From Rhodococcus sp. OK302 (lineage in GTDB: Bacteria; Actinomycetota; Actinomycetes; Mycobacteriales; Mycobacteriaceae): a DNA stretch of 64,000 nt. Numbering within the stretch: the stretch's first letter is position 1; each line of letters starts with the position of its first letter. Where the stretch lies: assembly GCF_002245895.1 (NCBI RefSeq), contig NZ_NPJZ01000001.1, positions 4,705,501 through 4,769,500 of the forward strand. Direction: 5' to 3'. The translations under genes were made by a program, and so were the position numbers. The notes beneath the pieces are model-generated. The model was not told the origin of the DNA. It worked only from the letters and a program-made list of their open reading frames with translations, and made no database searches. Shown one piece after another: positions 1-64,000 of the stretch.

Positions 1-1113
1 GTATCACCCGCCGGGCACATCACGGGTTGGGGATATAACAACGCCGGGCAGGCCACCGGACTTTCCGGCGATTTCACCGCCGTCTCCGCGGGCGGCTCGC
101 ATTCCCTCGCGCTGACTAACGACGGCCACATCAAAACCTGGGGAGACACCACCCGCAGCCAGGCCAACAACGCGCCGACCGACGGTGGCTACACCGCGAT
201 TTCCGCCGGCTCCAGCCATTCCCTCGCACTCACCGCCGACGGCCACATCAAGACCTGGGGAGCCACCAGTTGGGGTCAGGCCGACGGCATCCCGACCGAC
301 AGCGGCTACACCGCCATCTCCGCCGGTCAAGACCATTCTCTCGCACTATCCGCCGACGGCCACATAAAGAACTGGGGCGCGCAGACCACCGGCGCACCCA
401 CCGACAGCGGCTACACCGCGATCTCCGCCGGCGGCAATCATTCCCTCGCACTCACCGCCGACGGCCACATCACCCAATGGGGAAACAACGACTACAGGCA
501 GGCCGATGGAATGCCGACTAACGGCGGCTACACCGCCATCTCCGCCGGCGGCAATCATTCCCTCGCACTCACCAACGACGGCCACATCACCATCTGGGGA
601 GATGTCACCATGGGGCAGCGCTGGGACGCACCCACTGACGGCGGCTACATCGCGATATCGGCTGGCACCTGGTACTCCACCGCGCTCACCGCCGACGGCC
701 AGATCGTCACCTGGGGACTCAACGACGTCGGGCAGGCAGCCGCCGGTATCGGCCACACCGCTATCTCTGCCGGCGGCGCACATGTCCTCGCGCTGAACCC
801 GCTGTCGGCTCCCACCGTCACCGGGACACCGCCGGCCGGTTCGATCGACCAGCCTTACAGTTACGCCTTTACCGTGACCGGATACCCCGCCTTCACTGTC
901 ACCTCCACCGGGACATTGCCTGAAGGACTGATACTCACCGAGGCCGGAGTGCTGTCCGGAACCCCCACCAAGACAGGATCATTCACCTTCACCGTCATGG
1001 CCTCCAACAGCGAGGGCGAGGCCAATCCCTTGCCGGTTACCGTCGAGATCACCGAAGCCGCCCTTCCGTCGACCGGGTCTCTCGATTTCCTCGGCCCAAT
1101 TTTCGGATCCTGA
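1..1113 (+). CDS. RCC1-repeat protein with C-terminal putative Ig domain (5' end outside window)
   Basis: The reading frame is open from base 1, so the N-terminus and any signal peptide lie outside the window. About seven RCC1-type units of 35-39 residues follow each other, each with a core like ISAGG.HSLAL..DGHI..WG, as in beta-propeller proteins. After residue ~265 comes a putative Ig fold (He_PIG type) with the hallmark LPEGLILTEAGVLSGTP. The protein ends in PIFGS with no LPXTG sorting signal. Such proteins are usually exported or surface-attached; the function is unknown. It converges on the EamA gene. Confidence 0.85.
   Translation, partial: VSPAGHITGWGYNNAGQATGLSGDFTAVSAGGSHSLALTNDGHIKTWGDTTRSQANNAPTDGGYTAISAGSSHSLALTADGHIKTWGATSWGQADGIPTDSGYTAISAGQDHSLALSADGHIKNWGAQTTGAPTDSGYTAISAGGNHSLALTADGHITQWGNNDYRQADGMPTNGGYTAISAGGNHSLALTNDGHITIWGDVTMGQRWDAPTDGGYIAISAGTWYSTALTADGQIVTWGLNDVGQAAAGIGHTAISAGGAHVLALNPLSAPTVTGTPPAGSIDQPYSYAFTVTGYPAFTVTSTGTLPEGLILTEAGVLSGTPTKTGSFTFTVMASNSEGEANPLPVTVEITEAALPSTGSLDFLGPIFGS
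76..790 (+). repeat. Tandem RCC1-coding repeats
   Basis: Copies of a segment encoding ISAG..HSLAL start near 85, 196, 313, 418, 535, 652 and 760. The spacings are 105-117 bases. The copies at 418 and 535 are nearly identical at the DNA level, suggesting recent duplication or gene conversion inside the repeat array. Confidence 0.75.
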
Positions 1114-1132
1114 CAGCGAGCACGCCTCGCCG

Positions 1133-1187
1133 CTGAGCGAACGCGCCTTTCGTTCTATCTAAGGCGACGAAAGGTACGTTCGCTCAG
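1133..1187. terminator. Bidirectional hairpin between convergent genes
   Basis: The left arm (1133-1153) and right arm (1167-1187) pair over 11 bp (CTGAGCGAACG) plus 8 bp (CCTTTCGT) with a 2-base internal mismatch. The hairpin overlaps the last codons of the minus-strand EamA gene and lies 19 bases after the RCC1 gene stop, so it can serve both. Confidence 0.7.
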
Positions 1188-2055
1188 ATTCGGGTGGTTG
1201 CACCGCCTGCGCAACCTCGGCCTGCTTACGCCCACCGCCGCGTGCTGCGCCGACGCCGGCCACGACTACGCACCCAATTCCGGCCACCGCCAAGAGGCTC
1301 GGCACCTGGTGCAGCACAACAAAACCGATCAACTGCGCGAAGGCGGGTTCCAGACTCATCAGGGTCCCGAACGCCGCTGCTGAGAGCCTTCGCAGCGAAA
1401 CCATTTCCAAGGCAAAGGGAACGACGGGCAGCAAAATCGCGAGTCCGAGGCCCACCAGGATGAGGTGCGGTGTCAAACGATCGACGGCTGACGAACCCAC
1501 GGCAACTGTCGCCACCAACCCGGCCACGGCCATCGAGACAGCCAAGCCGTTAATCCCTGCCACCTCGTCGCCAACACGTTGGGTGAGCAGAATGTACAGA
1601 GCCCAACACAGTGCGGCGCCGAGCGCGTAGGCAACACCCAACAGATCGACGGTTCCCGCCCACGGTTCGGTCAGAAAAACGACGCCGATGCCTGCCAGTA
1701 CCGGCCAGAGGATTCGGCCGCGGCCACGGATCAGTGCAAGGGTCAGTGGCCCCAGGAACTCCAATGCACTTGCGGTACCCAACGGAAGACGCTCGACAGC
1801 CGCCATGAACAAGAGCGTCATTGCTGCGGTGACAACACCCAGAACCAGGCAGGCTAGAAAAGCGTTTCGAGTGAATGCCGACGGCCGTGGCCTGACGATG
1901 AGTAGAAGGACGACTCCCGCCCACGCAAGTCGCAGCCACGCGGCTCCGTCGGCGCCCAGCTGGTCGATCAGACCGACCGACACCGCGAGGCCGAGCTGAA
2001 CACACAGCATCGATACAACAGCCAAACCGACGCCGGCGCGCACTCGAAGATCCAT
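1159..2055 (-). CDS. EamA/DMT-superfamily transporter
   Basis: The 298-residue protein has about ten hydrophobic helices in two homologous halves, the EamA (drug/metabolite transporter, RhtA-like) layout. It is an inner-membrane exporter, probably of amino acids or other small metabolites. I start it at the Met of MDLRVRAG because the first helix follows directly and a G-run precedes it. An upstream in-frame ATG at 2109 would add 18 residues. It is transcribed divergently from a LysR-type regulator, the common arrangement for LysR-controlled exporters. The substrate is not inferable. Confidence 0.8.
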
Positions 2056-2138
2056 GCCCCCAGTGAACGGGACGACCACCGTTCGCGTCCACGCGATTTT
2101 GACCGACATAATGTTCAGAAATCGTGAATGATCAACGG

Positions 2139-3011
2139 ATGGAAACACGTCGGCTGCACCTTCTGCTCGAACTTTCACGCCTCGGATCCATGCGCGCAGT
2201 TGCCGAAACACACAACCTGACCACGTCGACGGTGTCGCAGCAACTGGCCGCTTTGACTGCCGAAATCGGCACTCAGTTGATCGAACCAGAAGGTCGACGC
2301 GTTCGTCTCACTCCCGCGGGACAGCGGCTCGCCGACCATGCGGTCACGATTCTTGCAGCGCTCGAAGCAGCGTGGCTCGATCTCGATCCAGACGCCGAAC
2401 CCGTCGGGACTTTGCGCGTCGGCGGGTTTGCGACCGCGATCCGAACAGCACTTCTTCCCGTTGTTCGGGAGCTTGGTCGCACACATCCCACCGTGGATGT
2501 CGTGATGAGTGAGTTCGAACCACTGGAGGCATTTGCGCTACTCGAACGCGACGACCTCGATCTCGCGTTGACCTACGACTACAACCTCGCGCCCGCATCA
2601 CCGAGTCCGCTCTTGGAGGCGATCCCCCTGTGGTCGACGTCCTGGGGTCTGGGAATTCCCGACAACACGACGGTGTCACACGCCGAACTCGGCTCATACG
2701 CCGAGACTCCGTGGATCGTGAACTCGCGGAACACCGCCGACGAACGAGCCGTCCGCACTCTGGCATCTCTGGCGGGGTTCACACCGAGGATCACTCATCA
2801 GATCGACAGTCTCGATCTGGTCGAACGGCTGATCCTCGACGGACACGGCGTTGGACTCATGCCCGCCGAACGCAAAACCCGCCCGGGCGTACGGATCATG
2901 CCGCTCACCGAACCACCTGTCATCCTCACGGCCTATGCCGTGACACGACGCGGAAGATCGTCGTGGCCTCCGCTTCGGCTCGTACTCGATCGACTGATGA
3001 AGTACCGCTGA
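2139..3011 (+). CDS. LysR-family transcriptional regulator
   Basis: It is a 290-residue protein with an N-terminal winged helix-turn-helix ([19 protein letters not shown], then [14 protein letters not shown]) and a periplasmic-binding-protein-like effector domain, the normal LysR size. A GTG at 2124 could add five residues; neither start has a convincing ribosome site, so a leaderless transcript is possible. It is divergent from the EamA exporter with under 100 bases between them, so that exporter is the likely target. Confidence 0.85.
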
Positions 3012-3012
3012 G

Positions 3013-3369
3013 TCAGGCGCCGCCGGCTTCGCCGTCGAGGCGCTGCTGCTTGCCGATCCGACGCTGCGCCTCGGCTCGCTCACGGCACTGGCGCAAGAAC
3101 TCTTCGTCGGCAGCCGGATCCTGTGCCAATGCCCGCCCCGGACGTTCGTATTCGCCGTATCCGGTTGGTCCGACGTATCCAACCGGTGCGTTGTGCCCGC
3201 GCCCGACGATCAGCCACAGAACCGAACCCAAGGTGGGAAGGAAGATAATCACGAGAATCCACACAACTTTGGGCAAGTGCTGGATGTACGCATCATCGCG
3301 AGTGATGGCGTCCACGATGCAGAAGATCCACAGCAACATCGTGATCAGTCCAAATAATGCGTAAGGCAC
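3013..3369 (-). CDS. Small PLDc_N-domain membrane protein
   Basis: The 118-residue protein has two hydrophobic segments: one at the N-terminus (LFGLITMLLWIFCIVDAI) and one around residue 40 (VVWILVIIFLPTLGSVLWL). The second ends in the ..GSVLWLIVGR signature of the PLDc_N (cardiolipin-synthase N-terminal) family. The rest is a charged cytoplasmic tail rich in Arg, Glu and Gln. The GTG start is fixed by AGGAGG ten bases upstream. The role is unknown. It converges on the LysR gene with a one-base gap. Confidence 0.75.
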   Translation of the reverse strand: MPYALFGLITMLLWIFCIVDAITRDDAYIQHLPKVVWILVIIFLPTLGSVLWLIVGRGHNAPVGYVGPTGYGEYERPGRALAQDPAADEEFLRQCRERAEAQRRIGKQQRLDGEAGGA

Positions 3370-3424
3370 GCTTCTTTTCCTCCTGGGTTCGAAAACTCTC
3401 GTCATGCTAACGAGAACAGACCAA

Positions 3425-4078
3425 TTAGTACATAAGATTGGCGCGAATATTGAACTCGAGCCAGCTTCGATAGTCGTCGATACCCCACCCACTGGTGCGA
3501 CGAAGTTGCTGATGCAGTTGAGGCGAGACCAGTGCCGTGAGCACTCCGGCTGCCTTCTCCACCGAGATGTCACGACGGATCAGCCCGTGTTCTGCAAGCC
3601 CTTCGGCAATCGACATCGCATTGACCGACGACTGGTCGGACGTCTCGAGAGCCAGCCGACGCATATCTGCATCGGCTCCCGACGATTCCACCGCCACCAT
3701 CATCAACATGCCCGCACGCTCGAGCAGTCCGATGCCTTGTTCGACGATCTGCGACACCAGCCTGCGAACGTCATCGGGATCCGACGCGTTGGTACGCACA
3801 CCGGAATCCGATGTGTCCAAGTCCGCGTCGAGCGCATGCGCTAACGCAGCTTCGAAAATCTCGAGCTTGCCACCCGGATACGCAGTGAACACTGTTCGCG
3901 GCGCAACTCCCGCGGCTGAGGCAATGTCCTTGGCTGTCGCCCCGACGTAGCCCTTCTCGACAAAGAGCGCAGCACCGGCGTCGCGGATCAACTCACGCGT
4001 TCGACGGGCTGCATCGGTCCTCACTTGCGAACTGTAGTGCCGTTTCTCGCTCACGCGGGGCACTCTATACGCATTCAA
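3425..4078 (-). CDS. TetR/AcrR-family regulator
   Basis: The 217-residue protein has the TetR DNA-binding domain near residues 25-75 (RTRELIRDAGAALFVEKGYVG, then IASAAGVAPRTVFTAYPGGK) and an all-helical C-terminal ligand domain. A GTG at 4054 is an alternative start. It lies in the same direction as the DUF1918 gene upstream. Twin palindromes at 4421-4458, in front of the MFS fusion gene, are plausible operators for it; this link is inference. Confidence 0.85.
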   Translation of the reverse strand: MNAYRVPRVSEKRHYSSQVRTDAARRTRELIRDAGAALFVEKGYVGATAKDIASAAGVAPRTVFTAYPGGKLEIFEAALAHALDADLDTSDSGVRTNASDPDDVRRLVSQIVEQGIGLLERAGMLMMVAVESSGADADMRRLALETSDQSSVNAMSIAEGLAEHGLIRRDISVEKAAGVLTALVSPQLHQQLRRTSGWGIDDYRSWLEFNIRANLMY

Positions 4079-4118
4079 TGCAGTCTTGACGCAAAGAAAA
4101 AAACTTGCAGTTCAGCAG

Positions 4119-4307
4119 CTATTTCTTCGGATGATCTATCCAACCGTCACTGCCCGGAAACACCAAAACTTCATGGCCGTCGTCGTAGCGCACAAGATAC
4201 GGCGGAGCACCGTTCTCCCCGTGCACTTCGATTACTTCGGCCGACGTCTCGGCCTGACCGACAACCCGACCTTGTACATGTAGACGATCACCTACCTGGG
4301 CATGCAT
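4119..4307 (-). CDS. DUF1918 small protein
   Basis: This 62-residue protein (MHAQVGDRLHVQGRVVGQ..., then VRYDDGHEVLVFPGSDGWI) matches the DUF1918 family, a small SH3-like beta-barrel common in actinomycetes and of unknown function. GGGAGGA sits 6 bases before the ATG and decides the start. It is divergent from the MFS fusion gene across an operator-bearing gap. Confidence 0.8.
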   Translation of the reverse strand: MHAQVGDRLHVQGRVVGQAETSAEVIEVHGENGAPPYLVRYDDGHEVLVFPGSDGWIDHPKK

Positions 4308-4420
4308 GAATTTCCTCCCTCGAGCGAACACTCTCTTTGCGTGTTCCCCACGGAGGCGCCACATAACCCGCAGATCTCGCGGTGACTGAATCCACACCAC
4401 TCGGATGTGGCGCCAACCAG

Positions 4421-4458
4421 GTGAACAGTGGTTCACTTGTCGGTGAACAATCATTCAC
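4421..4458. promoter_or_regulatory. Twin palindromic operators before the MFS fusion gene
   Basis: Two inverted repeats, GTGAAC-AGTG-GTTCAC (4421-4436) and GTGAAC-AATC-ATTCAC (4443-4458), lie 22 bp apart centre to centre, about two helical turns. They are 28-65 bases upstream of the TTG start at 4486. The form fits a pair of TetR dimers. Confidence 0.65.
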
Positions 4459-4485
4459 CCGCGCCTGAGGGAAGGACCGCACCTC

Positions 4486-6507
4486 TTGGCACTGCACTCA
4501 GCACCTGAGACATCCCCCGTCACTCCGCTCGCCCCGGCCACCCGCCGTTCCAGTCGACTGATCACGCTGATCCTGTGCCTATCCGGAACTGTCGTTGCAC
4601 TACAGCAGACCATGGTGATTCCGCTACTCCCCGACTTCCCCAAGATTCTCGGAGTCAGCTCGGACAACGCGTCGTGGCTTGTCACCGTGACTCTGTTGAC
4701 CAGTGCAGTGGCAACGCCGATCGTGTCGCGACTCGCGGACATGTTCGGGAAACGCCGAATGATGTTGATCTCGATGACGATGATCGTCATCGGGTCACTG
4801 ATCGCCGCTGTCGGCGGCACGTTTCTCACGCTCCTCATCGGACGCGCATTACAAGGGTTCGCGATCTCGATGATCCCGGTCGGCATCAGCATCATGCGCG
4901 ACGAACTGCCCAAGGAAAAGGTCGCGTCGGCAACCGCCTTGATGAGTGCGACTCTCGGAATCGGTAGTGCCCTGGGTCTACCACTGTCCGGCTTCATCTT
5001 CGAACAGTTCGGATGGGAAGCGATCTTCTGGCTCTCGGCCGTGGTCGGTGTACTTCTGATAGTCGCAGTCGCCGTGGTCATCCCGGAATCGAGTGTCCGA
5101 ACCCGCGGGAAATTCGATTTCCTAGGTGCCATCCTGCTCTCCATTGCCCTGACCTCCCTCCTTCTGGCGATCTCCAAAGGTGCGCGCTGGGGTTGGACCA
5201 GTGAGCCGACAATCCTGATGTTCGGCCTCGGATTCGCTGTACTCGCGCTGTGGTTCCCATACGAACTTCGCGTGACCCAACCCATGGTCGATCTACGAAC
5301 ATCGGCAAAACGGCCGGTCCTGCTGACCAACGTTGCCTCCGCTCTGGTCGGATTCTCGATGTACGCCAACAACCTTTCGACGACGCAGCAGTTGCAGATG
5401 CCCAAGATCTCCGGCTACGGGTTCGAACTCGGCGTCATGGCAGCCGGTCTGTGCATGATTCCCGCGGGCCTCGCGATGGTCTTCTTTGCGCCTGTCTCCG
5501 CCAAGATCACCAAAGGGTTCGGCGCCAAGATCACGCTGATGGTCGGCGGCGCAGTCCTCGCCCTCGCATACGTCGCCCGTGTTTTCCTCACCGGTTCGAT
5601 TCCGTTGATCGTGATCAGTGCTGCCGTCGTGAGTATCGGTACCGCCATCGCGTATTCGGCAATGCCGATGCTGATCATGCGGTCTGTGCCGATCACCGAA
5701 ACCGCGTCGGCCAACGGTCTCAATTCACTACTGCGCTCGGTCGGTACTTCCATGTCCAGCGCCGTGGTCGCGGCCATGCTCACCGCGATGGTCATCCCCT
5801 CCGGTCCCGGCGAAGGGTTGCCGGCGCTCGGCGCATTCAAGAACATCTTCTGGCTCGCTGCCCTTGCCGCAGTCGGCGCAGTCATTGCAGCCGCCTTCAT
5901 TCCGCGGTACGGCGCCAAACCTGAATCCGCATTGCCACCCGTCACGCCCGAGGGATTCGAAATCCCCTCCGCCGAGAATGAAATCGTTGTCGCCGGGCGT
6001 GTGGTGCGCGATGATCAGAGGCCGGTCAAGCAAGCCGTTGTCACTGTCATGGACATTGACGGTCAGCCAATCGATTGGAGCCGCGCCGACAACGAGGGCG
6101 TGTTCTCGTTGGCCCTACCGGAACCCGGACGCTACCTCGTGATCACCAGCGCCGACGGGTGGTCCCCCACATCGCAGGTCCTGCACTTCGACGACGCACA
6201 ATCGACGCACACCGTGACGTTGGGCCAGCGGCTCACGATCTCCGGGACAGTCAGTGTCGACGGACTGTCCATCGCGGGAACCATTGTCACGCTGACCAAA
6301 CCGACCGGTGAATTCATCGCCTCAACCCTCACCGATGAGACCGGGTACTACGGGATAGCGCTGCCGGCTTCCGGGCGGTACATCCTCACAGCACTCGCAC
6401 CTGGCGGCGCAGGCTCACAGGCTCGGCAAATTGCGGTGATTGCGCAATCGACATCTGTCGATTTCAACGTTCCGCTGGATGAGGCACTTGCGCCGACGCG
6501 CGCGTGA
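4486..6507 (+). CDS. MFS multidrug-type transporter fused to carboxypeptidase-regulatory-like domains
   Basis: The 673-residue protein is chimeric. Residues ~25-470 form a 14-helix DHA2-type MFS transporter (VVALQQTMVIPLLP; RLADMFGKRRMM between helices 2 and 3). Residues ~495-665 form two beta-sandwich repeats of the carboxypeptidase regulatory/Cna-B-like kind (VVAGRVVRDDQRPVKQAVVTV; TISGTVSVDGLSIAG). The family exports drugs or lipophilic compounds by proton antiport; the tail might sense or bind a ligand. It starts at TTG behind GGAAGGA. Twin palindromes upstream suggest TetR control. The fusion is real in frame, with no frameshift. Confidence 0.85.
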   Translation: MALHSAPETSPVTPLAPATRRSSRLITLILCLSGTVVALQQTMVIPLLPDFPKILGVSSDNASWLVTVTLLTSAVATPIVSRLADMFGKRRMMLISMTMIVIGSLIAAVGGTFLTLLIGRALQGFAISMIPVGISIMRDELPKEKVASATALMSATLGIGSALGLPLSGFIFEQFGWEAIFWLSAVVGVLLIVAVAVVIPESSVRTRGKFDFLGAILLSIALTSLLLAISKGARWGWTSEPTILMFGLGFAVLALWFPYELRVTQPMVDLRTSAKRPVLLTNVASALVGFSMYANNLSTTQQLQMPKISGYGFELGVMAAGLCMIPAGLAMVFFAPVSAKITKGFGAKITLMVGGAVLALAYVARVFLTGSIPLIVISAAVVSIGTAIAYSAMPMLIMRSVPITETASANGLNSLLRSVGTSMSSAVVAAMLTAMVIPSGPGEGLPALGAFKNIFWLAALAAVGAVIAAAFIPRYGAKPESALPPVTPEGFEIPSAENEIVVAGRVVRDDQRPVKQAVVTVMDIDGQPIDWSRADNEGVFSLALPEPGRYLVITSADGWSPTSQVLHFDDAQSTHTVTLGQRLTISGTVSVDGLSIAGTIVTLTKPTGEFIASTLTDETGYYGIALPASGRYILTALAPGGAGSQARQIAVIAQSTSVDFNVPLDEALAPTRA

Positions 6508-6568
6508 GTGCACACAAGTCGCTGCACTCGGTCACATCTGGCTATCTGCGACCGGGTCGTGTGCACTC
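6506..6568. terminator. Inverted repeat after the MFS fusion gene
   Basis: GAGTGCACAC (6506-6515), overlapping the stop codon, pairs with GTGTGCACTC (6559-6568) across a 43-base loop. It could end the MFS transcript before treZ or act as an operator for treZ. Confidence 0.4.
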
Positions 6569-6608
6569 AAGTGCGGCACATCAGCACTGAACCAGGCATG
6601 CTGATCGG

Positions 6609-8330
6609 GTGCACACTTTCGAGGTCTGGGCGCCCACTCCAGAATCAGTTCAGGTCGACGTCGACGGCAAAGTTCACGAGATGACACGCGCCGCCGACGG
6701 TTGGTGGCGAAGCGAGATCGAATGCCCCAACGACGCGCGGTACGGATTTGTGGTCGATGGCAACACACTCCCCGACCCGCGGTCACCGCGCCAACCCGAA
6801 GGCGTGCACCAACTCTCCCAACTCCATGCGCTCGATGAATCGGTGTGGACGGACGCACTCTGGACCGGCCGCCAACTCGCTGGATCATCGGTGTACGAAC
6901 TGCATGTCGGAACATTCACTCCTGAGGGAACATTCGACGCCGCGATCTCCCGCCTCGATCACCTCGTCGATCTCGGTGTCGGGTTTGTGGAACTGATGCC
7001 GGTCAACGGTTTCAACGGCACCCACAACTGGGGTTACGACGGCGTGCTCTGGTACACGGTCCACGAAGGGTACGGCGGTCCGGACGGATTGCAGCGCTTG
7101 GTAAATGCCGCCCACAATCGCGGACTCGGCGTGATCCTGGATGTCGTCTACAACCATCTCGGCCCGTCGGGCAACTATCTGGAGCGTTTCGGCCCGTACA
7201 TTGCCGACGGTGCAAACACCTGGGGTCGAACCGTCAACATCGGCGGTCCGCAGTCCGGCGAAGTACGTGAATACATCATCAGAAACGCGTTGCGCTGGAT
7301 GCGTGATTTCCACATCGACGGTCTGCGCCTCGACGCCGTCCATGCGCTGGTCGACCACAGCGGAACTCACATTCTCGAGGAACTGGCAGTCCGCACCGAA
7401 ACACTGTCTGCCCATGTCGGCCGGCCGCTGACGCTGATCGCCGAAAGCGATCTCAACGACGCCACCCTCATCACTCCCCGAGCGGCGGGCGGATTCGGTC
7501 TTCACGCGCAATGGGACGACGACATCCACCATGCGATCCATACTGCGGTTTCCGGCGAGCGGCAGGGTTACTACGCGGACTTCGGATCTCTGGAATCACT
7601 GGCGAACACCTTGCGGCGCGGGTTCTTTCATGCGGGCACGTACTCGTCGTTCCGCGGACGGGCTCATGGCCGTCCACTCGACATTTCGCAGCAGGCCGCC
7701 AGCGCTCTGCTGGCCTACACCTGCACTCACGATCAGATCGGAAACCGTGCAATCGGCGACCGTCCCAGCGCCTATCTGACGCCGGGCCAACTCGCGATCA
7801 AAGCGGCACTCGTCCTGCTCTCGCCGTATACGCCGATGCTGTTCATGGGCGAGGAATGGGGCGCGTCGACGCCATTCCAGTTCTTCACGTCACATCCGGA
7901 ACCGGAACTGGGCGCGGCTACTGCACGCGGACGCAAGGCCGAATTCGCGGCCCACGGCTGGAACACCGACGACATCCCCGATCCCCAAGACCCGCAGACG
8001 TTTCTGCGATCGAAGTTGAACTGGGATGAGCTCGACGCGGGCCCCCACCCGCGCCTTCTATCTTGCTACCGGGATCTACTTGCATTGCGCAAGAAGCGAA
8101 TCGAGCTCACCGATCCCTGGCTGGGGCACCTGCACGTCGACTACGACGAGGGTAAGCAGTGGATCACGCTGCGACGCGGCGCATTACAGATCGTCTGCAA
8201 TCTGGGAACGGACGCGGCCCACGTCCCGGCCGGCGGAACCCCCATTCTCTGGTGGGATCTACCGACGCAGGACGAGACCGCGTCCGCAACTGTGGTGCCC
8301 GGGCATTCATTTGTGGTACTGGAGAACTGA
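6609..8330 (+). CDS. treZ: Malto-oligosyltrehalose trehalohydrolase TreZ
   Basis: The 573-residue enzyme releases trehalose from malto-oligosyltrehalose made by TreY, in the cytoplasm. An N-terminal beta-sandwich is followed by a GH13 barrel with DVVYNHLGPSGNYL, GLRLDAVHAL (nucleophile Asp) and IAESDLND (acid/base Glu). The GTG start gives MHTFEVWAP, typical of the family. TreX and TreY are not adjacent: an MFS gene lies upstream. ilvA is nearby, as in mycobacteria, where treXYZ sits close to ilvA. Confidence 0.95.
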   Translation: MHTFEVWAPTPESVQVDVDGKVHEMTRAADGWWRSEIECPNDARYGFVVDGNTLPDPRSPRQPEGVHQLSQLHALDESVWTDALWTGRQLAGSSVYELHVGTFTPEGTFDAAISRLDHLVDLGVGFVELMPVNGFNGTHNWGYDGVLWYTVHEGYGGPDGLQRLVNAAHNRGLGVILDVVYNHLGPSGNYLERFGPYIADGANTWGRTVNIGGPQSGEVREYIIRNALRWMRDFHIDGLRLDAVHALVDHSGTHILEELAVRTETLSAHVGRPLTLIAESDLNDATLITPRAAGGFGLHAQWDDDIHHAIHTAVSGERQGYYADFGSLESLANTLRRGFFHAGTYSSFRGRAHGRPLDISQQAASALLAYTCTHDQIGNRAIGDRPSAYLTPGQLAIKAALVLLSPYTPMLFMGEEWGASTPFQFFTSHPEPELGAATARGRKAEFAAHGWNTDDIPDPQDPQTFLRSKLNWDELDAGPHPRLLSCYRDLLALRKKRIELTDPWLGHLHVDYDEGKQWITLRRGALQIVCNLGTDAAHVPAGGTPILWWDLPTQDETASATVVPGHSFVVLEN

Positions 8331-8334
8331 CTAA

Positions 8335-9879
8335 CTAACGCTTCGCGTTCTCCGGTGTACTCCGCAGCATCCGCAGCACCAGCGCAGCGCTGATGAACAG
8401 CACCAGAGCAGTAGCGCCGGAGGCAACGTGCATACCGTCGACAAAGGCCGACTTCGCAGAATCCGCCAATGCCGATCCTGCCTCGACGGGCAGGTGCTTG
8501 GCTTCTTCGAGCGCACCGCCGAGGGTGCCCTGCGCTGCGTGTGCTTGATCGCCGTCGAGCATGGAGACGTCGATTCCCTTGCGGAAGATCGCCATGACGA
8601 CGCTACCCAGGATTGCCACGCCCAGCGCAATACCAAGTTCGTAGGCTGTCTCGGACACCGCCGACGCGGCACCGGCGCGCTCGGGTGCAACCGAGCTGAT
8701 CACCAAATCCGAAGTAAGAGTCAAGGCCACACCGACACCCGCTCCGGCCAGACCGAAGCCGATCACGAACATCATCGGACCACTGTCCACACCCAGTGCC
8801 AGCATCATTGCCGCGCCGATACCGGCAACGAGCAAACCGGCGCTGAGCACCTGCGACACCGTCCATCGGCGAATCAGCCAGGCACCTGCCACCGCGGTGA
8901 AGGCGCTCAGCAACATACCGGGCAGCATCAACAGACCGGCGTCGAATGCACCGTTACCGAGCACCAACTGCAGGTACTGCGAGCCGAAGAACAACACACC
9001 GGCCAGAGCGAAAATCGAGAGCAGGTTTGTCAGCACTGCGGTGGAGAACGCCGGATTCGCAAACAGTTTCAGATCCAACATCGGATCCTTCAGGCTCCGT
9101 TGACGACGAACGAAGGCAACACCTGCGGCCAGGCCGACCAGGGCGACAGCGAACAACGTGAAGCTGACACCGTGGACGACGGATTCCTTGATCGCGTAGA
9201 CCAACGGAAGCATCGTTGCCATCGACAGGCCCGCGCTGATCAGATCGAATCGGCCGGGGTTGGGGTCCTTGGACTCCGGGATCAGGATCGGGCCGAGGAT
9301 AACCAGGGCGATCATGACCGGGATGTTGATGAGGAAGACGGAACCCCACCAGAAGTGCTCGAGCAACCAGCCGCCGACCAGCGGGCCGGCTGCGGTACCG
9401 CCGCCGGCCATGGCTCCCCAGACGCCGATTGCTTCGGTGCGCTGACGAGGGTTAATGAAGATGGTGCGGATCAGGCCCAGCGTCGCGGGCATAAGCGTCG
9501 CACCGGAAATACCTTGCAGAACGCGGGCTGCGATCAGCATTTCCGGGGTAGTGGCCATAGCCGCGATGATCGACGCGAGACCGAAGCCCACCGCGCCGAT
9601 GAGTAGGAGCTTTCGCCTACCAATGCGGTCACCGAGCGTGCCCATCGTGATGAGGAGACCCGCGAGGATGAACGAGTAGACGTCGATGATCCAGAGCAGC
9701 TGAGTGCTGCTCGGTTCCAGGTCCGCGCTGATGAACGGCAGGGCGAGATCGAGCACCGTGCCGTCGACCGCGATGAGCAACACCGCAAACGCGAGGACCA
9801 CCAGGCCCGCCCAGTCGCGCTTGGTTGCCCGAACATCCTCGGGATTGATTGCAGACGTCTGATCTGCCGACACTGACAT
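8335..9879 (-). CDS. DHA2-family MFS drug efflux transporter
   Basis: The 514-residue protein has 14 predicted helices, motif A GTLGDRIGRRKLL and motif C-like GAMAGGGTAAGPLVGGWLLE, typical of QacA/EmrB-type proton antiporters. Motif D1 is present in the first helix (LLIAVDGTVLDLALP). The product exports toxic cations or other drugs across the cytoplasmic membrane. It is divergent from a TetR gene, with two 24-bp palindromes between them, so it is probably repressed by that protein. Confidence 0.9.
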   Translation of the reverse strand: MSVSADQTSAINPEDVRATKRDWAGLVVLAFAVLLIAVDGTVLDLALPFISADLEPSSTQLLWIIDVYSFILAGLLITMGTLGDRIGRRKLLLIGAVGFGLASIIAAMATTPEMLIAARVLQGISGATLMPATLGLIRTIFINPRQRTEAIGVWGAMAGGGTAAGPLVGGWLLEHFWWGSVFLINIPVMIALVILGPILIPESKDPNPGRFDLISAGLSMATMLPLVYAIKESVVHGVSFTLFAVALVGLAAGVAFVRRQRSLKDPMLDLKLFANPAFSTAVLTNLLSIFALAGVLFFGSQYLQLVLGNGAFDAGLLMLPGMLLSAFTAVAGAWLIRRWTVSQVLSAGLLVAGIGAAMMLALGVDSGPMMFVIGFGLAGAGVGVALTLTSDLVISSVAPERAGAASAVSETAYELGIALGVAILGSVVMAIFRKGIDVSMLDGDQAHAAQGTLGGALEEAKHLPVEAGSALADSAKSAFVDGMHVASGATALVLFISAALVLRMLRSTPENAKR

Positions 9880-9918
9880 TGCTCTTCTGCAACTTTCCGT
9901 GAGTCGAGTACGAATTTC

Positions 9919-9999
9919 ACTGAACCGTCCAGCCGGTACAGTGACTGTTTGACACTAACAGTGAACCGTCTCGGCGGTAAAGTTATTTCCCGGTACAGT
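9919..9999. promoter_or_regulatory. Paired 24-bp palindromes between MFS pump and TetR gene
   Basis: Site 1 (9919-9942) is ACTGAACCG-N6-CGGTACAGT and site 2 (9960-9983) is AGTGAACCG-N6-CGGTAAAGT, 41 bp centre to centre. A third half-site CGGTACAGT lies at 9991-9999, just before the TetR start. The arrangement fits autoregulation and repression of the pump. Confidence 0.7.
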
Positions 10000-10007
10000 T
10001 CCATCAC

Positions 10008-10529
10008 ATGGCTCAAGGCACACGTGATCGCATCCTCGACGCACTGGAGAAGTTACTGCTGGTCAGTGGCGTCGCGCAGGTCACGCTCGAAGGTGTTGCC
10101 ACTGAAGCCGGGGTATCAAAGGGCGGACTTCTGTACCACTTCCCCAGTAAGGAAGCTCTCCTTGCCGCGATGGTCCGCAGGCTCGGCGAACGCTCCGATC
10201 AACAACTGGCCGACGCCGTTGCCGGTGGCACGTCCGCAACCGAGTTCTATCTTCAGATTCCGGATTCGAGCACCGCTGAAGAACTGGCGCTGTTCCGCTC
10301 GATCATCGCCGCACTACGGACCGTCGACGGCCAGCACGACGAAATCCAGAAAGCTGTCATCGAAGTGATGCGCAGCTGGGACCAGGGTCTGCAGACGGAG
10401 AATTCCGATCCCGTTCAAGCCGAAATCATCCGCCTCGTCGGCGACGGCATCTACCTCGCCGCAATGCTCGGACTCCCCCAACCGGATCCCGAACTGCACC
10501 GTCAGGTGATCGAGCGGCTGATGCCGTGA
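10008..10529 (+). CDS. TetR/AcrR-family repressor of the adjacent MFS pump
   Basis: The 173-residue protein begins with a TetR helix-turn-helix (DRILDALEKLLLVSGVAQVTLEGVA, then EAGVSKGGLLYHFPSKEALL); the short C-terminal domain fits QacR/AcrR-like repressors. It starts nine bases after a half-operator. The divergent pump and shared palindromes give a self-contained efflux module. Confidence 0.9.
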   Translation: MAQGTRDRILDALEKLLLVSGVAQVTLEGVATEAGVSKGGLLYHFPSKEALLAAMVRRLGERSDQQLADAVAGGTSATEFYLQIPDSSTAEELALFRSIIAALRTVDGQHDEIQKAVIEVMRSWDQGLQTENSDPVQAEIIRLVGDGIYLAAMLGLPQPDPELHRQVIERLMP

Positions 10530-10548
10530 CCACCTGACGGAACGTTCC

Positions 10549-11904
10549 CTACGTCAAATAGCGGTACGCCGGACTTCCCGGCTCGAGCCGCTCGGACTTC
10601 ATCGGTGCGCGCTCCATACGTTCGAGCAACGACGACAAACCGTCGGCGGAGCCCAGTTCGATACCGACCAACGCTGCGCCAGTCTCACGGTTGTTGCGCT
10701 TGACGTACTCGAACAGCGAGATGTCGTCGTCCGGGCCCAGCACTTCGGAGAGGAACCGGCGCAGCGCGCCCGGCTCCTGCGGGAAATCCACCAGGAAGTA
10801 ATGCTTGAGCCCCAGATGCACCAACGAACGCTCGAGGATTTCTCCGTAGCGCGAGACGTCGTTGTTTCCACCGGAAATCAGGCACACGACGGTCGACCCT
10901 GGCTCGAGAGTCAAATTCTGAAGTGCTGCAACAGAAAGCGCGCCCGCCGGTTCAGCAATGATGCCCTCGTTCTGATAGATCTCGAGCATCGCCGTGCAGA
11001 TTGCGCCTTCGTCGATCTGGTTCACCACAAACGAGCCTGAACCGGGAAGGCCGGACAGCTGACGGGCAACCAACGGCAACGACGCATGGGAAACCACGGC
11101 AGCGCCCAAACGCGAGACCACCTCGTACGGAAGATCACCGATTCGCTTGACCGCTGCGCCGTCCACAAACGGATCCACCACCGGCAGCGTCACGGGGGCA
11201 CCAGCCACCAGGGCCGCCGTCATCGACGCCGCGCCGGACGGCTCGATGCCGACAATGGACGTCTTCGGCGAACGCTCATGCAGGTAGGTAGCGATGCCTG
11301 CGATGCACCCACCGCCGCCGACCGGGACAACAATCGCGTCGAGGGGCGCATCCAGCTGCTGCAAGATTTCTGCGGCGATTGTCCCCTGACCGGCCGCGGT
11401 ACGCGGGTCGTCAAAGGGAGCAACCATGGTGGCGCCCGTTCGCGCAACATCCTCGACAGCTGCCGCAGCAGCCGCGTCGTACGTTTCACCGATCATGAAA
11501 AGTTCGACAAACTCGCCGCCGTGAGCGCGGATCCGGTCGCGCTTCTGCTTCGGCGTATTCGCCGGCACGTAGATCCGGCCCTGGATCTGCATCCGCCGGC
11601 AGGCATACGCGACACCCTGGGCGTGGTTTCCGGCACTGGCAGCCACAACGCCCGCGGCAAGTTCCTCGTCGGTCAACTGTGCGATCAGGTTGAACGCACC
11701 ACGGATCTTGTACGAGCGAACACTTTGCAGGTCTTCACGCTTGAGGTACACCTTGGCGCCGGTCAGCGCTGACAGCCTCTCGCTGTACTGCAAAGGCGTG
11801 GCCGCAATAACGTCTTGAATTCGCTCGATCGCCGCGTCAATTTCCCGCGCGTCGAGCGCCGGCAGGGTGGACTTGGTAGCTACGACCTCGGGCGAGTTAG
11901 ACAC
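10549..11904 (-). CDS. ilvA: Threonine ammonia-lyase (biosynthetic)
   Basis: The 451-residue PLP enzyme converts threonine to 2-oxobutanoate, the first step of isoleucine synthesis. The PLP lysine sits in SVRSYKIRGAFN; the glycine-rich phosphate loop appears as PVGGGGCIAG; ISGGNND follows. The C-terminal ~85 residues (LKHYFLVDFPQEPGALRRFL) form an ACT-like regulatory domain, so isoleucine feedback is expected. The length is that of actinobacterial IlvA with one ACT-like unit. It converges on the TetR gene. Confidence 0.95.
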   Translation of the reverse strand: MSNSPEVVATKSTLPALDAREIDAAIERIQDVIAATPLQYSERLSALTGAKVYLKREDLQSVRSYKIRGAFNLIAQLTDEELAAGVVAASAGNHAQGVAYACRRMQIQGRIYVPANTPKQKRDRIRAHGGEFVELFMIGETYDAAAAAAVEDVARTGATMVAPFDDPRTAAGQGTIAAEILQQLDAPLDAIVVPVGGGGCIAGIATYLHERSPKTSIVGIEPSGAASMTAALVAGAPVTLPVVDPFVDGAAVKRIGDLPYEVVSRLGAAVVSHASLPLVARQLSGLPGSGSFVVNQIDEGAICTAMLEIYQNEGIIAEPAGALSVAALQNLTLEPGSTVVCLISGGNNDVSRYGEILERSLVHLGLKHYFLVDFPQEPGALRRFLSEVLGPDDDISLFEYVKRNNRETGAALVGIELGSADGLSSLLERMERAPMKSERLEPGSPAYRYLT

Positions 11905-11991
11905 CCCGCCATTTTTGCACGTCCGACGCCAACCTTCCCACCGCGGTCACCGCATTTCACCCCGGCATACGTCGGCGCACCCACTGCAGCG

Positions 11992-13254
11992 TCACACGCG
12001 GTCGTTGACCGCCTGTGCGGTGGCCGCGCGCGCCGACATGGCACCGGCCGCATCAGCATGGAAGAGCGCATCGTTGTAGTGGCATCCCGGGGGCACCCAC
12101 TCGAAGGTCTTCTCTTCGGAGAACTTGTAGTAGAGAGCGCGTCGGCCTGCAGCTTGGCCGGTGGGCGGCGGCGTGCTGTGCATGACATCGCCGAAGTGGA
12201 GGGTGAGGTCGCCGGGCTCGGTTTCGAGTTTCGCCACCGGCAAATTGCCCTCTTCACCCCACTGATGCCGGTGATTGGCGTACCGGTGTGAACCTGCCAG
12301 AACCATGAGCTGACCGTTGGCGGGATTTGCGTAGTCGAGCTGGATTCCGCCCTGAATGAGTGGGCACAGGACTGGATGACCACCGATGCCGTCGTCGACA
12401 TGCCAGCCGAGGTCTCCGTCACCCTTGACGATGTTGGAGGACTTGATGAAGACCATCGGTCCGTCCAGACGGTCGTCACACACGCGAAAGTTCGGGTTGG
12501 CCAGGCGAGCGAAATCAGTCAATCGAGGCTCGAAGCACAGCTCCTGCAATACCTTTGAATAGCGGCCGAGATAGTTGATTCGGGTGACCACCTCATCACT
12601 ATCGGCGTTGAGCGACCACCACGAGAACGGATCACCCGGCGCCGTCTGGGATCGAGCGTATTCGACCTCGTCGCGGAACGTCGCAATCTCTTCGGGCGAG
12701 TACACCCCCTTGATATGGAGATATCCGGCTGTCGCGAGGAAGTGTCGCATCTCGTCACGATCACCGTCGGCCGGGAATCTACGAAGCAAGTCGAGTGGTT
12801 CGCCGTCCAGGCCGATCAGCGTGTCCCACACTGCATCGGTGTAAATCGGCCGACCGGAGACCAATGCTCGTGTTGCCGGCTCCCATCGCCGCCACGTGTC
12901 CACCGTGCCCCGAAGCATCGTGGCGCGCTCGGTACGAAATGATCCGCTGGCAGTCAACAGCTCGTTCAGGTACGACGAGAACGTCGCTTCGTCGAGTTCG
13001 ACGAGTGTCTCGGCCCTCTCATCTCCGACGACAACCTCGATGCCGCGCGCCGTGGCCGTCCAGGTATAAGTGGTTCCGTCAATCCGAAAACCTAACGGCG
13101 GCACACCTTTCAGATCATCGACAACCAGGGCGCCGTTCAGTGCATTCAATGCAGGAAGTTGATCCACATGGAATGAAGCGAATGAATACCTCGGGAAGGA
13201 ATCCGCAATTGCATCAACCCACGGAAGGCTTGTTCCCAGCTTGTCGGTACCCAT
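11992..13254 (-). CDS. Phytanoyl-CoA dioxygenase (PhyH) family protein with N-terminal extension
   Basis: It is a 420-residue protein. The C-terminal half (from ~residue 160) is a PhyH-type Fe(II)/2-oxoglutarate dioxygenase with the HxD pair in GWHVDDGIGG (H285, D287) and the distal His in HFGDVMHS (H359). Residues ~20-110 form a separate small domain (FHVDQLPALNALNGALVVDD) that looks SCP2-like; that assignment is tentative. Family members hydroxylate carboxylic acids, often next to the carboxyl or CoA group. GAGGAG before GTG-TTG-ATG points to the ATG at 13254. It is divergent from an IclR regulator. Confidence 0.85.
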   Translation of the reverse strand: MGTDKLGTSLPWVDAIADSFPRYSFASFHVDQLPALNALNGALVVDDLKGVPPLGFRIDGTTYTWTATARGIEVVVGDERAETLVELDEATFSSYLNELLTASGSFRTERATMLRGTVDTWRRWEPATRALVSGRPIYTDAVWDTLIGLDGEPLDLLRRFPADGDRDEMRHFLATAGYLHIKGVYSPEEIATFRDEVEYARSQTAPGDPFSWWSLNADSDEVVTRINYLGRYSKVLQELCFEPRLTDFARLANPNFRVCDDRLDGPMVFIKSSNIVKGDGDLGWHVDDGIGGHPVLCPLIQGGIQLDYANPANGQLMVLAGSHRYANHRHQWGEEGNLPVAKLETEPGDLTLHFGDVMHSTPPPTGQAAGRRALYYKFSEEKTFEWVPPGCHYNDALFHADAAGAMSARAATAQAVNDRV

Positions 13255-13286
13255 CAACACTCCTCGTCATCGCAAACGAACTGTCG

Positions 13287-13313
13287 TGTTACTCTGTAAC
13301 ATGATTGTGTTAC
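13287..13313. promoter_or_regulatory. TGTTAC palindrome between PhyH and IclR genes
   Basis: TGTTAC-TCT-GTAACA (13287-13301) is a perfect inverted repeat, and a third TGTTAC copy follows at 13308-13313. It sits between two divergent starts, so it is a likely operator of the IclR protein. Confidence 0.65.
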
Positions 13314-13335
13314 AAAATTAGCTTAGGGTGGAAAT

Positions 13336-14043
13336 ATGTCCTCCGTCAAGGAAATTCAGTCGGTCCGTAACGCGTGCCGAGTATTCGAAGCAATTTCTCA
13401 GATGCAGCCAGTCGGGGTCAGCGACCTCGCTCGCACCATCGACATCGACAAGAGCGCCGTACATCGCCTGGCGGTCACCCTGCACTCAGCAGGCTGGCTC
13501 GAACGCACCGAGGACGGACGATGGACTGTTTCGCCGACAATACTGGCCACGATCCGCGCGTCCGCGACCACGACTCTTGCGACCGACGTTCGACACCTTG
13601 TAGAAGCTGCTCGGGATCAGTCCGGGGAAACAGCAATGCTCGTGGTTCCCGAAGGCAATCGACTGATGATCGTGGATGCCGCCGAAAGCCGCCAAACCCT
13701 GCGGGTTTCCGTGACAGTCGGAACGGAGATGCTGGCTCGAACCAGCTCCGCACTGCGCGCTATCGCCGCCCACTTGCCGGCCGACGAACTCGGTCCGTGG
13801 CGGATGGTCGACTCCGATCTGACGGACGCCTCGCTCGCTAAGATCCGCCGGCGCGGCTGGGCACAGAATGACGGCGAAGGATACGACGGCACCCGAGCAG
13901 TCGGTGCCGCACTACTTCGAGGCGACGACGTACCGGTCGCGGCCTTGGTTATCTGCGCGCCTTCCACACGCTTTCAGCCCGAGCGGGCGCAAGAACACGG
14001 CGCCCTGGTTGCTCGCCTTGCAGAGTCCTGGACCGGACGCTGA
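13336..14043 (+). CDS. IclR-family transcriptional regulator
   Basis: The 235-residue protein has an N-terminal winged helix (VFEAISQMQPVGVSDLARTI, then KSAVHRLAVTLHSAGWLE) and the IclR effector domain with SGETAMLVVPEG. Its length is typical. It is divergent from the PhyH gene, with a perfect palindrome between them. The next gene on the same strand is the amidohydrolase-like protein, which may belong to the same control unit. Confidence 0.9.
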   Translation: MSSVKEIQSVRNACRVFEAISQMQPVGVSDLARTIDIDKSAVHRLAVTLHSAGWLERTEDGRWTVSPTILATIRASATTTLATDVRHLVEAARDQSGETAMLVVPEGNRLMIVDAAESRQTLRVSVTVGTEMLARTSSALRAIAAHLPADELGPWRMVDSDLTDASLAKIRRRGWAQNDGEGYDGTRAVGAALLRGDDVPVAALVICAPSTRFQPERAQEHGALVARLAESWTGR

Positions 14044-14226
14044 ACCAACCCGAGAGGCCATTTCTTTTCGGCGGCAGAGGATTACATCGATTCGAAGACA
14101 CCGAATGAGCCCTCGTCTAGTCTCGTGAAAAGCAGGAAATAGAACGAAGTTCAGCGCTCGACATTTGCCTCGTCATCGATGGCAGAAATCAGCCGTGTCT
14201 TCGACGAACTCAGAGGAACCCATCGC

Positions 14227-15093
14227 ATGACCTCCTACGACGGCATCCCGATCATCGACACACACATCGGGTTTCGCGAGTCAGGCTACGACGAGTACGC
14301 GTTCATCACGCGGCAGACCAAGGATCAGCAGAGCCTCAACGAATTCAGCATGCCGGCGCAGTACATGTTCAAGGGCGTGCCCGACAACCTATCCACCGAC
14401 GATCCCGTCTCCGTGACCCTGAAGGAGATGGACAAGCACGGCATCGAGATCGGCATGGTCAGCATGGCAAAGGAGTCGGGAAAGCGCGCGGTCACACTCT
14501 TCCCGGACCGGTTCGTTCCGCAGGGTTCCGCGGTCGACCCCAACGACATCATGGGCACACTCAACCGAATGACCCGCGAGTACGAAGAATTCGGCATCGT
14601 CTCGGTGAGTTCCTTTGCGGCTGGAACGTTCCCGCAGGTGGCTCTCAACGCGCCGCAGATGTACCCGATCTACGCCAAGTGCGTCGAACTGGATATCCCG
14701 ATCTTCGCGTGCGCCGGCATCGCCGGGCCCAGGCTCAAATCCGCAGTCCAGCACGTCGAATTGATCGACGATGTGATGTTCGATTTTCCGGACCTGGTTT
14801 TTGTCACCCGGCACGGCTGCGAACCCTGGGAGGCGCTGGCCGTCAAGCTGATGCTCAAATGGCCCAATCTCTATTACTCCACCTCGGCATTCGCGCCCAA
14901 GCACTACCCCAAGGCAATCGTCGACTATGCCAACACTCGCGGGGCCGACAAAATCATCTACGCTGGATACTTTCCGGCTGGATTGACGCTGGACCGAATC
15001 TTCGACGACATGCCGCAGGTTCCGTTCAACGCCGACGTGTGGCCCAAGTTCCTCCACGAAAACGCCCGCAAGGTACTGAAACTGAAAAGCTGA
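14227..15093 (+). CDS. Amidohydrolase-2-like protein lacking usual metal ligands
   Basis: The 288-residue protein resembles the amidohydrolase family 2 (ACMSD/salicylate-decarboxylase-like TIM barrels): IPIIDTHIGF at the N-terminus, VTRHGCEPWEAL around residue 196, and IIYAGYFPAGL near residue 245. The usual HxH at the first strand is HxG here (H13, G15). The catalytic Asp of the (G/S)DxP motif is replaced in AGYFP. It may therefore be a non-canonical or non-metal enzyme. AGAGGA ten bases upstream sets the start; an upstream in-frame ATG at 14179 lacks such a site. Confidence 0.75.
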   Translation: MTSYDGIPIIDTHIGFRESGYDEYAFITRQTKDQQSLNEFSMPAQYMFKGVPDNLSTDDPVSVTLKEMDKHGIEIGMVSMAKESGKRAVTLFPDRFVPQGSAVDPNDIMGTLNRMTREYEEFGIVSVSSFAAGTFPQVALNAPQMYPIYAKCVELDIPIFACAGIAGPRLKSAVQHVELIDDVMFDFPDLVFVTRHGCEPWEALAVKLMLKWPNLYYSTSAFAPKHYPKAIVDYANTRGADKIIYAGYFPAGLTLDRIFDDMPQVPFNADVWPKFLHENARKVLKLKS

Positions 15094-15106
15094 GATTGGC
15101 GCCTTC

Positions 15107-16882
15107 TCAGCCCCGCGGGTTGAATTGCGACGGACGCGGCACGTTCCGCAGATTGGACTTCGCCATCTGCACGGCCTCCCCCACACCGCCGTTCATCACC
15201 ATCTTCGACATAGCAAGCGCGAACCCCTTGACCTGGCCTCCGGTGATGGTGGGCGGCAACGACAATGCCAGCGGATCCGTCACAAGATCGACCAATGCCG
15301 GACCGTCGTGACCGAGCGCAGCGCGAATACCGGATTCGATATCAGCGGGGTTTTCGATACGACGCGAGAAGATCCCCAAGGCCGCAGCAACCGCTGCGTA
15401 GTCGACTCGTGGAACGTCGACGCCGAAATCGGGTAGACCATCCACCAACATCTCGAGTTTGACCATTCCCAAGGTCGAATTGTTGAACACAACGATCTTG
15501 ACCGGCAGTCGGTACATCGCAACCGTCACCAGTTCGCCGAGCAACATCGACAGTCCCCCGTCGCCGGAGACCGAAATGACCTGCCGGCCTGGGCTTGCCC
15601 ATTGCGCGCCCATAGCGTGTGGCAATGCATTGGCCATGGAACCGTGCAAGGCCGACGAAAGAAATCGCCGGGAACCGTTGGGATTGAGATAGCGTGCCGT
15701 CCACACATTGCACATGCCGGTGTCAGCGGTGAAGATGGCGTCGTCCGCGGCAAGGTCGTCGAGGATCGATGCAGCATATTCGGGGTGAATCGGCGTTCGC
15801 TGCTTTACCGGATCGGTATATGCCCCGACAACTTTGGTCATGAGTGTGTTGTGCGTAGCGAGCATGTCTTCGAGGAAAACCCGGTCTTCCTTGCGGTCCA
15901 ATTGGGGAATCACCGCCGCGAGTGTGGCTGCAACATCTCCGTGCACCGCAAGATCCAAGCTGGTTCGACGGCCCAATTTCTCTGCTGCAGAATCGATCTG
16001 AGCGGTCCGCACAGTGTGTGGCAGAAACTGATCGTACGGAAAATCCGTTCCGATCAGGAGCAACAGATCAGCCCCGTGCATACCGTCGTGTGCAGCACCG
16101 TAACCCAGAAGACCCGTCATCCCGACGTCGTACGGGTTGTCGTACTGAATCCACTCTTTGCCCCGCAAAGTGTGGCCGATGGGCGCGCCAACAGTTTCAG
16201 CCAATTCGAGGACTTCGTCGCGGGCACCTCGCACCCCGATGCCGGCGAAGATCGCCACCTTTTTCGACGCGTTGATCACCTCAGCCAACGCCGTGACATC
16301 TTCGGTATCCGGGACAAGCGCCGGCCGACGCGTTGCCACCAGAGCCGGCGGCGTTCCTTCCGCGGGACAATCCGCGATGTCACCAGGGAGGACGATCACC
16401 GAGACACCGCTGCGGGACACCGAATGTTGAATTGCAGACTGTACGACGCGCGGCGACTGCACTGCCGTGCTGATCAGTTCGGTATAGCTCGAACATTCGA
16501 TCAAGATGCGCTCGGGATGGGTTTCCTGAAAGTAACCCATCCCGATCTGAGCACTCGGAATGTGCGACGCAATCGCAAGGACCGGCGCGCCCGAGCGATG
16601 TGCGTCGTAAAGCCCGTTGATCAGATGCAGGTTTCCGGGGCCGCACGAGCCGGCACAGACCGCCAACCGTCCCGTGATCTGCGCATCCGCTGCGGCAGCA
16701 AAGGCTGCTGCTTCCTCATGCCGGACATGAATCCAGTCGATACCCCCCTTCGTGGATCCGCCGGTGCGCCGCACTGCGTCCACGATGGGGTTGAGACTGT
16801 CTCCGACGATGCCGTAGATCCGACTCACTCTGGCATCAAGCAACTGTTGAACCAATTGATCTGCAACGGTTTTCGGACTCAT
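15107..16882 (-). CDS. poxB: Thiamine-diphosphate pyruvate dehydrogenase/oxidase (PoxB type)
   Basis: The 591-residue protein has three ThDP-enzyme domains: an N-terminal Pyr domain with catalytic Glu in VRHEEAAAFAA, a central FAD-fold domain, and a C-terminal PP domain with SVSGDGGLSM and FNNSTLGMVK (the GDG...NN metal motif). Family enzymes decarboxylate pyruvate to acetate and reduce quinone at the membrane. The length and VGDSLNPIVDAV near the N-terminus fit PoxB. CGGAGG precedes the ATG. Given the neighbours it could act on another 2-oxo acid. The gene ends 13 bases from the convergent amidohydrolase. Confidence 0.85.
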   Translation of the reverse strand: MSPKTVADQLVQQLLDARVSRIYGIVGDSLNPIVDAVRRTGGSTKGGIDWIHVRHEEAAAFAAAADAQITGRLAVCAGSCGPGNLHLINGLYDAHRSGAPVLAIASHIPSAQIGMGYFQETHPERILIECSSYTELISTAVQSPRVVQSAIQHSVSRSGVSVIVLPGDIADCPAEGTPPALVATRRPALVPDTEDVTALAEVINASKKVAIFAGIGVRGARDEVLELAETVGAPIGHTLRGKEWIQYDNPYDVGMTGLLGYGAAHDGMHGADLLLLIGTDFPYDQFLPHTVRTAQIDSAAEKLGRRTSLDLAVHGDVAATLAAVIPQLDRKEDRVFLEDMLATHNTLMTKVVGAYTDPVKQRTPIHPEYAASILDDLAADDAIFTADTGMCNVWTARYLNPNGSRRFLSSALHGSMANALPHAMGAQWASPGRQVISVSGDGGLSMLLGELVTVAMYRLPVKIVVFNNSTLGMVKLEMLVDGLPDFGVDVPRVDYAAVAAALGIFSRRIENPADIESGIRAALGHDGPALVDLVTDPLALSLPPTITGGQVKGFALAMSKMVMNGGVGEAVQMAKSNLRNVPRPSQFNPRG

Positions 16883-16897
16883 GCGGCCTCCGTAGAG

Positions 16898-17332
16898 CTA
16901 CTTGGGTTCGAGCACGAATACCGGAATCTCTCGATCGGTCTTCTTCTGATACTCCGCGTAGTCGGGGAACGCCGCAACCGCGCGTTCCCACCAGATCGCC
17001 TTCTCATCACCGGTTACTTCACGCGCAACCATGTCCGATACCTGCGTCGCGTCACGCAGAGTGACATTCGGATTCGCTTTGACGTTGTAGTACCAGACCG
17101 GATTCTTGGGTGCACCGCCCAGAGACGCGACGACGGCATACTTTCCGTCGTGCTCGACGCGCATCAACGGCGTCTTGCGTACCTTTCCGGACTTTGCCCC
17201 CACGGTCGTGAGAATGACAACGGCCATGCCGTTCAGTTCATTGCCCTCGGTGCCGCCGGACTTCTCGATGAGTTCAACCTGGTCGGCAGCCCACGTTGCG
17301 GGACTGGGTTCATATTCACCTGTAATTGGCAT
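16898..17332 (-). CDS. F420-dependent (DDN-family) nitroreductase-like protein
   Basis: The 145-residue protein belongs to the deazaflavin-dependent nitroreductase family: [20 protein letters not shown], then [33 protein letters not shown] and [14 protein letters not shown]. Members bind F420H2 and reduce quinones or enones. I use MPITGEYEP as start because the family begins there; an ATG at 17362 would add ten residues. It lies 15 bases upstream of poxB on the same strand, so the two are probably co-transcribed. Confidence 0.85.
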
Positions 17333-17494
17333 GGGTCCAGTGAACACCCACTCCCATCCCATTGCCACCGAAAGTACAGATCTGCCGGCGGATCGAGAAA
17401 GTGAGCGACCTATCAATAAAGTTCGCTTGCCCGAAACCAAGTATCTGGATACCCTGAAAGTCCACAACAGGGCATAGCAAAGGCAGGTGACGGC

Positions 17495-17725
17495 ATGACA
17501 ACCGCAGAAATCTCCACCCGCGGATCACGCCGGACCACCGACAACTACGTCGACATCGCCGGCACACCGTGGCCGCTGTACAAGATCGAAGCCGTGATCC
17601 TCGGCTTGATTCTGTTCGTGGTCATTCTCGCCGTGACGACGTCCATGCAGGTCGCTGTACTGACCGCAGCTTCAGCGGCGGTCAGTACCTGGTGGGTACG
17701 ACGCTTCCACTACTCCCGCATGTAG
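17495..17725 (+). CDS. Small hypothetical membrane protein
   Basis: The 76-residue protein has a hydrophilic N-terminus, then two adjacent hydrophobic stretches ([18 protein letters not shown] and [18 protein letters not shown]) and a short basic tail, so it is probably a two-helix membrane protein. I do not recognise a family. GGTGACGGC precedes the ATG. It is divergent from the nitroreductase gene and converges on an SDR gene. Confidence 0.6.
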
Positions 17726-17743
17726 AGGAGCCACTCCACCCCT

Positions 17744-18568
17744 TCAGTTCCGTCCGTCGAATACCGCGTCGGGACGCAGCTTTCCGGCGAGGACCTTCGC
17801 CCGTTTGCCGGCCAGTCGTTCGAAGGCCTCGGGATGAGTGAGTATCCAGAACTCGTCTCGTGAGAGACCGTCGAAGTACAGCTTCGCAGCGGTCTGCGGT
17901 GTCATGCCGCCGCGAATGTTCTCTCGCCAGAATTCGGTGTCCTGATCGGAGTCGTGGCGTACTTCGATATCGTCGAAGATTCTGGTGGCCACCTGCGCCG
18001 GACTGAATACCGACACCTGTATCTGCGGAAACTTCTCGGCGCATTCCAGATACACGCACTCACTGAGCGCCTGCACTCCATGCTTCGACGCCGCGTACGC
18101 CGTCATCCGTGGAGTGATCGAGACACCGCCCACCGACACAGTGTTGACTAGATGCGAGCGCTGCGGATCCGCGCCCATTCGAGGAATGAACGAACGAATA
18201 CCGTGAAAGACCCCAGTGAGATTGACGTCGATGACACGTTGCCATTCGTCTGCCGGAATGTCCCAGGTGTATCCGACCGATTCAAGACCGGCATTGTTGG
18301 CTAGCAGTGCAACAGAACCGAATTCGGCATACGCCGCATCGGCGAGCGCATCCACCTGGGCTGCCACTCGGACATCAGTCGGTACGGCGAGCACGCGATG
18401 GCCGTCCGCACGCAGGTTCACTGCTACCGCATCCAGCCGCTCAGCCGAGATATCTGCAAGTACCAGATTCATTCCGAGTGACGCTGCTTCGTGTGCCAGC
18501 GCTTCACCGATTCCGCTTCCGGCGCCGGTGATGACGGCTGTTCCGCCGCGCAATTCTTCGAGTTTCAC
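17744..18568 (-). CDS. SDR-family NAD(P)-dependent oxidoreductase
   Basis: It is a 274-residue classical SDR. TGAGSGIG is the cofactor motif, followed by LLANNAGLES, the catalytic Ser in VNTVSVGGV and YAASKHG with Tyr and Lys. It oxidises or reduces an alcohol/ketone substrate. The GTG at 18568 is chosen because AGGAGAGCT precedes it. It follows the mycofactocin-type SDR gene by seven bases on the same strand, forming a three-SDR operon. Confidence 0.9.
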   Translation of the reverse strand: MKLEELRGGTAVITGAGSGIGEALAHEAASLGMNLVLADISAERLDAVAVNLRADGHRVLAVPTDVRVAAQVDALADAAYAEFGSVALLANNAGLESVGYTWDIPADEWQRVIDVNLTGVFHGIRSFIPRMGADPQRSHLVNTVSVGGVSITPRMTAYAASKHGVQALSECVYLECAEKFPQIQVSVFSPAQVATRIFDDIEVRHDSDQDTEFWRENIRGGMTPQTAAKLYFDGLSRDEFWILTHPEAFERLAGKRAKVLAGKLRPDAVFDGRN

Positions 18569-18575
18569 AGCTCTC

Positions 18576-19409
18576 CTATTTCTGGCAGTGGCCGGCGTCA
18601 ACGGGCAGAGTTACGCCGGTGATGTATCGCGCCTCGTCCGAAGCCAGGAACAAGCTGGCATTCGCGATGTCTCGCGGATCGAGCATCGCGACCGGCAACA
18701 TGTGCATGGACTGTAGACCCGCCTCGAAGTCTTCCTGCGTGGGGTTCGCCAGATCAGGTCGCACGGTCTTCATGGTTCCGGGGTTCTGAAGCATCGTCGT
18801 ACGTGTGTTGGCGGGGTGAACCGTATTAACCCGAATACTGTGCGGCGCAAGTTCTTGCGAGAGAGACCGCATCAATCCGACCACGCCGTGTTTTGCGGCC
18901 GTGTAGTGGCCGACGCTCACCAAACCGCGCAATCCGGCGATCGAGCTGATCAAGACGATGGACCCACCGGCGCCGCCGTCGATCACGTGTGGAATACCAG
19001 CCTTGCACGTGCGCCACACGCCGGTCAGGTTGACGTCGAGCATGGTCTGCCAACGCTCTGCGGACAGTTCGAGAGCCTTTCCCGCGGAGCTGACGCCGGC
19101 CGTACCGCAGATGATGTCCAACCGACCAAGCGCAGCAACACCTTCGGCAACTGCAGCGTCCAGCGCCTTCTGATCGCGAACGTCCGCCTCGAAAGCAGCG
19201 ATCTTGCGCCCCAGACCTTCTACCAAACTCACGGTCTCGGCCAGGTCTGCACTACTGGAACCGGGTGTCGTCGAATGTTCCACCGCCTCACAGATATCCA
19301 CGACGATGATGTCGGCACCTTCCTCGGCGAATCGAACCGCTTGGGCGCGGCCGATTCCCCTCGCACCACCGCTGATCAGTGCAACTTTGCCCGCCAACCG
19401 CCCGCTCAT
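18576..19409 (-). CDS. Mycofactocin-coupled SDR oxidoreductase
   Basis: It is a 277-residue SDR with SGGARGIGRAQAVRFAEEGA, an insertion after the second strand (HSTTPGSSSADLAETVSLVE), YTAAKHGVVG as active site and VHPANTRTTML. The insertion and sequence style are those of the mycofactocin-coupled SDRs, which keep NAD bound and pass electrons to mycofactocin instead of exchanging NADH. Its ATG overlaps the stop of the upstream SDR (ATGA), indicating coupled translation. The mft biosynthesis genes are not in this window. Confidence 0.85.
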   Translation of the reverse strand: MSGRLAGKVALISGGARGIGRAQAVRFAEEGADIIVVDICEAVEHSTTPGSSSADLAETVSLVEGLGRKIAAFEADVRDQKALDAAVAEGVAALGRLDIICGTAGVSSAGKALELSAERWQTMLDVNLTGVWRTCKAGIPHVIDGGAGGSIVLISSIAGLRGLVSVGHYTAAKHGVVGLMRSLSQELAPHSIRVNTVHPANTRTTMLQNPGTMKTVRPDLANPTQEDFEAGLQSMHMLPVAMLDPRDIANASLFLASDEARYITGVTLPVDAGHCQK

Positions 19410-20218
19410 CACGCCACCTTCTGGGTCTGGCCGGCGTCGACAACCATCTGCAGGCCTGTGACGTAACGGGATTCGTCCGAGGCGAGGAACAGTACTGCGT
19501 TGCTCACATCGACGGATTCGACCCAAGGCACGGGCAACAACGTATTCGCTCGGAGCACTTCGGCCGCATCAGCCGCTGTGGGCGCTACGAGGTCTGGTCG
19601 AAGTCTGGCAAAGGTTTCCGGGTTGAGCACCATGTCAGTTCCGACGGCTCCGGGATGAACGGTATTGACGCGGATGGATTGTCGCCCGAGTTCATTGGCT
19701 AATGTGCGGGCAAGACCGACAACGGCATGCTTGGATGCGGCGTATTGAGACCGACCGGTTGCGCCGGAGATACCGGCGGTGGAACTGATGATGATCACCG
19801 AGCCTCCCGCCGGACTCAGCGCGGACACTCCGGCTTTCACCGTATTCCAGGCTCCCGTCAGATTGATGTCGATCGCCCGGTTCCAGACCTCTTCATCTAT
19901 GGTCCAGGAAGGCCCGGGTGTCTCGCAGATGCCCGCGTTGGCAACAATCACATCCACTGAACCCAGCAGTGCTACACCCGTAGCCACAGCATCATCGAGC
20001 GCGCCGTGATCGCGCACATCAGCGGTTGCGGTGACAATGCGGCGGCCGAGTGCCTGCACCAATCTGGACGTCTCAGCCAACCCTTGTTCGCCAACCACAC
20101 CGGGCAGATCGACAGCGATGATATCGGCGCCTTCTTCGGCCAGTCGCACTGCGTGACTTCGCCCCATTCCGGCGCCGGCACCCGTGATCAGTACGACCTT
20201 GTCAGTCATTCGTGACAT
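19409..20218 (-). CDS. Mycofactocin-coupled SDR oxidoreductase
   Basis: It is a 269-residue SDR, the first gene of the three-SDR operon. TGAGAGMGRSHAVRLAEEGA, the insertion GEQGLAETSRLVQALGRR, IVANAGICET, YAASKHAVVG and FLASDESRYVTGLQMVVDAG match mycofactocin-type dehydrogenases. It probably oxidises an alcohol. AAAGGA precedes the ATG. It is divergent from sulfatase 1, which fits oxidation of the alcohol released by desulfation. Confidence 0.85.
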   Translation of the reverse strand: MSRMTDKVVLITGAGAGMGRSHAVRLAEEGADIIAVDLPGVVGEQGLAETSRLVQALGRRIVTATADVRDHGALDDAVATGVALLGSVDVIVANAGICETPGPSWTIDEEVWNRAIDINLTGAWNTVKAGVSALSPAGGSVIIISSTAGISGATGRSQYAASKHAVVGLARTLANELGRQSIRVNTVHPGAVGTDMVLNPETFARLRPDLVAPTAADAAEVLRANTLLPVPWVESVDVSNAVLFLASDESRYVTGLQMVVDAGQTQKVA

Positions 20219-20345
20219 ACATTGTCCTTTGCTCCGTCTCGTCCTTCGGGACACTATTGATTCCGCGTCTCGATCATCAGGGCATCTCCCGGGGAGCGGG
20301 ATTCCCCCTCGGCACGGTCTGCATCGCACTCGTAACGTCACCACC

Positions 20346-22700
20346 ATGTCCAACTCAGATGAACGAGGGATCCCCGCCGATATCGCGCCGGAACGTCGCG
20401 CCTACCAAGACTTCCGGGGCCGTATCGGACGCACACTGGCCGAATCCGAGTCGTGGTGGCCGGAGCGTGCCACTCCCCCCGCCGGCGCACCCAACGTCGT
20501 CGTAGTGATGTGTGATGATCTCGGATTCTCCGACGTGGGCTGTTTCGGATCCGAAATCGATACACCGAACATCGACCTACTGGCGCAAGAAGGGCTGCGG
20601 TACAGCAATTTCCATGTCACTCCGATGTGCTCGCCTACTCGTGCTGCACTGCTGACCGGCCGTAACGCTCACGCTGCCGGAGTTGGCTACGTCGCACACG
20701 CAGATCCTGGATTCCCTTCGCTCGCGATGGAACTCGGCGACGATGTCCCCACCCTTGCCGAGACACTCCGCGACGCCGGCTACGCAACGATGGCGGTGGG
20801 AAAGTGGCACCTCTGCAAGGACAATGACGATCACGACGGCGCATCGATGCAGTCATGGCCGCTACAAAGAGGTTTCGAGCGCTTCTACGGATTTCTCGGC
20901 GGCATGACCGACCTACACAATCCGCCGGCGATCTTGCGCGGAAACGAGCAGGTCAGCCCCGATGAGTACCCGCCCGGTTACTACTTCACCGAAGACATCA
21001 CGGACGAGGCAATCCGAATGCTGAAGTCTGTCAAAGCGTCCGATCCCACCAAGCCCGCGTTTCTCTACGTCGCACACGGAGCAGTTCATGCACCGTTGCA
21101 CGCCAAGCCTGTGGATATCGAGAAGTATCGCGGCACCTATTCGCAGGGCTGGGATGCGCTGCGGGAATCGCGTTTCGCGAAGCAGCGGCGCCTCGGTGTC
21201 ATCCGTGACGGAACCCGACTTGCACCGCGCAATACCGAGGACGGCGACGATGTTGTCACCTGGGACAGTCTCACGGCGGACGAGCAGATGGTTTTCGCCC
21301 GGTACATGGAGGTCTACGCGGCGATGGTCGACAGCGTCGACCAGAGCCTCGGCCGCATTCGGAAAACTTTGGAGGACTTGGGAGAATGGGACAACACCAT
21401 TGTGTTGTTCACGTCCGACAACGGAGCGTCCCGCGAGGGCGAGGCCGACGGGACGATGCAGTACTTCGATGCGCTGCGTCGATTCCACGACAAGGGAGTC
21501 CGAACCGACGGCTTCGCTCGCGATCTCGAGACTATCGACCTGGTAGGCGGACCCCGCTCGATGCCGCACTATCCGCGCGGGTGGGCAATGGCATCCAATA
21601 CCCCGTTCCGCCTGTACAAGGTCAACACACACGCCGGAGGGCATTCTGTGCCCGCAGTGATGTCGTGGCCGGCCAGGCTTCGTGAGTTCGGCGGCGGGAT
21701 CCGGCGGCAGTACGTCCACGTCACCGATCTCTTTCCCACATTGCTCGAGCTGATCGGGATTGCGAATCCGACTCACCGACAGGGAGTTCCGCTCAAACCT
21801 GAAGACGGCTCCAGCTTCGCAGAAACTATGCTCGACGCTGAAGCACCACACGAACGCGGTGGACAAATCTACGAAATGTTCGGTCATCGCGGCTATTACG
21901 AGGACGGCTGGGAGATCGTCAGCCGTCATGTTCCGCTCACTCCGTTCGACGACGCAGAGTACGAGCTCTATCACCTCGACGAAGATCCGACTGAATGTCG
22001 CAACCTCGCTGCCGAGCACCCCGACAAGGTGGCTGAACTATCGAAACGGTGGGAGCAAGCTGCCTGGGAGAATCAAGTGTTTCCACTCGATGAAGGTTCC
22101 GGGCTGAAGCGGGCATTGCGTCCGCAGCGAGAAGAGCGCCTGTCCCTCCCCGTACGGATACTGCCCGGAACTCCTACCCTGGAGCGGTATCGGTCTGCCC
22201 AGTTGGTCGCTCTCCGTTCCTATCAAATCGTCGTCGACGTCGACTTTCAGCCCGGCGACCGCGGAACCCTGGTAGCCCACGGCGGACAGAGCAGCGGATA
22301 CTCGCTCTACATCGACAACGACCGAGTCACTTACCTGCACAACGCTTACGGAACCGTCGACACAATCAGTTCCGAGCCTTTGAATCCCGGTAGGCAGGAG
22401 CTGACGCTCGATGCGCAGGCGCACGACGCCTCCACACTTACGGTGCGCCTCGACGTCGCCGGCGAGTGTGCCGGTGAGCTCACCTCCGTCTCGTCGATGG
22501 CCGGTCAGGCACTCTTCCAGGGAATCGACATCGGTATCGACCGACGTTCGCCAGTCTCCTGGGACAGACACATCACAGACGGAACCTTCGGTTACACCGG
22601 AACTTTGATTGCTGTGCAGTACCTGCCCGGAACTCCCCTGCGAAATATCGGCACTGACGCCGTGGCACGACTCCGGGCGATGGCTCTGGCAGCCGAGTGA
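20346..22700 (+). CDS. Arylsulfatase-type sulfatase 1
   Basis: It is a 784-residue type I sulfatase. NVVVVMCDDLGFSDVGCFG carries the metal-binding Asp pair (D57, D58) and MCSPTRAALLTGR carries the CxPxR motif, whose Cys95 is expected to be converted to formylglycine. Downstream, GKWHL, FLYVAHGAVHAPLH and TSDNGASREG supply further active-site residues. From ~residue 590 a beta-rich C-terminal region follows. It hydrolyses a sulfate ester. No signal peptide is visible, so it is probably cytoplasmic. The TauD-type dioxygenase starts 46 bases after its stop. Confidence 0.9.
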   Translation: MSNSDERGIPADIAPERRAYQDFRGRIGRTLAESESWWPERATPPAGAPNVVVVMCDDLGFSDVGCFGSEIDTPNIDLLAQEGLRYSNFHVTPMCSPTRAALLTGRNAHAAGVGYVAHADPGFPSLAMELGDDVPTLAETLRDAGYATMAVGKWHLCKDNDDHDGASMQSWPLQRGFERFYGFLGGMTDLHNPPAILRGNEQVSPDEYPPGYYFTEDITDEAIRMLKSVKASDPTKPAFLYVAHGAVHAPLHAKPVDIEKYRGTYSQGWDALRESRFAKQRRLGVIRDGTRLAPRNTEDGDDVVTWDSLTADEQMVFARYMEVYAAMVDSVDQSLGRIRKTLEDLGEWDNTIVLFTSDNGASREGEADGTMQYFDALRRFHDKGVRTDGFARDLETIDLVGGPRSMPHYPRGWAMASNTPFRLYKVNTHAGGHSVPAVMSWPARLREFGGGIRRQYVHVTDLFPTLLELIGIANPTHRQGVPLKPEDGSSFAETMLDAEAPHERGGQIYEMFGHRGYYEDGWEIVSRHVPLTPFDDAEYELYHLDEDPTECRNLAAEHPDKVAELSKRWEQAAWENQVFPLDEGSGLKRALRPQREERLSLPVRILPGTPTLERYRSAQLVALRSYQIVVDVDFQPGDRGTLVAHGGQSSGYSLYIDNDRVTYLHNAYGTVDTISSEPLNPGRQELTLDAQAHDASTLTVRLDVAGECAGELTSVSSMAGQALFQGIDIGIDRRSPVSWDRHITDGTFGYTGTLIAVQYLPGTPLRNIGTDAVARLRAMALAAE

Positions 22701-22746
22701 ACACTCCACGACCATCTTCTCCATTCACAACCAACCAGGAGGCACG

Positions 22747-23682
22747 ATGACTGCAGAGATCGAAGACCGCGCTGTTGTTCCGGTCCCACAAGGAACCCGA
22801 AACCCCATGTCCGCCGTGTATGTTCGTCCGCTGTATCGGACCGCCGACGACTCGGCGCAGAAGCCGTACACGATGTTCGACATCACCCCGTACTCACGAA
22901 CTATCGGTGCCGAAATCAGTGGCGTGGATTTGTCGAAGCCGATCAGCCCAGAACTCCATGCCGAATTGCATCGCTGCCTGCTCGAATGGAAAGTGATCTT
23001 TTTTCGCGACCAGAGCCTCGACTCTCACGCGCATCGTGATATGGCCGAACTATGGGGCACGCCCGAGATACACCCCTTCATCCCGAAGGCAGATATTCCG
23101 GAAGTTGTGCGTCTCGCGCGCGGGCCCGCCGATATTCCGGTCGAAAACGTCTGGCACAGTGACGCTTCCTTCGAGCAGACGCCGCCGATGGGCTCGATCC
23201 TGAAGGCCGTCAGCGTTCCCACGACCGGCGGCGACACACTCTGGTCCGATATGGCCGTCGCCTACGACGGACTCTCCGACGAGGTCAAGGCACGCATCGA
23301 CGGCAAGGTCGCGGTGCACGACTTCATGCAGACATTCGGACGTCGACTTCCTCCAGATGTCAAGGCACAGAAGGCCTTGGAGTATCCACCCCAGGAACAC
23401 CCGGTGTGTCGGATTCATCCGGAGACCGGGCAGAAGCTGATCTACGTCAACACTATTTTCACCACACACATCGTCGGCATTCCCAAGGACGAGAGTGACG
23501 AACTGCTGAAGATCTTGATGCACGAGGCCACACATCCGGAATACCAGTGCCGGTTCCACTGGAAGCCTGGGTCCGTGGCGTTCTGGGACAACCGCGCCAC
23601 CCAGCACTACGCGTGCGGTGACTACTTCCCCGACCCTCGGGTCATGGAGCGCGTCACCATTCTCGGCGACAAACCGTTCTGA
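22747..23682 (+). CDS. TauD/TfdA-family dioxygenase (alkylsulfatase-like) 1
   Basis: It is a 311-residue Fe(II)/2-oxoglutarate dioxygenase with WHSDASF (H137, D139), distal His in DNRATQHYACGDY (H287) and C-terminal Arg residues in DPRVMERVTI. The DITPYSRTIGAEISGVDL start is that of TauD/AtsK/TfdA enzymes, which release sulfite, sulfate or a phenol by hydroxylating the adjacent carbon. AGGAGG lies six bases before the ATG. It forms an operon with sulfatase 1 and ends at a strong hairpin. Alkyl sulfates are the likeliest substrates given its neighbours, but this is inference. Confidence 0.88.
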   Translation: MTAEIEDRAVVPVPQGTRNPMSAVYVRPLYRTADDSAQKPYTMFDITPYSRTIGAEISGVDLSKPISPELHAELHRCLLEWKVIFFRDQSLDSHAHRDMAELWGTPEIHPFIPKADIPEVVRLARGPADIPVENVWHSDASFEQTPPMGSILKAVSVPTTGGDTLWSDMAVAYDGLSDEVKARIDGKVAVHDFMQTFGRRLPPDVKAQKALEYPPQEHPVCRIHPETGQKLIYVNTIFTTHIVGIPKDESDELLKILMHEATHPEYQCRFHWKPGSVAFWDNRATQHYACGDYFPDPRVMERVTILGDKPF

Positions 23683-23694
23683 CCTCACACACCA

Positions 23695-23727
23695 GAGCGC
23701 CCCGCGTGTTGTCCACGCGGGGCGCTC
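23695..23727. terminator. Strong hairpin terminator between convergent genes
   Basis: GAGCGCCCCGCGTG (23695-23708) pairs perfectly with CACGCGGGGCGCTC (23714-23727) over 14 bp and is followed by CTTTATTG. It lies between the TauD gene on the plus strand and sulfatase 2 on the minus strand, so it can serve both. Confidence 0.85.
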
Positions 23728-23740
23728 CTTTATTGTTCTG

Positions 23741-26083
23741 TTACTGAGTTGCTCGAACGATATCCTCGAGCGCCTTCGCCTCCTGTGGAGGACGCGCAGC
23801 TTCGACATCGATTCGTACGTGCTCGAGCACACCGTCGAAAGCGTCACCGCCAACAGGAATTTCAGGCGTTACCGGCGTTCCTCGACTCAGCCCGACATCG
23901 AGATGCTCGTTCAGGCTGAACATTGCCGGCGTCGTCTGCGACACTCGTTCCTTGCTCACGGGTAGTCCGTCGACAAGGAGGGTGAACATTCCGCCCAGCC
24001 CCATTCCGCCGCCGTCGTAGTCGAAATCGATGGTCACCTCACGCATCCCAGGTTCGAGCTGTGTTGCACCACGGAGGTACGTGTGCGAAACATAGGAGTT
24101 GTTGTAGCAGAACACCGGAACCGAATCGCGCACGTACAGCGCCAACCCGCCGAATCGTCCGCCGAAACTCATCAAGACGCCGTTCAGAACCTTGTCCCCG
24201 ACATCGATCTTCGCGGAGATCGTGTACGAACTGCTGAATACTCGCGGCGCCGCTGTCTCGACCAACCCGTTCATATGTGGATACAGGGTCAGTCCGGTCC
24301 GGCCGCGCAAAACGTGCGGAGCGCGTGTTGCCGGGTCGATGTTTCGAGTTCTGGTGCGGTCGTCGATCGGGAACACCTGGTAGCGAGCACCTTCGAGAAG
24401 GAATTTCTCTTGTAGCTCACGCAGTTTGGCCGGATGCTCGTCCGCCAGGTTCCGGGCCTGCGACCAGTCGACCGAGGTGTCGTACAGCTCCCACGTGTCA
24501 TCGGCGTAGTCCTGGCCGGGCAGCGCCAACTCCCACGGCCGGCGGTGCGCTGTCACCGCCGTCCAGCCGTGATCGTAGAGGCCTCGATTGCCGAAAATCT
24601 CGAAGTACTGGGTCACATGCTGATCTGCTGCTTCGGCGTCGTCGAACGTGTAGTTCATCGCGGTGCCCTCGATCGGCTGCTGCGGAACACCGTCCACCAT
24701 CGTCGGCGACGGGATGCCGACTGCCTCGAGAATCGTCGGAGTGATGTCCACGCAGTGATGCCACTGATTGCGAACCTCGCCCCTGGCCCCGATTCCGTCG
24801 GGCCAATGCATAACCAGCCCGTTGCGCGTTCCACCGTAGTGAGACGCAACCTGCTTGGCCCACTGGTACGGAGTGTCCAGCGCGAGCGCCCATCCCACGG
24901 GATAGTGCGCGTAACTGTCCTCGGTTCCGATGTCGTCGAGGCGCGCGTTGATCTCCTCCGGTGTCTGCGGATACCCGTTGAGCGTAGCCATGTAGTTGAA
25001 CGAACCGTCCAGGCCGCCCTCCGCGGACGCGCCATTGTCGCCGATCATGTAGATGACCAGCGTGTTGTCCAGCAATTCACGCTTCTCGAGGTGATCGACG
25101 AGGCGTCCGACCTGATCGTCGGTGTGCTCGAGGAACGCCGCATAGGTTTCCATCAGACGTGCGGAAACCGTGCGTTGGACGTCGGTCAATGTGTCCCAAT
25201 GCGGCACCCCCGGTGCCCACGGCGCCAACTCGGTGTCCTCGCCGACAACACCGAGTTCCTTCTGCCGAGCGAGGGTGATCTCGCGCTGCTCGTCCCAACC
25301 GTGATCGAACTTGCCGCGGTATTTTTCCTGGTACGAGTCGGGAATCTGCAAGGGCGCATGAACTGCTCCGAACGGTACGTAGCAGAACCACGGCTTGTCG
25401 GGGTCCATCGTATTGACGCCGTCGATCCACTTGATCGACTGGTCCACGAGGTCCTCGGAGAGGTGGTAGCCCTCCTCCGCGGTCTTCGGCGGGGCGATCA
25501 TGGTGTAGCCGTCGTAGAGCACCGGCGCGAACTGATCTGCCTCGGCACCGAGGAATCCGTAGAACTTGTCGAAGCCTTCACGCAGTGGCCAGTGGTCGAA
25601 CGGGCCGGCTGCGGTTGTTTCCCACGGCGGCGTCTGGTGCATCTTGCCGAAGGCTCCGGTCGCATATCCGTTGCCCTGCAACACCCGTGCGACGGTCGCT
25701 GCACTGGCGGGACGCATTCCGTTATAACCGGGGGATGTCGTGGAGACCTCGGCGATATTGCCGAAGCCGACACTGTGGTGGTTGCGACCGGTCAGCGTGG
25801 CGGCGCGGGTCGGTGAGCACAGAGCTGTTGTGTGAAACTTGTTGTACTTCAAGCCCTCCGAGGCCAATCGATCTGCAGTAGGCGTGTGGCACGGTCCACC
25901 GAAGGTAGACGCCGCACCAAATCCCACGTCGTCGATCATGACGAGAAGTACGTTGGGTGCGTCTTCCGGCGGTCGCACCGGATCTACTCGATTGAATTTC
26001 GGAACCTGATCTTGGACGAACACAGCCGGTTTGGGCTGTGCCACGTTGTTGACGATCGGAATTGTGAAACGGTTTACAGTCAT
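23741..26083 (-). CDS. Arylsulfatase-type sulfatase 2
   Basis: It is a 780-residue type I sulfatase with NVLLVMIDDVGFGAASTFGG (metal Asp D51, D52), LCSPTRAATLTGRNHHSVG (formylglycine Cys89), WFCYVPFGAVHAPLQ and IYMIGDNGASAEGG. The C-terminal ~180 residues are beta-rich. It hydrolyses a sulfate ester, substrate unknown. The ATG overlaps the stop of the flavin oxidoreductase gene (ATGA), so the two are translationally coupled, with AAGGAG upstream. It is the last gene of the TauD-OYE-sulfatase operon. Confidence 0.9.
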   Translation of the reverse strand: MTVNRFTIPIVNNVAQPKPAVFVQDQVPKFNRVDPVRPPEDAPNVLLVMIDDVGFGAASTFGGPCHTPTADRLASEGLKYNKFHTTALCSPTRAATLTGRNHHSVGFGNIAEVSTTSPGYNGMRPASAATVARVLQGNGYATGAFGKMHQTPPWETTAAGPFDHWPLREGFDKFYGFLGAEADQFAPVLYDGYTMIAPPKTAEEGYHLSEDLVDQSIKWIDGVNTMDPDKPWFCYVPFGAVHAPLQIPDSYQEKYRGKFDHGWDEQREITLARQKELGVVGEDTELAPWAPGVPHWDTLTDVQRTVSARLMETYAAFLEHTDDQVGRLVDHLEKRELLDNTLVIYMIGDNGASAEGGLDGSFNYMATLNGYPQTPEEINARLDDIGTEDSYAHYPVGWALALDTPYQWAKQVASHYGGTRNGLVMHWPDGIGARGEVRNQWHHCVDITPTILEAVGIPSPTMVDGVPQQPIEGTAMNYTFDDAEAADQHVTQYFEIFGNRGLYDHGWTAVTAHRRPWELALPGQDYADDTWELYDTSVDWSQARNLADEHPAKLRELQEKFLLEGARYQVFPIDDRTRTRNIDPATRAPHVLRGRTGLTLYPHMNGLVETAAPRVFSSSYTISAKIDVGDKVLNGVLMSFGGRFGGLALYVRDSVPVFCYNNSYVSHTYLRGATQLEPGMREVTIDFDYDGGGMGLGGMFTLLVDGLPVSKERVSQTTPAMFSLNEHLDVGLSRGTPVTPEIPVGGDAFDGVLEHVRIDVEAARPPQEAKALEDIVRATQ

Positions 26084-27339
26084 GGAACCATCGCTCCTTC
26101 GCCTGCTGCAGCCATTGTCGGCGTCGCAAGCATTGTCGGCATCGACGGCGACTCCGGGCGCAGTACACAGTGGGTATTGAAGAAATTGGTCGGCATGCAT
26201 TTGTTGCAGTGAATACACAGTGAACGTGTGGCATTGTCTGCCTGCAGTTTTCGAACCAGGTCGGGTTCCCGAAGCAGCGCGCGACCCATCGCGACAAACT
26301 CGAAGCCGGACTCCATCGCGGTGTTCATTCCCGCCAGGTCAGTGACACCACCGAGCAAAATGAGCGGAATCTTGACTGCCGCCCTGATCTGACGCGCCTG
26401 CTCGAGCATGAACAGCGGTTCGTACGGATAGCTGTGCAGCATGTACTTACCGACCACCTTGAGCCCGAGCTTACGAACCGGGGGCATCAACGCTGCCATT
26501 TCTCGGATCGGCGCCTCGCCGCGGAAGAGGTACATCGGATTGAGAGGCGAACTTCCCACCGTCATCTGCAGAGCGTCGACCAACCCCTCCGCCTCGAGAA
26601 GCTGCGCCAGGCGCACGGCCTCTTCGATCCAGAACCCGCCGGCGACACCGTCATCCATGTTCATCTTCGCGGTGACGGCCATGCGATCCCCTACTCGGTC
26701 CCGCACCGCGCGCAAGGAGTTGAGCGCTACCTTCGACCGATTTTCGAAGGATCCGCCGTATTCATCCTTGCGCTTGTTGATCTTGGGACTGAGGAACGAA
26801 CTCGCAAAATAGTTGTGCCCCAAGTGGACCTCGACCGAATCGAAGCCGGACTCCAGTGCAAGTTCAGCGGCAGTCCCGTGCGATCGCGCGATGCGGGCGA
26901 TGTCGTCAACCGTTGCACTACGGGAGAATTTTGCCTTGGCCGGATCCCATCTGTTCGTGGGCCCCAGCGCCGGCAACCCGGTGGACGTCGAGTTTGCAAC
27001 GATTCCCGCATGACCGATCTGAGCCTGAGCTGCGGCGCCCTGTGAGTGCACGGCATCGGTGAGCTTGCGGAGACCCGGAACGGCATCCGGGCGCATCCAG
27101 ATCTGTCCCCCCTGCGTGCGCCCCTCAGGCTGCACGGCGCAGTAGGCGACAGTGGTCATTGCAGCGCCACCTGCTGCCACCTCGGCATGGAAAGCGATCA
27201 ACTCGTCGGTAACCAATGCGTCGGGCGTTCGACCTTCGAACGTCGCAGCTTTGATGATGCGGTTTCGAAGAGTCAGCGGTCCAATTCGACCCGGCGTGAA
27301 CACAACTGAACTCTGCGTGCCTTGCTCGTTCACCGTCAT
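26080..27339 (-). CDS. NADH:flavin oxidoreductase (old-yellow-enzyme family) with C-terminal Fe-S motif
   Basis: It is a 419-residue TIM-barrel FMN protein. PLTLRNRIIKAATFEGRT starts the OYE domain; EVHLGHNYFASSFLSP and KINKRKDEYGGSFENR carry the usual substrate and FMN contacts; FVAMGRALLREPDLV binds phosphate. CIHCNKCMPT plus a later Cys forms a likely 4Fe-4S site, as in 2,4-dienoyl-CoA reductase relatives, although the long C-terminal FAD/NAD domain is missing. It probably reduces an enoyl or enone double bond. GGAGGAG upstream sets the start. Confidence 0.87.
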   Translation of the reverse strand: MTVNEQGTQSSVVFTPGRIGPLTLRNRIIKAATFEGRTPDALVTDELIAFHAEVAAGGAAMTTVAYCAVQPEGRTQGGQIWMRPDAVPGLRKLTDAVHSQGAAAQAQIGHAGIVANSTSTGLPALGPTNRWDPAKAKFSRSATVDDIARIARSHGTAAELALESGFDSVEVHLGHNYFASSFLSPKINKRKDEYGGSFENRSKVALNSLRAVRDRVGDRMAVTAKMNMDDGVAGGFWIEEAVRLAQLLEAEGLVDALQMTVGSSPLNPMYLFRGEAPIREMAALMPPVRKLGLKVVGKYMLHSYPYEPLFMLEQARQIRAAVKIPLILLGGVTDLAGMNTAMESGFEFVAMGRALLREPDLVRKLQADNATRSLCIHCNKCMPTNFFNTHCVLRPESPSMPTMLATPTMAAAGEGAMVP

Positions 27340-27400
27340 TTCGCTCCTCCGTCTGTGATGTCGCTCCACTATGGACCGGGGGAACCACGTGCCGTTACTC

Positions 27401-27418
27401 CCCGTCTCACGAGACGGG
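27401..27418. terminator. Short perfect hairpin between TauD2 and OYE genes
   Basis: CCCGTCTC-AC-GAGACGGG is an 8-bp stem with a 2-base spacer, followed on the plus strand by AGGTTTTATT. It lies in the 125-base gap of an otherwise co-directional operon and may attenuate or process the transcript. Confidence 0.45.
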
Positions 27419-27464
27419 AGGTTTTATTGCAATCTCGGCAAACAGATCGGTCGAACCCGCTGGA

Positions 27465-28286
27465 CTAGAACGGTCGATCCCCGTCGATCACTACGCGGTG
27501 CATCAGTCGCGGCTGCGTGTAGTCCGCTACCGCATAGTGCTGGGTGCAGCGGTTGTCCCAGAAAGCGACGGAACCTGCCGCCCAGGTGAATCGGCACTGG
27601 AACTCGGGGCCGCGAACGTGATCGCACAGGAAGGGCAACAGCATTTCGTTCTCACGTTCACTGAGTCCGTCGATTCGCGTGGTAAACGTCCGGTTGACGT
27701 ACAACGACTTTCGTCCCGTAACCGGATGCGTCCGGACAACCGGGTGCGAAATGGGCGGGTAGACGTCACCGAGAGGATTGTTACGATGCGTACTCGAATT
27801 CTTGAAATCGTGTGTCGCCGTCATACCGTCGAGCATCTCCTGCAAGCGAGGCGACAACGCTTCGTAGGCAGCTTCCATGTTGGCCCACAAGGTATCTCCG
27901 CCAACGGTGGGTGAGACCAACGAACGCAGAATTGACCCCATCGGTGGAGTGGACTGAAAGGTCGCATCGGAGTGCCAGATATCGGCATTGGAGCGCTTCG
28001 GTTTGGTTCCGCCGCTGGAAAGTGCGTGTACTTCGGGTACGTCCTCGGCTACCGGCGGCAAGAAGGCGAAGAGCTGAGGAACGCCGAAGTGTGCAGCGAA
28101 GTCCGCGTGTGCACGATCGTCGAGTTCTTGATCGCGGAAGAACAGCACCTTGTGTTCGAGCAGCGCCTTCGACACGAATTCGATATCCGAGGTCGAAGTG
28201 CGGGCAAGATCGATCCCGGTAATTTCGGCACCGATGACAGAAGTGAGCGGGCGGATGGCTGGGTTTACCAGTGACTGTAGACGCAT
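27465..28286 (-). CDS. TauD/TfdA-family dioxygenase (alkylsulfatase-like) 2
   Basis: It is a 273-residue Fe(II)/2-oxoglutarate dioxygenase with VIGAEITGIDL, FFRDQELDDRAH, IWHSDATF (H105, D107), the 2OG-binding Thr region GGDTLWANM, and DNRCTQHYAVADY (H250). It is shorter than TauD1 because it lacks the ~40-residue N-terminal leader. It heads the operon with the flavin oxidoreductase and sulfatase 2. A 20-bp palindrome covers its start codon, and the divergent TetR gene 84 bases away is the obvious regulator. Confidence 0.88.
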   Translation of the reverse strand: MRLQSLVNPAIRPLTSVIGAEITGIDLARTSTSDIEFVSKALLEHKVLFFRDQELDDRAHADFAAHFGVPQLFAFLPPVAEDVPEVHALSSGGTKPKRSNADIWHSDATFQSTPPMGSILRSLVSPTVGGDTLWANMEAAYEALSPRLQEMLDGMTATHDFKNSSTHRNNPLGDVYPPISHPVVRTHPVTGRKSLYVNRTFTTRIDGLSERENEMLLPFLCDHVRGPEFQCRFTWAAGSVAFWDNRCTQHYAVADYTQPRLMHRVVIDGDRPF

Positions 28287-28294
28287 GTCTACAG
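28275..28294. promoter_or_regulatory. Perfect palindrome over the TauD2 start codon
   Basis: CTGTAGAC-GCAT-GTCTACAG is perfect, with 8-bp arms, and contains the ATG (28284-28286). A repressor bound here would block a leaderless or short-leader transcript. The TetR encoded at 28371 is the likely ligand. Confidence 0.65.
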
Positions 28295-28370
28295 ATTAGG
28301 CATTCCGCCGGTCATGTCAAGAGCAAGTTTGTTGCCACCCAACATTTCTCGCCCACGATAGAGTGGACCA

Positions 28371-28964
28371 ATGGCACCTGAATCCATCCCGAAACCGACC
28401 GGCGCAGAAGAGGTCAGAGCTGCCGTAATCGAGGTCGCGGGCCGCCATTTCGCAAAAGTAGGAACCAGAGCGTCGCTTCGCGACATCGCGGCCGAGGCGC
28501 GGGTCAACCTGGGACTCATCCACCGCCACATCGGCAACAAGGACGACTTGTTGCGCGCAGTACTGGAATCCCGCAGTCAATCCGGGCTTCAGATCGTCGA
28601 ATCGACAGCCGATCCCAGCGAGGCGATGTCGGAGATCTTTCGTGCCACCATCGCCAACGGCCTGTCCGTTCGAACGATGGCATGGTTATTGCTTTCGGAC
28701 GAAGACCGCGACAAGTTCCCGGTCCAGTTCCCGGCGATCGAAGAACTCAAGCGCCGACTCGGAGCCGATTGCCACATCGACCTGATCGGGGCTTTTGCCC
28801 TCACCTACGGATGGACCGTCTTCGGCGACCAACTTGTCGACGCCTTCGGAAACGAGCCAGAGGACAAGAGCGACATCGACGAACGACTGGCCCTCCTAAT
28901 CGGCAGGCTCGTCTCACAACCGACCGCACCGGAGTCGTCACCGCCCGCACGTGGGCGACACTGA
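28371..28964 (+). CDS. TetR/AcrR-family regulator
   Basis: It is a 197-residue protein with the TetR helix-turn-helix (RAAVIEVAGRHFAKVGTRASLRDIAAEA, then VNLGLIHRHIGNKDDLL). The usual YHHF is IHRHI here. It is divergent from the TauD2-OYE-sulfatase2 operon and precedes an MFS transporter on the same strand, so it probably controls uptake and desulfation together. Confidence 0.88.
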   Translation: MAPESIPKPTGAEEVRAAVIEVAGRHFAKVGTRASLRDIAAEARVNLGLIHRHIGNKDDLLRAVLESRSQSGLQIVESTADPSEAMSEIFRATIANGLSVRTMAWLLLSDEDRDKFPVQFPAIEELKRRLGADCHIDLIGAFALTYGWTVFGDQLVDAFGNEPEDKSDIDERLALLIGRLVSQPTAPESSPPARGRH

Positions 28965-29187
28965 CAACACAGGTCCCGAACACCTTCTCTCCCAGCGCAC
29001 TTCAAACATCAACCGGACCGAATGGTTTGATTGACAGATCGCCCACGGCCGCACCCACAGGAAGGCCATGGGCGCCGGATTCGTCGAAGTGCGATTCCTC
29101 CCGATGACTGGGAGAACTCCTAGACGAAGATCGCTTGCTACACGGAAAGTGACTGACATCACGTCACCTACCAACCTTGGAGATGCC

Positions 29188-30687
29188 ATGGCAAACGCCG
29201 TGCCAGCAGCTACACCTTCGGGCTTTGACTCCGATACCGAATCGCGCTCCAAAAAACAGTCGATTCTCATCATCGCGCTCATCGCATTGATGACCGAAAT
29301 CGTCGCCTTCGAATTCACTCTCATCAGTCCCGGGCTCACTGACATGGCCATCGCGTTCAAGACCAATCAAGTGGGACTGGTCATGACCGTTCCCTTGCTC
29401 GTCGGTGGTGTGGTTGTTCCGATCCTCGGAAAACTTGCCGATGTCCACGGTAAGAAGAAGATGCTGATGTGGGCGAGCGCGTTCTTCCTCCTCGGCACCG
29501 CAATCTGCGCAACTGTCACCAACTTCAACTTCTTCCTCGTCGGGCGTGGCCTGCAGGCAGTCGGTCTGGCATCGGCGGTTATCTGCTACGGATTGATCCG
29601 CGACTTGATCCCCGCTCGCTGGGTCCCTTTGGGCGTAGGCGGAATTGGTGTAGGAATCGGCGCATCGTCCCTCGGCGGACCACTGATCGGTGGCTGGCTC
29701 ATCGACAATCACGGCTTCCGATCAGCCTTCTGGTTTCTCTTCGTCTACTCCGCAGTAGTCATCCTCGCCACTGCGGTGTTCGTTCCCGAGTCGAAGGTCC
29801 GCATCAATCACACCATCGACTACCTCGGCGCAGCGTTGCTCGGACTCGGTGCCAGTTCACTGATCTTCGGAGCAATCCGACCTGACTACCGGGCGGTCGC
29901 CTTCACCGTCGGTGTAGCGATGATCATCGCGTTCATCGTCGCCGAACGCCGCATCGACCAGCCCCTGATCTCGATGGGGCTCCTCTCACGGCCCGGGGTC
30001 TGGATGACACTGCTGATTGCCGCCTGCTACGGCGTGTACAACGGCGCAAACGGCGCGCTGATGCCCCAGATGCTCCGTACCCCCGCCATTCCCGGCAACG
30101 ACGAGTCGGGTCTGGGATTTACTGCCACCGGATACGCTATGCACTACGGCTTGCCGTCCGGACTGGCCGCAGCGATCTGCGGCATCCTCGGCGGCTGGTT
30201 GGCCCGTAGGTACTCACCGCGTTTCGTGATGATCTTCGCGCTCACCATGTGCCTGCTCACTGCCGTCCTTATCGGAGTCGGCGCAGTGGATACCCCCTCC
30301 ATGACGATCCTGGTCGCCATGGTGGCCGGCACCGGAATGGGACTGTACTTCGTCGCCTCCACCAATCTCCTGATCGAAGCGGTTCCTGCCAACACCCAAG
30401 CTGTCACCGGTTCGATGAAGTTCACGTCGGAGCAGGTCTCCGGAGCACTCTCGAGTGCCTTCTTGGGAGCCTTGGCCGCAAACTACGTCCTCATGCTCAA
30501 TCCGACTACGCAGCAGCCGATTTCCTCCGTGCAAGGCTTCGAATACGGATATCTCATCTGCGCGGTCGTGCTCGTCGTGGGTATCGGCGTCGCGCTTATC
30601 ATGCGCCACGGACGCACACCGGCGACCGGTGGTGTCAGCTCGAACCAGACCGAAAACTCGGTCTCGGCAGCACAACTCGCACACTAG
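29188..30687 (+). CDS. MFS transporter
   Basis: The 499-residue protein has 12-14 hydrophobic helices. Motif A (GKLADVHGKKKMLM) follows helix 2 and a motif-C-like stretch (GGIGVGIGASSLGGPLIGGW) lies in helix 5. It is a proton-coupled transporter of the drug/solute type. The start at MANAVPAA is supported by GGAGATGCC. It follows the TetR gene on the plus strand and ends at a strong terminator. The neighbouring sulfatase operon suggests uptake of the sulfated substrate, but export is equally possible from sequence. Confidence 0.85.
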   Translation: MANAVPAATPSGFDSDTESRSKKQSILIIALIALMTEIVAFEFTLISPGLTDMAIAFKTNQVGLVMTVPLLVGGVVVPILGKLADVHGKKKMLMWASAFFLLGTAICATVTNFNFFLVGRGLQAVGLASAVICYGLIRDLIPARWVPLGVGGIGVGIGASSLGGPLIGGWLIDNHGFRSAFWFLFVYSAVVILATAVFVPESKVRINHTIDYLGAALLGLGASSLIFGAIRPDYRAVAFTVGVAMIIAFIVAERRIDQPLISMGLLSRPGVWMTLLIAACYGVYNGANGALMPQMLRTPAIPGNDESGLGFTATGYAMHYGLPSGLAAAICGILGGWLARRYSPRFVMIFALTMCLLTAVLIGVGAVDTPSMTILVAMVAGTGMGLYFVASTNLLIEAVPANTQAVTGSMKFTSEQVSGALSSAFLGALAANYVLMLNPTTQQPISSVQGFEYGYLICAVVLVVGIGVALIMRHGRTPATGGVSSNQTENSVSAAQLAH

Positions 30688-30724
30688 CGGTCGACGGTAC
30701 CTTCCACACACAACCTGCTCAAAT

Positions 30725-30755
30725 GAATTGGCGCCCTCACCGGGGGCGCCAATTC
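30725..30755. terminator. Terminator after the MFS gene
   Basis: GAATTGGCGCCC (30725-30736) pairs perfectly with GGGCGCCAATTC (30744-30755), 12 bp with a 7-base loop, followed by GTTTGT. Confidence 0.85.
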
Positions 30756-30794
30756 GTTTGTCGTTGCCTACTCCACCCTCACAGATTCGAAACA

Positions 30795-30839
30795 AAATGG
30801 CTGTACCCCGCCACCTTGGGTGACGGGGTACAGCCATTT
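30795..30839. terminator. Terminator after the BVMO gene (bidirectional)
   Basis: The arms at 30795-30810 and 30824-30839 (AAATGGCTGTACCCCG and its complement) pair perfectly over 16 bp. A- and T-rich ends let it work in both directions. It lies 20 bases beyond the stop of the minus-strand monooxygenase. Confidence 0.85.
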
Positions 30840-30859
30840 ATCGAGAAGCAGGCGGTAGA

Positions 30860-32494
30860 TCAGTCGTCTGCTGCGACCATTTCAAACCCCTTGTACCCGG
30901 AAGCACTGACGTCTTCACAAATTTGCCGGTAGGTGCCGAACCCGCCGATGAACGGCATGAACACCCGCGGCTTACCCGGAATGTTCGCGCCCAGATACCA
31001 CGAGTTGGCCGAAGGGAAGAGGGTACGAGAGGCCCGTTCGGAGCACTCCTCCACCCACGCATCGGTGGCGGAGGTCGTGGCTTCGACTGTGCGCAGGCCA
31101 TGATCATCGAGGTAGGTGATGAAATCGGAGATCCAGTCCGCATGCTGCTCACCGGCCAAAATCACGTTCGCGAGCACACCGGGGCTACCCGGCCCGGTCA
31201 TGATGAACAGGTTCGGAAATCCCGGAACACCCAGTCCCAGATACGTTCTCGGACCCGCTTCCCAAGCCTGCTTGAGGGTTACCCCACCCCTGCCGGTCAC
31301 GGAGATTCGTTCCAATGCGCCCGTCATGGCGTCGAAGCCCGTAGCAAAGACTATGTCGTCGAGTTCGTAATGCTCGGACATAGTCTTGATCCCAGCCTCG
31401 TCGATCGCCTCGATCGGATCGGACTTGAGATCCACCAGGGTGACGTTGTCCCGGTTATACGTCTCGTAATAGTTGGTGTCGGTGACGATTCGCTTTGTCC
31501 CGATCGGATGATCCTTGGGAATCAGCACTTCCGCGACCGCGGGATCGTCGATCACCGAGCGGATCTTGTCCTCGGCAAACCGTCGAGCAGTGTCATTGGC
31601 TTCGATGTTGCTGGTTTGGTCGGCGAACGTCTTGCCGAACAGCACACCGCCGAGCGTCCAACGCTTGTTGTAGGCCTCGATGCGTTCTTCATCCGATACT
31701 TCCAATGCACTACGGGGATCCGCCGTGAACGGTGACCCGCCGCCGCTGAGCCTCGACAACCGTCGGCGCTCTGCGTAATTGGCTTTCTGCTCCCGACGGG
31801 TTGCTTCGTCGAGTACCGCGTTCCCAGCCGGCACGCTGTAGTTCGCGCTGCGCTGAAAAACACAAAGTTGATCAGCTTGCTCAGCCAGAAGCGGGATCGA
31901 TTGAATTCCGGACGAGCCTGTTCCGATGACCCCGACTCGTCGTCCGGTGAAGTCCACACCCTCGTGGGGCCAATGCCCAGTGTGATAAGTGTTGCCCGCA
32001 AAGGTGTCTCGCCCCTCGATGTTCGGAACATTCGCGGCCGAAAGGCAACCCGTGGCAAAGATGCAGAACCTCGAAGTGATGTCGTGTCCTTGATCCGTGG
32101 TCACACGCCACAGTGAAGCCTCCTCGTCGAATTCAGCGCTGAGAACTCGGGTGTCGAAGGCGAAGTCACTGCGCAGATCGAAACGCTCCGCGACGAAGTT
32201 GATGTACGAGAGAATCTCAGGCTGGGTAGCGTACTTCTCGCTCCAATCCCATTCCTGCTGAACCTCTTCGGAGAACGAGAATGAGTAGTCGACGCTCTCC
32301 ACATCGCAGCGTGCACCCGGGTAGCGATTGAAGTACCAGGTCCCGCCGACATCGGATCCAGCTTCGAAACCCTGGACTGTCAAGCCACTTTGGCGTAACT
32401 TGTGCATCGCGTACATACCGGAAACTCCGGCGCCGACCAGCACCACGTCGACTGTTGCAGCTTCTCGCGAATGTCCCGGGGACGGTTTACTCAT
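30860..32494 (-). CDS. Flavin-containing monooxygenase, Baeyer-Villiger type
   Basis: It is a 544-residue protein with two Rossmann motifs, GAGVSG (21-26, FAD) and GTGSSG (191-196, NADPH), flanking FAGNTYHTGHWP (165-176), the BVMO fingerprint FxGxxxHxxxW. DVGGTWYFNRYPGARCD is typical of cyclohexanone/steroid-type BVMOs. It inserts oxygen next to a ketone to give an ester or lactone. AAGGAATAAGGA sets the ATG. It is divergent from an acetolactate-synthase-like gene. A cyclic ketone substrate fits the neighbouring ring-cleavage genes. Confidence 0.92.
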   Translation of the reverse strand: MSKPSPGHSREAATVDVVLVGAGVSGMYAMHKLRQSGLTVQGFEAGSDVGGTWYFNRYPGARCDVESVDYSFSFSEEVQQEWDWSEKYATQPEILSYINFVAERFDLRSDFAFDTRVLSAEFDEEASLWRVTTDQGHDITSRFCIFATGCLSAANVPNIEGRDTFAGNTYHTGHWPHEGVDFTGRRVGVIGTGSSGIQSIPLLAEQADQLCVFQRSANYSVPAGNAVLDEATRREQKANYAERRRLSRLSGGGSPFTADPRSALEVSDEERIEAYNKRWTLGGVLFGKTFADQTSNIEANDTARRFAEDKIRSVIDDPAVAEVLIPKDHPIGTKRIVTDTNYYETYNRDNVTLVDLKSDPIEAIDEAGIKTMSEHYELDDIVFATGFDAMTGALERISVTGRGGVTLKQAWEAGPRTYLGLGVPGFPNLFIMTGPGSPGVLANVILAGEQHADWISDFITYLDDHGLRTVEATTSATDAWVEECSERASRTLFPSANSWYLGANIPGKPRVFMPFIGGFGTYRQICEDVSASGYKGFEMVAADD

Positions 32495-32510
32495 AGTCCT
32501 TATTCCTTTC

Positions 32511-32523
32511 GTGTGAAACACAC
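32511..32523. promoter_or_regulatory. GTGTG-AAA-CACAC inverted repeat
   Basis: A perfect 5-bp-arm inverted repeat lies 17 bases upstream of the BVMO start, in the divergent gap with the thiamine enzyme gene. A near copy, GTGAAACACAC, is at 47664-47674 upstream of the isomerase and sulfatase 3. It is a possible operator; evidence is weak. Confidence 0.35.
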
Positions 32524-32654
32524 TGACCGCCACAGGGGCAGCCGAGTTCATGGACGGGACGCTACAAGTGATGCGCCCCGATGCGGAACGCATTCTCCCG
32601 GCCAGTGGGTTACTCGAGATCCGCAGCAGATACACCCAGGGAAAGAGATTGTCG

Positions 32655-34325
32655 ATGAAGATGTTCGAGACGACAGATGAGATCACCGGCGGAATGAGTG
32701 TCGCGTTGGCGCTCCAAGCAATGGACGTCACCACCGTCTTCACCATTCCCAGCGCACACAACATGACGATTCTTCGATCGATCGAAGACCTCGGGACCAT
32801 CAGGGTTGTCGGTTGCCGGCACGAACAAGGCGTCCTTCACAGCGCCGACGCCTACGCCCGGGTCATTGGCGGACTAGGCGTGGCGATAGTCAGCGGGGGT
32901 CCGGGCACCGCCAATACGATGGGCGGATTGTACGAGGCTCATCATGCGTCTTCACCCGTCCTTCTGATCACCAGCCAGGTTGAAACCGGCCATCTCGGCC
33001 GCGGGCGCGGCTATGTTCACGAGGCCGAGCATCAGAGCGAGATGTTGCGCACCGCATCCAAGGAGACGGTGACGGTCGAATCAGTGGATGACATCGCGAC
33101 GACTGTCCTGAGACTCGGCCGCGCCGCTCGTTCGGGCCGTCCACGGCCGACGTGTGTCGAGATTCCGTTGGACCTTCAGGACGCGGTCATCGGCGACCCG
33201 CACGCGCTCGACTGCCTTGACACAGATATCCGTCCACTAGTTCGCAAGGCCCCCGATACAGTCAGCATCGACGAAGCCGTGGCGTTGCTGTCCCAGGCAC
33301 ACGCGCCGATCATCTGGGCGGGAGGCGGCGTGGTCCGCTCCGACGCCGTCGCTGCGTTGAAGCTCTTCGCGGAGCGCTGGGATGCACCGGTGATCACCAG
33401 CCGCGAGGGTCGCGGCGCCATCTCGGAATTGGATCCTCGCAGTCTCGGCGGCTATGCGACACTTCCGCCAATGCGTGAGTTCTTGGATACGTGCGATGTG
33501 ATGCTCGCAGTGGGCACACGGTTCCAGATGTATCCGACGGCGCAATGGAATCTGAAACTACCGCCCACCGTGGTTCATCTCGACATCGATCCGACGATGA
33601 TCGGATTGAACTATCCGGCTGCAGCTTCCGTGATTGCCGACGCAGCGGCCGGACTCGACAGTCTCACAAAATCCATGCCGTCGACCGTCGATGCCCCAAC
33701 CCGAGCGGCCCACCTCGAGGCCGGCCGCGACGCTGCGGCGGCAGCACGCGAACTGGTGGCACGTCAGGCCGGCACAGATCACCTTGCGATCAGTGAGATC
33801 ATCACGAGACTGAGGCCCACCGACGGCGCATTGGTCTGCGACGCTACAGTTCCCGCTTACGTGTGGGGCGATCGACTGGTCCCCGTCACGGATGCCGGAA
33901 CCTCTGTTCGTTCGACGGCAGCCGGCATCGGACCTGGCATGGCGATGGCGGTGGGCGCAGCTCTTGCCGCCGACCAACACACGGTCCTGTTGCAGGGCGA
34001 CGGCGGATTCATGTTGGGTGTAGCCGAATTAGCCACCGCCGTACAGTCTTCCGCAAAGGTGATCGTGTGCCTTTTCGACGATCACGGATACGGAATGCTG
34101 CGTGGAATCCAGAGCACCATCGGCGACGGTTCACATCATCACGTCGATCTGACAACCCCCGACTTCACTGCCCTGGCATCGGCATTCGGCGCACCGGCCC
34201 GTCGGGTTTCCGATGTCGGCCAATTCGAATCGGCGTTCACCGAAGCACTCGGACACGACGGTCCGACGCTCATTCACGTCGAGATGGCAGCTCTGGCTCC
34301 ATTGCAGCGGAACCTCGGGACGTGA
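32655..34325 (+). CDS. Acetolactate-synthase-like thiamine-diphosphate enzyme 1
   Basis: It is a 556-residue three-domain ThDP enzyme. The catalytic Glu is in GCRHEQGVLHSADAYAR, and VSGGPGTANTMGGLYEAHHA is the Pyr-domain loop. The ThDP motif is GDGGFMLG...FDDHGYGML, with Asp-Asp where most relatives have Asn-Asn or Asn-Asp. Family members make or break C-C bonds next to a carbonyl (acetolactate synthase, 2-hydroxyacyl-CoA lyase, benzoylformate decarboxylase). No ilvN partner is adjacent, so it is unlikely to be biosynthetic. It converges on thiamine enzyme 2 with a 25-base gap. Confidence 0.85.
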   Translation: MKMFETTDEITGGMSVALALQAMDVTTVFTIPSAHNMTILRSIEDLGTIRVVGCRHEQGVLHSADAYARVIGGLGVAIVSGGPGTANTMGGLYEAHHASSPVLLITSQVETGHLGRGRGYVHEAEHQSEMLRTASKETVTVESVDDIATTVLRLGRAARSGRPRPTCVEIPLDLQDAVIGDPHALDCLDTDIRPLVRKAPDTVSIDEAVALLSQAHAPIIWAGGGVVRSDAVAALKLFAERWDAPVITSREGRGAISELDPRSLGGYATLPPMREFLDTCDVMLAVGTRFQMYPTAQWNLKLPPTVVHLDIDPTMIGLNYPAAASVIADAAAGLDSLTKSMPSTVDAPTRAAHLEAGRDAAAAARELVARQAGTDHLAISEIITRLRPTDGALVCDATVPAYVWGDRLVPVTDAGTSVRSTAAGIGPGMAMAVGAALAADQHTVLLQGDGGFMLGVAELATAVQSSAKVIVCLFDDHGYGMLRGIQSTIGDGSHHHVDLTTPDFTALASAFGAPARRVSDVGQFESAFTEALGHDGPTLIHVEMAALAPLQRNLGT

Positions 34326-34350
34326 GAATCGTTCAACTTCCAGGAGGTCG

Positions 34351-36024
34351 TCAGCGAAAGTTGTCGGGTACCGGCGACATGTACGTGTCGCCGCCGTGTG
34401 TGGAGATGCGCAGCTCTCGCGAGGTGATGAACTCCAGGAGCACGGGGCGACCGGCCTCCGTCTGTGCGATTCCGCGCTTCAGGGCGCCGGCAATCTCACT
34501 CGGATCGTCGATGCGCTCGGCGTATGCACCCAGCGAGCGGGCCATCGCGGTGTAGTCACCAGAGATGTTCATCGTGCCGAACTTCTTCTGGGACAACCCC
34601 ATCGCGTTGGTCTCCATCGCCATGTACGAGTTGTTCAAGAGGATCGACAAGATGGGGATCTGCTCTCGCACGCAGGTTTCCAGCTCGAGCCCGGTGAATC
34701 CGATGGCAGCGTCACCCCAGACATTGATGCACAACTTCTCGGGGTGAACCAGTTTCGCGCCCATCGCGAGGCCGAGCCCGTAACCGAGTTGAGTGGTCTT
34801 TCCCCACCCGAGGTAGGACAGGGGCGCGACAGACTTCCAGAACGGTGACAGCTGATCCCGTGGCGAGCCCGCGTCGTGCGTGATGACGGTGTCTGCGGGA
34901 TCGGTCGCCTGGATGAGTTCCCAGATCACTCGATATGCGGAAACAGGATTCTCGTCGGAGGTGAGAAGCGGCATCCATTCCGCCAGCCACGCGTCGTACA
35001 CCTCACGAATCTCGCTCACAACGGCGTCGGCATCTCGAACGGTGCTGTCGGTCAGTTCTGCCACCGCCGCCAGCAGCGCGTCGAGTGTGAGTGCGGCGTC
35101 GCCGACCAACCCGATCTCGGCTACGACCGAATTGTCGAGGTGTGCCGGATCCAGCGTCGCATGAATCACCCGCTTACCCTTCGGAATCGCGACGCCGAAA
35201 TCGGTTGGCGTGAAACTGCATCCGACGCCGAGAATCACATCCGCTTTCTCGAGGAAGTGATGGACAGTACGAGGCATTGCTCGTCCGCCCGTCCCGAGAG
35301 ACAGAGGGTGGTTCTCCGGGAATGCACTTTTGCCTTCCTGGGTCGTGATGACTGGGATTGCCAGCATTTCTGCACACTGCTGCAGTTGCGACCAGGCCTG
35401 CGCGTAGTGCACACCCTGACCGACATAGATGACGGGACGCTCAGCAGCGACAAGCAGTTCTGCCGCGCGTCGCACAGCGACCGGGTCCGGACCGGATCGG
35501 GTTCTGACAACTGGCTGATAATCGAAGGGCACGGTGACGTCTTCGAACCACAGGTCGCGGGGAATCTCGACCACGACCGGCCCGCCTCTTCCGTTCTTCA
35601 ATCGACTGAATGCTCGACGAAAAACGGGAACGACCTGGTTGGGATCGTTGATCGGTTCGACCGACTTCGAAATTGAACGCAGGCTGATCGTGGAGTTGAA
35701 ATTCGGCGCGAGGTGGGCTTCGTCTCTCCGATAGCCCATCGGGAGAACAAGAATCGGCACGGACTCACCGTACGCTTGCGCAACTGCTCCCAGACCGTTC
35801 TCGATTCCAGGTCCGTGCTGTGTGGCATAGACGCCGATCTTTCGACCGCTCGTAACCCGTGAAATTGCATCTGCGATATGGCCGCCGGTTCGTTCAGCTC
35901 GCGTTATGACCGGCCGAATATCCGCATCCGCAGCGTATTCGAAGACGTAGTTCAGTGGGTACCCGCACACGATCTCGATACCTTCTGCTTCGAGAATTCG
36001 GGCTACAGCTTCGCCGAACTTCAT
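34351..36024 (-). CDS. Acetolactate-synthase-like thiamine-diphosphate enzyme 2
   Basis: It is a 557-residue three-domain ThDP enzyme: catalytic Glu in ITRAERTGGHIADA, loop YATQHGPGIENGLGAVAQAY, and metal motif WGDAAIGFTG...LLNNSYMAM. It is a paralogue rather than a duplicate of enzyme 1, since the core motifs differ throughout. The chemistry is probably carboligation or decarboxylation of a 2-oxo acid or diketone, but the substrate is unknown. AGGGAG lies seven bases upstream of the ATG. A KstR2-like palindrome with one mismatch lies at 36047-36060, 23 bases upstream. Confidence 0.85.
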   Translation of the reverse strand: MKFGEAVARILEAEGIEIVCGYPLNYVFEYAADADIRPVITRAERTGGHIADAISRVTSGRKIGVYATQHGPGIENGLGAVAQAYGESVPILVLPMGYRRDEAHLAPNFNSTISLRSISKSVEPINDPNQVVPVFRRAFSRLKNGRGGPVVVEIPRDLWFEDVTVPFDYQPVVRTRSGPDPVAVRRAAELLVAAERPVIYVGQGVHYAQAWSQLQQCAEMLAIPVITTQEGKSAFPENHPLSLGTGGRAMPRTVHHFLEKADVILGVGCSFTPTDFGVAIPKGKRVIHATLDPAHLDNSVVAEIGLVGDAALTLDALLAAVAELTDSTVRDADAVVSEIREVYDAWLAEWMPLLTSDENPVSAYRVIWELIQATDPADTVITHDAGSPRDQLSPFWKSVAPLSYLGWGKTTQLGYGLGLAMGAKLVHPEKLCINVWGDAAIGFTGLELETCVREQIPILSILLNNSYMAMETNAMGLSQKKFGTMNISGDYTAMARSLGAYAERIDDPSEIAGALKRGIAQTEAGRPVLLEFITSRELRISTHGGDTYMSPVPDNFR

Positions 36025-36046
36025 GGAATCTCCCTCTGGTTCATCA

Positions 36047-36060
36047 ATGAAACGTTTGCT
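36047..36060. promoter_or_regulatory. KstR2-like operator, site 1
   Basis: ATGAAACGTTTGCT fits A-n-CAAA-n-G-TTTG-n-T with one mismatch, 23 bases upstream of thiamine enzyme 2. It overlaps the likely promoter. Confidence 0.55.
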
Positions 36061-36264
36061 ATGTGCAGTGCAGCCGAGATCACCCGATCGAACCGCATTC
36101 CGCAAGAAGTCATCCCGCCTAGCGGACCTTCAGTCCCGATCGTGGCTGAGGCCGGCGCACGCGCTCACTCGTTCCGCGATTCGGTCAGATCCGCTTCCCG
36201 TGGAGGTATGAATCACCCTGTCCCCCAGTGTTCTACGCTACAAATTGCCAAGTGGTCGAAATGT

Positions 36265-36278
36265 AGCAAATGTTTGAT
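36265..36278. promoter_or_regulatory. KstR2-like operator, site 2
   Basis: AGCAAATGTTTGAT is an exact match to the shared 14-bp motif, about 140 bases upstream of the transketolase-like N-subunit. Confidence 0.7.
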
Positions 36279-36416
36279 ACACCGGTTAGTGTTGGCGCCT
36301 GGACGACTTGTCGACATCAACTCGAGAACGACCCAGCAGTGGTGGCGTGACATCAAATCCCATCCCGATACCAGGTGGGTATCTCCAACCGAACGAAGTA
36401 GTCGAGGAAGGATCAC

Positions 36417-37311
36417 ATGAGCACAAGAATGGCGTCCAGACCGGAAAACACCCGGCTGGAGCGTGGCCGAAGCGCCTCGGTCGCAGAGCTGAGCAACCGT
36501 GCGGACTGGCTGCGGATCGAGGTGATCCGAATGATCGACGGAGCCGGACTAGGCCACTATTCGAGCGTGTTTTCCTGCGCGGAGATCCTCTCGGTCCTCT
36601 ACTACCAGGCGCTGAGGCTCGACCCGGAAAATCCGGACTGGGCCGACCGAGACCGATTCCTGCTCGGCAAAGGGCATGCCGCTGTCGGCCTGTGGCCGAT
36701 CTTGTCCGATCTCGGATACTTCCCCCGCGAGGAATTGAATACTTTCGGCTACATCGGAAGCCGGTTCGGCGACCACCCCGACATGCGCAAGGCCCCTGGC
36801 GTCGACTTCAGTTCGGGATCATTGGGCCACAACCTCTCCGTCGGACTGGGCATGGCGCTCGCCGCCCGTCTGAGCGGCTCGGACCATCGGACGTTTGTCC
36901 TCACCGGCGACGGTGAGATCCACGAGGGCCAGGTCTGGGAGGCAGCCATGGCCGCCTCCCACTACCGACTCGGCAACCTCGTGGCCGTCGTCGACGCCAA
37001 CGGATACATCGGCAGCGGCCCCACGTCCGAGATGATGGGCATCGAACCTCTTGCCGCACGCTTCGAGGCATTCGGCTGGCACGTCATCGAACTCGACGGC
37101 CACGACGTCGCAACTCTCGCAGACACATTCGCCGATCTGCCGTCCCCGGACGGGGACCGGCCGGTGTGCATCATCGCCCGGACACAAAAAGGAAGGTCTC
37201 GCTCTCATGGAGGAAGCTCCCCGGGCCTGGCACGTCGGCTGCCTGACCCCGGAGCAGCGCGAAGCCGCCATTTCCGAAATCACCACCCGCATGCAGGAGG
37301 TAGCACCATGA
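36417..37311 (+). CDS. Transketolase-like N-terminal subunit, frameshifted
   Basis: This is the ThDP-binding (PP) subunit of a split transketolase: GHYSSVFSCAEILSVLYY, GKGHAAVGLWPIL, LTGDGEIHEGQVWEAA and VVDANGYIGSG. GGAAGGA precedes the ATG. The frame is clean to ARTQKG (about 37193). There the expected end (GLALMEEAPRAWHVGCL...MQEVAP, stop TGA at 37309) is in another frame, as if two bases were lost. The continued frame instead adds ~36 unrelated residues and runs straight into the C-subunit, giving one uninterrupted 623-codon frame to 38288. A sequencing error, a real lesion or an accidental fusion are all possible. Confidence 0.8.
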
Positions 37312-38288
37312 CCGCCACGACAAACAATCGAGCCGGCGCGATGGAGGACGTCTTCTCCGACGAAGGTCAGGCGTCGTCCCTCAACTTGCTCGGACATGCC
37401 CTGGCAGAACTCGCCGACCGGCATCCCGACGTGGTCGTCCTCTCCGCAGATCTGGGCTCGGCCCTGACGGAACTGCGGGAACGGCACCCGAACCGGTACA
37501 TCGAGATGGGTATCGCCGAAACCAACTCGATCTCGGTGGCAGCCGGGATGGCGGCCTCCGGGTATCGGCCGTACGTTCTCGCATTCGCCCCGTTCGGAAT
37601 GATCAAGTGCGCCGAACAGATTCGTACCGACTTGGCGGCGACGATGATGCCCGTAACCCTGGTAACCCGGCTCTCGGGCCTTGCGATGGGCTACTTCGGC
37701 GCTAGCCACCACGCAGTCGAGGACCTTGCGATAGCGCGGGCAATCACCAACCTGACCGTGATGACGCCGGCGGACAACGCGTCAACCCTCGCCCTACTGG
37801 AGCAGAGCAACACCGAGGCAGGGCCGGTTTTGCTGCGGATCAGCGAAGCAACCAGGCCGGTGTATTCGGAAGCTCCAACACTGGCGCGAGGAAAATTCTC
37901 CCGGGTTCGGCAGGGCCGCGATCTGACCATCATCGGCACCGGAATGGGCGTGGGCTGCGCCGTGGGAGCCGCCGAACTACTCGAAGCACACGGGATCAGC
38001 GCGGCCGTACTCGACTCGGCCTACATCAAACCACTCGACGAGGAAGCGATCTTGGACGCCGCCAGCACGACCGGCGCGATCCTGACGGTGGAGGAGCACA
38101 ACGCAATCGGTGGTCTGGGTTCCGCGGTGGCCGAAGTACTCGGCCGCAATGGCGTCTCCACCCGACTCGGAATCGTTGCACTACCAGACGAGGATCTCGA
38201 GGTCGGCGTTCCGGCGGACCTACTTGCCCACTACGGCATTACAGCCGAAGGCGTCACCCGGCGGGCATTGGCACTGCTGTCCCGATGA
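37308..38288 (+). CDS. Transketolase-like C-terminal subunit
   Basis: This 326-residue protein supplies the Pyr domain and C-terminal domain of a two-subunit transketolase: RYIEMGIAETNSISVAAGMA with catalytic Glu, LVTRLSGLAMGYFGASHHAVEDLA, and a C-domain with VLDSAYIKPLDEEAIL and TVEEHNAIGGLGSAV. AGGAGG lies eight bases before the ATG. Its ATG overlaps the intended stop of the N-subunit (ATGA). Split transketolases often serve special pathways rather than the pentose-phosphate cycle. It lies under KstR2-like site 2 via the N-subunit. Confidence 0.88.
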   Translation: MTATTNNRAGAMEDVFSDEGQASSLNLLGHALAELADRHPDVVVLSADLGSALTELRERHPNRYIEMGIAETNSISVAAGMAASGYRPYVLAFAPFGMIKCAEQIRTDLAATMMPVTLVTRLSGLAMGYFGASHHAVEDLAIARAITNLTVMTPADNASTLALLEQSNTEAGPVLLRISEATRPVYSEAPTLARGKFSRVRQGRDLTIIGTGMGVGCAVGAAELLEAHGISAAVLDSAYIKPLDEEAILDAASTTGAILTVEEHNAIGGLGSAVAEVLGRNGVSTRLGIVALPDEDLEVGVPADLLAHYGITAEGVTRRALALLSR

Positions 38289-38318
38289 CATCAGTCGTGG
38301 CGTGGAAGTTGGCCCGTC

Positions 38319-39923
38319 TCACACTCGCGAGACGGCCAACTTTCGCACCTCGCCCTTGGCGACTTTCCCACCGGGCCCAGTGGGAAGGTCGTCGACAAAG
38401 ACCACATATTCCGGAATGTATTCGGTGCTAATTCCCTGCGCGCGCATCCATTCCGACAGTATCGCCGTGGAAAGTTCGACACCGGATTCGGCGACCACCA
38501 CGGCGCACACCCGCTCCCCGAAAACATCGTCACGCACCCCGACCACGGAAACAGCTCGAACTGACGGATGCGCGCACATCAGTTCTTCGACGTCGACTGC
38601 GGAGATGTTCTTACCTCCGCGGATGATGATGTCGGCAATGCGTCCGACAACCCGTACCCGACCGGCAGCGTCGATATCCACGATGTCCCCGAGCAACATC
38701 CATCCATCTACCGTGTAAAGCTCGGCGTTCGCGTCTTCGTCCTGCCAGTAGCCCAGCGATTCGAGCGGCCCGTGGACAGCAGGTTGTCCACGCCGAGGCT
38801 CACCCTCACCGCCATTGTCAGAGAAAATCCGCACGTTCATGGACTCGATGACATGCCCGCAGGTTCTCAACCGAGTCTCACGGTCGTCATCGAGCGTCGT
38901 CTGACTGACAGCACCGGCTTCGTTCGAACCGTAGAACTGCAAAACCTTGGCACCCGTACGCTGTTCGAATGCCAGCGCCTCGGAGTAGGGAACCGCTTCG
39001 CCACCCGTGTAGAGCACGCGGAGACTGGACAAGTCTGCTGTACGCGCCCGTTCCGATCGAAGCAACATCTTGAATTGTGTACTGACACAACACAGCACGG
39101 TGACTCGTTCGCACTCGATCAGATCTATCATCACCTCGACGTCAAACTTCTCCAGGACGGCGGTGCGTGCACCGAGCAGAGTGGGCAAAAAATGGGCAGA
39201 CCACAGCCCGAAGCCGAACGGCGCCGGTACTGCCGAGCAGAAAACATCGACGTCGGTGATCCGCGCACCCACCATCGCCAATTGTGCGAATTCGATCCAC
39301 TTCTTCTCGTTGTGCGCCACTACTTTCGGCAGTCCGGTGGTGCCCGAGGTCGAGTTCAGCAGCGTGGTGTCGGACGTAGTGAAGACTCCGACACTGTTGG
39401 ACGACTCAGATGACTCGACGCGACTGCGCGCCTCCGTGCGATCGGTGGTACCCAGCTCCACCACGCCGTCGTCATCGACCACAATGACGCTGAGAACCGT
39501 CGCCCCACTTCGCTGCAGGTCATCGACAACGTCGTAACAGCTGCGGCCGCGGACTGTTGCGGTGGTGATCAGAACCCGGCAGTCGGCTTTGGCCATCAGG
39601 TGCGCGATTTCTCTTGTCCCGGAACGAAAACCGATTCCAGCTGCGACCCGGCCGGCCCGATAGGCGCCACACAATGCCGCATGCACTGCCATGGTGTCAG
39701 GGAGGTAGATCGCCACACCGGAACCGCCGACCGATTCTGCGACAGCGAGTGCTGCGGCGATTCGGTCGGCGGTCAGATCGTAGTCGCGCCAGGTATAGCG
39801 GCGGTCCCCGGTGACGAAGGCTACTGAGTCTGGTGTGTTCGCGGCCCGATGACGGACGACCTCGCTGATACTGACGTCCGAAAAGGCTTCAGGGTTGTCT
39901 GCGAACGTACTTCGACCCAACAT
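38319..39923 (-). CDS. Acyl-CoA ligase (AMP-forming, FadD-type)
   Basis: It is a 534-residue adenylate-forming enzyme. LLNSTSGTTGLPKVV is the P-loop (A3) motif, YGSNEAGAVS the A5 motif, GWMLLGDIVDIDAAGRVRVVGR the A7-A8 hinge and PTGPGGKVAKGE carries the catalytic Lys. It activates a carboxylic acid as its CoA thioester. It is the last gene of the nine-gene operon headed by the IpdA homologue, 18 bases after the acyl-CoA dehydrogenase, a position comparable in logic to FadD3 in the KstR2 regulon. The substrate is unknown. Confidence 0.9.
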   Translation of the reverse strand: MLGRSTFADNPEAFSDVSISEVVRHRAANTPDSVAFVTGDRRYTWRDYDLTADRIAAALAVAESVGGSGVAIYLPDTMAVHAALCGAYRAGRVAAGIGFRSGTREIAHLMAKADCRVLITTATVRGRSCYDVVDDLQRSGATVLSVIVVDDDGVVELGTTDRTEARSRVESSESSNSVGVFTTSDTTLLNSTSGTTGLPKVVAHNEKKWIEFAQLAMVGARITDVDVFCSAVPAPFGFGLWSAHFLPTLLGARTAVLEKFDVEVMIDLIECERVTVLCCVSTQFKMLLRSERARTADLSSLRVLYTGGEAVPYSEALAFEQRTGAKVLQFYGSNEAGAVSQTTLDDDRETRLRTCGHVIESMNVRIFSDNGGEGEPRRGQPAVHGPLESLGYWQDEDANAELYTVDGWMLLGDIVDIDAAGRVRVVGRIADIIIRGGKNISAVDVEELMCAHPSVRAVSVVGVRDDVFGERVCAVVVAESGVELSTAILSEWMRAQGISTEYIPEYVVFVDDLPTGPGGKVAKGEVRKLAVSRV

Positions 39924-39941
39924 TTAGTCCCTCTGTTCTTG

Positions 39942-41141
39942 TCAGCGATACTTGCGGATCTCGGTCCGCGCGACACTGCGGATATGAACTTCATCCGGAC
40001 CGTCGGCAATTCCCAAAATCCTGGCGCTGGCCCACATCCGGGCAATGGGGAAATCTTCGGTGACTCCCCCGCCACCGTGGCATTGGATGGACCGTTCGAG
40101 AACAGAGCGTGCCACTCGCGGAGCGATGACCTTGACCGCGGCAATTTCGATCGCGGCTTCCTTGACACCCATCTGGTCGATGATCCACGCGGTCTTGAGA
40201 ACCAGCAGACGCGCCTGCTCGATCTCCATGCGGGACTCCGCAATCCACGTCCGCACAACACCTTGGTCAGAAATCGGGCCACCGAAGGCGTCGCGCGACA
40301 ACGTTCGCCGGACCATCAATTCCAGTCCACGTTCCGCCATTCCGATGCAACGCATCGCGTGATGGATTCGGCCCGGACCCAACCGAGCTTGTGCGATGGC
40401 AAATCCTTCACCTTCACCCGCGAGAATGTTGGTTACGGGCACTCGCACGTCCGTGAACGTAATTTCGCAGTGTCCGTGCTGATCGTGGTAACCGAAGATC
40501 GGAAGTGACCGGATGATCTCGACGCCCGGCGTGTTCACCGGTACCAGGACCATCGACTGCTGGCGGTGGGGCGACGCCTCAGGGTCGGTCTTGCCCATCA
40601 AAACCAGGATCTCGCAACGTGGGTCGGCGGCGCCCGTTGTCCACCACTTGCGACCGTTGATGACGTAGTCGTCGCCGTCACGAACGATGGAGGTGCTGAT
40701 GTTTCGAGCATCCGACGACGCGACAGCGGGCTCGGTCATGGAGAACCCGGAACGCATACGGCCGTCCAGCAGTGGCTCGAGCCACTGCTCCTTCTGCTCG
40801 GGCGTGCCGAACATATGAAGGATTTCCATGTTGCCGGTATCAGGTGCCGCACAATTCAGCGCTTCCGGCGCGATGTAAGGCGAGCGTCCGGTGATCTCGG
40901 CAATGTGCGCATAGTCGAGGTGTGAGAGCCCGGACAGCGAGGGAAGGAACAGATTCCACATCCTCTGACGCCGAGCCTCGGCCTTCAGTTCCTCGACCAC
41001 AGCCGGCAACGTGTGATTACGCGGCCCCATCTCTTCCATCTGCTGCGCGTACACCGGCTCGGCCGGATACACATGATCGACCATGAACGCGTTCAAGCGG
41101 TCCATGATCTCCTGGGCTGCCGGGCTGGGAGCTAGGTCCAC
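39942..41141 (-). CDS. Acyl-CoA dehydrogenase
   Basis: It is a 399-residue FAD protein with the three-domain ACAD layout: GFSMTEPAVASSDARNI in the middle domain, INGRKWWTTGAADPRCEI, and the C-terminal helical bundle ending in CHGGGGVTEDFPIARMWASARILGIADG. The last ~20 residues carry the DEVH..SVAR..ir.Y signature. It introduces an alpha-beta double bond in a CoA thioester. The GTG at 41141 is preferred because GAGAGGA lies nine bases upstream; an ATG at 41165 lacks one. Confidence 0.9.
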   Translation of the reverse strand: MDLAPSPAAQEIMDRLNAFMVDHVYPAEPVYAQQMEEMGPRNHTLPAVVEELKAEARRQRMWNLFLPSLSGLSHLDYAHIAEITGRSPYIAPEALNCAAPDTGNMEILHMFGTPEQKEQWLEPLLDGRMRSGFSMTEPAVASSDARNISTSIVRDGDDYVINGRKWWTTGAADPRCEILVLMGKTDPEASPHRQQSMVLVPVNTPGVEIIRSLPIFGYHDQHGHCEITFTDVRVPVTNILAGEGEGFAIAQARLGPGRIHHAMRCIGMAERGLELMVRRTLSRDAFGGPISDQGVVRTWIAESRMEIEQARLLVLKTAWIIDQMGVKEAAIEIAAVKVIAPRVARSVLERSIQCHGGGGVTEDFPIARMWASARILGIADGPDEVHIRSVARTEIRKYR

Positions 41142-41209
41142 GATAGAAGTCCTCTCAGTTCTCACAATATGAATGCGTATGTATGCACGGGAGATCGATT
41201 CCGAACCGA

Positions 41210-42178
41210 TCAGTCACGGACCAAAATCACCTTGCCGGCAGCCTGCCGATTCATGACGATGTTCAGCGCTTCGGACGCGTCGTCGAACGGCAAGGTCCGA
41301 GACACGTGCGGCACCAGCAGCCCCTGCTCGTACCAGTCCAGCAACTGACGCATGTTGCTCGCGTTCTCGGCCGGGTTCCGTTTTGCCCACGCCCCCCACA
41401 ACACTCCGAGAAGTGAGGCCGAGGAGATGAGTAGGCGGTTCATTCCCACCTTGGGAATGTCGCCACTCGCGTATCCGACGGTCAGGTACCGGCCGCCCCA
41501 TTGGAGCGCCCTGATTGCAGCTTGCGCCGCGTCGCCGCCGACCGGGTCGTAGACGACGTCGACGCGTTCGCGTGTCTTCAGTTCGGATGCCAGGTCGCAC
41601 TCTGCGTAATTGATCAGTGTCGACGCACCGTGCTCTTCGCACAGTGCCAACTTCTCGGCAGTCGACGCCGCGGCAATCACCTCGGCTCCCAATGCTCGAC
41701 CGATCTCGACAGCAGTGAGCCCGACACCTCCAGCCGCACCGAGCACCAGAAGTCGTTCTCCGGCAGCAAGTCCCGCTCGGTCGACGAGGCCGTGGTAGGA
41801 GGTTCCGTACGTCACGGAGAATCCTGCAGCGTCAGGGTAGGACATCGCCTCAGGAATCGCGAAGACTTGTGACGCGGGTACCGAGACCTGCTCGGCGTAA
41901 CCGCCGATTCCACAGAACGCCAGGACACGAGTCCCCACGTTCAAACCTTCGACACCGTCTCCGACTGTCCGAATCACGCCCGCCACTTCGGATCCCGGAG
42001 TGAAGGGCAGGGGCGGCTTGGTCTGGTAGTTTCCGGCGACCATCAGTCCGTCCGGAAAGTTGATGCCGCAGGCCCGCACATCCACGATCACAGTTCCCGG
42101 TGCCGCAACCGGGTCCGGCACATCGGTGAACCGGAGGACATCCGGCTCACCGAGCGTGTGGCACTGGTGCGCCTTCAC
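41210..42178 (-). CDS. Quinone-oxidoreductase-like MDR family protein
   Basis: It is a 322-residue medium-chain dehydrogenase/reductase of the zinc-free quinone oxidoreductase type: GINFPDGLMVAGNYQTKPPL, PGSEVAGVIRTVGDGVEGL, VLGAAGGVGLTAVEIGRALG (NADPH site) and YDPVGGDAAQAAIRAL. It probably reduces an enoyl or quinone-like double bond using NADPH. Its GTG start overlaps the stop of the upstream MaoC gene by four bases, so it is translationally coupled. Confidence 0.9.
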   Translation of the reverse strand: MKAHQCHTLGEPDVLRFTDVPDPVAAPGTVIVDVRACGINFPDGLMVAGNYQTKPPLPFTPGSEVAGVIRTVGDGVEGLNVGTRVLAFCGIGGYAEQVSVPASQVFAIPEAMSYPDAAGFSVTYGTSYHGLVDRAGLAAGERLLVLGAAGGVGLTAVEIGRALGAEVIAAASTAEKLALCEEHGASTLINYAECDLASELKTRERVDVVYDPVGGDAAQAAIRALQWGGRYLTVGYASGDIPKVGMNRLLISSASLLGVLWGAWAKRNPAENASNMRQLLDWYEQGLLVPHVSRTLPFDDASEALNIVMNRQAAGKVILVRD

Positions 42179-42606
42179 ACCGACACCACACCGGGAGCGG
42201 TGACGAAGGATGCCCACACCCGCACCGCGACGCCGCCCGTCTGGCGGGCGCACTCGAGTTCCACGTCGATCTTGCTCTCGGTGTTGTCCTGATATTCCTT
42301 GACGACCTTGGCGGTACACGTCAGGACATCTCCGGGCCACACTTGCTCGAGGAATCGAATACGGAAGGAACGTACGTTCTCGGCACCGAGCCAGTCCGTC
42401 GCATAGGTGCCCAGCACTCCGGCCTGGAACATTCCCACGGAGAACGGACTCTCGAATCCTGCGGCCTTGGCGAAGGTCTCGTCATGATGAATCGGGTTCA
42501 TATCCCCCGACGCACCTTGGTAGCGAACGAAGTCCGTGCGGGTTACCGGTCCGATGGTCCACGGCAGCGGTGCCGTGATCGCCGTGGGCTGCGCTGTCAT
42601 GGTCAT
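42175..42606 (-). CDS. MaoC-family hydratase
   Basis: It is a 143-residue single hot-dog-fold protein with YQGASGDMNPIHHDETFAKAAGF, the R-specific enoyl-CoA hydratase signature with Asp and His. GGAGGAATC lies directly before the ATG. The upstream gene stop overlaps this start (ATGA). With that FAS1-like partner it likely forms a heterodimeric hydratase, adding water to an enoyl-CoA. Confidence 0.9.
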   Translation of the reverse strand: MTMTAQPTAITAPLPWTIGPVTRTDFVRYQGASGDMNPIHHDETFAKAAGFESPFSVGMFQAGVLGTYATDWLGAENVRSFRIRFLEQVWPGDVLTCTAKVVKEYQDNTESKIDVELECARQTGGVAVRVWASFVTAPGVVSV

Positions 42607-43052
42607 GATTCCTCCGACGGTGCTCGTCCGGTCTCGACGCCGGTCATCTTCGCCTGCGCCACCAAGGTTCCGTTTTCGTCCACGAAGTCGGTGACCATGA
42701 CTGCGAAGGTCATTTCGCCGCCTCGTCGACCTTCCTTTGTGAATACGTCGGTGATCCGTGAGCGGGCCTCGAGCTTGGTTCCCGCGCGCGGCGGCGGACC
42801 GAAGAAGGTGTATTCCTGTTCAGCATGCAGACCTCGCTGCTGATTCAGTTTCACTGCGCTCCAAGGGTTCTGATCGCCAGACTGCCAGAAGAACGTGGTG
42901 GTCAAGAAGGTCGGCGGACTGACCGGGTTTTCCGAGTCGAGGTACTCAGGATTGGTGCTGCGGATCGCGTGGGCGAATTCGCGGACCTTTCCGCGTTCCA
43001 CGTCGAGCCGGAACGGTGTTCCCGTTACACCCACGGCATCTTTGTTTGCCAT
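42603..43052 (-). CDS. FAS1-like dehydratase (MaoC N-terminal type) subunit
   Basis: It is a 149-residue hot-dog-fold protein: RLDVERGKVREFAHAIRSTNPEYLD, then PPTFLTTTFFWQSGDQNP and LHAEQEYTFFGPPPRAG, as in the HadA/MaoC_dehydrat_N family. Such subunits lack the catalytic Asp/His pair and hold the acyl chain for a catalytic partner, here the overlapping MaoC gene. Confidence 0.88.
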   Translation of the reverse strand: MANKDAVGVTGTPFRLDVERGKVREFAHAIRSTNPEYLDSENPVSPPTFLTTTFFWQSGDQNPWSAVKLNQQRGLHAEQEYTFFGPPPRAGTKLEARSRITDVFTKEGRRGGEMTFAVMVTDFVDENGTLVAQAKMTGVETGRAPSEES

Positions 43053-43085
43053 AACTCACTCCGAGTTTCTTTGTCGTAGGGTCGC

Positions 43086-43961
43086 TTATGCGAAGGTCTT
43101 CATTTCCGTCGCCAGCTCTTCGAGTGTCCAGCGTGAGTCCTTCACGATGCTCTTGCCGTACGACCAGCCGAGGAACTGCTTGATCTCGCCGCCCTTCGCA
43201 TAGAAGACCGAGCCGTTGGTGTCGCAGTCGGCGGTGAGCAGGTGAGCGACCACCGGAGACACGTTGCCCGGGTGGTAGACGTCGAAATCGTTCGGATCCG
43301 CGGGGACCGCCACCATCTCGGCGATTCCGGGAACCTTCTCTGTCATTCGAGTGCGTGCGACTGGGGTGATGGCATTGACGCGCACTCCGTAGCGGCTGAT
43401 CTCCTGCGCCAAAATCACAGTGAGCGCGGCAATCCCAGCTTTGGCGGCGCCGTAGTTACTCTGGCCGACTGCGCCGAGAAGCCCCGACGTGGACGAGACG
43501 TTCACGATGGATGCTGCCACGGCGTCGCCAACCTTGGAACGGTCACGCCAGTGCGCGCCGAACACGCGGCAGGGAGCAAACGTCGCGCGAAGCTGACCCG
43601 CGATCACGGTGTCCCATTCTTCTTCACTCATGTTCACGAACATCCGGTCGCGGAGAACACCCGCATTGTTGACCAGTCCGTGAACTGCGCCGAAGTTCTC
43701 TACTGCCAGATCGAGAAGCGCCTGAGCTCCGGCGACTGTGGTGACGTCCGCGTTGCTGGCGATTGCGCTGCCACCGAGAGCTGTGATCTCAGCAGCGACC
43801 GCTGCGGCCAGAGCGTCATCCGTTCCCGAGCCGTCGGCAGCGGCGCCCGTGTCGTTGACTACGACGTGCGCGCCTTCCGCGGCAGCAAGGAGCGCGTGTT
43901 CGCGGCCGATTCCACGGCCGGCTCCGGTGACGACAACAACACGACCTTCAAGCTGATTCAT
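43086..43961 (-). CDS. SDR oxidoreductase, (3R)-hydroxyacyl-CoA dehydrogenase-like
   Basis: It is a 291-residue SDR with VVTGAGRGIGREHALLAAAEGAH, VNNAGVLRDRMFVNMSEEEWD, NVSSTSGLLGAVGQ and NYGAAKAGIA. The VVNDTGAAADGSG insertion and FVNMSEEEWD stretch are shared with the dehydrogenase part of peroxisomal multifunctional enzyme 2, so a 3-hydroxyacyl-CoA is the likely substrate. It follows the IpdC homologue by 33 bases; a half KstR2-like site (GTATCAAACATG) lies in that gap. Confidence 0.9.
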   Translation of the reverse strand: MNQLEGRVVVVTGAGRGIGREHALLAAAEGAHVVVNDTGAAADGSGTDDALAAAVAAEITALGGSAIASNADVTTVAGAQALLDLAVENFGAVHGLVNNAGVLRDRMFVNMSEEEWDTVIAGQLRATFAPCRVFGAHWRDRSKVGDAVAASIVNVSSTSGLLGAVGQSNYGAAKAGIAALTVILAQEISRYGVRVNAITPVARTRMTEKVPGIAEMVAVPADPNDFDVYHPGNVSPVVAHLLTADCDTNGSVFYAKGGEIKQFLGWSYGKSIVKDSRWTLEELATEMKTFA

Positions 43962-43994
43962 CCAAGTCCCTTTCGAATACGTGTATCAAACATG

Positions 43995-45068
43995 TCAGGC
44001 AGAGAGTCGAGCGAGAACCGAATTCGCCTCGGCCACAATTCTGTTGATCAATTCGCTGCAACTGGGCACGTCCTCGATCAGCCCGACTACCTGGCCTGTT
44101 GCCATGACGCCGACGTCGACGCGGCCGTCCACCAATGCGGACCGGTACAGCATCGGAGCGTTGGCAGCCATCACCACCTGACTCCAGCCGAGTTCGTGAC
44201 TCTTCTTCATCGCGAGACCCTCACGGATCATGTCGCGCCACGGTGTGCCGGAGAGTTTCTGGAATGCCAGAGCGTTGCGGCCCGCGCGGATCATCCGACC
44301 CGGACCCGTTGTGGACTCCAGCTGATCAATGGTCCCCGCACGCAGAACACGTTGCGGCACACCGTCGATCTCGAGTGTGACCACGGTGTCGTTGACCGAC
44401 TTCGACAGGTACACATCCTTGACTTGCTTCGCAACGGGGGAATCGCTTGTCATCATGAATCGTGTACCCATCGCGATTCCGGCTGCGCCGTAGGAGAGCG
44501 CCGAGACCAGACCGCGGCCGTCGAAGTAACCGCCCGCCGCGATCACCGGGATGTCCACGGCATCGACTACCTGAGGCAGAAGCAATGAGGTCGGCACAGC
44601 GCCGGTGTGGCCGCCGCCTTCGCCGCCCTGGACGATCACCGCGTCAACGCCCCACGAAGCAACTTTTTCGGCATGCCGTCGAGCCCCGATCGACGGAACC
44701 ACCACCAGCCCGGCATCTTTCAGTCGTCCGATGAGTGCCTGCTTGGGCGCCAGAGCGAACGACGCAACCTTGACACCGGATCGGATCAGCAGATCGATTC
44801 GCTTGTCGATGTCCGCCTGATCTGCTCTCAGGTTTACGCCGAATGGATTATCAGTCTGGGCTTGAACTTCCGCGATCGCCTCAGCGAGTTCTTCGTAGGC
44901 CAACATTCCACCGGCAATAATGCCGAGTCCGCCGGCCGCCGCTGTGGCAGCGGTCAGTGTCGAGTTGGAGACGTAGCCCATTCCGGTCTGCACGATCGGA
45001 TATTTGACCCCGAAGAGGTCGCACGCCCGCGTGTGAAGGGCCTGGTGGTCTGCAGCGAGGTCAGTCAT
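43995..45068 (-). CDS. IpdC-like flavin-dependent oxidoreductase (nitronate monooxygenase family)
   Basis: It is a 357-residue FMN TIM-barrel protein of the 2-nitropropane dioxygenase family: PIVQTGMGYVSNSTLTAATAAAGG, VIVQGGEGGGHTGAVPT, IPVIAAGGYFDGRGL and GAAGIAMGTRFMMT. The family includes IpdC, which acts on CoA esters of the steroid C/D-ring remnant. Directly coupled (ATGA) to the IpdB homologue, which is the main reason for this call. It may be a paralogue with another substrate. Confidence 0.85.
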   Translation of the reverse strand: MTDLAADHQALHTRACDLFGVKYPIVQTGMGYVSNSTLTAATAAAGGLGIIAGGMLAYEELAEAIAEVQAQTDNPFGVNLRADQADIDKRIDLLIRSGVKVASFALAPKQALIGRLKDAGLVVVPSIGARRHAEKVASWGVDAVIVQGGEGGGHTGAVPTSLLLPQVVDAVDIPVIAAGGYFDGRGLVSALSYGAAGIAMGTRFMMTSDSPVAKQVKDVYLSKSVNDTVVTLEIDGVPQRVLRAGTIDQLESTTGPGRMIRAGRNALAFQKLSGTPWRDMIREGLAMKKSHELGWSQVVMAANAPMLYRSALVDGRVDVGVMATGQVVGLIEDVPSCSELINRIVAEANSVLARLSA

Positions 45069-45841
45069 GCCGAAACCTCCTTGTTTCGCAGTCCCTTGGG
45101 ATCGATGACATCCCGAATGAGCTGTAGCTCTTCGACGCTCGGAAGCCGGGTCTGCGGAACCGACTCGGGAATCTCGAGCTCGAATCCGGTTGCTGCCACC
45201 ACGTCGTCGACGCTGACCCCCGGATGCACCGACACAAGCCGAAGTCGACCCGAGTCTGCGTAATCCAGTACAGCCAAATTTGTGACAACGTGACGCAGAT
45301 CGTGATGCTTGGTCGCAGCCGGACCTGCCTTGGTCGCGTTGTCGTTACCGACTCCCGAGACCATGTCTACGCGTGGCACGAACACACGGGTGCTGTGTGC
45401 GGGAACCCAGTAGCTGGTGGGGTGGTACACACTGTTTCCCGGCGCACCCCGCACACCCAGAAGCTGCACCTTGGGCGCCGCGTGATCACCGATCGCCGAG
45501 ATATTGCTGTTGCCGTAGACGTCGAGCTGGGTGGGGATCATCATGATGTGGCGCTTGCCGTTCCACACCAGATTGAAGATCGCGCTGAACGGCATCCACG
45601 CTTCGATCTCCCCCTCCGCCGGCCCGCCGACGGCCCAGGTGCCACGAACTCCATGCGCCTCGCCGTCGGAGATCACCAGATCCTGTTCGAAGGTGTGTCG
45701 TGCCAACCGAACTCCGATGGCCGGAATGGTTCCGAAGGCACTCGCGATGACCTCACCGTTGCCGCGATACGCTTCGGCGCAGGCAATGACGCACACTTCG
45801 GCTCGGGTAGCAGGAGCCACGTTCGCACTCGACTCGCTCAT
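45065..45841 (-). CDS. IpdB-like CoA-transferase-family ring-opening hydrolase, beta subunit
   Basis: It is a 258-residue protein of the class I CoA-transferase fold. TRAEVCVIACAEAYRGNGEVIASAFGTIPAIGVRLAR, GVRGAPGNSVYHPTSYWV and RLVSVHPGVSVDDVV are the conserved stretches of IpdB. The mycobacterial IpdAB pair opens the last steroid ring as a CoA-thioester hydrolase rather than transferring CoA. Start and stop overlap its neighbours by four bases each, so IpdA-B-C are one translational unit. It resembles, but is visibly diverged from, the cholesterol-pathway protein as I recall it. Confidence 0.85.
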   Translation of the reverse strand: MSESSANVAPATRAEVCVIACAEAYRGNGEVIASAFGTIPAIGVRLARHTFEQDLVISDGEAHGVRGTWAVGGPAEGEIEAWMPFSAIFNLVWNGKRHIMMIPTQLDVYGNSNISAIGDHAAPKVQLLGVRGAPGNSVYHPTSYWVPAHSTRVFVPRVDMVSGVGNDNATKAGPAATKHHDLRHVVTNLAVLDYADSGRLRLVSVHPGVSVDDVVAATGFELEIPESVPQTRLPSVEELQLIRDVIDPKGLRNKEVSA

Positions 45842-46704
45842 GCCGACACCGCCTGGGAATCGCGCAGCGCGACAGCGCGCTGGTAGTCCGCTTCGCTACC
45901 GGAAAGGTACTCGCCGACAAAGGCTTTCCACTGTTGTGGATCGCGGGCGGCGGCCGCATATTCCCGCTGGAAGGATTCGTCGCGTTCGTAGTTCGGCACG
46001 CACGAGGTGAAATGTGCGCCCTTCGGTGCCTCGACCACACCGGAGACCAGGAGACGGGCGATCCGCAGCGTCGACGGATGAGCATCGGCCGTCAAGGCCT
46101 TGGTGGGCACGATTTCCTCGCACGACACATAGGCATCCTCGGCCGCCATGCAGAACAGATCGTCGAAATACAGGTCAGGGCCCAAGAATTGGGCATTGCC
46201 ATGCATGTCTGCACGGTTCATGTGCACCAGTGCCGCATCAAGATTCAAGGCGGGCATCGCTGCAAAAACCTCGTCTCCGTACGGGTCGGATACGGTACGC
46301 ATATCGGGGTTGACCGTCATGACGTCCGATCCCAGTCCAGCTCGGGTCGGCAAGAAGGGCATCCGGATGCCGGCAGCGTACAAACCCCACTGCAGCATTC
46401 CCTCGTCGTACTCGGCCACTTCCACCGCTCCGGCCTGACGGACGGCCCGGAAATGCGGATCGAGGGCAATCGAGTCCAACGAAACGAACCCGAAAATCAC
46501 CTTCTTGACTTTCCCTGCCGCACAGAGCAATCCGACGTCCGGACCACCGTACGACACGATCGTCAGATCCGTGAGGTCTGATCGAAGAATTGCACGCACG
46601 AGGGACATCGGCTTGCGCCGTGACCCCCAACCACCGATACCGATCGTCATACCGGACCGCAGTCGACGTACGACATCGTCCTCGGTCATCGTCTTGTCAC
46701 TCAA
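45838..46704 (-). CDS. IpdA-like CoA-transferase-family ring-opening hydrolase, alpha subunit
   Basis: It is a 288-residue protein with RLRSGMTIGIGGWGSRRKPM, VSYGGPDVGLLCAAGKVKKVIFGFVSLD, YDEGMLQWGL and LPTRAGLGSD, all typical of IpdA. I take the TTG at 46704 as start: (M)SDKTMTEDDVVRRLRSGM aligns with the N-terminus of mycobacterial IpdA, and AAAGG lies upstream; an ATG at 46689 is the alternative. It heads the nine-gene operon. An exact KstR2-like operator at 46760-46773 lies 56 bases upstream. Confidence 0.87.
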   Translation of the reverse strand: MSDKTMTEDDVVRRLRSGMTIGIGGWGSRRKPMSLVRAILRSDLTDLTIVSYGGPDVGLLCAAGKVKKVIFGFVSLDSIALDPHFRAVRQAGAVEVAEYDEGMLQWGLYAAGIRMPFLPTRAGLGSDVMTVNPDMRTVSDPYGDEVFAAMPALNLDAALVHMNRADMHGNAQFLGPDLYFDDLFCMAAEDAYVSCEEIVPTKALTADAHPSTLRIARLLVSGVVEAPKGAHFTSCVPNYERDESFQREYAAAARDPQQWKAFVGEYLSGSEADYQRAVALRDSQAVSA

Positions 46705-46759
46705 TGGGTCCACCCTTTCGAATTCGGGGAAACGTTGCTCTGGCGCGCCATCGTCGCGT

Positions 46760-46773
46760 AGCAAACGTTTGAT
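46760..46773. promoter_or_regulatory. KstR2-like operator, site 3
   Basis: AGCAAACGTTTGAT is an exact motif match with a perfectly symmetric core CAAACGTTTG. It is the only likely control site for the IpdA-headed operon and lies between the isomerase stop (46782) and the IpdA start. Confidence 0.75.
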
Positions 46774-46781
46774 TCACATCA

Positions 46782-47636
46782 TCATGGTTTCATCTCCGCG
46801 TCAACCGCCAACTCCGCGGTGAGCCAGGAATACGCTCGCCTAAGCGCACTCTCCGGCCCTTCCTCCTCAATCGCAGGACCGAGTATCTCCAGCTCAACAG
46901 CACCGCGGTAGCCGAGACCGAGCACTTCACGCAACAGTCGATCCATCGGAAGATCTCCATCGCCGGGTACCCACCGGTTGGGAACCGCGAGCGTTCCTAC
47001 CCGGAAATCGGCTACTTGCACGATCTGCACCCGATCGAGTTCAGCCCGCAAGGTACCGAGTAGATCCGGTTCCTGAAATGCGCAATAGAGGTCGACGACC
47101 ATTCCGATGTCCAGACGCCGTGCGATTACCGCCGCATCGCGAACTGTATGAACGAAACTCAGATCCGAACGCATCTGCATGGTGTTCTCCAGGGAGAGCC
47201 GAACTCCCAACTGTTTGGCCCGCTCGGCCACCGGCGACACATGATCGATCAATCGGTCTGCTGCATCTTCCCAGCTGAGACGTCCGGACGGTCCCGTTGT
47301 GAACAGCACCGTCGGTGCTCCCAGACCTGCCGCGCCGACCACTGCTGCGTCGAGTGCCGCAATCTCCCCCTCCCAGGCAGTTCCATCGTCCGGATCGGCT
47401 GTGATTCCGTGCGCGATACAACCGACCGCGACGCCGAACTCACGGGCCAGCGATACCGTTTCCGGCCAACCGGTTCGACCCGCTTTGTACGCGGACAGTG
47501 CCACGGCGGAAATCCCGAGGCGTCGGCAGAGCGCCAACTCGTCACGCAATGCCCAACTCGCGGTTGTAATCAGACTGACGGAAGGAAATGGGCCTCGCAC
47601 CAGGTCCATCTGGCGGGATTTGTCGTTGTGATCCAT
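46782..47636 (-). CDS. Sugar-phosphate isomerase/epimerase-like TIM-barrel protein
   Basis: It is a 284-residue protein of the xylose-isomerase-like/AP-endonuclease-2 barrel family: ALCRRLGISAVALSAYK, LSLENTMQM (Glu), MVVDLYCAFQEPDL (Asp), VQVADFRVG and GAVELEILGP (Glu) give a divalent-metal site. Members isomerise or epimerise sugars, inositols or related polyols. AGGAG lies upstream of the ATG. It is divergent from sulfatase 3 with KstR2-like site 4 between them. Confidence 0.85.
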   Translation of the reverse strand: MDHNDKSRQMDLVRGPFPSVSLITTASWALRDELALCRRLGISAVALSAYKAGRTGWPETVSLAREFGVAVGCIAHGITADPDDGTAWEGEIAALDAAVVGAAGLGAPTVLFTTGPSGRLSWEDAADRLIDHVSPVAERAKQLGVRLSLENTMQMRSDLSFVHTVRDAAVIARRLDIGMVVDLYCAFQEPDLLGTLRAELDRVQIVQVADFRVGTLAVPNRWVPGDGDLPMDRLLREVLGLGYRGAVELEILGPAIEEEGPESALRRAYSWLTAELAVDAEMKP

Positions 47637-47700
47637 AGTCGCTCCTGCTTTCCTCGATCGACCGTGAAACACACCGTAATCCCAATTTGGAACATTGCGT

Positions 47701-47714
47701 AGCAAATGCTTGAT
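47701..47714. promoter_or_regulatory. KstR2-like operator, site 4
   Basis: AGCAAATGCTTGAT matches the motif with one mismatch. It lies between the divergent isomerase and sulfatase 3 genes, 65 and 43 bases from their starts. Confidence 0.65.
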
Positions 47715-47756
47715 ACGGTGCGAACTGCCTTCAGAATCCATTCCAGGAGTGCACAT

Positions 47757-50006
47757 ATGAACGTCGATACCCGCACGAGCGCCTCGGGTTCACAGCGCCG
47801 CGAACCCCGCGAATCCGATGCGCCGAAATGGCCGGTTCCCGTGTCGGCGCCCGCAGGCGCGCCGAACGTTCTCGTGATCATGACCGATGACGTCGGTTAC
47901 GGGGCAAGCAGCACTTTCGGTGGACCGATTCCCACTCCGGCGCTCGACGCACTCGCCGAAACCGGTCTGCGTTACACGCAGTTTCATACAACTGCGATGT
48001 GTTCTCCGACCCGCGCGGCACTCATGACCGGTCGCAACCACCACAAGGTCGGTGCGGGGCGTGTCACCGAGATGGCGCTTGCCTACGACGGATACACCAG
48101 CATCATCCCCGACAGCGCTGCCACGGTTGCCGAAATGCTGCGGTGCAACGGATATTCCACCGCACAGTTCGGCAAGTACCACAATGTCCCCGTCTACGAG
48201 ACCGGGCCCGCCGGACCGTTCGACCACTGGCCCACGAACATGGGATTCCAACATTTCTACGGCTATCTCGGTGGCAGCACCGACAATTGGGCACCCGCAC
48301 TGTACGAAGGGACCAGTCCGGTGGACCCACCTACGGACGATCCCACGTACCACCTCGAAAAAGACCTGGCAGACAAGGCAATTACCTGGATTCGTCGGCA
48401 GAAGTCGGCGGCACCGAACAAGCCTGTCTACATCCAGTACAGCAATGCCGCTACTCACGCTCCGCACCATGCACCACGAGAGTGGATCGATCGATTCCGT
48501 GGGCAGTTCGATCAGGGCTGGGATGCCATACGCGAGGAAACGATCGCTCGACAGAAGCAACTCGGTGTCATACCCGCAGACACCGAACTGACCGAACGTC
48601 CCGAGCAGATCGCATCGTGGGACTCCCTCACCGCCGAGCATCAAAAAGTGGCGGCCCGCATGATGGAGGTCTACGCCGGCGCTCTCGCTTACGCCGACTC
48701 CCAGATAGGCCGTGTTCTCGAAGAATTGGAACGCATCGGTGAACTCGACAACACGCTGGTCTTCTACATCCAGGGCGACAACGGAGCCAGTCCCGAAGGT
48801 GGAGCCAACGGCTCTCTCAACGAGATGAGTTACGTCAACCGTATGGAAGACAGCATCGAATCCCTCCTCGAACACCTCGACGAACTCGGCGGCCCGCTGC
48901 ACTACAACCACTTTCCGGCCGGTTGGGCCCACGCGACGGATACCCCGTTCAAATGGTTCAAGATGGTCGCGTCGCATTTCGGGGGCACGCGCAACGGGAT
49001 GGTGCTCTCGCACACCGCCCGAATCACCGACGCCGGCGGAATCCGCACGCAATTCCACCACGTCATCGACGTCGTTCCCACCATCCTCGATGTCATCGGA
49101 ATAGAAGCGCCCAAACAGATTCGGGGCGTAGAACAGATGCCGCTGTGCGGAGTGCCGATGGCCTACACCTTCGATGACGCCGCGGCACCGTCGACCCGAA
49201 CGACACAGTATTTCGAATTGATGGGCAACCTCGCGATCTATTCCGACGGGTGGGTTGCCGCTACTACGCCCCGGGAAATGCCGTGGGAATTCGCCACCGG
49301 CGCAGACTCTCTCGACGATGTGAACTGGGAGTTGTACCACGTCGAGAACGACTACAGTCAGTCCGACGATCTGTCGGCGCAGTACCCCGACAAACTCAGC
49401 GCGCTGGTCGATCTGTTCTGGGAAGAGGCCGAAGCCAACCAGGTTCTTCCCGTTATCGTCAAAGCGCTCAATCCTGGCCCGCCTAAGCCGAATCCGACTT
49501 TCGGCCTGACCACGTTCGTCTACTACGACGGGGTGACGCGAGTGACACCTGGCAGTGCACCCGATGTCACCAACAAGCCGTTCAGCATTACCGCGGACGT
49601 AGTGTTGACTTCGAACCACGCAGACGGCATGCTCCTCTCTCAAGGTGGTCGATTCGGTGGCCATGCTCTGTATTTGGCAAACGGTGTCCTCACCTACCAC
49701 TACAACCTCTTAGGCCGCGAGCGTGGCACGGTCACTTCCGAATTCGCTCTTCCTGCCGGACGGCACCAACTCGTGGCCGTGGTCGACATCGATCCCACGC
49801 AGCGCGGCGGATCCGCAGCGGTCACCCTCCTCTGCGATGAGGAGAAGGTCGGATACGGAACCGTGGCGAACACTGCCCCGTTCCGCCTCAACTATATCGA
49901 AGGCCTGAGCATCGGACGCGACACCGGAACCCCGGTGTCCGAGCAGTACCAGCTGCCGTTCATCTTCGACGGAGTACTCGACAAAGTGACCGTAGCCCTC
50001 GGCTGA
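47757..50006 (+). CDS. Arylsulfatase-type sulfatase 3
   Basis: It is a 749-residue type I sulfatase with NVLVIMTDDVGYGASSTFGG (Asp pair D44, D45), MCSPTRAALMTGRNHHKVG (formylglycine Cys82), VYIQYSNAATHAPHH and YIQGDNGASPEGG. It is closer in motif wording to sulfatase 2 than to sulfatase 1. The C-terminal beta-rich part is present. No signal peptide is visible. CAGGAG precedes the ATG. It lies at the head of a plus-strand unit with a binding protein, a phosphotransferase-like gene and the KstR2-like regulator. Confidence 0.9.
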   Translation: MNVDTRTSASGSQRREPRESDAPKWPVPVSAPAGAPNVLVIMTDDVGYGASSTFGGPIPTPALDALAETGLRYTQFHTTAMCSPTRAALMTGRNHHKVGAGRVTEMALAYDGYTSIIPDSAATVAEMLRCNGYSTAQFGKYHNVPVYETGPAGPFDHWPTNMGFQHFYGYLGGSTDNWAPALYEGTSPVDPPTDDPTYHLEKDLADKAITWIRRQKSAAPNKPVYIQYSNAATHAPHHAPREWIDRFRGQFDQGWDAIREETIARQKQLGVIPADTELTERPEQIASWDSLTAEHQKVAARMMEVYAGALAYADSQIGRVLEELERIGELDNTLVFYIQGDNGASPEGGANGSLNEMSYVNRMEDSIESLLEHLDELGGPLHYNHFPAGWAHATDTPFKWFKMVASHFGGTRNGMVLSHTARITDAGGIRTQFHHVIDVVPTILDVIGIEAPKQIRGVEQMPLCGVPMAYTFDDAAAPSTRTTQYFELMGNLAIYSDGWVAATTPREMPWEFATGADSLDDVNWELYHVENDYSQSDDLSAQYPDKLSALVDLFWEEAEANQVLPVIVKALNPGPPKPNPTFGLTTFVYYDGVTRVTPGSAPDVTNKPFSITADVVLTSNHADGMLLSQGGRFGGHALYLANGVLTYHYNLLGRERGTVTSEFALPAGRHQLVAVVDIDPTQRGGSAAVTLLCDEEKVGYGTVANTAPFRLNYIEGLSIGRDTGTPVSEQYQLPFIFDGVLDKVTVALG

Positions 50007-50063
50007 TCACTCGTACCGCCTGATTAACACCATTTTTCGAACGCGATCGAAGAGAGGCCAACT

Positions 50064-51638
50064 ATGACACAGACCCGGTTCGGCAAGGGAAAGCTCGTCA
50101 CTGCTCTTGCCGTGGCAGCGCTGTCGTTGTCCGCCTGTGGCGGAGGCGCGAGCGGTACGACGAACAGCGGAAGCGTCGGCGGTGAGGTCGACCCCGCTGC
50201 AGTGATACGGATTGCCTCCGCCGGCACGTCCAACAATCTCGACCCCCAGCAACAGATGACCATCGGCGGGTGGAGTCATCTCACTGCACTCTTCGATCGA
50301 CTCATGACCGTCGACAGCAACGACAAAATTGTTCCCGGACTTGCCAAGTCGTGGGAATTCAGCTCGGACGGCAAGTATCTGGAGCTGAAGCTGCGTGACG
50401 ACGTCACCTTCAACGACGGAACCCGCTTCGATGCCGAGGCGGTTGCCGCCACCCTGAAACGAGGCAAAACACTCGCAGGCAGTACCTCGGCTGCGGCACT
50501 CGCGGGCGTCATCGATATCACTGCACCTGACATGTACACCGCGCGCATCGAACTGGCGCCGGGAGCCGGTGTCGAACTACCCGGAGTATTCACCACTCCG
50601 GTAGGCATGATGATCAGTCCCGCCGTGATCGCCGCCGGCACCGATATCCGCAACGACCCGGGACTTGCAGGTTCCGGCGCCTACGTCGTCACCAAATACG
50701 TTCCCGGAGAGTCGCTTGTATTGAAGCGGTCCGATCGTCCGTACTGGGACGCGGAGGGCGGACGCCTCGGCGGCATCGACATCACGCTTGTCCCAGACGC
50801 GTCGACGCGTCTGAACGCCATCCAGACCGGAGCACTGGATCTCACGTGGGTCAGTTCGGCCAGCGAAGTGGTGCAGGCAAATACGCTTGCCGACCGCGGC
50901 GCCTTCGCAATCGACAAGGTTCCGTTCCGAAGCACCCTCGGTGTCTATCTGCGTCCGACGGGTCAGCTGGCCGATCAAGAAGTACGTCAAGCGGTTGCAC
51001 AGTCGATCAATCCGGATGAGATCAACGCGCTGTTCTCCGGGAACTGCACACCACACAACCAGATGTTCCCGAAGACGAGCTCGGCATTCGATCCCGACTA
51101 CAAGTATCCGTACGCCTTCGATCCGGAGGCGGCCAAGGCATTGGTCCAGAAGAATGGAAACACCAAGGTCACGCTAACGTTCGGTGCCGGGAGCAACACC
51201 GAAAAGCCCACCAACGTCATCCAGTCTGCCCTGTCCACTTCGGGCTTCGATGCCGAGCTCAATCCCGTTCCGCTCAACCAGCTCGAACCACGCTACATTG
51301 CCGGTGAATTCGATCAGATGGTCGCCAACTCGTTCACACCCAAAGTCGATCCTGCGGAAACCGTGAACTTCTACTTGGTCAACAACTTCAAGTTCGCTGC
51401 CGACGACCCGGAAATCCTGGGCATGATCAAGCAGGCTGCCGATCCGACGATGTCCGAGAACGACCGTGCCGAGCTGTACCACAAGATCTCGGCGAAGACG
51501 CTGGAGAAGGCCCTGTGGGTCCCGATCTGCAACCAGACCAACGCCACGCTCTCGAGCAACAAAGTGGTCGGCGCCGACGACGTCCCGTGGGTCAACGTCG
51601 GAATCTACGATCTTCGCCATCTTGCGATGACAAAGTAG
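50064..51638 (+). CDS. Peptide-type ABC transporter substrate-binding lipoprotein 1 (SBP_bac_5)
   Basis: It is a 524-residue exported lipoprotein: signal helix then LSAC lipobox with Cys25, then the family-5 binding fold (SNNLDPQQQMTIGGWSHL; YLELKLRDDVTFNDGTRFDAEAV; IYDLRH near the C-terminus). It delivers peptides, oligosaccharides or other organic solutes to an Opp/Dpp-type importer. No permease or ATPase is adjacent; the only such genes here are at 57585-61334. GAGAGG lies upstream of the ATG. Clustering with sulfatase 3 suggests capture of the sulfated compound or its product. Confidence 0.9.
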   Translation: MTQTRFGKGKLVTALAVAALSLSACGGGASGTTNSGSVGGEVDPAAVIRIASAGTSNNLDPQQQMTIGGWSHLTALFDRLMTVDSNDKIVPGLAKSWEFSSDGKYLELKLRDDVTFNDGTRFDAEAVAATLKRGKTLAGSTSAAALAGVIDITAPDMYTARIELAPGAGVELPGVFTTPVGMMISPAVIAAGTDIRNDPGLAGSGAYVVTKYVPGESLVLKRSDRPYWDAEGGRLGGIDITLVPDASTRLNAIQTGALDLTWVSSASEVVQANTLADRGAFAIDKVPFRSTLGVYLRPTGQLADQEVRQAVAQSINPDEINALFSGNCTPHNQMFPKTSSAFDPDYKYPYAFDPEAAKALVQKNGNTKVTLTFGAGSNTEKPTNVIQSALSTSGFDAELNPVPLNQLEPRYIAGEFDQMVANSFTPKVDPAETVNFYLVNNFKFAADDPEILGMIKQAADPTMSENDRAELYHKISAKTLEKALWVPICNQTNATLSSNKVVGADDVPWVNVGIYDLRHLAMTK

Positions 51639-51663
51639 GCCTACGCATGAACAAGGACCGCAC

Positions 51664-52722
51664 ATGACCGATAGATCCACTGCTACCAGAACCACGGCCA
51701 CGCTCGGTATCGACCGTCTCGCGGTCACCGCCTGGTTCGAGCGCTCAGTCCCGAATGCTCTCGCTCCGTTCAGCTTCGAACAGATAGCCGGGGGCCGGTC
51801 AAATCTGACGTACCTGGTCACCGACACCTCGGGTACTCGTTGGGTACTCCGCCGACCCCCGTTGGGAAAGATCGTGGCCACCGCTCACGACGTCGTCCGC
51901 GAGGCAGGCATCTTGTCTCGACTCTCAGATACCGGGGTTCCGGTTCCAACGGTCGTCGGTGTCTGTACCGATCTCGAGATCAACGGATCTCCATTTTTCG
52001 TCATGGAATTCCTGGACGGAGAAATCCTGCGGGACTCGGACGCGGTGGAGGCTTTCCTCCCTCCCACCGAACGCCGCGCACTTGGCAATTCGCTCGTCGA
52101 CACTCTCGCGCGCCTGCACTCGTTGGACCCCGCGGCTCACGGTTGGTCGCAGCGCTCGACATCGGGAGGGTATGTCGAACGGCAACTCTCACGCTGGTCC
52201 GCCAGTTGGGAAGGAGATCGTGTGCGAGTCCTCGAGGACATCAGTCGCACCCGTGACGCATTGAGTCGCCGGACCCCACCCCAATTACGCTCGAGCGTCG
52301 TACACGGTGACTATCGCCTCGACAACGCTCTGATGGGCACACAGGGCCAGGTGCTCGGAGTGCTCGACTGGGAACTGTCGACAGTCGGTGACCCACTGGC
52401 GGACCTGGGGCAGTTCTTGATGTACTGGGCGCAACCTGGCGACGAGGTAACCGCGCTCGAGACGCCCCCGACGTTCGCAGCCGGTCTACCCACCCGAGAC
52501 GAACTGGCTGATCGCTACTTGACCGCCACCGGTATGCCTGGCGACGACTTGGAGTATTACCTGGCATTCAACTGGTGGAAAACGGCCTGCATCGTCGAAG
52601 GCGTCTACACCCGCGTATCCCGCGGATCGATGGGTCGCACCGACCGCACCCCCGAATCGTTCGGTGTCCAGGCACAGCGTCTGGCTGCACAGGCCTGGTC
52701 GTGCGCACAGAACCTCGCGTGA
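51664..52722 (+). CDS. Phosphotransferase-family (APH/ACAD10-like) protein
   Basis: It is a 352-residue protein with a kinase-like fold: FEQIAGGRSNLTYLVTD (nucleotide loop), catalytic SVVHGDYRLDN and metal-binding GVLDWELSTVGDPLADL. This subgroup is often found with acyl-CoA dehydrogenases, as in ACAD10/11, where it phosphorylates hydroxyacyl-CoAs for later elimination. That would suit a 4-hydroxyacyl intermediate here, but the substrate is inferred from context only. AAGGACCGC precedes the ATG. It lies between a binding protein and the KstR2-like regulator. Confidence 0.87.
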   Translation: MTDRSTATRTTATLGIDRLAVTAWFERSVPNALAPFSFEQIAGGRSNLTYLVTDTSGTRWVLRRPPLGKIVATAHDVVREAGILSRLSDTGVPVPTVVGVCTDLEINGSPFFVMEFLDGEILRDSDAVEAFLPPTERRALGNSLVDTLARLHSLDPAAHGWSQRSTSGGYVERQLSRWSASWEGDRVRVLEDISRTRDALSRRTPPQLRSSVVHGDYRLDNALMGTQGQVLGVLDWELSTVGDPLADLGQFLMYWAQPGDEVTALETPPTFAAGLPTRDELADRYLTATGMPGDDLEYYLAFNWWKTACIVEGVYTRVSRGSMGRTDRTPESFGVQAQRLAAQAWSCAQNLA

Positions 52723-52753
52723 AACGCAACGGTGCCCTTTTCGCCGGGCGCGC

Positions 52754-52767
52754 ATCAAACCTTTGTT
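52754..52767. promoter_or_regulatory. KstR2-like operator, site 5 (autoregulatory)
   Basis: ATCAAACCTTTGTT matches the motif with one mismatch, 53 bases upstream of the TetR gene, so autoregulation is likely. Confidence 0.6.
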
Positions 52768-52819
52768 CAACTGTCGTAGAATTCGCGACGCGATCCTTGC
52801 ACAAACATCGGAGGTAGGC

Positions 52820-53398
52820 ATGGAGTGGTCTGAGCGCCACGACCTGATTCTCGGGCAGGCAGCATCGCTGTTTGCCACCAAGGGAATCGCAGGCACCCCG
52901 GTGCGGGATATCGCCGACGGAGTCGGCATCCTCTCCGGCAGCCTTTATCACTACTTCGAATCCAAGGATGCAATCGCGTACATGATCGTGTCGAGGTATC
53001 TCGACGATCTGACTGCTCGATACGAAGCGATTACCGACGCCGATCCGCGGGATCGGCTTACCTCGATCGTCCACGCCTCGCTGGCCGCAAGCGTTGCGCA
53101 CCCGCATGCCTCGGAGATCTATCAGAACAACTCCGAATATCTTCGAAAACTTCCGGGGAACAACACTATTCGATCGGCAGCCCGCACCACCAAGACAACG
53201 TGGATGGATGCGATCGCCTCCGGAATCGAAGCCGGACAGCTTCGCGCGGATCTACCCGCAGACGTGATCTACGGATTGATGCGCGACGCGGTCTGGTTGT
53301 CGCTGCGGTGGTTCTCCCCCACCAAGAACTATTCGATCGAACAGTTCGGCGATACCTTGATCTCGGTCTTCCTCGAAGGCATCGAACCACAAAAATAG
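52820..53398 (+). CDS. KstR2-like TetR-family regulator
   Basis: It is a 192-residue TetR protein. The recognition region VRDIADGVGILSGSLYHYF is nearly the same as that of mycobacterial KstR2 as I remember it, and the C-terminal stretch DVIYGLMRDAVWLSLRWFSP matches a KstR2 hallmark. KstR2 binds AnCAAGnnCTTGnT and is released by the CoA thioester of the steroid C/D-ring acid. The variant palindromes around this gene suggest a paralogue with a related operator and a different CoA-ester ligand. GGAGG precedes the ATG. Confidence 0.88.
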   Translation: MEWSERHDLILGQAASLFATKGIAGTPVRDIADGVGILSGSLYHYFESKDAIAYMIVSRYLDDLTARYEAITDADPRDRLTSIVHASLAASVAHPHASEIYQNNSEYLRKLPGNNTIRSAARTTKTTWMDAIASGIEAGQLRADLPADVIYGLMRDAVWLSLRWFSPTKNYSIEQFGDTLISVFLEGIEPQK

Positions 53399-53441
53399 AC
53401 GACCCCGCACAGTTCACACCACCGTCTACATTCTCCCATGC

Positions 53442-53455
53442 AGCAAATGTTTGAT
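53442..53455. promoter_or_regulatory. KstR2-like operator, site 6
   Basis: AGCAAATGTTTGAT is an exact motif match 20 bases upstream of the SDR gene at 53475. It is identical to site 2. Confidence 0.75.
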
Positions 53456-53474
53456 ACGTATCGAGAGGTGCATC

Positions 53475-54266
53475 ATGATCGACAAGAATTACTATGGCCC
53501 CTGGGCTGTCATCGCCGGCGGATCTGAAGGTGTGGGCAGTGCATACGCCCGCCAATTAGCCACTGCCGGTATTAATCTCGTACTTCTCGCCCGCAAGAGT
53601 GGCCCACTCGAAGAGACCGCATCCGAGGCGCGCGCCCTGGGCGTCGAGGTCACGACACTCGAACTCGACCTACTGGACGACGATGCGCTCGATCACTTGC
53701 GAGCGGTCACGGACCCACTCGACGTGGGGCTGCTCGTATTCAACGCCGGCGCAGGATCATATGCCAGCGAATTCGTCAGCAGTGACCTCGCGGCTGTGCA
53801 GCGCACTATCGATCTGAACATCAAGAGCCAACTGGCCCTCACCCACCACTTCGGTGGCCGGATGAAAGAACGCGGTAGTGGCGGCATCATCCTGATGGGG
53901 TCGATCTCCGGGTACCTCGGAACCGAGCACATCAGTTTCTATGCTGCAGCAAAAGCTTTCGGAAGAATTTTTGCCGAGGGTTTGTGGCTCGAACTGGCTC
54001 CGCTCGGTGTTCACGTCCTCGAAGTAATTCCCGGCGCAACACGAACACCGGCGTTGGGCCGTCTGGGATTGAATCTCGACATGCCGGGCTTGGTCCTGGC
54101 AGATCCCGAAGACGTAGCCCGCGAAGGCCTCGAGCACCTCGATCAGGGCCCGATCTGGATTACCACCGGCCACTTCGAGACGGCACAGAAGCAAAGCGGC
54201 TTCGACCGCAGCGCACTGCTTCTCGAAGCTGCCGAGCGATTCCGAAAGATGTCGTCAGCGACATAA
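53475..54266 (+). CDS. SDR-family oxidoreductase
   Basis: It is a 263-residue SDR with WAVIAGGSEGVGSAYARQL (cofactor), VFNAGAGSYASEF, MGSISGYLG (Ser) and FYAAAKAFGRIFAEGLWLE (Tyr, Lys). The GGSEGVG loop differs from the classic TGxxxGIG. GAGAGGTGC lies before the ATG at 53475. It directly follows operator site 6, and the next SDR starts 34 bases downstream. Confidence 0.88.
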   Translation: MIDKNYYGPWAVIAGGSEGVGSAYARQLATAGINLVLLARKSGPLEETASEARALGVEVTTLELDLLDDDALDHLRAVTDPLDVGLLVFNAGAGSYASEFVSSDLAAVQRTIDLNIKSQLALTHHFGGRMKERGSGGIILMGSISGYLGTEHISFYAAAKAFGRIFAEGLWLELAPLGVHVLEVIPGATRTPALGRLGLNLDMPGLVLADPEDVAREGLEHLDQGPIWITTGHFETAQKQSGFDRSALLLEAAERFRKMSSAT

Positions 54267-54300
54267 ATCCCCTGCAATCCCCGAGAGAATCGAGAAGACC

Positions 54301-55077
54301 ATGGGCAGAAAGCTCAGCAACAAAATTGCTGTTATCACCGGCGCCGGCAGCGGCATCGGACGGGCATCTGCGATACGGTTCGCTGCCGACGGAGCAACCG
54401 TCGTGGTCAGCGATATCAACGGCGATTCTGCGACTGCCACAGCTGATCTGATCACCGACGCCGGCGGCAAAGCTACAGCCGTCACGACAGACGTCACCGA
54501 CGCCGAGGCTGTTTCATCCCTCGTGACCGGTACCGTCGAGAGCTACGGACGGCTCGATATCCTCTACAGCAATGCCGGTGGGCAGCAACCCAAACCCACC
54601 CTCGAGGTCACTCCCGCCGCCTTCGCCAATACTGTTGTGCTCAACCTGAATTCCATGTACTACGGAATATCAGCTGCACTGCCATTCATGCTCGAACAGA
54701 AATCAGGAGTATTCCTCTCGACGACCTCGGGAGCAGGCATCGGAGCGGTCCCCGGCCTGGCCGCATACGGAGCAGCCAAAGCCGGGATGATCAGCCTCAC
54801 CCGAAGTATCGCAGTCGAATACGGGGCCTTGGGCATTCGCGCAAACGTGATCTCACCCGGATCAATGGACACCCCCGGTCTACATCGATGGCTCGAAACC
54901 CATCCCGACGGTCCCGAAGCCTATGCGGCGCAGATCCCGTCAGGGCGCCTGGGCACTGCCGAGGATATCGCGTCGGTAGCGTCATTTCTGGTGAGCGACG
55001 AGTCCGCGTACATCAACGGCACTCTGGTTCCGGTAGACGGAGCCGCCCACTCCAGGCTCAGCATCCCCCGCTTCTGA
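54301..55077 (+). CDS. SDR-family oxidoreductase (classical, FabG-like)
   Basis: It is a 258-residue classical SDR: ITGAGSGIGRASAIRFAADGA, LYSNAGGQQPKPTLE, STTSGAGIGAVPG and YGAAKAGMISLTRS. The C-terminus FLVSDESAYINGTLVPVDGG-like end is standard. It oxidises a secondary alcohol or reduces a ketone. Probably co-transcribed with the SDR just upstream from operator site 6. Confidence 0.9.
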   Translation: MGRKLSNKIAVITGAGSGIGRASAIRFAADGATVVVSDINGDSATATADLITDAGGKATAVTTDVTDAEAVSSLVTGTVESYGRLDILYSNAGGQQPKPTLEVTPAAFANTVVLNLNSMYYGISAALPFMLEQKSGVFLSTTSGAGIGAVPGLAAYGAAKAGMISLTRSIAVEYGALGIRANVISPGSMDTPGLHRWLETHPDGPEAYAAQIPSGRLGTAEDIASVASFLVSDESAYINGTLVPVDGAAHSRLSIPRF

Positions 55078-55133
55078 GTACCCGAATGGATGCATCCAGA
55101 GCACCAAATCAATAGGGCTGCAAAGAAATACAC

Positions 55134-55154
55134 TTCTCCCAGTGAACGGGAAGC
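55134..55154. promoter_or_regulatory. IclR-type palindrome before binding protein 2
   Basis: TTCTCCCA-GTGAA-CGGGAAGC resembles the palindrome at 61569-61589 in front of the ABC operon. It is 90 bases upstream of the lipoprotein start. Confidence 0.55.
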
Positions 55155-55243
55155 CGTAGCGACCTCCACGCACACCGCACACTACGGTCATCTCAGAACT
55201 TCGCCATCCGGACGCATTCGCGTCACCTCTGGAAGGAACTCTC

Positions 55244-56851
55244 ATGAGATCGAAACGTGAACAGCGTTGGCTGTCTGTGGCGGCCGTCGCGGCTGCAGGA
55301 GCGGTGGCCTTGACCGGCTGTGGCAGCCCGAGTGCGGCTGTCGGAGGCGCAGCGGCCGGCACGGGAAGTCAAGGCAGCACCGGCGAAGTAGATACCAACG
55401 CCACGATGCGCGTCGGGGCGACTGTCGCGACGTCGCTCGATCCGGTCGCCGCCCCCGAGGCGGTGCGGACCCTGATGTCGACATGGCCCGTCTACGACCG
55501 ACTTCTCCAAGTCACCGAAGACGGCCAGTATGCCCCGATGCTCGCCACCGAGTGGACCTTCTCGGACAACGGGTCAACGCTGGATCTGAAACTGCGAGAA
55601 GGTGTTACGTTCACCGACGGCACACCGTTCAACGGTGACGCCGTCAAGGCCAACATCGACCGGTACCGGGCGGCAACAGGATCTGCCTCCGCAACCGCGA
55701 CCGCAGCCATCAGTTCGGTAGACGTAGTGGCGCCCAACGAAGTGAAGCTTCGATTGAGCCGCCCCACCACTACCATCCTCAACACCATCGCCATCCCGAT
55801 CGGTGGCGCGATGATCAGTCCCAAGGCGCTCGGAAACGCTGATCTCGCTACAAAACCGGTTGGCACCGGTGCGTACGTCCTCGAATCATTCGAGCCCGGA
55901 CAGAAGATCACCTACAAGCGGCGCTCCGACGGGAATATCTGGGATACCAATGCCGGAAAACCCGCAGAAGTACAGATCGGTGCCTACGCGCCCGATGCCA
56001 GCAACAACGCCATTCGCACCGGACAGTTGGACGTAGCGCAAGCCGGCGGCGGCACCACGCAACTGCAGAGTGAGATCGACTCGGGCAAGGTGATCGTCCG
56101 ACGCCAACCGACTGCCTCGACGGTTTCCGGAATGTTCTTGAACAGCACGATTCCCGCGCTGGCCAACATCAAGGTCCGTCAGGCTATCAACACTGCCCTC
56201 GATCGGGAGTCTTTGGTGGCGGCGTTCGGCGAAGGCCAGGCAGCACGTGTGCAACCCTTCCCGAGCACTTTGCCCGGGTTCTACGAGGCCGGCGAAAAGT
56301 CCTACGCCTACGACGTCGACGCAGCCAAAAAGCTACTCGCAGAGGCCGGCTACCCGAACGGGCTGGACCTCGGCGAGTTCCTGGTAGCCAACAACGGCAG
56401 GATGCCGGCCCAGGCTCAGGCCATCCAGGCCGGATTGGCAGAGATCGGCATCCAGATCGGACTGCGCTCGGTCGATATCCTGCAGTTGACCACTGAATAC
56501 AGCAAGTCCAACGCACCCGGCATGTTCACGTACATGACCTCCGCGTCTCTTGATCCTTCCGCCTGGTTCACCTGGCTCTACACCAGCCCGCTCACCCTTC
56601 CCGGTGGCACTCCCGAAGCCATGAAACCGCTCCTTGTCGGCGTCGATGACTCTTCACTCTCGGACACCGAACGCAAGGCGAAAGCTGAAGCCGTGAACAA
56701 GTTCTCGGTCGAGAACGCCCTCTATGCACCGCTGATGCAGGGCGTCACGGGAATGCTCATCACCCCGAAGGTCGGCGGAACCGGCACGGGCAATCTTCCT
56801 TTCACTCCCTTCGGAGTCAGTGATCTCAGAAACGTGTACATCACCAAGTAG
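55244..56851 (+). CDS. Peptide-type ABC transporter substrate-binding lipoprotein 2 (SBP_bac_5)
   Basis: It is a 535-residue exported lipoprotein with signal helix, LTGC lipobox (Cys26) and the family-5 binding fold (ATSLDPVAAPEAVRTLM; LDLKLREGVTFTDGTPFNGDAV; INTALDRESLVAAFGEGQAA). GGAAGG precedes the ATG. It converges on the Opp/Dpp-type ABC operon at 57585-61334 and shares an upstream palindrome with it, so it is the probable partner of that transporter. Confidence 0.9.
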   Translation: MRSKREQRWLSVAAVAAAGAVALTGCGSPSAAVGGAAAGTGSQGSTGEVDTNATMRVGATVATSLDPVAAPEAVRTLMSTWPVYDRLLQVTEDGQYAPMLATEWTFSDNGSTLDLKLREGVTFTDGTPFNGDAVKANIDRYRAATGSASATATAAISSVDVVAPNEVKLRLSRPTTTILNTIAIPIGGAMISPKALGNADLATKPVGTGAYVLESFEPGQKITYKRRSDGNIWDTNAGKPAEVQIGAYAPDASNNAIRTGQLDVAQAGGGTTQLQSEIDSGKVIVRRQPTASTVSGMFLNSTIPALANIKVRQAINTALDRESLVAAFGEGQAARVQPFPSTLPGFYEAGEKSYAYDVDAAKKLLAEAGYPNGLDLGEFLVANNGRMPAQAQAIQAGLAEIGIQIGLRSVDILQLTTEYSKSNAPGMFTYMTSASLDPSAWFTWLYTSPLTLPGGTPEAMKPLLVGVDDSSLSDTERKAKAEAVNKFSVENALYAPLMQGVTGMLITPKVGGTGTGNLPFTPFGVSDLRNVYITK

Positions 56852-56868
56852 GTAGTTCTGCCGCAAGA

Positions 56869-56910
56869 ATCGAGGCGGGTGTTCGGCGCAAGCCGAACAC
56901 CCGCCTCGAT
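56869..56910. terminator. Terminator after binding protein 2
   Basis: A perfect 19-bp stem has arms at 56869-56887 and 56892-56910 and a GCAA tetraloop. It lies 18 bases beyond the stop of binding protein 2. Confidence 0.85.
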
Positions 56911-56929
56911 CACTGGGATCATGCGCGCC

Positions 56930-57539
56930 AACACCGACGTCGTCGACCGGTGGACACTGCAGTCTTGAGTTCTCACCGGCAAAGAAGGAACCGATCTCGC
57001 TGTCACGGTAGGAAACACACCGTTAAGCCTGCCGGTCGTCATCTCCCCACTGGCATGACCGGACTGATCCACTGGCGGAGTGAGTGCGCGACTGTCCGGG
57101 CCGCCGAGTGTGTGGGAATGCGCGCCGTCATCTCGACTACCTCGAGCTACACAGTCGAAGAGATAGCGGACGCAACGAGCGAGAACCACTTCTTCCGGCT
57201 TTATCCGTGGACAAGCGTCCGTACCGGCGAAAGAAGGTGAACGCAAGCGCGGCATGGGAATTCCGCCCACCCTGACACCCACCAGCATGCTCGACGCAGC
57301 ACGCCGGCCACGGTAGGCAACGACTCAAAGGCGTCCTCGATCCCGAGGACGCTGCAGCAGCGGTAGAACTGGGGGCCGACGGCATTGTGGTGTCGAACGA
57401 CGGTGGTCGTCAACTCGACGGCGCATTGTCGGGCATCGAAGCCGTTCCCGCAGTTGTGGACCGGGTCGGTGGCATTGGCGGAGTACCCGTCTACTTGGAC
57501 AGCGGCATCCGACGCGGCAGCGACGTCTCAGCCGGGTAG
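56930..57539 (+). pseudogene. Decayed FMN-dependent alpha-hydroxyacid dehydrogenase (LldD-like)
   Basis: Pieces of an FMN hydroxyacid dehydrogenase are spread over several frames: VLTGKEGTDLAVTVGNTP then LSLPVVISP (from 56969), then after a frameshift TGMTGLIHWRSECATVRAAE and ISTTSSYTVEEIADA to about 57235. A large internal part is missing. From about 57334 comes [34 protein letters not shown] and [15 protein letters not shown], then a stop. The catalytic His of SNHGGRQ is Asp. No intact frame covers it, so it is a remnant of an oxidase for lactate, mandelate or a related hydroxyacid. It fills the gap between binding protein 2 and the ABC operon. Confidence 0.8.
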
Positions 57540-57582
57540 TAGGTACCGTCTGCAATTTCGTCGACGGTACCTACTACCCGGC
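57531..57582. terminator. Terminator of the ABC operon
   Basis: A perfect 20-bp stem has arms at 57531-57550 and 57563-57582 and a 12-base loop. It ends three bases before the last ABC gene (stop at 57585) and overlaps the pseudogene stop. Confidence 0.85.
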
Positions 57583-57584
57583 GC

Positions 57585-58433
57585 TCAGCGCGAGAAGCGT
57601 CTCAAACGAGGACTACGACCAGGAATCGCCGAGAGCAGTTCTCGCGTGTACTCGTGCTGGGGGTGATCGAACACCGCGACCGCGTCACCCGTCTCCATGA
57701 TCCGTCCCCGCTTCATCACCGAAACGTTGTCTGCAATAAGGCGTACCAACCGAAGATCATGTGAGATGAACAGATAGGCCAAGCCTCGCTCGGTTTGAAG
57801 GTCTCGAAGCAGGTTGATCACCTGCGCCTGGGTGGACACGTCCAACGCCGCCACCGGTTCATCACACACCATGAAACTCGGATCGGTAATCAATGCCCGT
57901 GCGATTGTCACACGCTGCAATTGTCCGCCCGACATTTCGTACGGGTAGCGCTCGAGGTGAGCCGCCGTGAGACCCACTCGCTTGATCATGTCCGTGGCCT
58001 TGGCGTATCGCTGGGCGCGAGAGCTTCCGCCCTTGACCAACAGCGGCTCGGTCACCGAATCCTTGATCAGCATACGAGGATTGAGCGAAGTGTACGGATC
58101 CTGGAAAATCATGGTGGCATCCGAACGCATCTTCTCGAGCTCACGGCGCCCGAGTGCTGCAATGTCGGTCCCGAGCAGTTCGATCGAACCCGAATCGGGT
58201 TCGATGAGGCGAAGCACCAACCGCCCGACTGTCGATTTGCCGGCCCCGCTCTCCCCCACCAACCCCATAGTGGTGCCGGGCGCAATATCGAGGTCCACCG
58301 AATCCACAGCTGTGAAGGTAGAACCCTTACGACGCAACAGAGTAGGTCCGTTCCCGTAAGTCTTTGTCAGGCCCCGAACGGACAGTGTTGCCCGGCCCGT
58401 CGACACTGCGGGTTCGCTCGATTGCACAGTCAT
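57585..58433 (-). CDS. Opp/Dpp-type ABC transporter ATPase (OppF-like)
   Basis: It is a 282-residue ABC ATPase with GLVGESGAGKST (Walker A), MIFQDPYTSLNPRM (Q-loop), MSGGQLQRVTIARAL (signature), FMVCDEPVAALD (Walker B) and FISHDL (H-loop). It powers import of peptide-like solutes with the OppD-like partner. It lacks the C-terminal Cys-rich extension seen in OppD. Its ATG overlaps the stop of the upstream ATPase (ATGA). It ends just before a 20-bp hairpin. Confidence 0.92.
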   Translation of the reverse strand: MTVQSSEPAVSTGRATLSVRGLTKTYGNGPTLLRRKGSTFTAVDSVDLDIAPGTTMGLVGESGAGKSTVGRLVLRLIEPDSGSIELLGTDIAALGRRELEKMRSDATMIFQDPYTSLNPRMLIKDSVTEPLLVKGGSSRAQRYAKATDMIKRVGLTAAHLERYPYEMSGGQLQRVTIARALITDPSFMVCDEPVAALDVSTQAQVINLLRDLQTERGLAYLFISHDLRLVRLIADNVSVMKRGRIMETGDAVAVFDHPQHEYTRELLSAIPGRSPRLRRFSR

Positions 58434-59464
58434 GCGGACACTCCTGGTAAAGCCAGATCGGCAGCTCGGGCACACCGGGTCAGGTGCGCTGCACTCACAT
58501 TTTCCAGATTCACTGCTCGGCCACACACGGATTCGACTGCGTGCGTGCAGCGCTCTTGGAAACGGCATGACGACGGAAACAGATGCGGCGGCGGAACGGA
58601 TCCGGGGATGTAACCCAACGGTTCTCCGCGCCCGGAGGGCTCCAGCATCGATTGCAGCAAGGCACTCGTGTACGGGTTCTTCGGCGTATAGAACAAGGGA
58701 TCCACTGGTGCCGACTCCACAACTTGTCCGGCGTACATGACCGTCACCCGATCACACATCTCGGCAACGACACTCAGATCGTGGGTGATGAGCAGGACTC
58801 CCAGGCCCAACTCTCCCTGCAACCTTCGGATCAGTTCGAGAACCTGGCGTTGCACGGTCACGTCCAGAGCCGTGGTCGGTTCGTCTGCAATCAACAGTTC
58901 GGGATCACAGGCCAACGCCATTGCAAGCATGACGCGTTGGCACATGCCGCCGCTGAACTCGTGCGGGTACTGATCAATTCGACGAGCCGCATCGGGGATC
59001 TCGACAAGCTCGAACAGTTCGATGACTCGCGCCTTCGCCTGCTTGCGTGACCAACCACGGTGCCTACGTATGGATTCAGCCACCTGATCGCCCACCGTGA
59101 ATGCCGGATTCAAACAACGACGAGGCTCCTGGAAGATCATCGCGGCCTGAACACCGCGGATGTCACTGAGCGCCTTCTCCGACAACCCGGAGATGGTTCG
59201 TCCGGACAGTCTCACGTCGCCGCGGCTGATTCGTGCGTTCTCCGGGAGCAGCCCCATGACGGCGAGCGAGGTCAGTGTCTTTCCGGATCCGGATTCACCG
59301 ACCAGTCCCACGGTCTCGTTACGCCGAACCGTCAGATCAACGCCGTCCACGACCTCGACCCAACCGTGCTCAGTACTGACTTCCACTGTGAGACCGGTGG
59401 TCTGCAGAACGACGTCCGAACCGGCGGCCTTGTCGACGACCACCGCCTGATCAAGAGTAGTCAC
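58430..59464 (-). CDS. Opp/Dpp-type ABC transporter ATPase (OppD-like)
   Basis: It is a 344-residue ABC ATPase: GLVGESGSGKTLTSLAVMG (Walker A), MIFQEPRRCLNPAF (Q-loop), FSGGMCQRVMLAMAL (signature), LLIADEPTTALD (Walker B) and LITHDLSVV. The C-terminal oligopeptide domain ends in SCRFQERCTHAVESVCG, the Cys cluster of OppD/DppD. Its start and stop overlap neighbours by four bases, consistent with one operon. Confidence 0.93.
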   Translation of the reverse strand: MTTLDQAVVVDKAAGSDVVLQTTGLTVEVSTEHGWVEVVDGVDLTVRRNETVGLVGESGSGKTLTSLAVMGLLPENARISRGDVRLSGRTISGLSEKALSDIRGVQAAMIFQEPRRCLNPAFTVGDQVAESIRRHRGWSRKQAKARVIELFELVEIPDAARRIDQYPHEFSGGMCQRVMLAMALACDPELLIADEPTTALDVTVQRQVLELIRRLQGELGLGVLLITHDLSVVAEMCDRVTVMYAGQVVESAPVDPLFYTPKNPYTSALLQSMLEPSGRGEPLGYIPGSVPPPHLFPSSCRFQERCTHAVESVCGRAVNLENVSAAHLTRCARAADLALPGVSA

Positions 59465-60393
59465 TTGCCTCCCTCCTTGTTCTGTCGTCCCATGGCGTCC
59501 CGCAGGCCGTCGCCGAGCAGTGACAGTGCCAAGATCGTCACCGAGATCATGATTGCGGGCGGAAAGAGTAGGTAGCTGCTGGTAGCAAGCGAGGACGCAG
59601 CTTCCTTGAGCATCAGACCCCAGGTCGCCTGCGGCGCACGGGCTCCGAGGCCCAAGTACGAGAGACTTGCCTCAGCGACGATGGCTGCCGAAGCAGCAAA
59701 GGAAGCCTGGACGAGCAACGGCGCTGATACTGCGGGTAGGACGTGCCTGAAGATGATGCGACCGTGCCCACATCCAGCGGCGCGGGCACTTTCGATGTAC
59801 AACTCGGAACGAGTGCTCTGGGTGGACGCGCGGACAACTCGGTAGATGGACGGGATGATCAGGATGCCGATGGCCAGCATCGCCGTAGTCAGTCCGGGGC
59901 CGAGAATGCCGATGATCACCACTGCCAGGATGAGTGGCGGCAAGGTCATCAGAGCATCGATGACACGACTCGTCACGGCGTCACCGACTCCGCCGAAGTA
60001 CCCGGCCAACAGACCGAGCGGCACGCCGATCGCCAGCGCGATACCCACTGCTTCGAAAGACGCGAGCAAATCGAGTCGGGTGGCCACGATCAACCGACTG
60101 AGGACGTCCCGGCCGAGTTCATCGGTACCCAGCCAGTGCGCCGACGACGGTGGTTCCAGACGATCCGCGATGGACGCCTTGTTCGGGTCTTGCGGGGCAA
60201 GCCAATCCGCACATACCGTCACTGCGATCAGGAGCGTGATGACTCCGACGGCAGCCATCGCGACCTTGTCTGCGAGCAGTCTCCGAAGGACTCTGCTGCG
60301 CTGGAACCACGACTTCGACTCGACCGGCGCGTCTGTCTGCGAATCCGGCCGATTCACAACAACTTCGAACTTTTCGAGCTCAGGTATCGTCAT
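59461..60393 (-). CDS. Opp/Dpp-type ABC transporter permease (OppC-like)
   Basis: It is a 310-residue inner-membrane permease with six helices. The N-terminal cytoplasmic leader and APQDPNKASIADRLEPPSSAHWLGTDELGRDVLSR identify the OppC/DppC group. The EAA loop, ESARAAGCGHGRIIFRHVLP, contacts the ATPases. It pairs with the OppB-like permease, whose gene overlaps it by four bases. Confidence 0.93.
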   Translation of the reverse strand: MTIPELEKFEVVVNRPDSQTDAPVESKSWFQRSRVLRRLLADKVAMAAVGVITLLIAVTVCADWLAPQDPNKASIADRLEPPSSAHWLGTDELGRDVLSRLIVATRLDLLASFEAVGIALAIGVPLGLLAGYFGGVGDAVTSRVIDALMTLPPLILAVVIIGILGPGLTTAMLAIGILIIPSIYRVVRASTQSTRSELYIESARAAGCGHGRIIFRHVLPAVSAPLLVQASFAASAAIVAEASLSYLGLGARAPQATWGLMLKEAASSLATSSYLLFPPAIMISVTILALSLLGDGLRDAMGRQNKEGGK

Positions 60394-61334
60394 CGGACTC
60401 TCAATCTCGGGTTGAAGTAGCCGTAGGAGGCGTCAACAAGTAGATTCACCGCGGTTACCACCAGTGCAATGAAGAGCACGAGGCCTTGCAAAGTCACCAG
60501 ATCACCAGTCAGTACCGCGTCTACGCTCACCGACCCGAGTCCGGGGATAGCAAAGAGTTTCTCCACCACTACTGCGCCACCGACCATTTGGGTAACTACC
60601 AATCCCAAGACAGTCACTACTGGAACGGCAGCATTCTTAGCCGCGTGTTTTCCGACCACGGTGACGCGCCGGAGTCCTTTCGCCCTCGCGGTTCGGACGT
60701 AATCCTCTTCGAGAGCGTCGACCATGGCGCTGCGCACTTGGCGCGTAAGCAATGCTGCAGGAATCAGTGCGAGAGACAACGCAGGCAGGGTCATGTACGT
60801 GAGCCAAGGAACCAGTCCGTCCGACAGCGTCGCGTATCCGGTTGCCGGGAACATCTGCGACGATACTGCGAGAAACAAGATGAGTAGAACTCCCGCGACA
60901 AACGGCGGGACTGACATCAACAGCGCGGCAACACTATTTGCGAGCCAGTCCACGACCCCTCCCTTGTAGACGGCAGCGAGGGTTCCGAGTGTCAGACCCA
61001 GGACAACCGTAAAGATGAGCGAAAGCAGAACCAACGCGGCTGTAATCGGCAAGCGGAACATCAGATCACTCAGGACCGACTGGTGTGTGATCGGCGAAGT
61101 CCCGAAATCACCACGCACGGCGTTTCCCAGATATTCGACGTATCTGACTAGCATGGGCCGATCCAGTCCCAACGCGGCTCGCGATTCTGCCAGTTTCTCC
61201 GGCGTCGGATTGTCGCCGGCCAGTGCCAGAGCAGGATCGGAAGGCGACAACTCCATCAGGACAAAAACTAGAAATGTCACGATGAGGATCGTCGGTATGG
61301 CAAGCAGCACTCGTTGCCTGATAAATCGCACCAT
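60390..61334 (-). CDS. Opp/Dpp-type ABC transporter permease (OppB-like)
   Basis: It is a 314-residue permease with six helices: FIRQRVLLAIPTILIVTFLVFVLM at the start, LGLDRPMLVRYVEYLGNAVRGDFG in the large loop and EEDYVRTARAKGLRR as the EAA loop. It is the first gene of the four-gene ABC operon. I use MVRFIRQR because GGTGAAG precedes it; an ATG at 61346 would add four residues. A palindrome at 61569-61589, 235 bases upstream, is the likely operator. Confidence 0.9.
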   Translation of the reverse strand: MVRFIRQRVLLAIPTILIVTFLVFVLMELSPSDPALALAGDNPTPEKLAESRAALGLDRPMLVRYVEYLGNAVRGDFGTSPITHQSVLSDLMFRLPITAALVLLSLIFTVVLGLTLGTLAAVYKGGVVDWLANSVAALLMSVPPFVAGVLLILFLAVSSQMFPATGYATLSDGLVPWLTYMTLPALSLALIPAALLTRQVRSAMVDALEEDYVRTARAKGLRRVTVVGKHAAKNAAVPVVTVLGLVVTQMVGGAVVVEKLFAIPGLGSVSVDAVLTGDLVTLQGLVLFIALVVTAVNLLVDASYGYFNPRLRVR

Positions 61335-61568
61335 CAGCTTCACCATCCTCGAAAACCCGCGCGCACATCGGCAGACGGATCGACACATGAACATTGACCG
61401 GAGCTCACGAATGGAATGAAATGTTCTGAAAAATGTTGCATTGCAACTGATTAGACACATTGTGAGTCACCTCGACGTCAGTTGAACGTCGCAGAGGAGA
61501 TTTCCCGGTAGCCGCAACTGCGGGCAGTGCCGTGAGGATAGAGGCGCCCGCGCGCCGGAGTCACACCA

Positions 61569-61589
61569 TTCTCCCGCTGAACGGGAGAA
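61569..61589. promoter_or_regulatory. Palindrome before the ABC operon
   Basis: TTCTCCCG-CTGAA-CGGGAGAA is perfect, with 8-bp arms and a 5-base spacer. It lies between the IclR stop (61614) and the OppB-like gene (61334). Related copies are at 55134, 63728 and 63837. Confidence 0.65.
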
Positions 61590-61613
61590 CGAACGCTGAC
61601 GGAGTACCTCAGG

Positions 61614-62456
61614 TCAGAGTCGTTCGGTCCCGCGACTCATATCGAGCATCCACGACAACACCCGGCTGCTCTCCGGTGCCGCGTTACCTTCGCGCACAAC
61701 AGAATCGCCGGGCGCATCGGGGAACAGTGCCTCTGTCGCGCGGCGCGCGGCGGCAAGCAAGACTGGTGCCGAGCGTTCGAAAACCCCAGGCCTGAGGTCA
61801 CCGGAAAGTGAGAAGCCGGCGTGCACACCGGTTGGCGCCCGCAATGCCGCGGCCACACAACCGATTCCGAAGGCGACTTCCTGACGGTCGAACGCAAGTC
61901 CGTTGCGAGCGCGGATTCGAGCAAGCTCAAGATGCAAAGAGCCGCGGTCGACTATCGTCGACGCGGTGCGGGCAGACAGCTTCGCAGGAAGTAGCGTGTC
62001 CACCTGCTCAGGCGACCAGAACGACAACACCGATTTTCCCAGAGCGGTGGCATGCGCGGGAATCCGGATACCCACTCGCGTCGGCACTCGCGGAAACGCC
62101 TGTCCCCCTACCTTGTCGAGATACACTACGTCGGTTCCGTCCAGGTAGCCGAGATGCGCAACCAAACCGGTCTCGGCGTGCAGCGTATGCAATATCGGTG
62201 CAGCGGCGGTTCTCAGTCGGGAATGGTTGACCACCTTGGCACCAAGCTCCTTGGAGCGAGCACCCAGAAGATAGAAGTCGCCCGTGTGTCGAAGCCACCC
62301 GTAACCCACCAACTGTTCGAGAATCCGATGGGTGGTCGACCGTGCCAGCCCCGTGCGCTCGGTAACGTCCACGAGGCGCAACATCGACGTGTCGGTATCG
62401 AAGACACTCATGATCAGAGTCATTCGCTCGATCATCGACGGAGATCCGGTAGTCAT
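61614..62456 (-). CDS. IclR-family transcriptional regulator
   Basis: It is a 280-residue regulator with an N-terminal winged helix (SMLRLVDVTERTGLARSTTHRILEQLVGYGWL) and an effector domain (HLGYLDGTDVVYLDKV; RIPAHATALGKSVLSF). GAGGAG lies before the ATG. It sits between the ABC operon and the HsaA-like monooxygenase, all on the minus strand. The TTCTCCC..CGGGA palindromes near the ABC operon, binding protein 2 and the right window edge are its candidate operators. Confidence 0.9.
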   Translation of the reverse strand: MTTGSPSMIERMTLIMSVFDTDTSMLRLVDVTERTGLARSTTHRILEQLVGYGWLRHTGDFYLLGARSKELGAKVVNHSRLRTAAAPILHTLHAETGLVAHLGYLDGTDVVYLDKVGGQAFPRVPTRVGIRIPAHATALGKSVLSFWSPEQVDTLLPAKLSARTASTIVDRGSLHLELARIRARNGLAFDRQEVAFGIGCVAAALRAPTGVHAGFSLSGDLRPGVFERSAPVLLAAARRATEALFPDAPGDSVVREGNAAPESSRVLSWMLDMSRGTERL

Positions 62457-62520
62457 TTTCTCCTCGCCTGCTGGTCAATATCTCTGCTGGTCCGATATCT
62501 CACTGTGTTTGTCGCCTCGA

Positions 62521-63690
62521 TCAGATGGCCAGGAACCCAGCGCTCACGTCCAGTCCGGTCGCCCACTGTCCATACACTTCGAGAGGACGCTCCGCACTGT
62601 GGACGGTGTACACCCTGGCTGTGCGGGTATCTCGCCACACTCGCTGCCGCGGATCGTCGACGGCGATCGCGCCGTTGCCCGCCGTCGCGAAAATCAGTTC
62701 GACTGCTGCGACAACACGCTCGAATGCCAGGACCTGATCTCGGCGACCTCGAACCCACTCGCCCGTTTCGAGTTCTCGATGCTCTTCGGTGGCCGTCGTC
62801 GCTACCTCGATACTGCGGTCCAGAAGCAAAGCAGCGGTATCGATGTCGCCGGCCGCACGCGAGATCGACGCATAGCCGTCGCGGTCGGCCGAAGACAGTG
62901 GGCCCGTTCTTGTTTCGTGAGCCGCCCGAACACTCTCGATGTGATGCCTCAACGCGCTCTGTGCTGCACCGATGATCGGCTCCGTCAGTGCATGCACATA
63001 CAAAACGGATTGTGGGAATCTGTAGAGAAGTTCGTGACGACTACTGACCTGCGCGCGCTCGGCCGTTCCGAACACTCGATGCTGCGGAACAGAAGCTCCG
63101 GCAACAACGAGGTCGTTCATCTCCGCCCCACGCAACCCGAGGGCATCGGTGCCCGCCTCAATCCGATAGTCCTGGGCATTCACCAATACGAGGACGAAGT
63201 CGACGGGCGCGCCGGACTGATCCGATAACACAGCCCCAACGATTGCCCACTCCGATCGGCGGCTTCCCACGACGTACTTCCATCGGCCTCGCAGAACGAG
63301 TCCTCGGCCGGTCGACGTCAGAGTGCCGCCGGGGGTGAGCGAGCCACACAACCTGGCACGGTGATCGCTCGGACCGCCCCACACGTCGGCTTGCGCCTCA
63401 TCCGGGAACAGCGCCAACTGCCAAGCGGCAATCCCGAAGGAGGCAGTAACCCAGCCCGCTGATGTGCAAGACGTTGCCAGTTCACGCACCGTCCGTAGGA
63501 ATACGGACGGTTCAGCCTGCGATCCACCGAATCGATTCGGGATACACAGCGCAAATGCCCCCGCTTCACTTAAAGCGTCCACAGTGTCCTCATGCAAGCG
63601 CCTCCGGCGATCCGCTTCGGCCGCACACACGGCGATCTCGGGAAGCAAGGAAGCAATTGCTTCGGCAAGGGAATCACTGACACTCTCCAC
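62521..63690 (-). CDS. HsaA-like flavin-dependent monooxygenase (acyl-CoA dehydrogenase fold)
   Basis: It is a 389-residue protein of the acyl-CoA dehydrogenase fold, group D monooxygenase type: LHEDTVDALSEAGAFALCIPNRFGGS, VTASFGIAAWQLALFPDEAQADVWG, GRWKYVVGSRRSEWAIVGA and GAEMNDLVVAGASVPQHRVF. HsaA and related enzymes (hydroxyphenylacetate and p-hydroxyphenyl hydroxylases) use reduced flavin from a separate reductase, which is not seen here. The GTG start is behind a weak GGAG. The substrate is probably an aromatic or cyclic CoA-free compound. Confidence 0.85.
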   Translation of the reverse strand: MESVSDSLAEAIASLLPEIAVCAAEADRRRRLHEDTVDALSEAGAFALCIPNRFGGSQAEPSVFLRTVRELATSCTSAGWVTASFGIAAWQLALFPDEAQADVWGGPSDHRARLCGSLTPGGTLTSTGRGLVLRGRWKYVVGSRRSEWAIVGAVLSDQSGAPVDFVLVLVNAQDYRIEAGTDALGLRGAEMNDLVVAGASVPQHRVFGTAERAQVSSRHELLYRFPQSVLYVHALTEPIIGAAQSALRHHIESVRAAHETRTGPLSSADRDGYASISRAAGDIDTAALLLDRSIEVATTATEEHRELETGEWVRGRRDQVLAFERVVAAVELIFATAGNGAIAVDDPRQRVWRDTRTARVYTVHSAERPLEVYGQWATGLDVSAGFLAI

Positions 63691-63727
63691 GCTCCAATTA
63701 TGACCGGCACCACAATGCCCAATTCAC

Positions 63728-63748
63728 ACGGTCCAGTGAGCGGGAGTC
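63728..63748. promoter_or_regulatory. Imperfect copy of the ABC-operon palindrome
   Basis: The right half GTGAG-CGGGAGTC matches the operator at 61569-61589; the left half is degenerate. It lies 38 bases upstream of the monooxygenase start on the minus strand. Confidence 0.4.
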
Positions 63749-63836
63749 GTGAACAGTGCCACCGGCCCACAATGCACTGGGACTCCCGAAGTCGACCCGC
63801 ACCATAATCCGACCGAAAAGACACAGGCCAGACGCC

Positions 63837-63857
63837 ATGTTCCGCCTACCGGGAGAT
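63837..63857. promoter_or_regulatory. Imperfect copy of the ABC-operon palindrome
   Basis: ATGTTCCG-CCTAC-CGGGAGAT keeps the right half CGGGAGA and a degenerate left half. It lies 96 bases upstream of the gene starting at 63953. Confidence 0.4.
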
Positions 63858-63952
63858 GACCTTCCCCGCATCTGCACTTCAAGATTCTATGAGGTGGATC
63901 ACATGGAAACGACTGAGCGCTCGACGCAACATCGACGCGGTACGGAGGAAAC

Positions 63953-64000
63953 ATGACGCTCGACACCGCCCCCACCAACATCACCGACACCGACACCGAC
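63953..64000 (+). CDS. Start of a coding sequence cut by the window edge
   Basis: An ATG directly after GGAGGAAAC opens a frame (MTLDTAPTNITDTDTD) that runs off the window. The ribosome site is strong. Too little is visible to name a product. It is divergent from the HsaA-like gene and may belong to the same IclR unit. Confidence 0.6.
   Translation, partial: MTLDTAPTNITDTDTD

Follow-up and report, generated by a model that had tools for sequence, protein, structure and literature searches.

The 64,000-nt stretch of the Rhodococcus sp. OK302 genome analysed here (the window) encodes a TetR protein, KstR2L (52820..53398, plus strand; Pfam TetR_N and TetR_C_24, scanned on a longer ORF), which in all probability binds the palindrome GTAKCAAAYRTTTGMTAC and represses the catabolic units surrounding its gene. 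Comparative genomics gives good support to this predicted local regulon. The switch shared by the genes of the cluster is very probably that of the KstR2-like repressor encoded within it, and the arrangement recurs in related genera.

A sequence-only reading of this DNA had reported a palindrome exactly at 36265, 46760 and 53442 and within one mismatch at 36047, 47701 and 52754. Shuffles and genome counts agree that it is real, and we find that it is better written as GTAKCAAAYRTTTGMTAC. In the host genome of 6.79 Mb the 14-mer AKCAAAYRTTTGMT matches exactly at three places, none of them outside the window. At up to one mismatch there are eight places, five of them in the window, and the remaining three (C1:3316652, C1:3531745 and C2:422650) lie inside long ORFs, which are mechanical ORFs and not annotated genes. 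The form ANCAAANGTTTGNT is exact at 36265, 46760 (counted on both strands) and 53442 and on the minus strand at 52754, five matches in all, where 100 dinucleotide shuffles averaged 0.02 and never gave more than 2. Both ANCAAANNTTTGNT with at most one mismatch and AKCAAAYRTTTGMT with at most two pick out the identical six places, 36047, 36265, 46760, 47701, 52754 and 53442, with no seventh in the 64,000 nt. Over the whole genome the looser ANCAAANNTTTGNT with at most one mismatch has 67 places, six of them in the window, against 26 for the reversed control, and its exact form has five, four in the window and one at C1:2754699; these motif counts are partly circular because the pattern was derived from the window itself.

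A less circular test used a 20-column matrix drawn from 12 other-genus genomes (43 sites, identical 20-mers counted once). The sites were chosen near orthologues with ANCAARNNYTTGNT, which ties the core of the matrix to the earlier pattern; the flanking GTA/TAC is independent of it. The six places, together with a half-site previously noted near 43985, take ranks 1-7 among 63,981 window positions, the next best scoring 3.8. The matrix divides them into four strong places (36265, 33.9; 53442, 31.2; 46760, 31.0; 47701, 28.8) and three weak ones (36047, 14.9; 52754, 11.7; 43985, 9.2, rank 7). A score of 15.97, above that of 36047, is found elsewhere in the host genome inside ORFs (L114, L116). 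Each of the seven is located in a gap upstream of a start codon, as had been claimed.

The candidate operators, given here without strand, fall among the following genes. The highest-scoring, at 36265..36278 (an exact match), precedes a transketolase-type enzyme (36417..38288, plus strand; Pfam), which is one ORF of 623 aa and not the transketolase pair of the first reading. A transketolase site is present too in G138, G075 and G174, and the 36265 motif is intact in G003, within a stretch of 81% overall identity. The exact site at 46760..46773 stands before a proposed nine-gene ipdA operon on the minus strand. Its first genes encode an IpdA-like subunit (45838..46704, start probably TTG at 46704; best PDB matches 6co6, 6coj and 6con, E 1e-99 or better), an IpdB-like CoA-transferase-fold subunit adjoining it (45065..45841; weak Pfam CoA_trans) and an FMN reductase (43995..45068; Pfam NMO, FabK-like in NCBIfam and PDB) that we label IpdC-like because of its gene position and because IpdC is FabK-like. 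They are followed by a short-chain dehydrogenase, SDR1 (43086..43961; Pfam, with an NCBIfam PRK07791-like match just below cut-off), MaoC-type hydratases 2 (42603..43052; Pfam FAS1_DH_region) and 1 (42175..42606; Pfam), a zinc-type alcohol dehydrogenase/reductase (41210..42340; Pfam, the true start probably internal to the ORF), the acyl-CoA dehydrogenase FadE (39942..41165; Pfam), which is 81-87% identical in those other-genus maps that contain it, and, as the last gene, the acyl-CoA ligase FadD (38319..39923; Pfam AMP-binding).

The strong site at 47701..47714 has one mismatch and is a hybrid of one CAAA half and one CAAG-type half, identical in G021 and G003. It lies in the divergent gap between a xylose-isomerase-like TIM barrel protein (46782..47636, minus strand; Pfam AP_endonuc_2) and type I sulfatase 3 (47757..50006, plus strand; Pfam Sulfatase, arylsulfatase 4cxk at E 1e-63), the latter followed on the same strand by a family 5 solute-binding protein (50064..51638; Pfam SBP_bac_5) and an APH-type kinase (51664..52722; Pfam APH). 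As this site would serve both divergent genes, the six units originally proposed become seven candidate units. The isomerase belongs to the same family and occupies the same place as its other-genus counterpart IsoA, and the marginal match between them (29% over 49 residues, E 0.03) does not demonstrate orthology. The last strong site, exact at 53442..53455, precedes two further short-chain dehydrogenase genes on the plus strand, SDR2 (53475..54266; Pfam, scanned on a longer ORF) and SDR3 (54301..55077; Pfam).

Among the weak places, 52754..52767 lies before the TetR gene and makes autoregulation probable. The degenerate half-site at 43985..43998, between the ipdC-like and SDR1 genes, has fuller sites at its position in three of the 12 other-genus genomes (G036, G204 and G231). 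The site at 36047..36060 precedes thiamine enzyme 2 (TPP2; 34351..36024, minus strand; Pfam TPP_enzyme N/M/C, NCBIfam NF004807 above cut-off). It differs by one base in G021 (matrix 18.3) and is absent in G003, where the gene is inverted, and in the four other-genus maps with this gene no site lies directly before it. Both the control of thiamine enzyme 2 through 36047 and the membership of the gene are doubtful.

Across 401 family genomes the palindrome was found in 15 of the 15 that encode a KstR2L orthologue (E at most 1e-48) and in 12 of the 386 that do not, with one or two copies in each of the 12 (Fisher p 3e-20, a value that overstates independence because of the relatedness among the genomes, even with five genus labels represented). 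The host and 60 relatives gave a similar picture, with the motif in 4/4 genomes with a close orthologue and 1/57 without. For 13 of the 15 orthologues, all three from Rhodococcus among them, a site lies 67-114 bp upstream of the TetR gene, and none was found directly upstream of it in the two most distant orthologues (G091 and G125). In the 12 other-genus genomes a site lies before ipdA in 11, before an isomerase gene in 10 and before the TetR gene in 10; the genome outside the 11 is G091, whose mapped stretch is without ipdA. In G138 the ipdA genes are on a different contig from the TetR gene, yet have two exact sites. An APH homologue lies near the cluster in all 12 maps (one G036 map labels it IsoB). 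The earlier proposal that the TetR protein controls all of these units is thus favoured in part: the motif follows the regulator across genomes and stands before the same kinds of genes, while "all" is too strong, given the weak 36047 site and its absence in G003.

The description of the regulator as KstR2-like is borne out, its nearest solved relatives being the KstR2 structures 4w97 and 4w1u (E about 1e-37, phmmer against the PDB). KstR2L is not the KstR2 orthologue. Host KstR2 is a separate protein (C1:288457), 33% identical to KstR2L, that matches RHA1 2ibd (E 5e-103) and KstR2 (E 1e-70) far more closely than KstR2L does, and the two fall in different clades (tree support 100/98). By these sequence comparisons KstR2L is a paralogue of KstR2. 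The recognition helices are nearly identical, and the Arg and Trp of the KstR2 IRDTTW segment, to which we assume a ligand role, are kept in KstR2L as MRDAVW. KstR2L resembles KstR2 (Rv3557c, MSMEG_6009, ro04598) in its TetR fold and in a 14-bp palindrome with a 2-bp centre and outer A/T, and the regulons are alike in being local, in the ipdABC-like set and in probable autoregulation. The KstR2 operator motif given in PMC3068626 is AnCAAGnnCTTGnT. Its spacing equals that of the sites described here, so that the "shifted operator" of the sequence-only reading does not hold; the difference is confined to the inner base of each half, KstR2L sites having CAAA/TTTG (one hybrid) where KstR2 has CAAG/CTTG.

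The gene sets also differ, the KstR2L set having sulfatase, isomerase-like, transketolase and MaoC genes. Genes like ipdA, ipdB and ipdC are present together with several SDRs, among which may be an ipdF counterpart, and no crotonase (echA20-type) or thiolase (fadA6-type) domain was found by Pfam in a scan of 20 products. The IpdA-like subunit aligns with 6co6 of the ring-cleaving hydrolase IpdAB over nearly its whole length, and its identity with the second IpdA of the host is 61%. It also keeps the glutamate that was replaced in 6coj, which we take to be the catalytic, active-site residue of IpdA. KstR3 and the candidate motifs of the Nocardioides simplex bile-acid cluster, likened here by their published descriptions only, show that regulation of steroid-type clusters extends beyond KstR and KstR2. 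A search of an open-access collection by titles and abstract starts found no description of a CAAA-type KstR2 operator or of this cluster.

Could the host's canonical KstR2 (C1:288457) bind these palindromes instead, tolerating CAAA halves, which would make the cluster an added part of the usual KstR2 regulon? The nearly identical helices would allow it, and among 22 KstR2-like comparison genes with an upstream site, 20 have a CAAG left half and two, on the canonical side of the tree, the hybrid CAAA/CTTG site AGCAAATGCTTGTT (L141 of G047 and L142 of G060). KstR2 itself may therefore tolerate one CAAA half, and cross-talk at 47701, itself hybrid, is possible. We nevertheless consider this explanation unlikely, since 23 of the 27 other genomes of the genus encode a KstR2-like protein (threshold E at most 1e-25) while lacking a KstR2L orthologue, and the motif is absent in 22 of these 23. 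Moreover, the CAAG-type sites of the host are at other places; examples are one about 2 kb from KstR2 and another, with one mismatch, some 0.8 kb upstream of the second ipdA.

CAAG sites lie close to the remaining KstR2-like genes of the host. A single operator change in the KstR2L clade is therefore probable, one in which the recognition helix was kept while helix 1 was altered. Within the first 62 residues, KstR2L orthologues and CAAG-type proteins do not overlap at positions 2, 3, 7, 9, 13 and 58, although just a single CAAG row has letters at 2 and 3. At residue 7, H stands in 15/15 orthologues and R in 22/22 CAAG rows (16 with a letter there and six truncated rows read further upstream; the group omits L169, L130 and L140, KstR2-like rows without a recognisable site), a difference that is a correlation with one event because all 15 orthologues form one clade. 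The residue before helix 2 was also considered as the specificity change. It reads TTV in most CAAG-type proteins and TPV or TKV in 13/15 orthologues, and it was rejected as the TSV of G091 and G125 also occurs in the CAAG-type L137. We speculate, quite tentatively, that a duplicated KstR2-type repressor may have gained its own operator by a symmetrical CAAG-to-CAAA change, with the recognition helix the same and the switch situated where helix 1 begins (residue 7, Arg to His, and perhaps also Trp 3), insulating a second, parallel ring-cleavage pathway from three CAAG paralogues in the same cell.

In the regulon that we favour, a KstR2L homodimer on GTAKCAAAYRTTTGMTAC would repress the transketolase gene, the nine-gene run from ipdA to fadD, the isomerase gene, the run from the sulfatase through the binding protein to the kinase, and SDR2-SDR3, and, more weakly, its own gene. 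Release would probably be by a CoA-thioester intermediate of its own pathway, by analogy with KstR2, for which PMC5380842 gives HIP-CoA as effector. The site-to-start gap is 19-64 bp at seven of the eight site-gene pairings, distances that fit promoter occlusion; Kendall et al. give 22-82 bp for regulated genes (PMC3068626). Counting against this explanation are the weakness of three of the seven places, the lack of conservation of 36047 in G003 and the 138 bp between the transketolase site and its start codon, together with the ORF-internal scores above that of 36047, the two distant orthologues with no site directly upstream, the hybrid sites before L141 and L142, and the isomerase, whose orthology with that of other genera is not demonstrable. 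That KstR2L activates, or both activates and represses, appears very unlikely: nothing specific favours it, the 138-bp distance merely not demanding occlusion, while seven of the eight places are within 64 bp of a start codon and KstR2 works as a repressor according to PMC3068626. A chance or compositional repeat with no operator function is hardly credible given the clustering, intergenic position, conservation and co-occurrence with the regulator, even though the 13 copies in 12 of the 386 regulator-free genomes are within the composition estimate of 0.02-0.05 per genome (typical sizes and G+C).

The repressed units would together carry out uptake, desulfation, CoA activation, beta-oxidation and IpdAB-type ring cleavage of an alicyclic compound. 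Family and PDB searches of the cluster products for a substrate clue returned general families only. Thiamine enzyme 2 has matches to many ALS-type enzymes, BbmA being the best; cyclohexane-1,2-dione hydrolase is among them, which does not pin down a substrate. The matrix and the gene set are direct handles on the substrate, which should derepress these units. If the proposed control is true, it would define a second regulon of the KstR2 type, which spans five genus labels within a single actinobacterial family and covers a catabolic pathway, and would be a natural experiment in operator separation between paralogous TetR repressors.

The palindrome of CAAA and TTTG halves through which the TetR-family gene at 52820-53398 (+) had been proposed to act was placed by the sequence-only reading at 36047, 36265, 46760, 47701, 52754 and 53442, and these six are all of the window matches in exact and one-mismatch scans. 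The window holds five exact palindrome matches, a number reached by none of 100 shuffles. In the 6.79-Mb host genome, whose 6.0-Mb contig carries the window, the strict pattern AKCAAAYRTTTGMT occurs exactly in three places, all in the window, and with one mismatch in eight, five in the window and three elsewhere within long open reading frames. These counts are the comparison of gaps with genes that the sequence-only reading had called for, made for the strict pattern. The looser ANCAAANNTTTGNT has 67 genome places, six in the window, and its reversed control has 26.

A matrix built on 43 sites in 12 other-genus genomes gives the consensus GTAKCAAAYRTTTGMTAC, a palindrome longer than first described, with 1.36 bits at its outer G and C and 1.54-1.82 bits in the CAAA core. 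By this matrix the top seven of 63,981 window positions are the six sites and a half-site. Four score 28.8-33.9 and three are weak, 36047 (14.9), 52754 (11.7) and the half-site 43985 (9.2), the next position having 3.8. In 195 kb of other host stretches, picked around KstR2-like genes and motif-like matches, the maximum is 15.97, found twice, both times in a stretch duplicated between two contigs. Because such scores occur elsewhere in the host, the three weak places are credible by position and not by score. A stretch of about 5 kb is present on both host contigs at 90% identity (L114:2726-7796, L116:3639-8701), with ATCAAACACTTGAT inside an open reading frame.

Regulator and motif also occur together across genomes. 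Among the host and 60 relatives, a close orthologue (at least 69% identity) is present in four genomes, all with the motif, which is found in one of the 57 others. Among 401 family genomes, host included, an orthologue at E <=1e-48 is present in 15, and all 15 have two to six exact motif copies (the two counts were matched as the same set via genome handles and numbers). The motif is found in 12 of the 386 family genomes without an orthologue, once in 11 and twice in one; with 0.02-0.05 copies expected per genome by a simple estimate from composition, these are near chance. In one of them, G418, no cluster gene was matched in the 13 kb around one of its two sites.

Genes were assigned with Pfam and NCBIfam. 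The window TetR is 98% identical to TetRs of Rhodococcus sp. ARC_M6 and IEGM 1379, and it was rightly called KstR2-like, its best solved relatives being KstR2 proteins. A separate host protein (C1:288457-289020) is much closer to RHA1 2ibd and KstR2, and two further host paralogues (C1:2351541 and C1:1351634) adjoin palindromes of the classical CAAG type. A third KstR2-like paralogue has two CAAG palindromes (L112:10394 and L112:13005), 2.6 kb apart and in similar sequence contexts. A tree of 40 KstR2-like proteins groups the window TetR with its 14 orthologues in a single clade (support 100/98), neighboured by L128, a CAAG-type protein from another family (93/94). Upstream sites of 22 other KstR2-like genes have a CAAG left half in 20 cases and the hybrid AGCAAATGCTTGTT in two, and CAAA/TTTG was at none of them among the best two matches listed per gene. 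The genome G276 has a second KstR2-like gene (L219:4205-4759, 39% identical), about 20 kb from the orthologue in a joined map.

The operator is not a shifted one, as had been thought. Compared with the KstR2 motif AnCAAGnnCTTGnT (PMC3068626), outer A and T, two-base centre and spacing are the same, and the sole difference is at the inner base of either half. We found no CAAA-type operator variant in the literature searched. The recognition helix is conserved, reading ILSGSLYH or VLSGSLYH in the CAAA clade and mostly ILSGSLYH in the comparison proteins. At residue 7, where helix 1 begins, all 15 CAAA-type proteins have His and all 22 CAAG-type proteins have Arg, a correlation that comes from one clade and hence counts as one event. 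It would be attractive to explain the operator change by an Arg-guanine contact that was lost along with the guanine.

A site precedes ipdA (46760 in the window) in 11 of the 12 other-genus genomes; in G091 the mapped stretch yielded no ipdA, and SDR1 has a site before it. Sites before the TetR gene and at the isomerase gene start are each present in 10 of 12 (not G091 or G125), in the eight isomerase cases inspected upstream of a common AGGAG-ATTCGTG start. Several genomes have a single site between divergent isomerase and TetR genes, which may serve both. The ipdC/SDR1 gap, with only the half-site in the window, has a site in G036, G204 and G231. Transketolase (36265) has its own site in three of the four maps containing it (G174, G075, G138) and lies inside a gene run in G125, while sulfatase 3 has one in two of three (G138 and G125, where it matched in three pieces; not G276). 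In G138 the ipdA genes and the TetR gene are on different contigs, each with sites. For thiamine enzyme 2, none of the four maps containing the gene (G138, G075, G276, G125) has a site directly before it, and in Rhodococcus G003 it is inverted relative to the window (L173:3828-5523 versus 34347-36042), hence away from the transketolase gap and the 36047 position. Its control is the weakest part of the proposal.

Judged from these sequence comparisons, this is a conserved local regulon and the window TetR is very likely its regulator, with a mechanism taken by analogy from KstR2-type systems; three of its sites are weak and one member is doubtful. The adjoining 15107-34325 has no operator-like matrix score above 3.8. 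It contains two more sulfatases, two thiamine enzymes, an OYE, TauD-type oxygenases, an MFS transporter, another TetR (28371) and a flavin monooxygenase with a weak, below cut-off likeness to pentalenolactone D synthase, and homologues of several of its genes adjoin the regulon in other genera. A four-ORF run (57585-61460) comes after two family 5 binding proteins and begins with an oligopeptide-type ABC ATPase (Pfam, first ORF only). One of these two binding proteins, at 50064, belongs to the run of the sulfatase gene downstream of the 47701 operator.

Products of the gene run 46704 to 38319 are IpdA-, IpdB- and IpdC-like proteins, an SDR, two MaoC hydratases, a reductase, an acyl-CoA dehydrogenase and a CoA ligase, and the IpdA of this run retains the glutamate that distinguishes 6co6 from 6coj. 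A second host ipdA (C1:241350, 61%) has a CAAG-type site with one mismatch about 0.8 kb upstream. With two ipdA genes near CAAA- and CAAG-type sites, the host seems to possess two modules for ring cleavage, controlled by two related repressors. According to PMC5380842, where actinobacteria possess several pathways for steroids, these appear to end in a single HIP pathway. We therefore speculate that the cluster may serve another alicyclic compound instead of duplicating HIP catabolism and, given the presence of sulfatase 3, that its substrate is perhaps sulfated.
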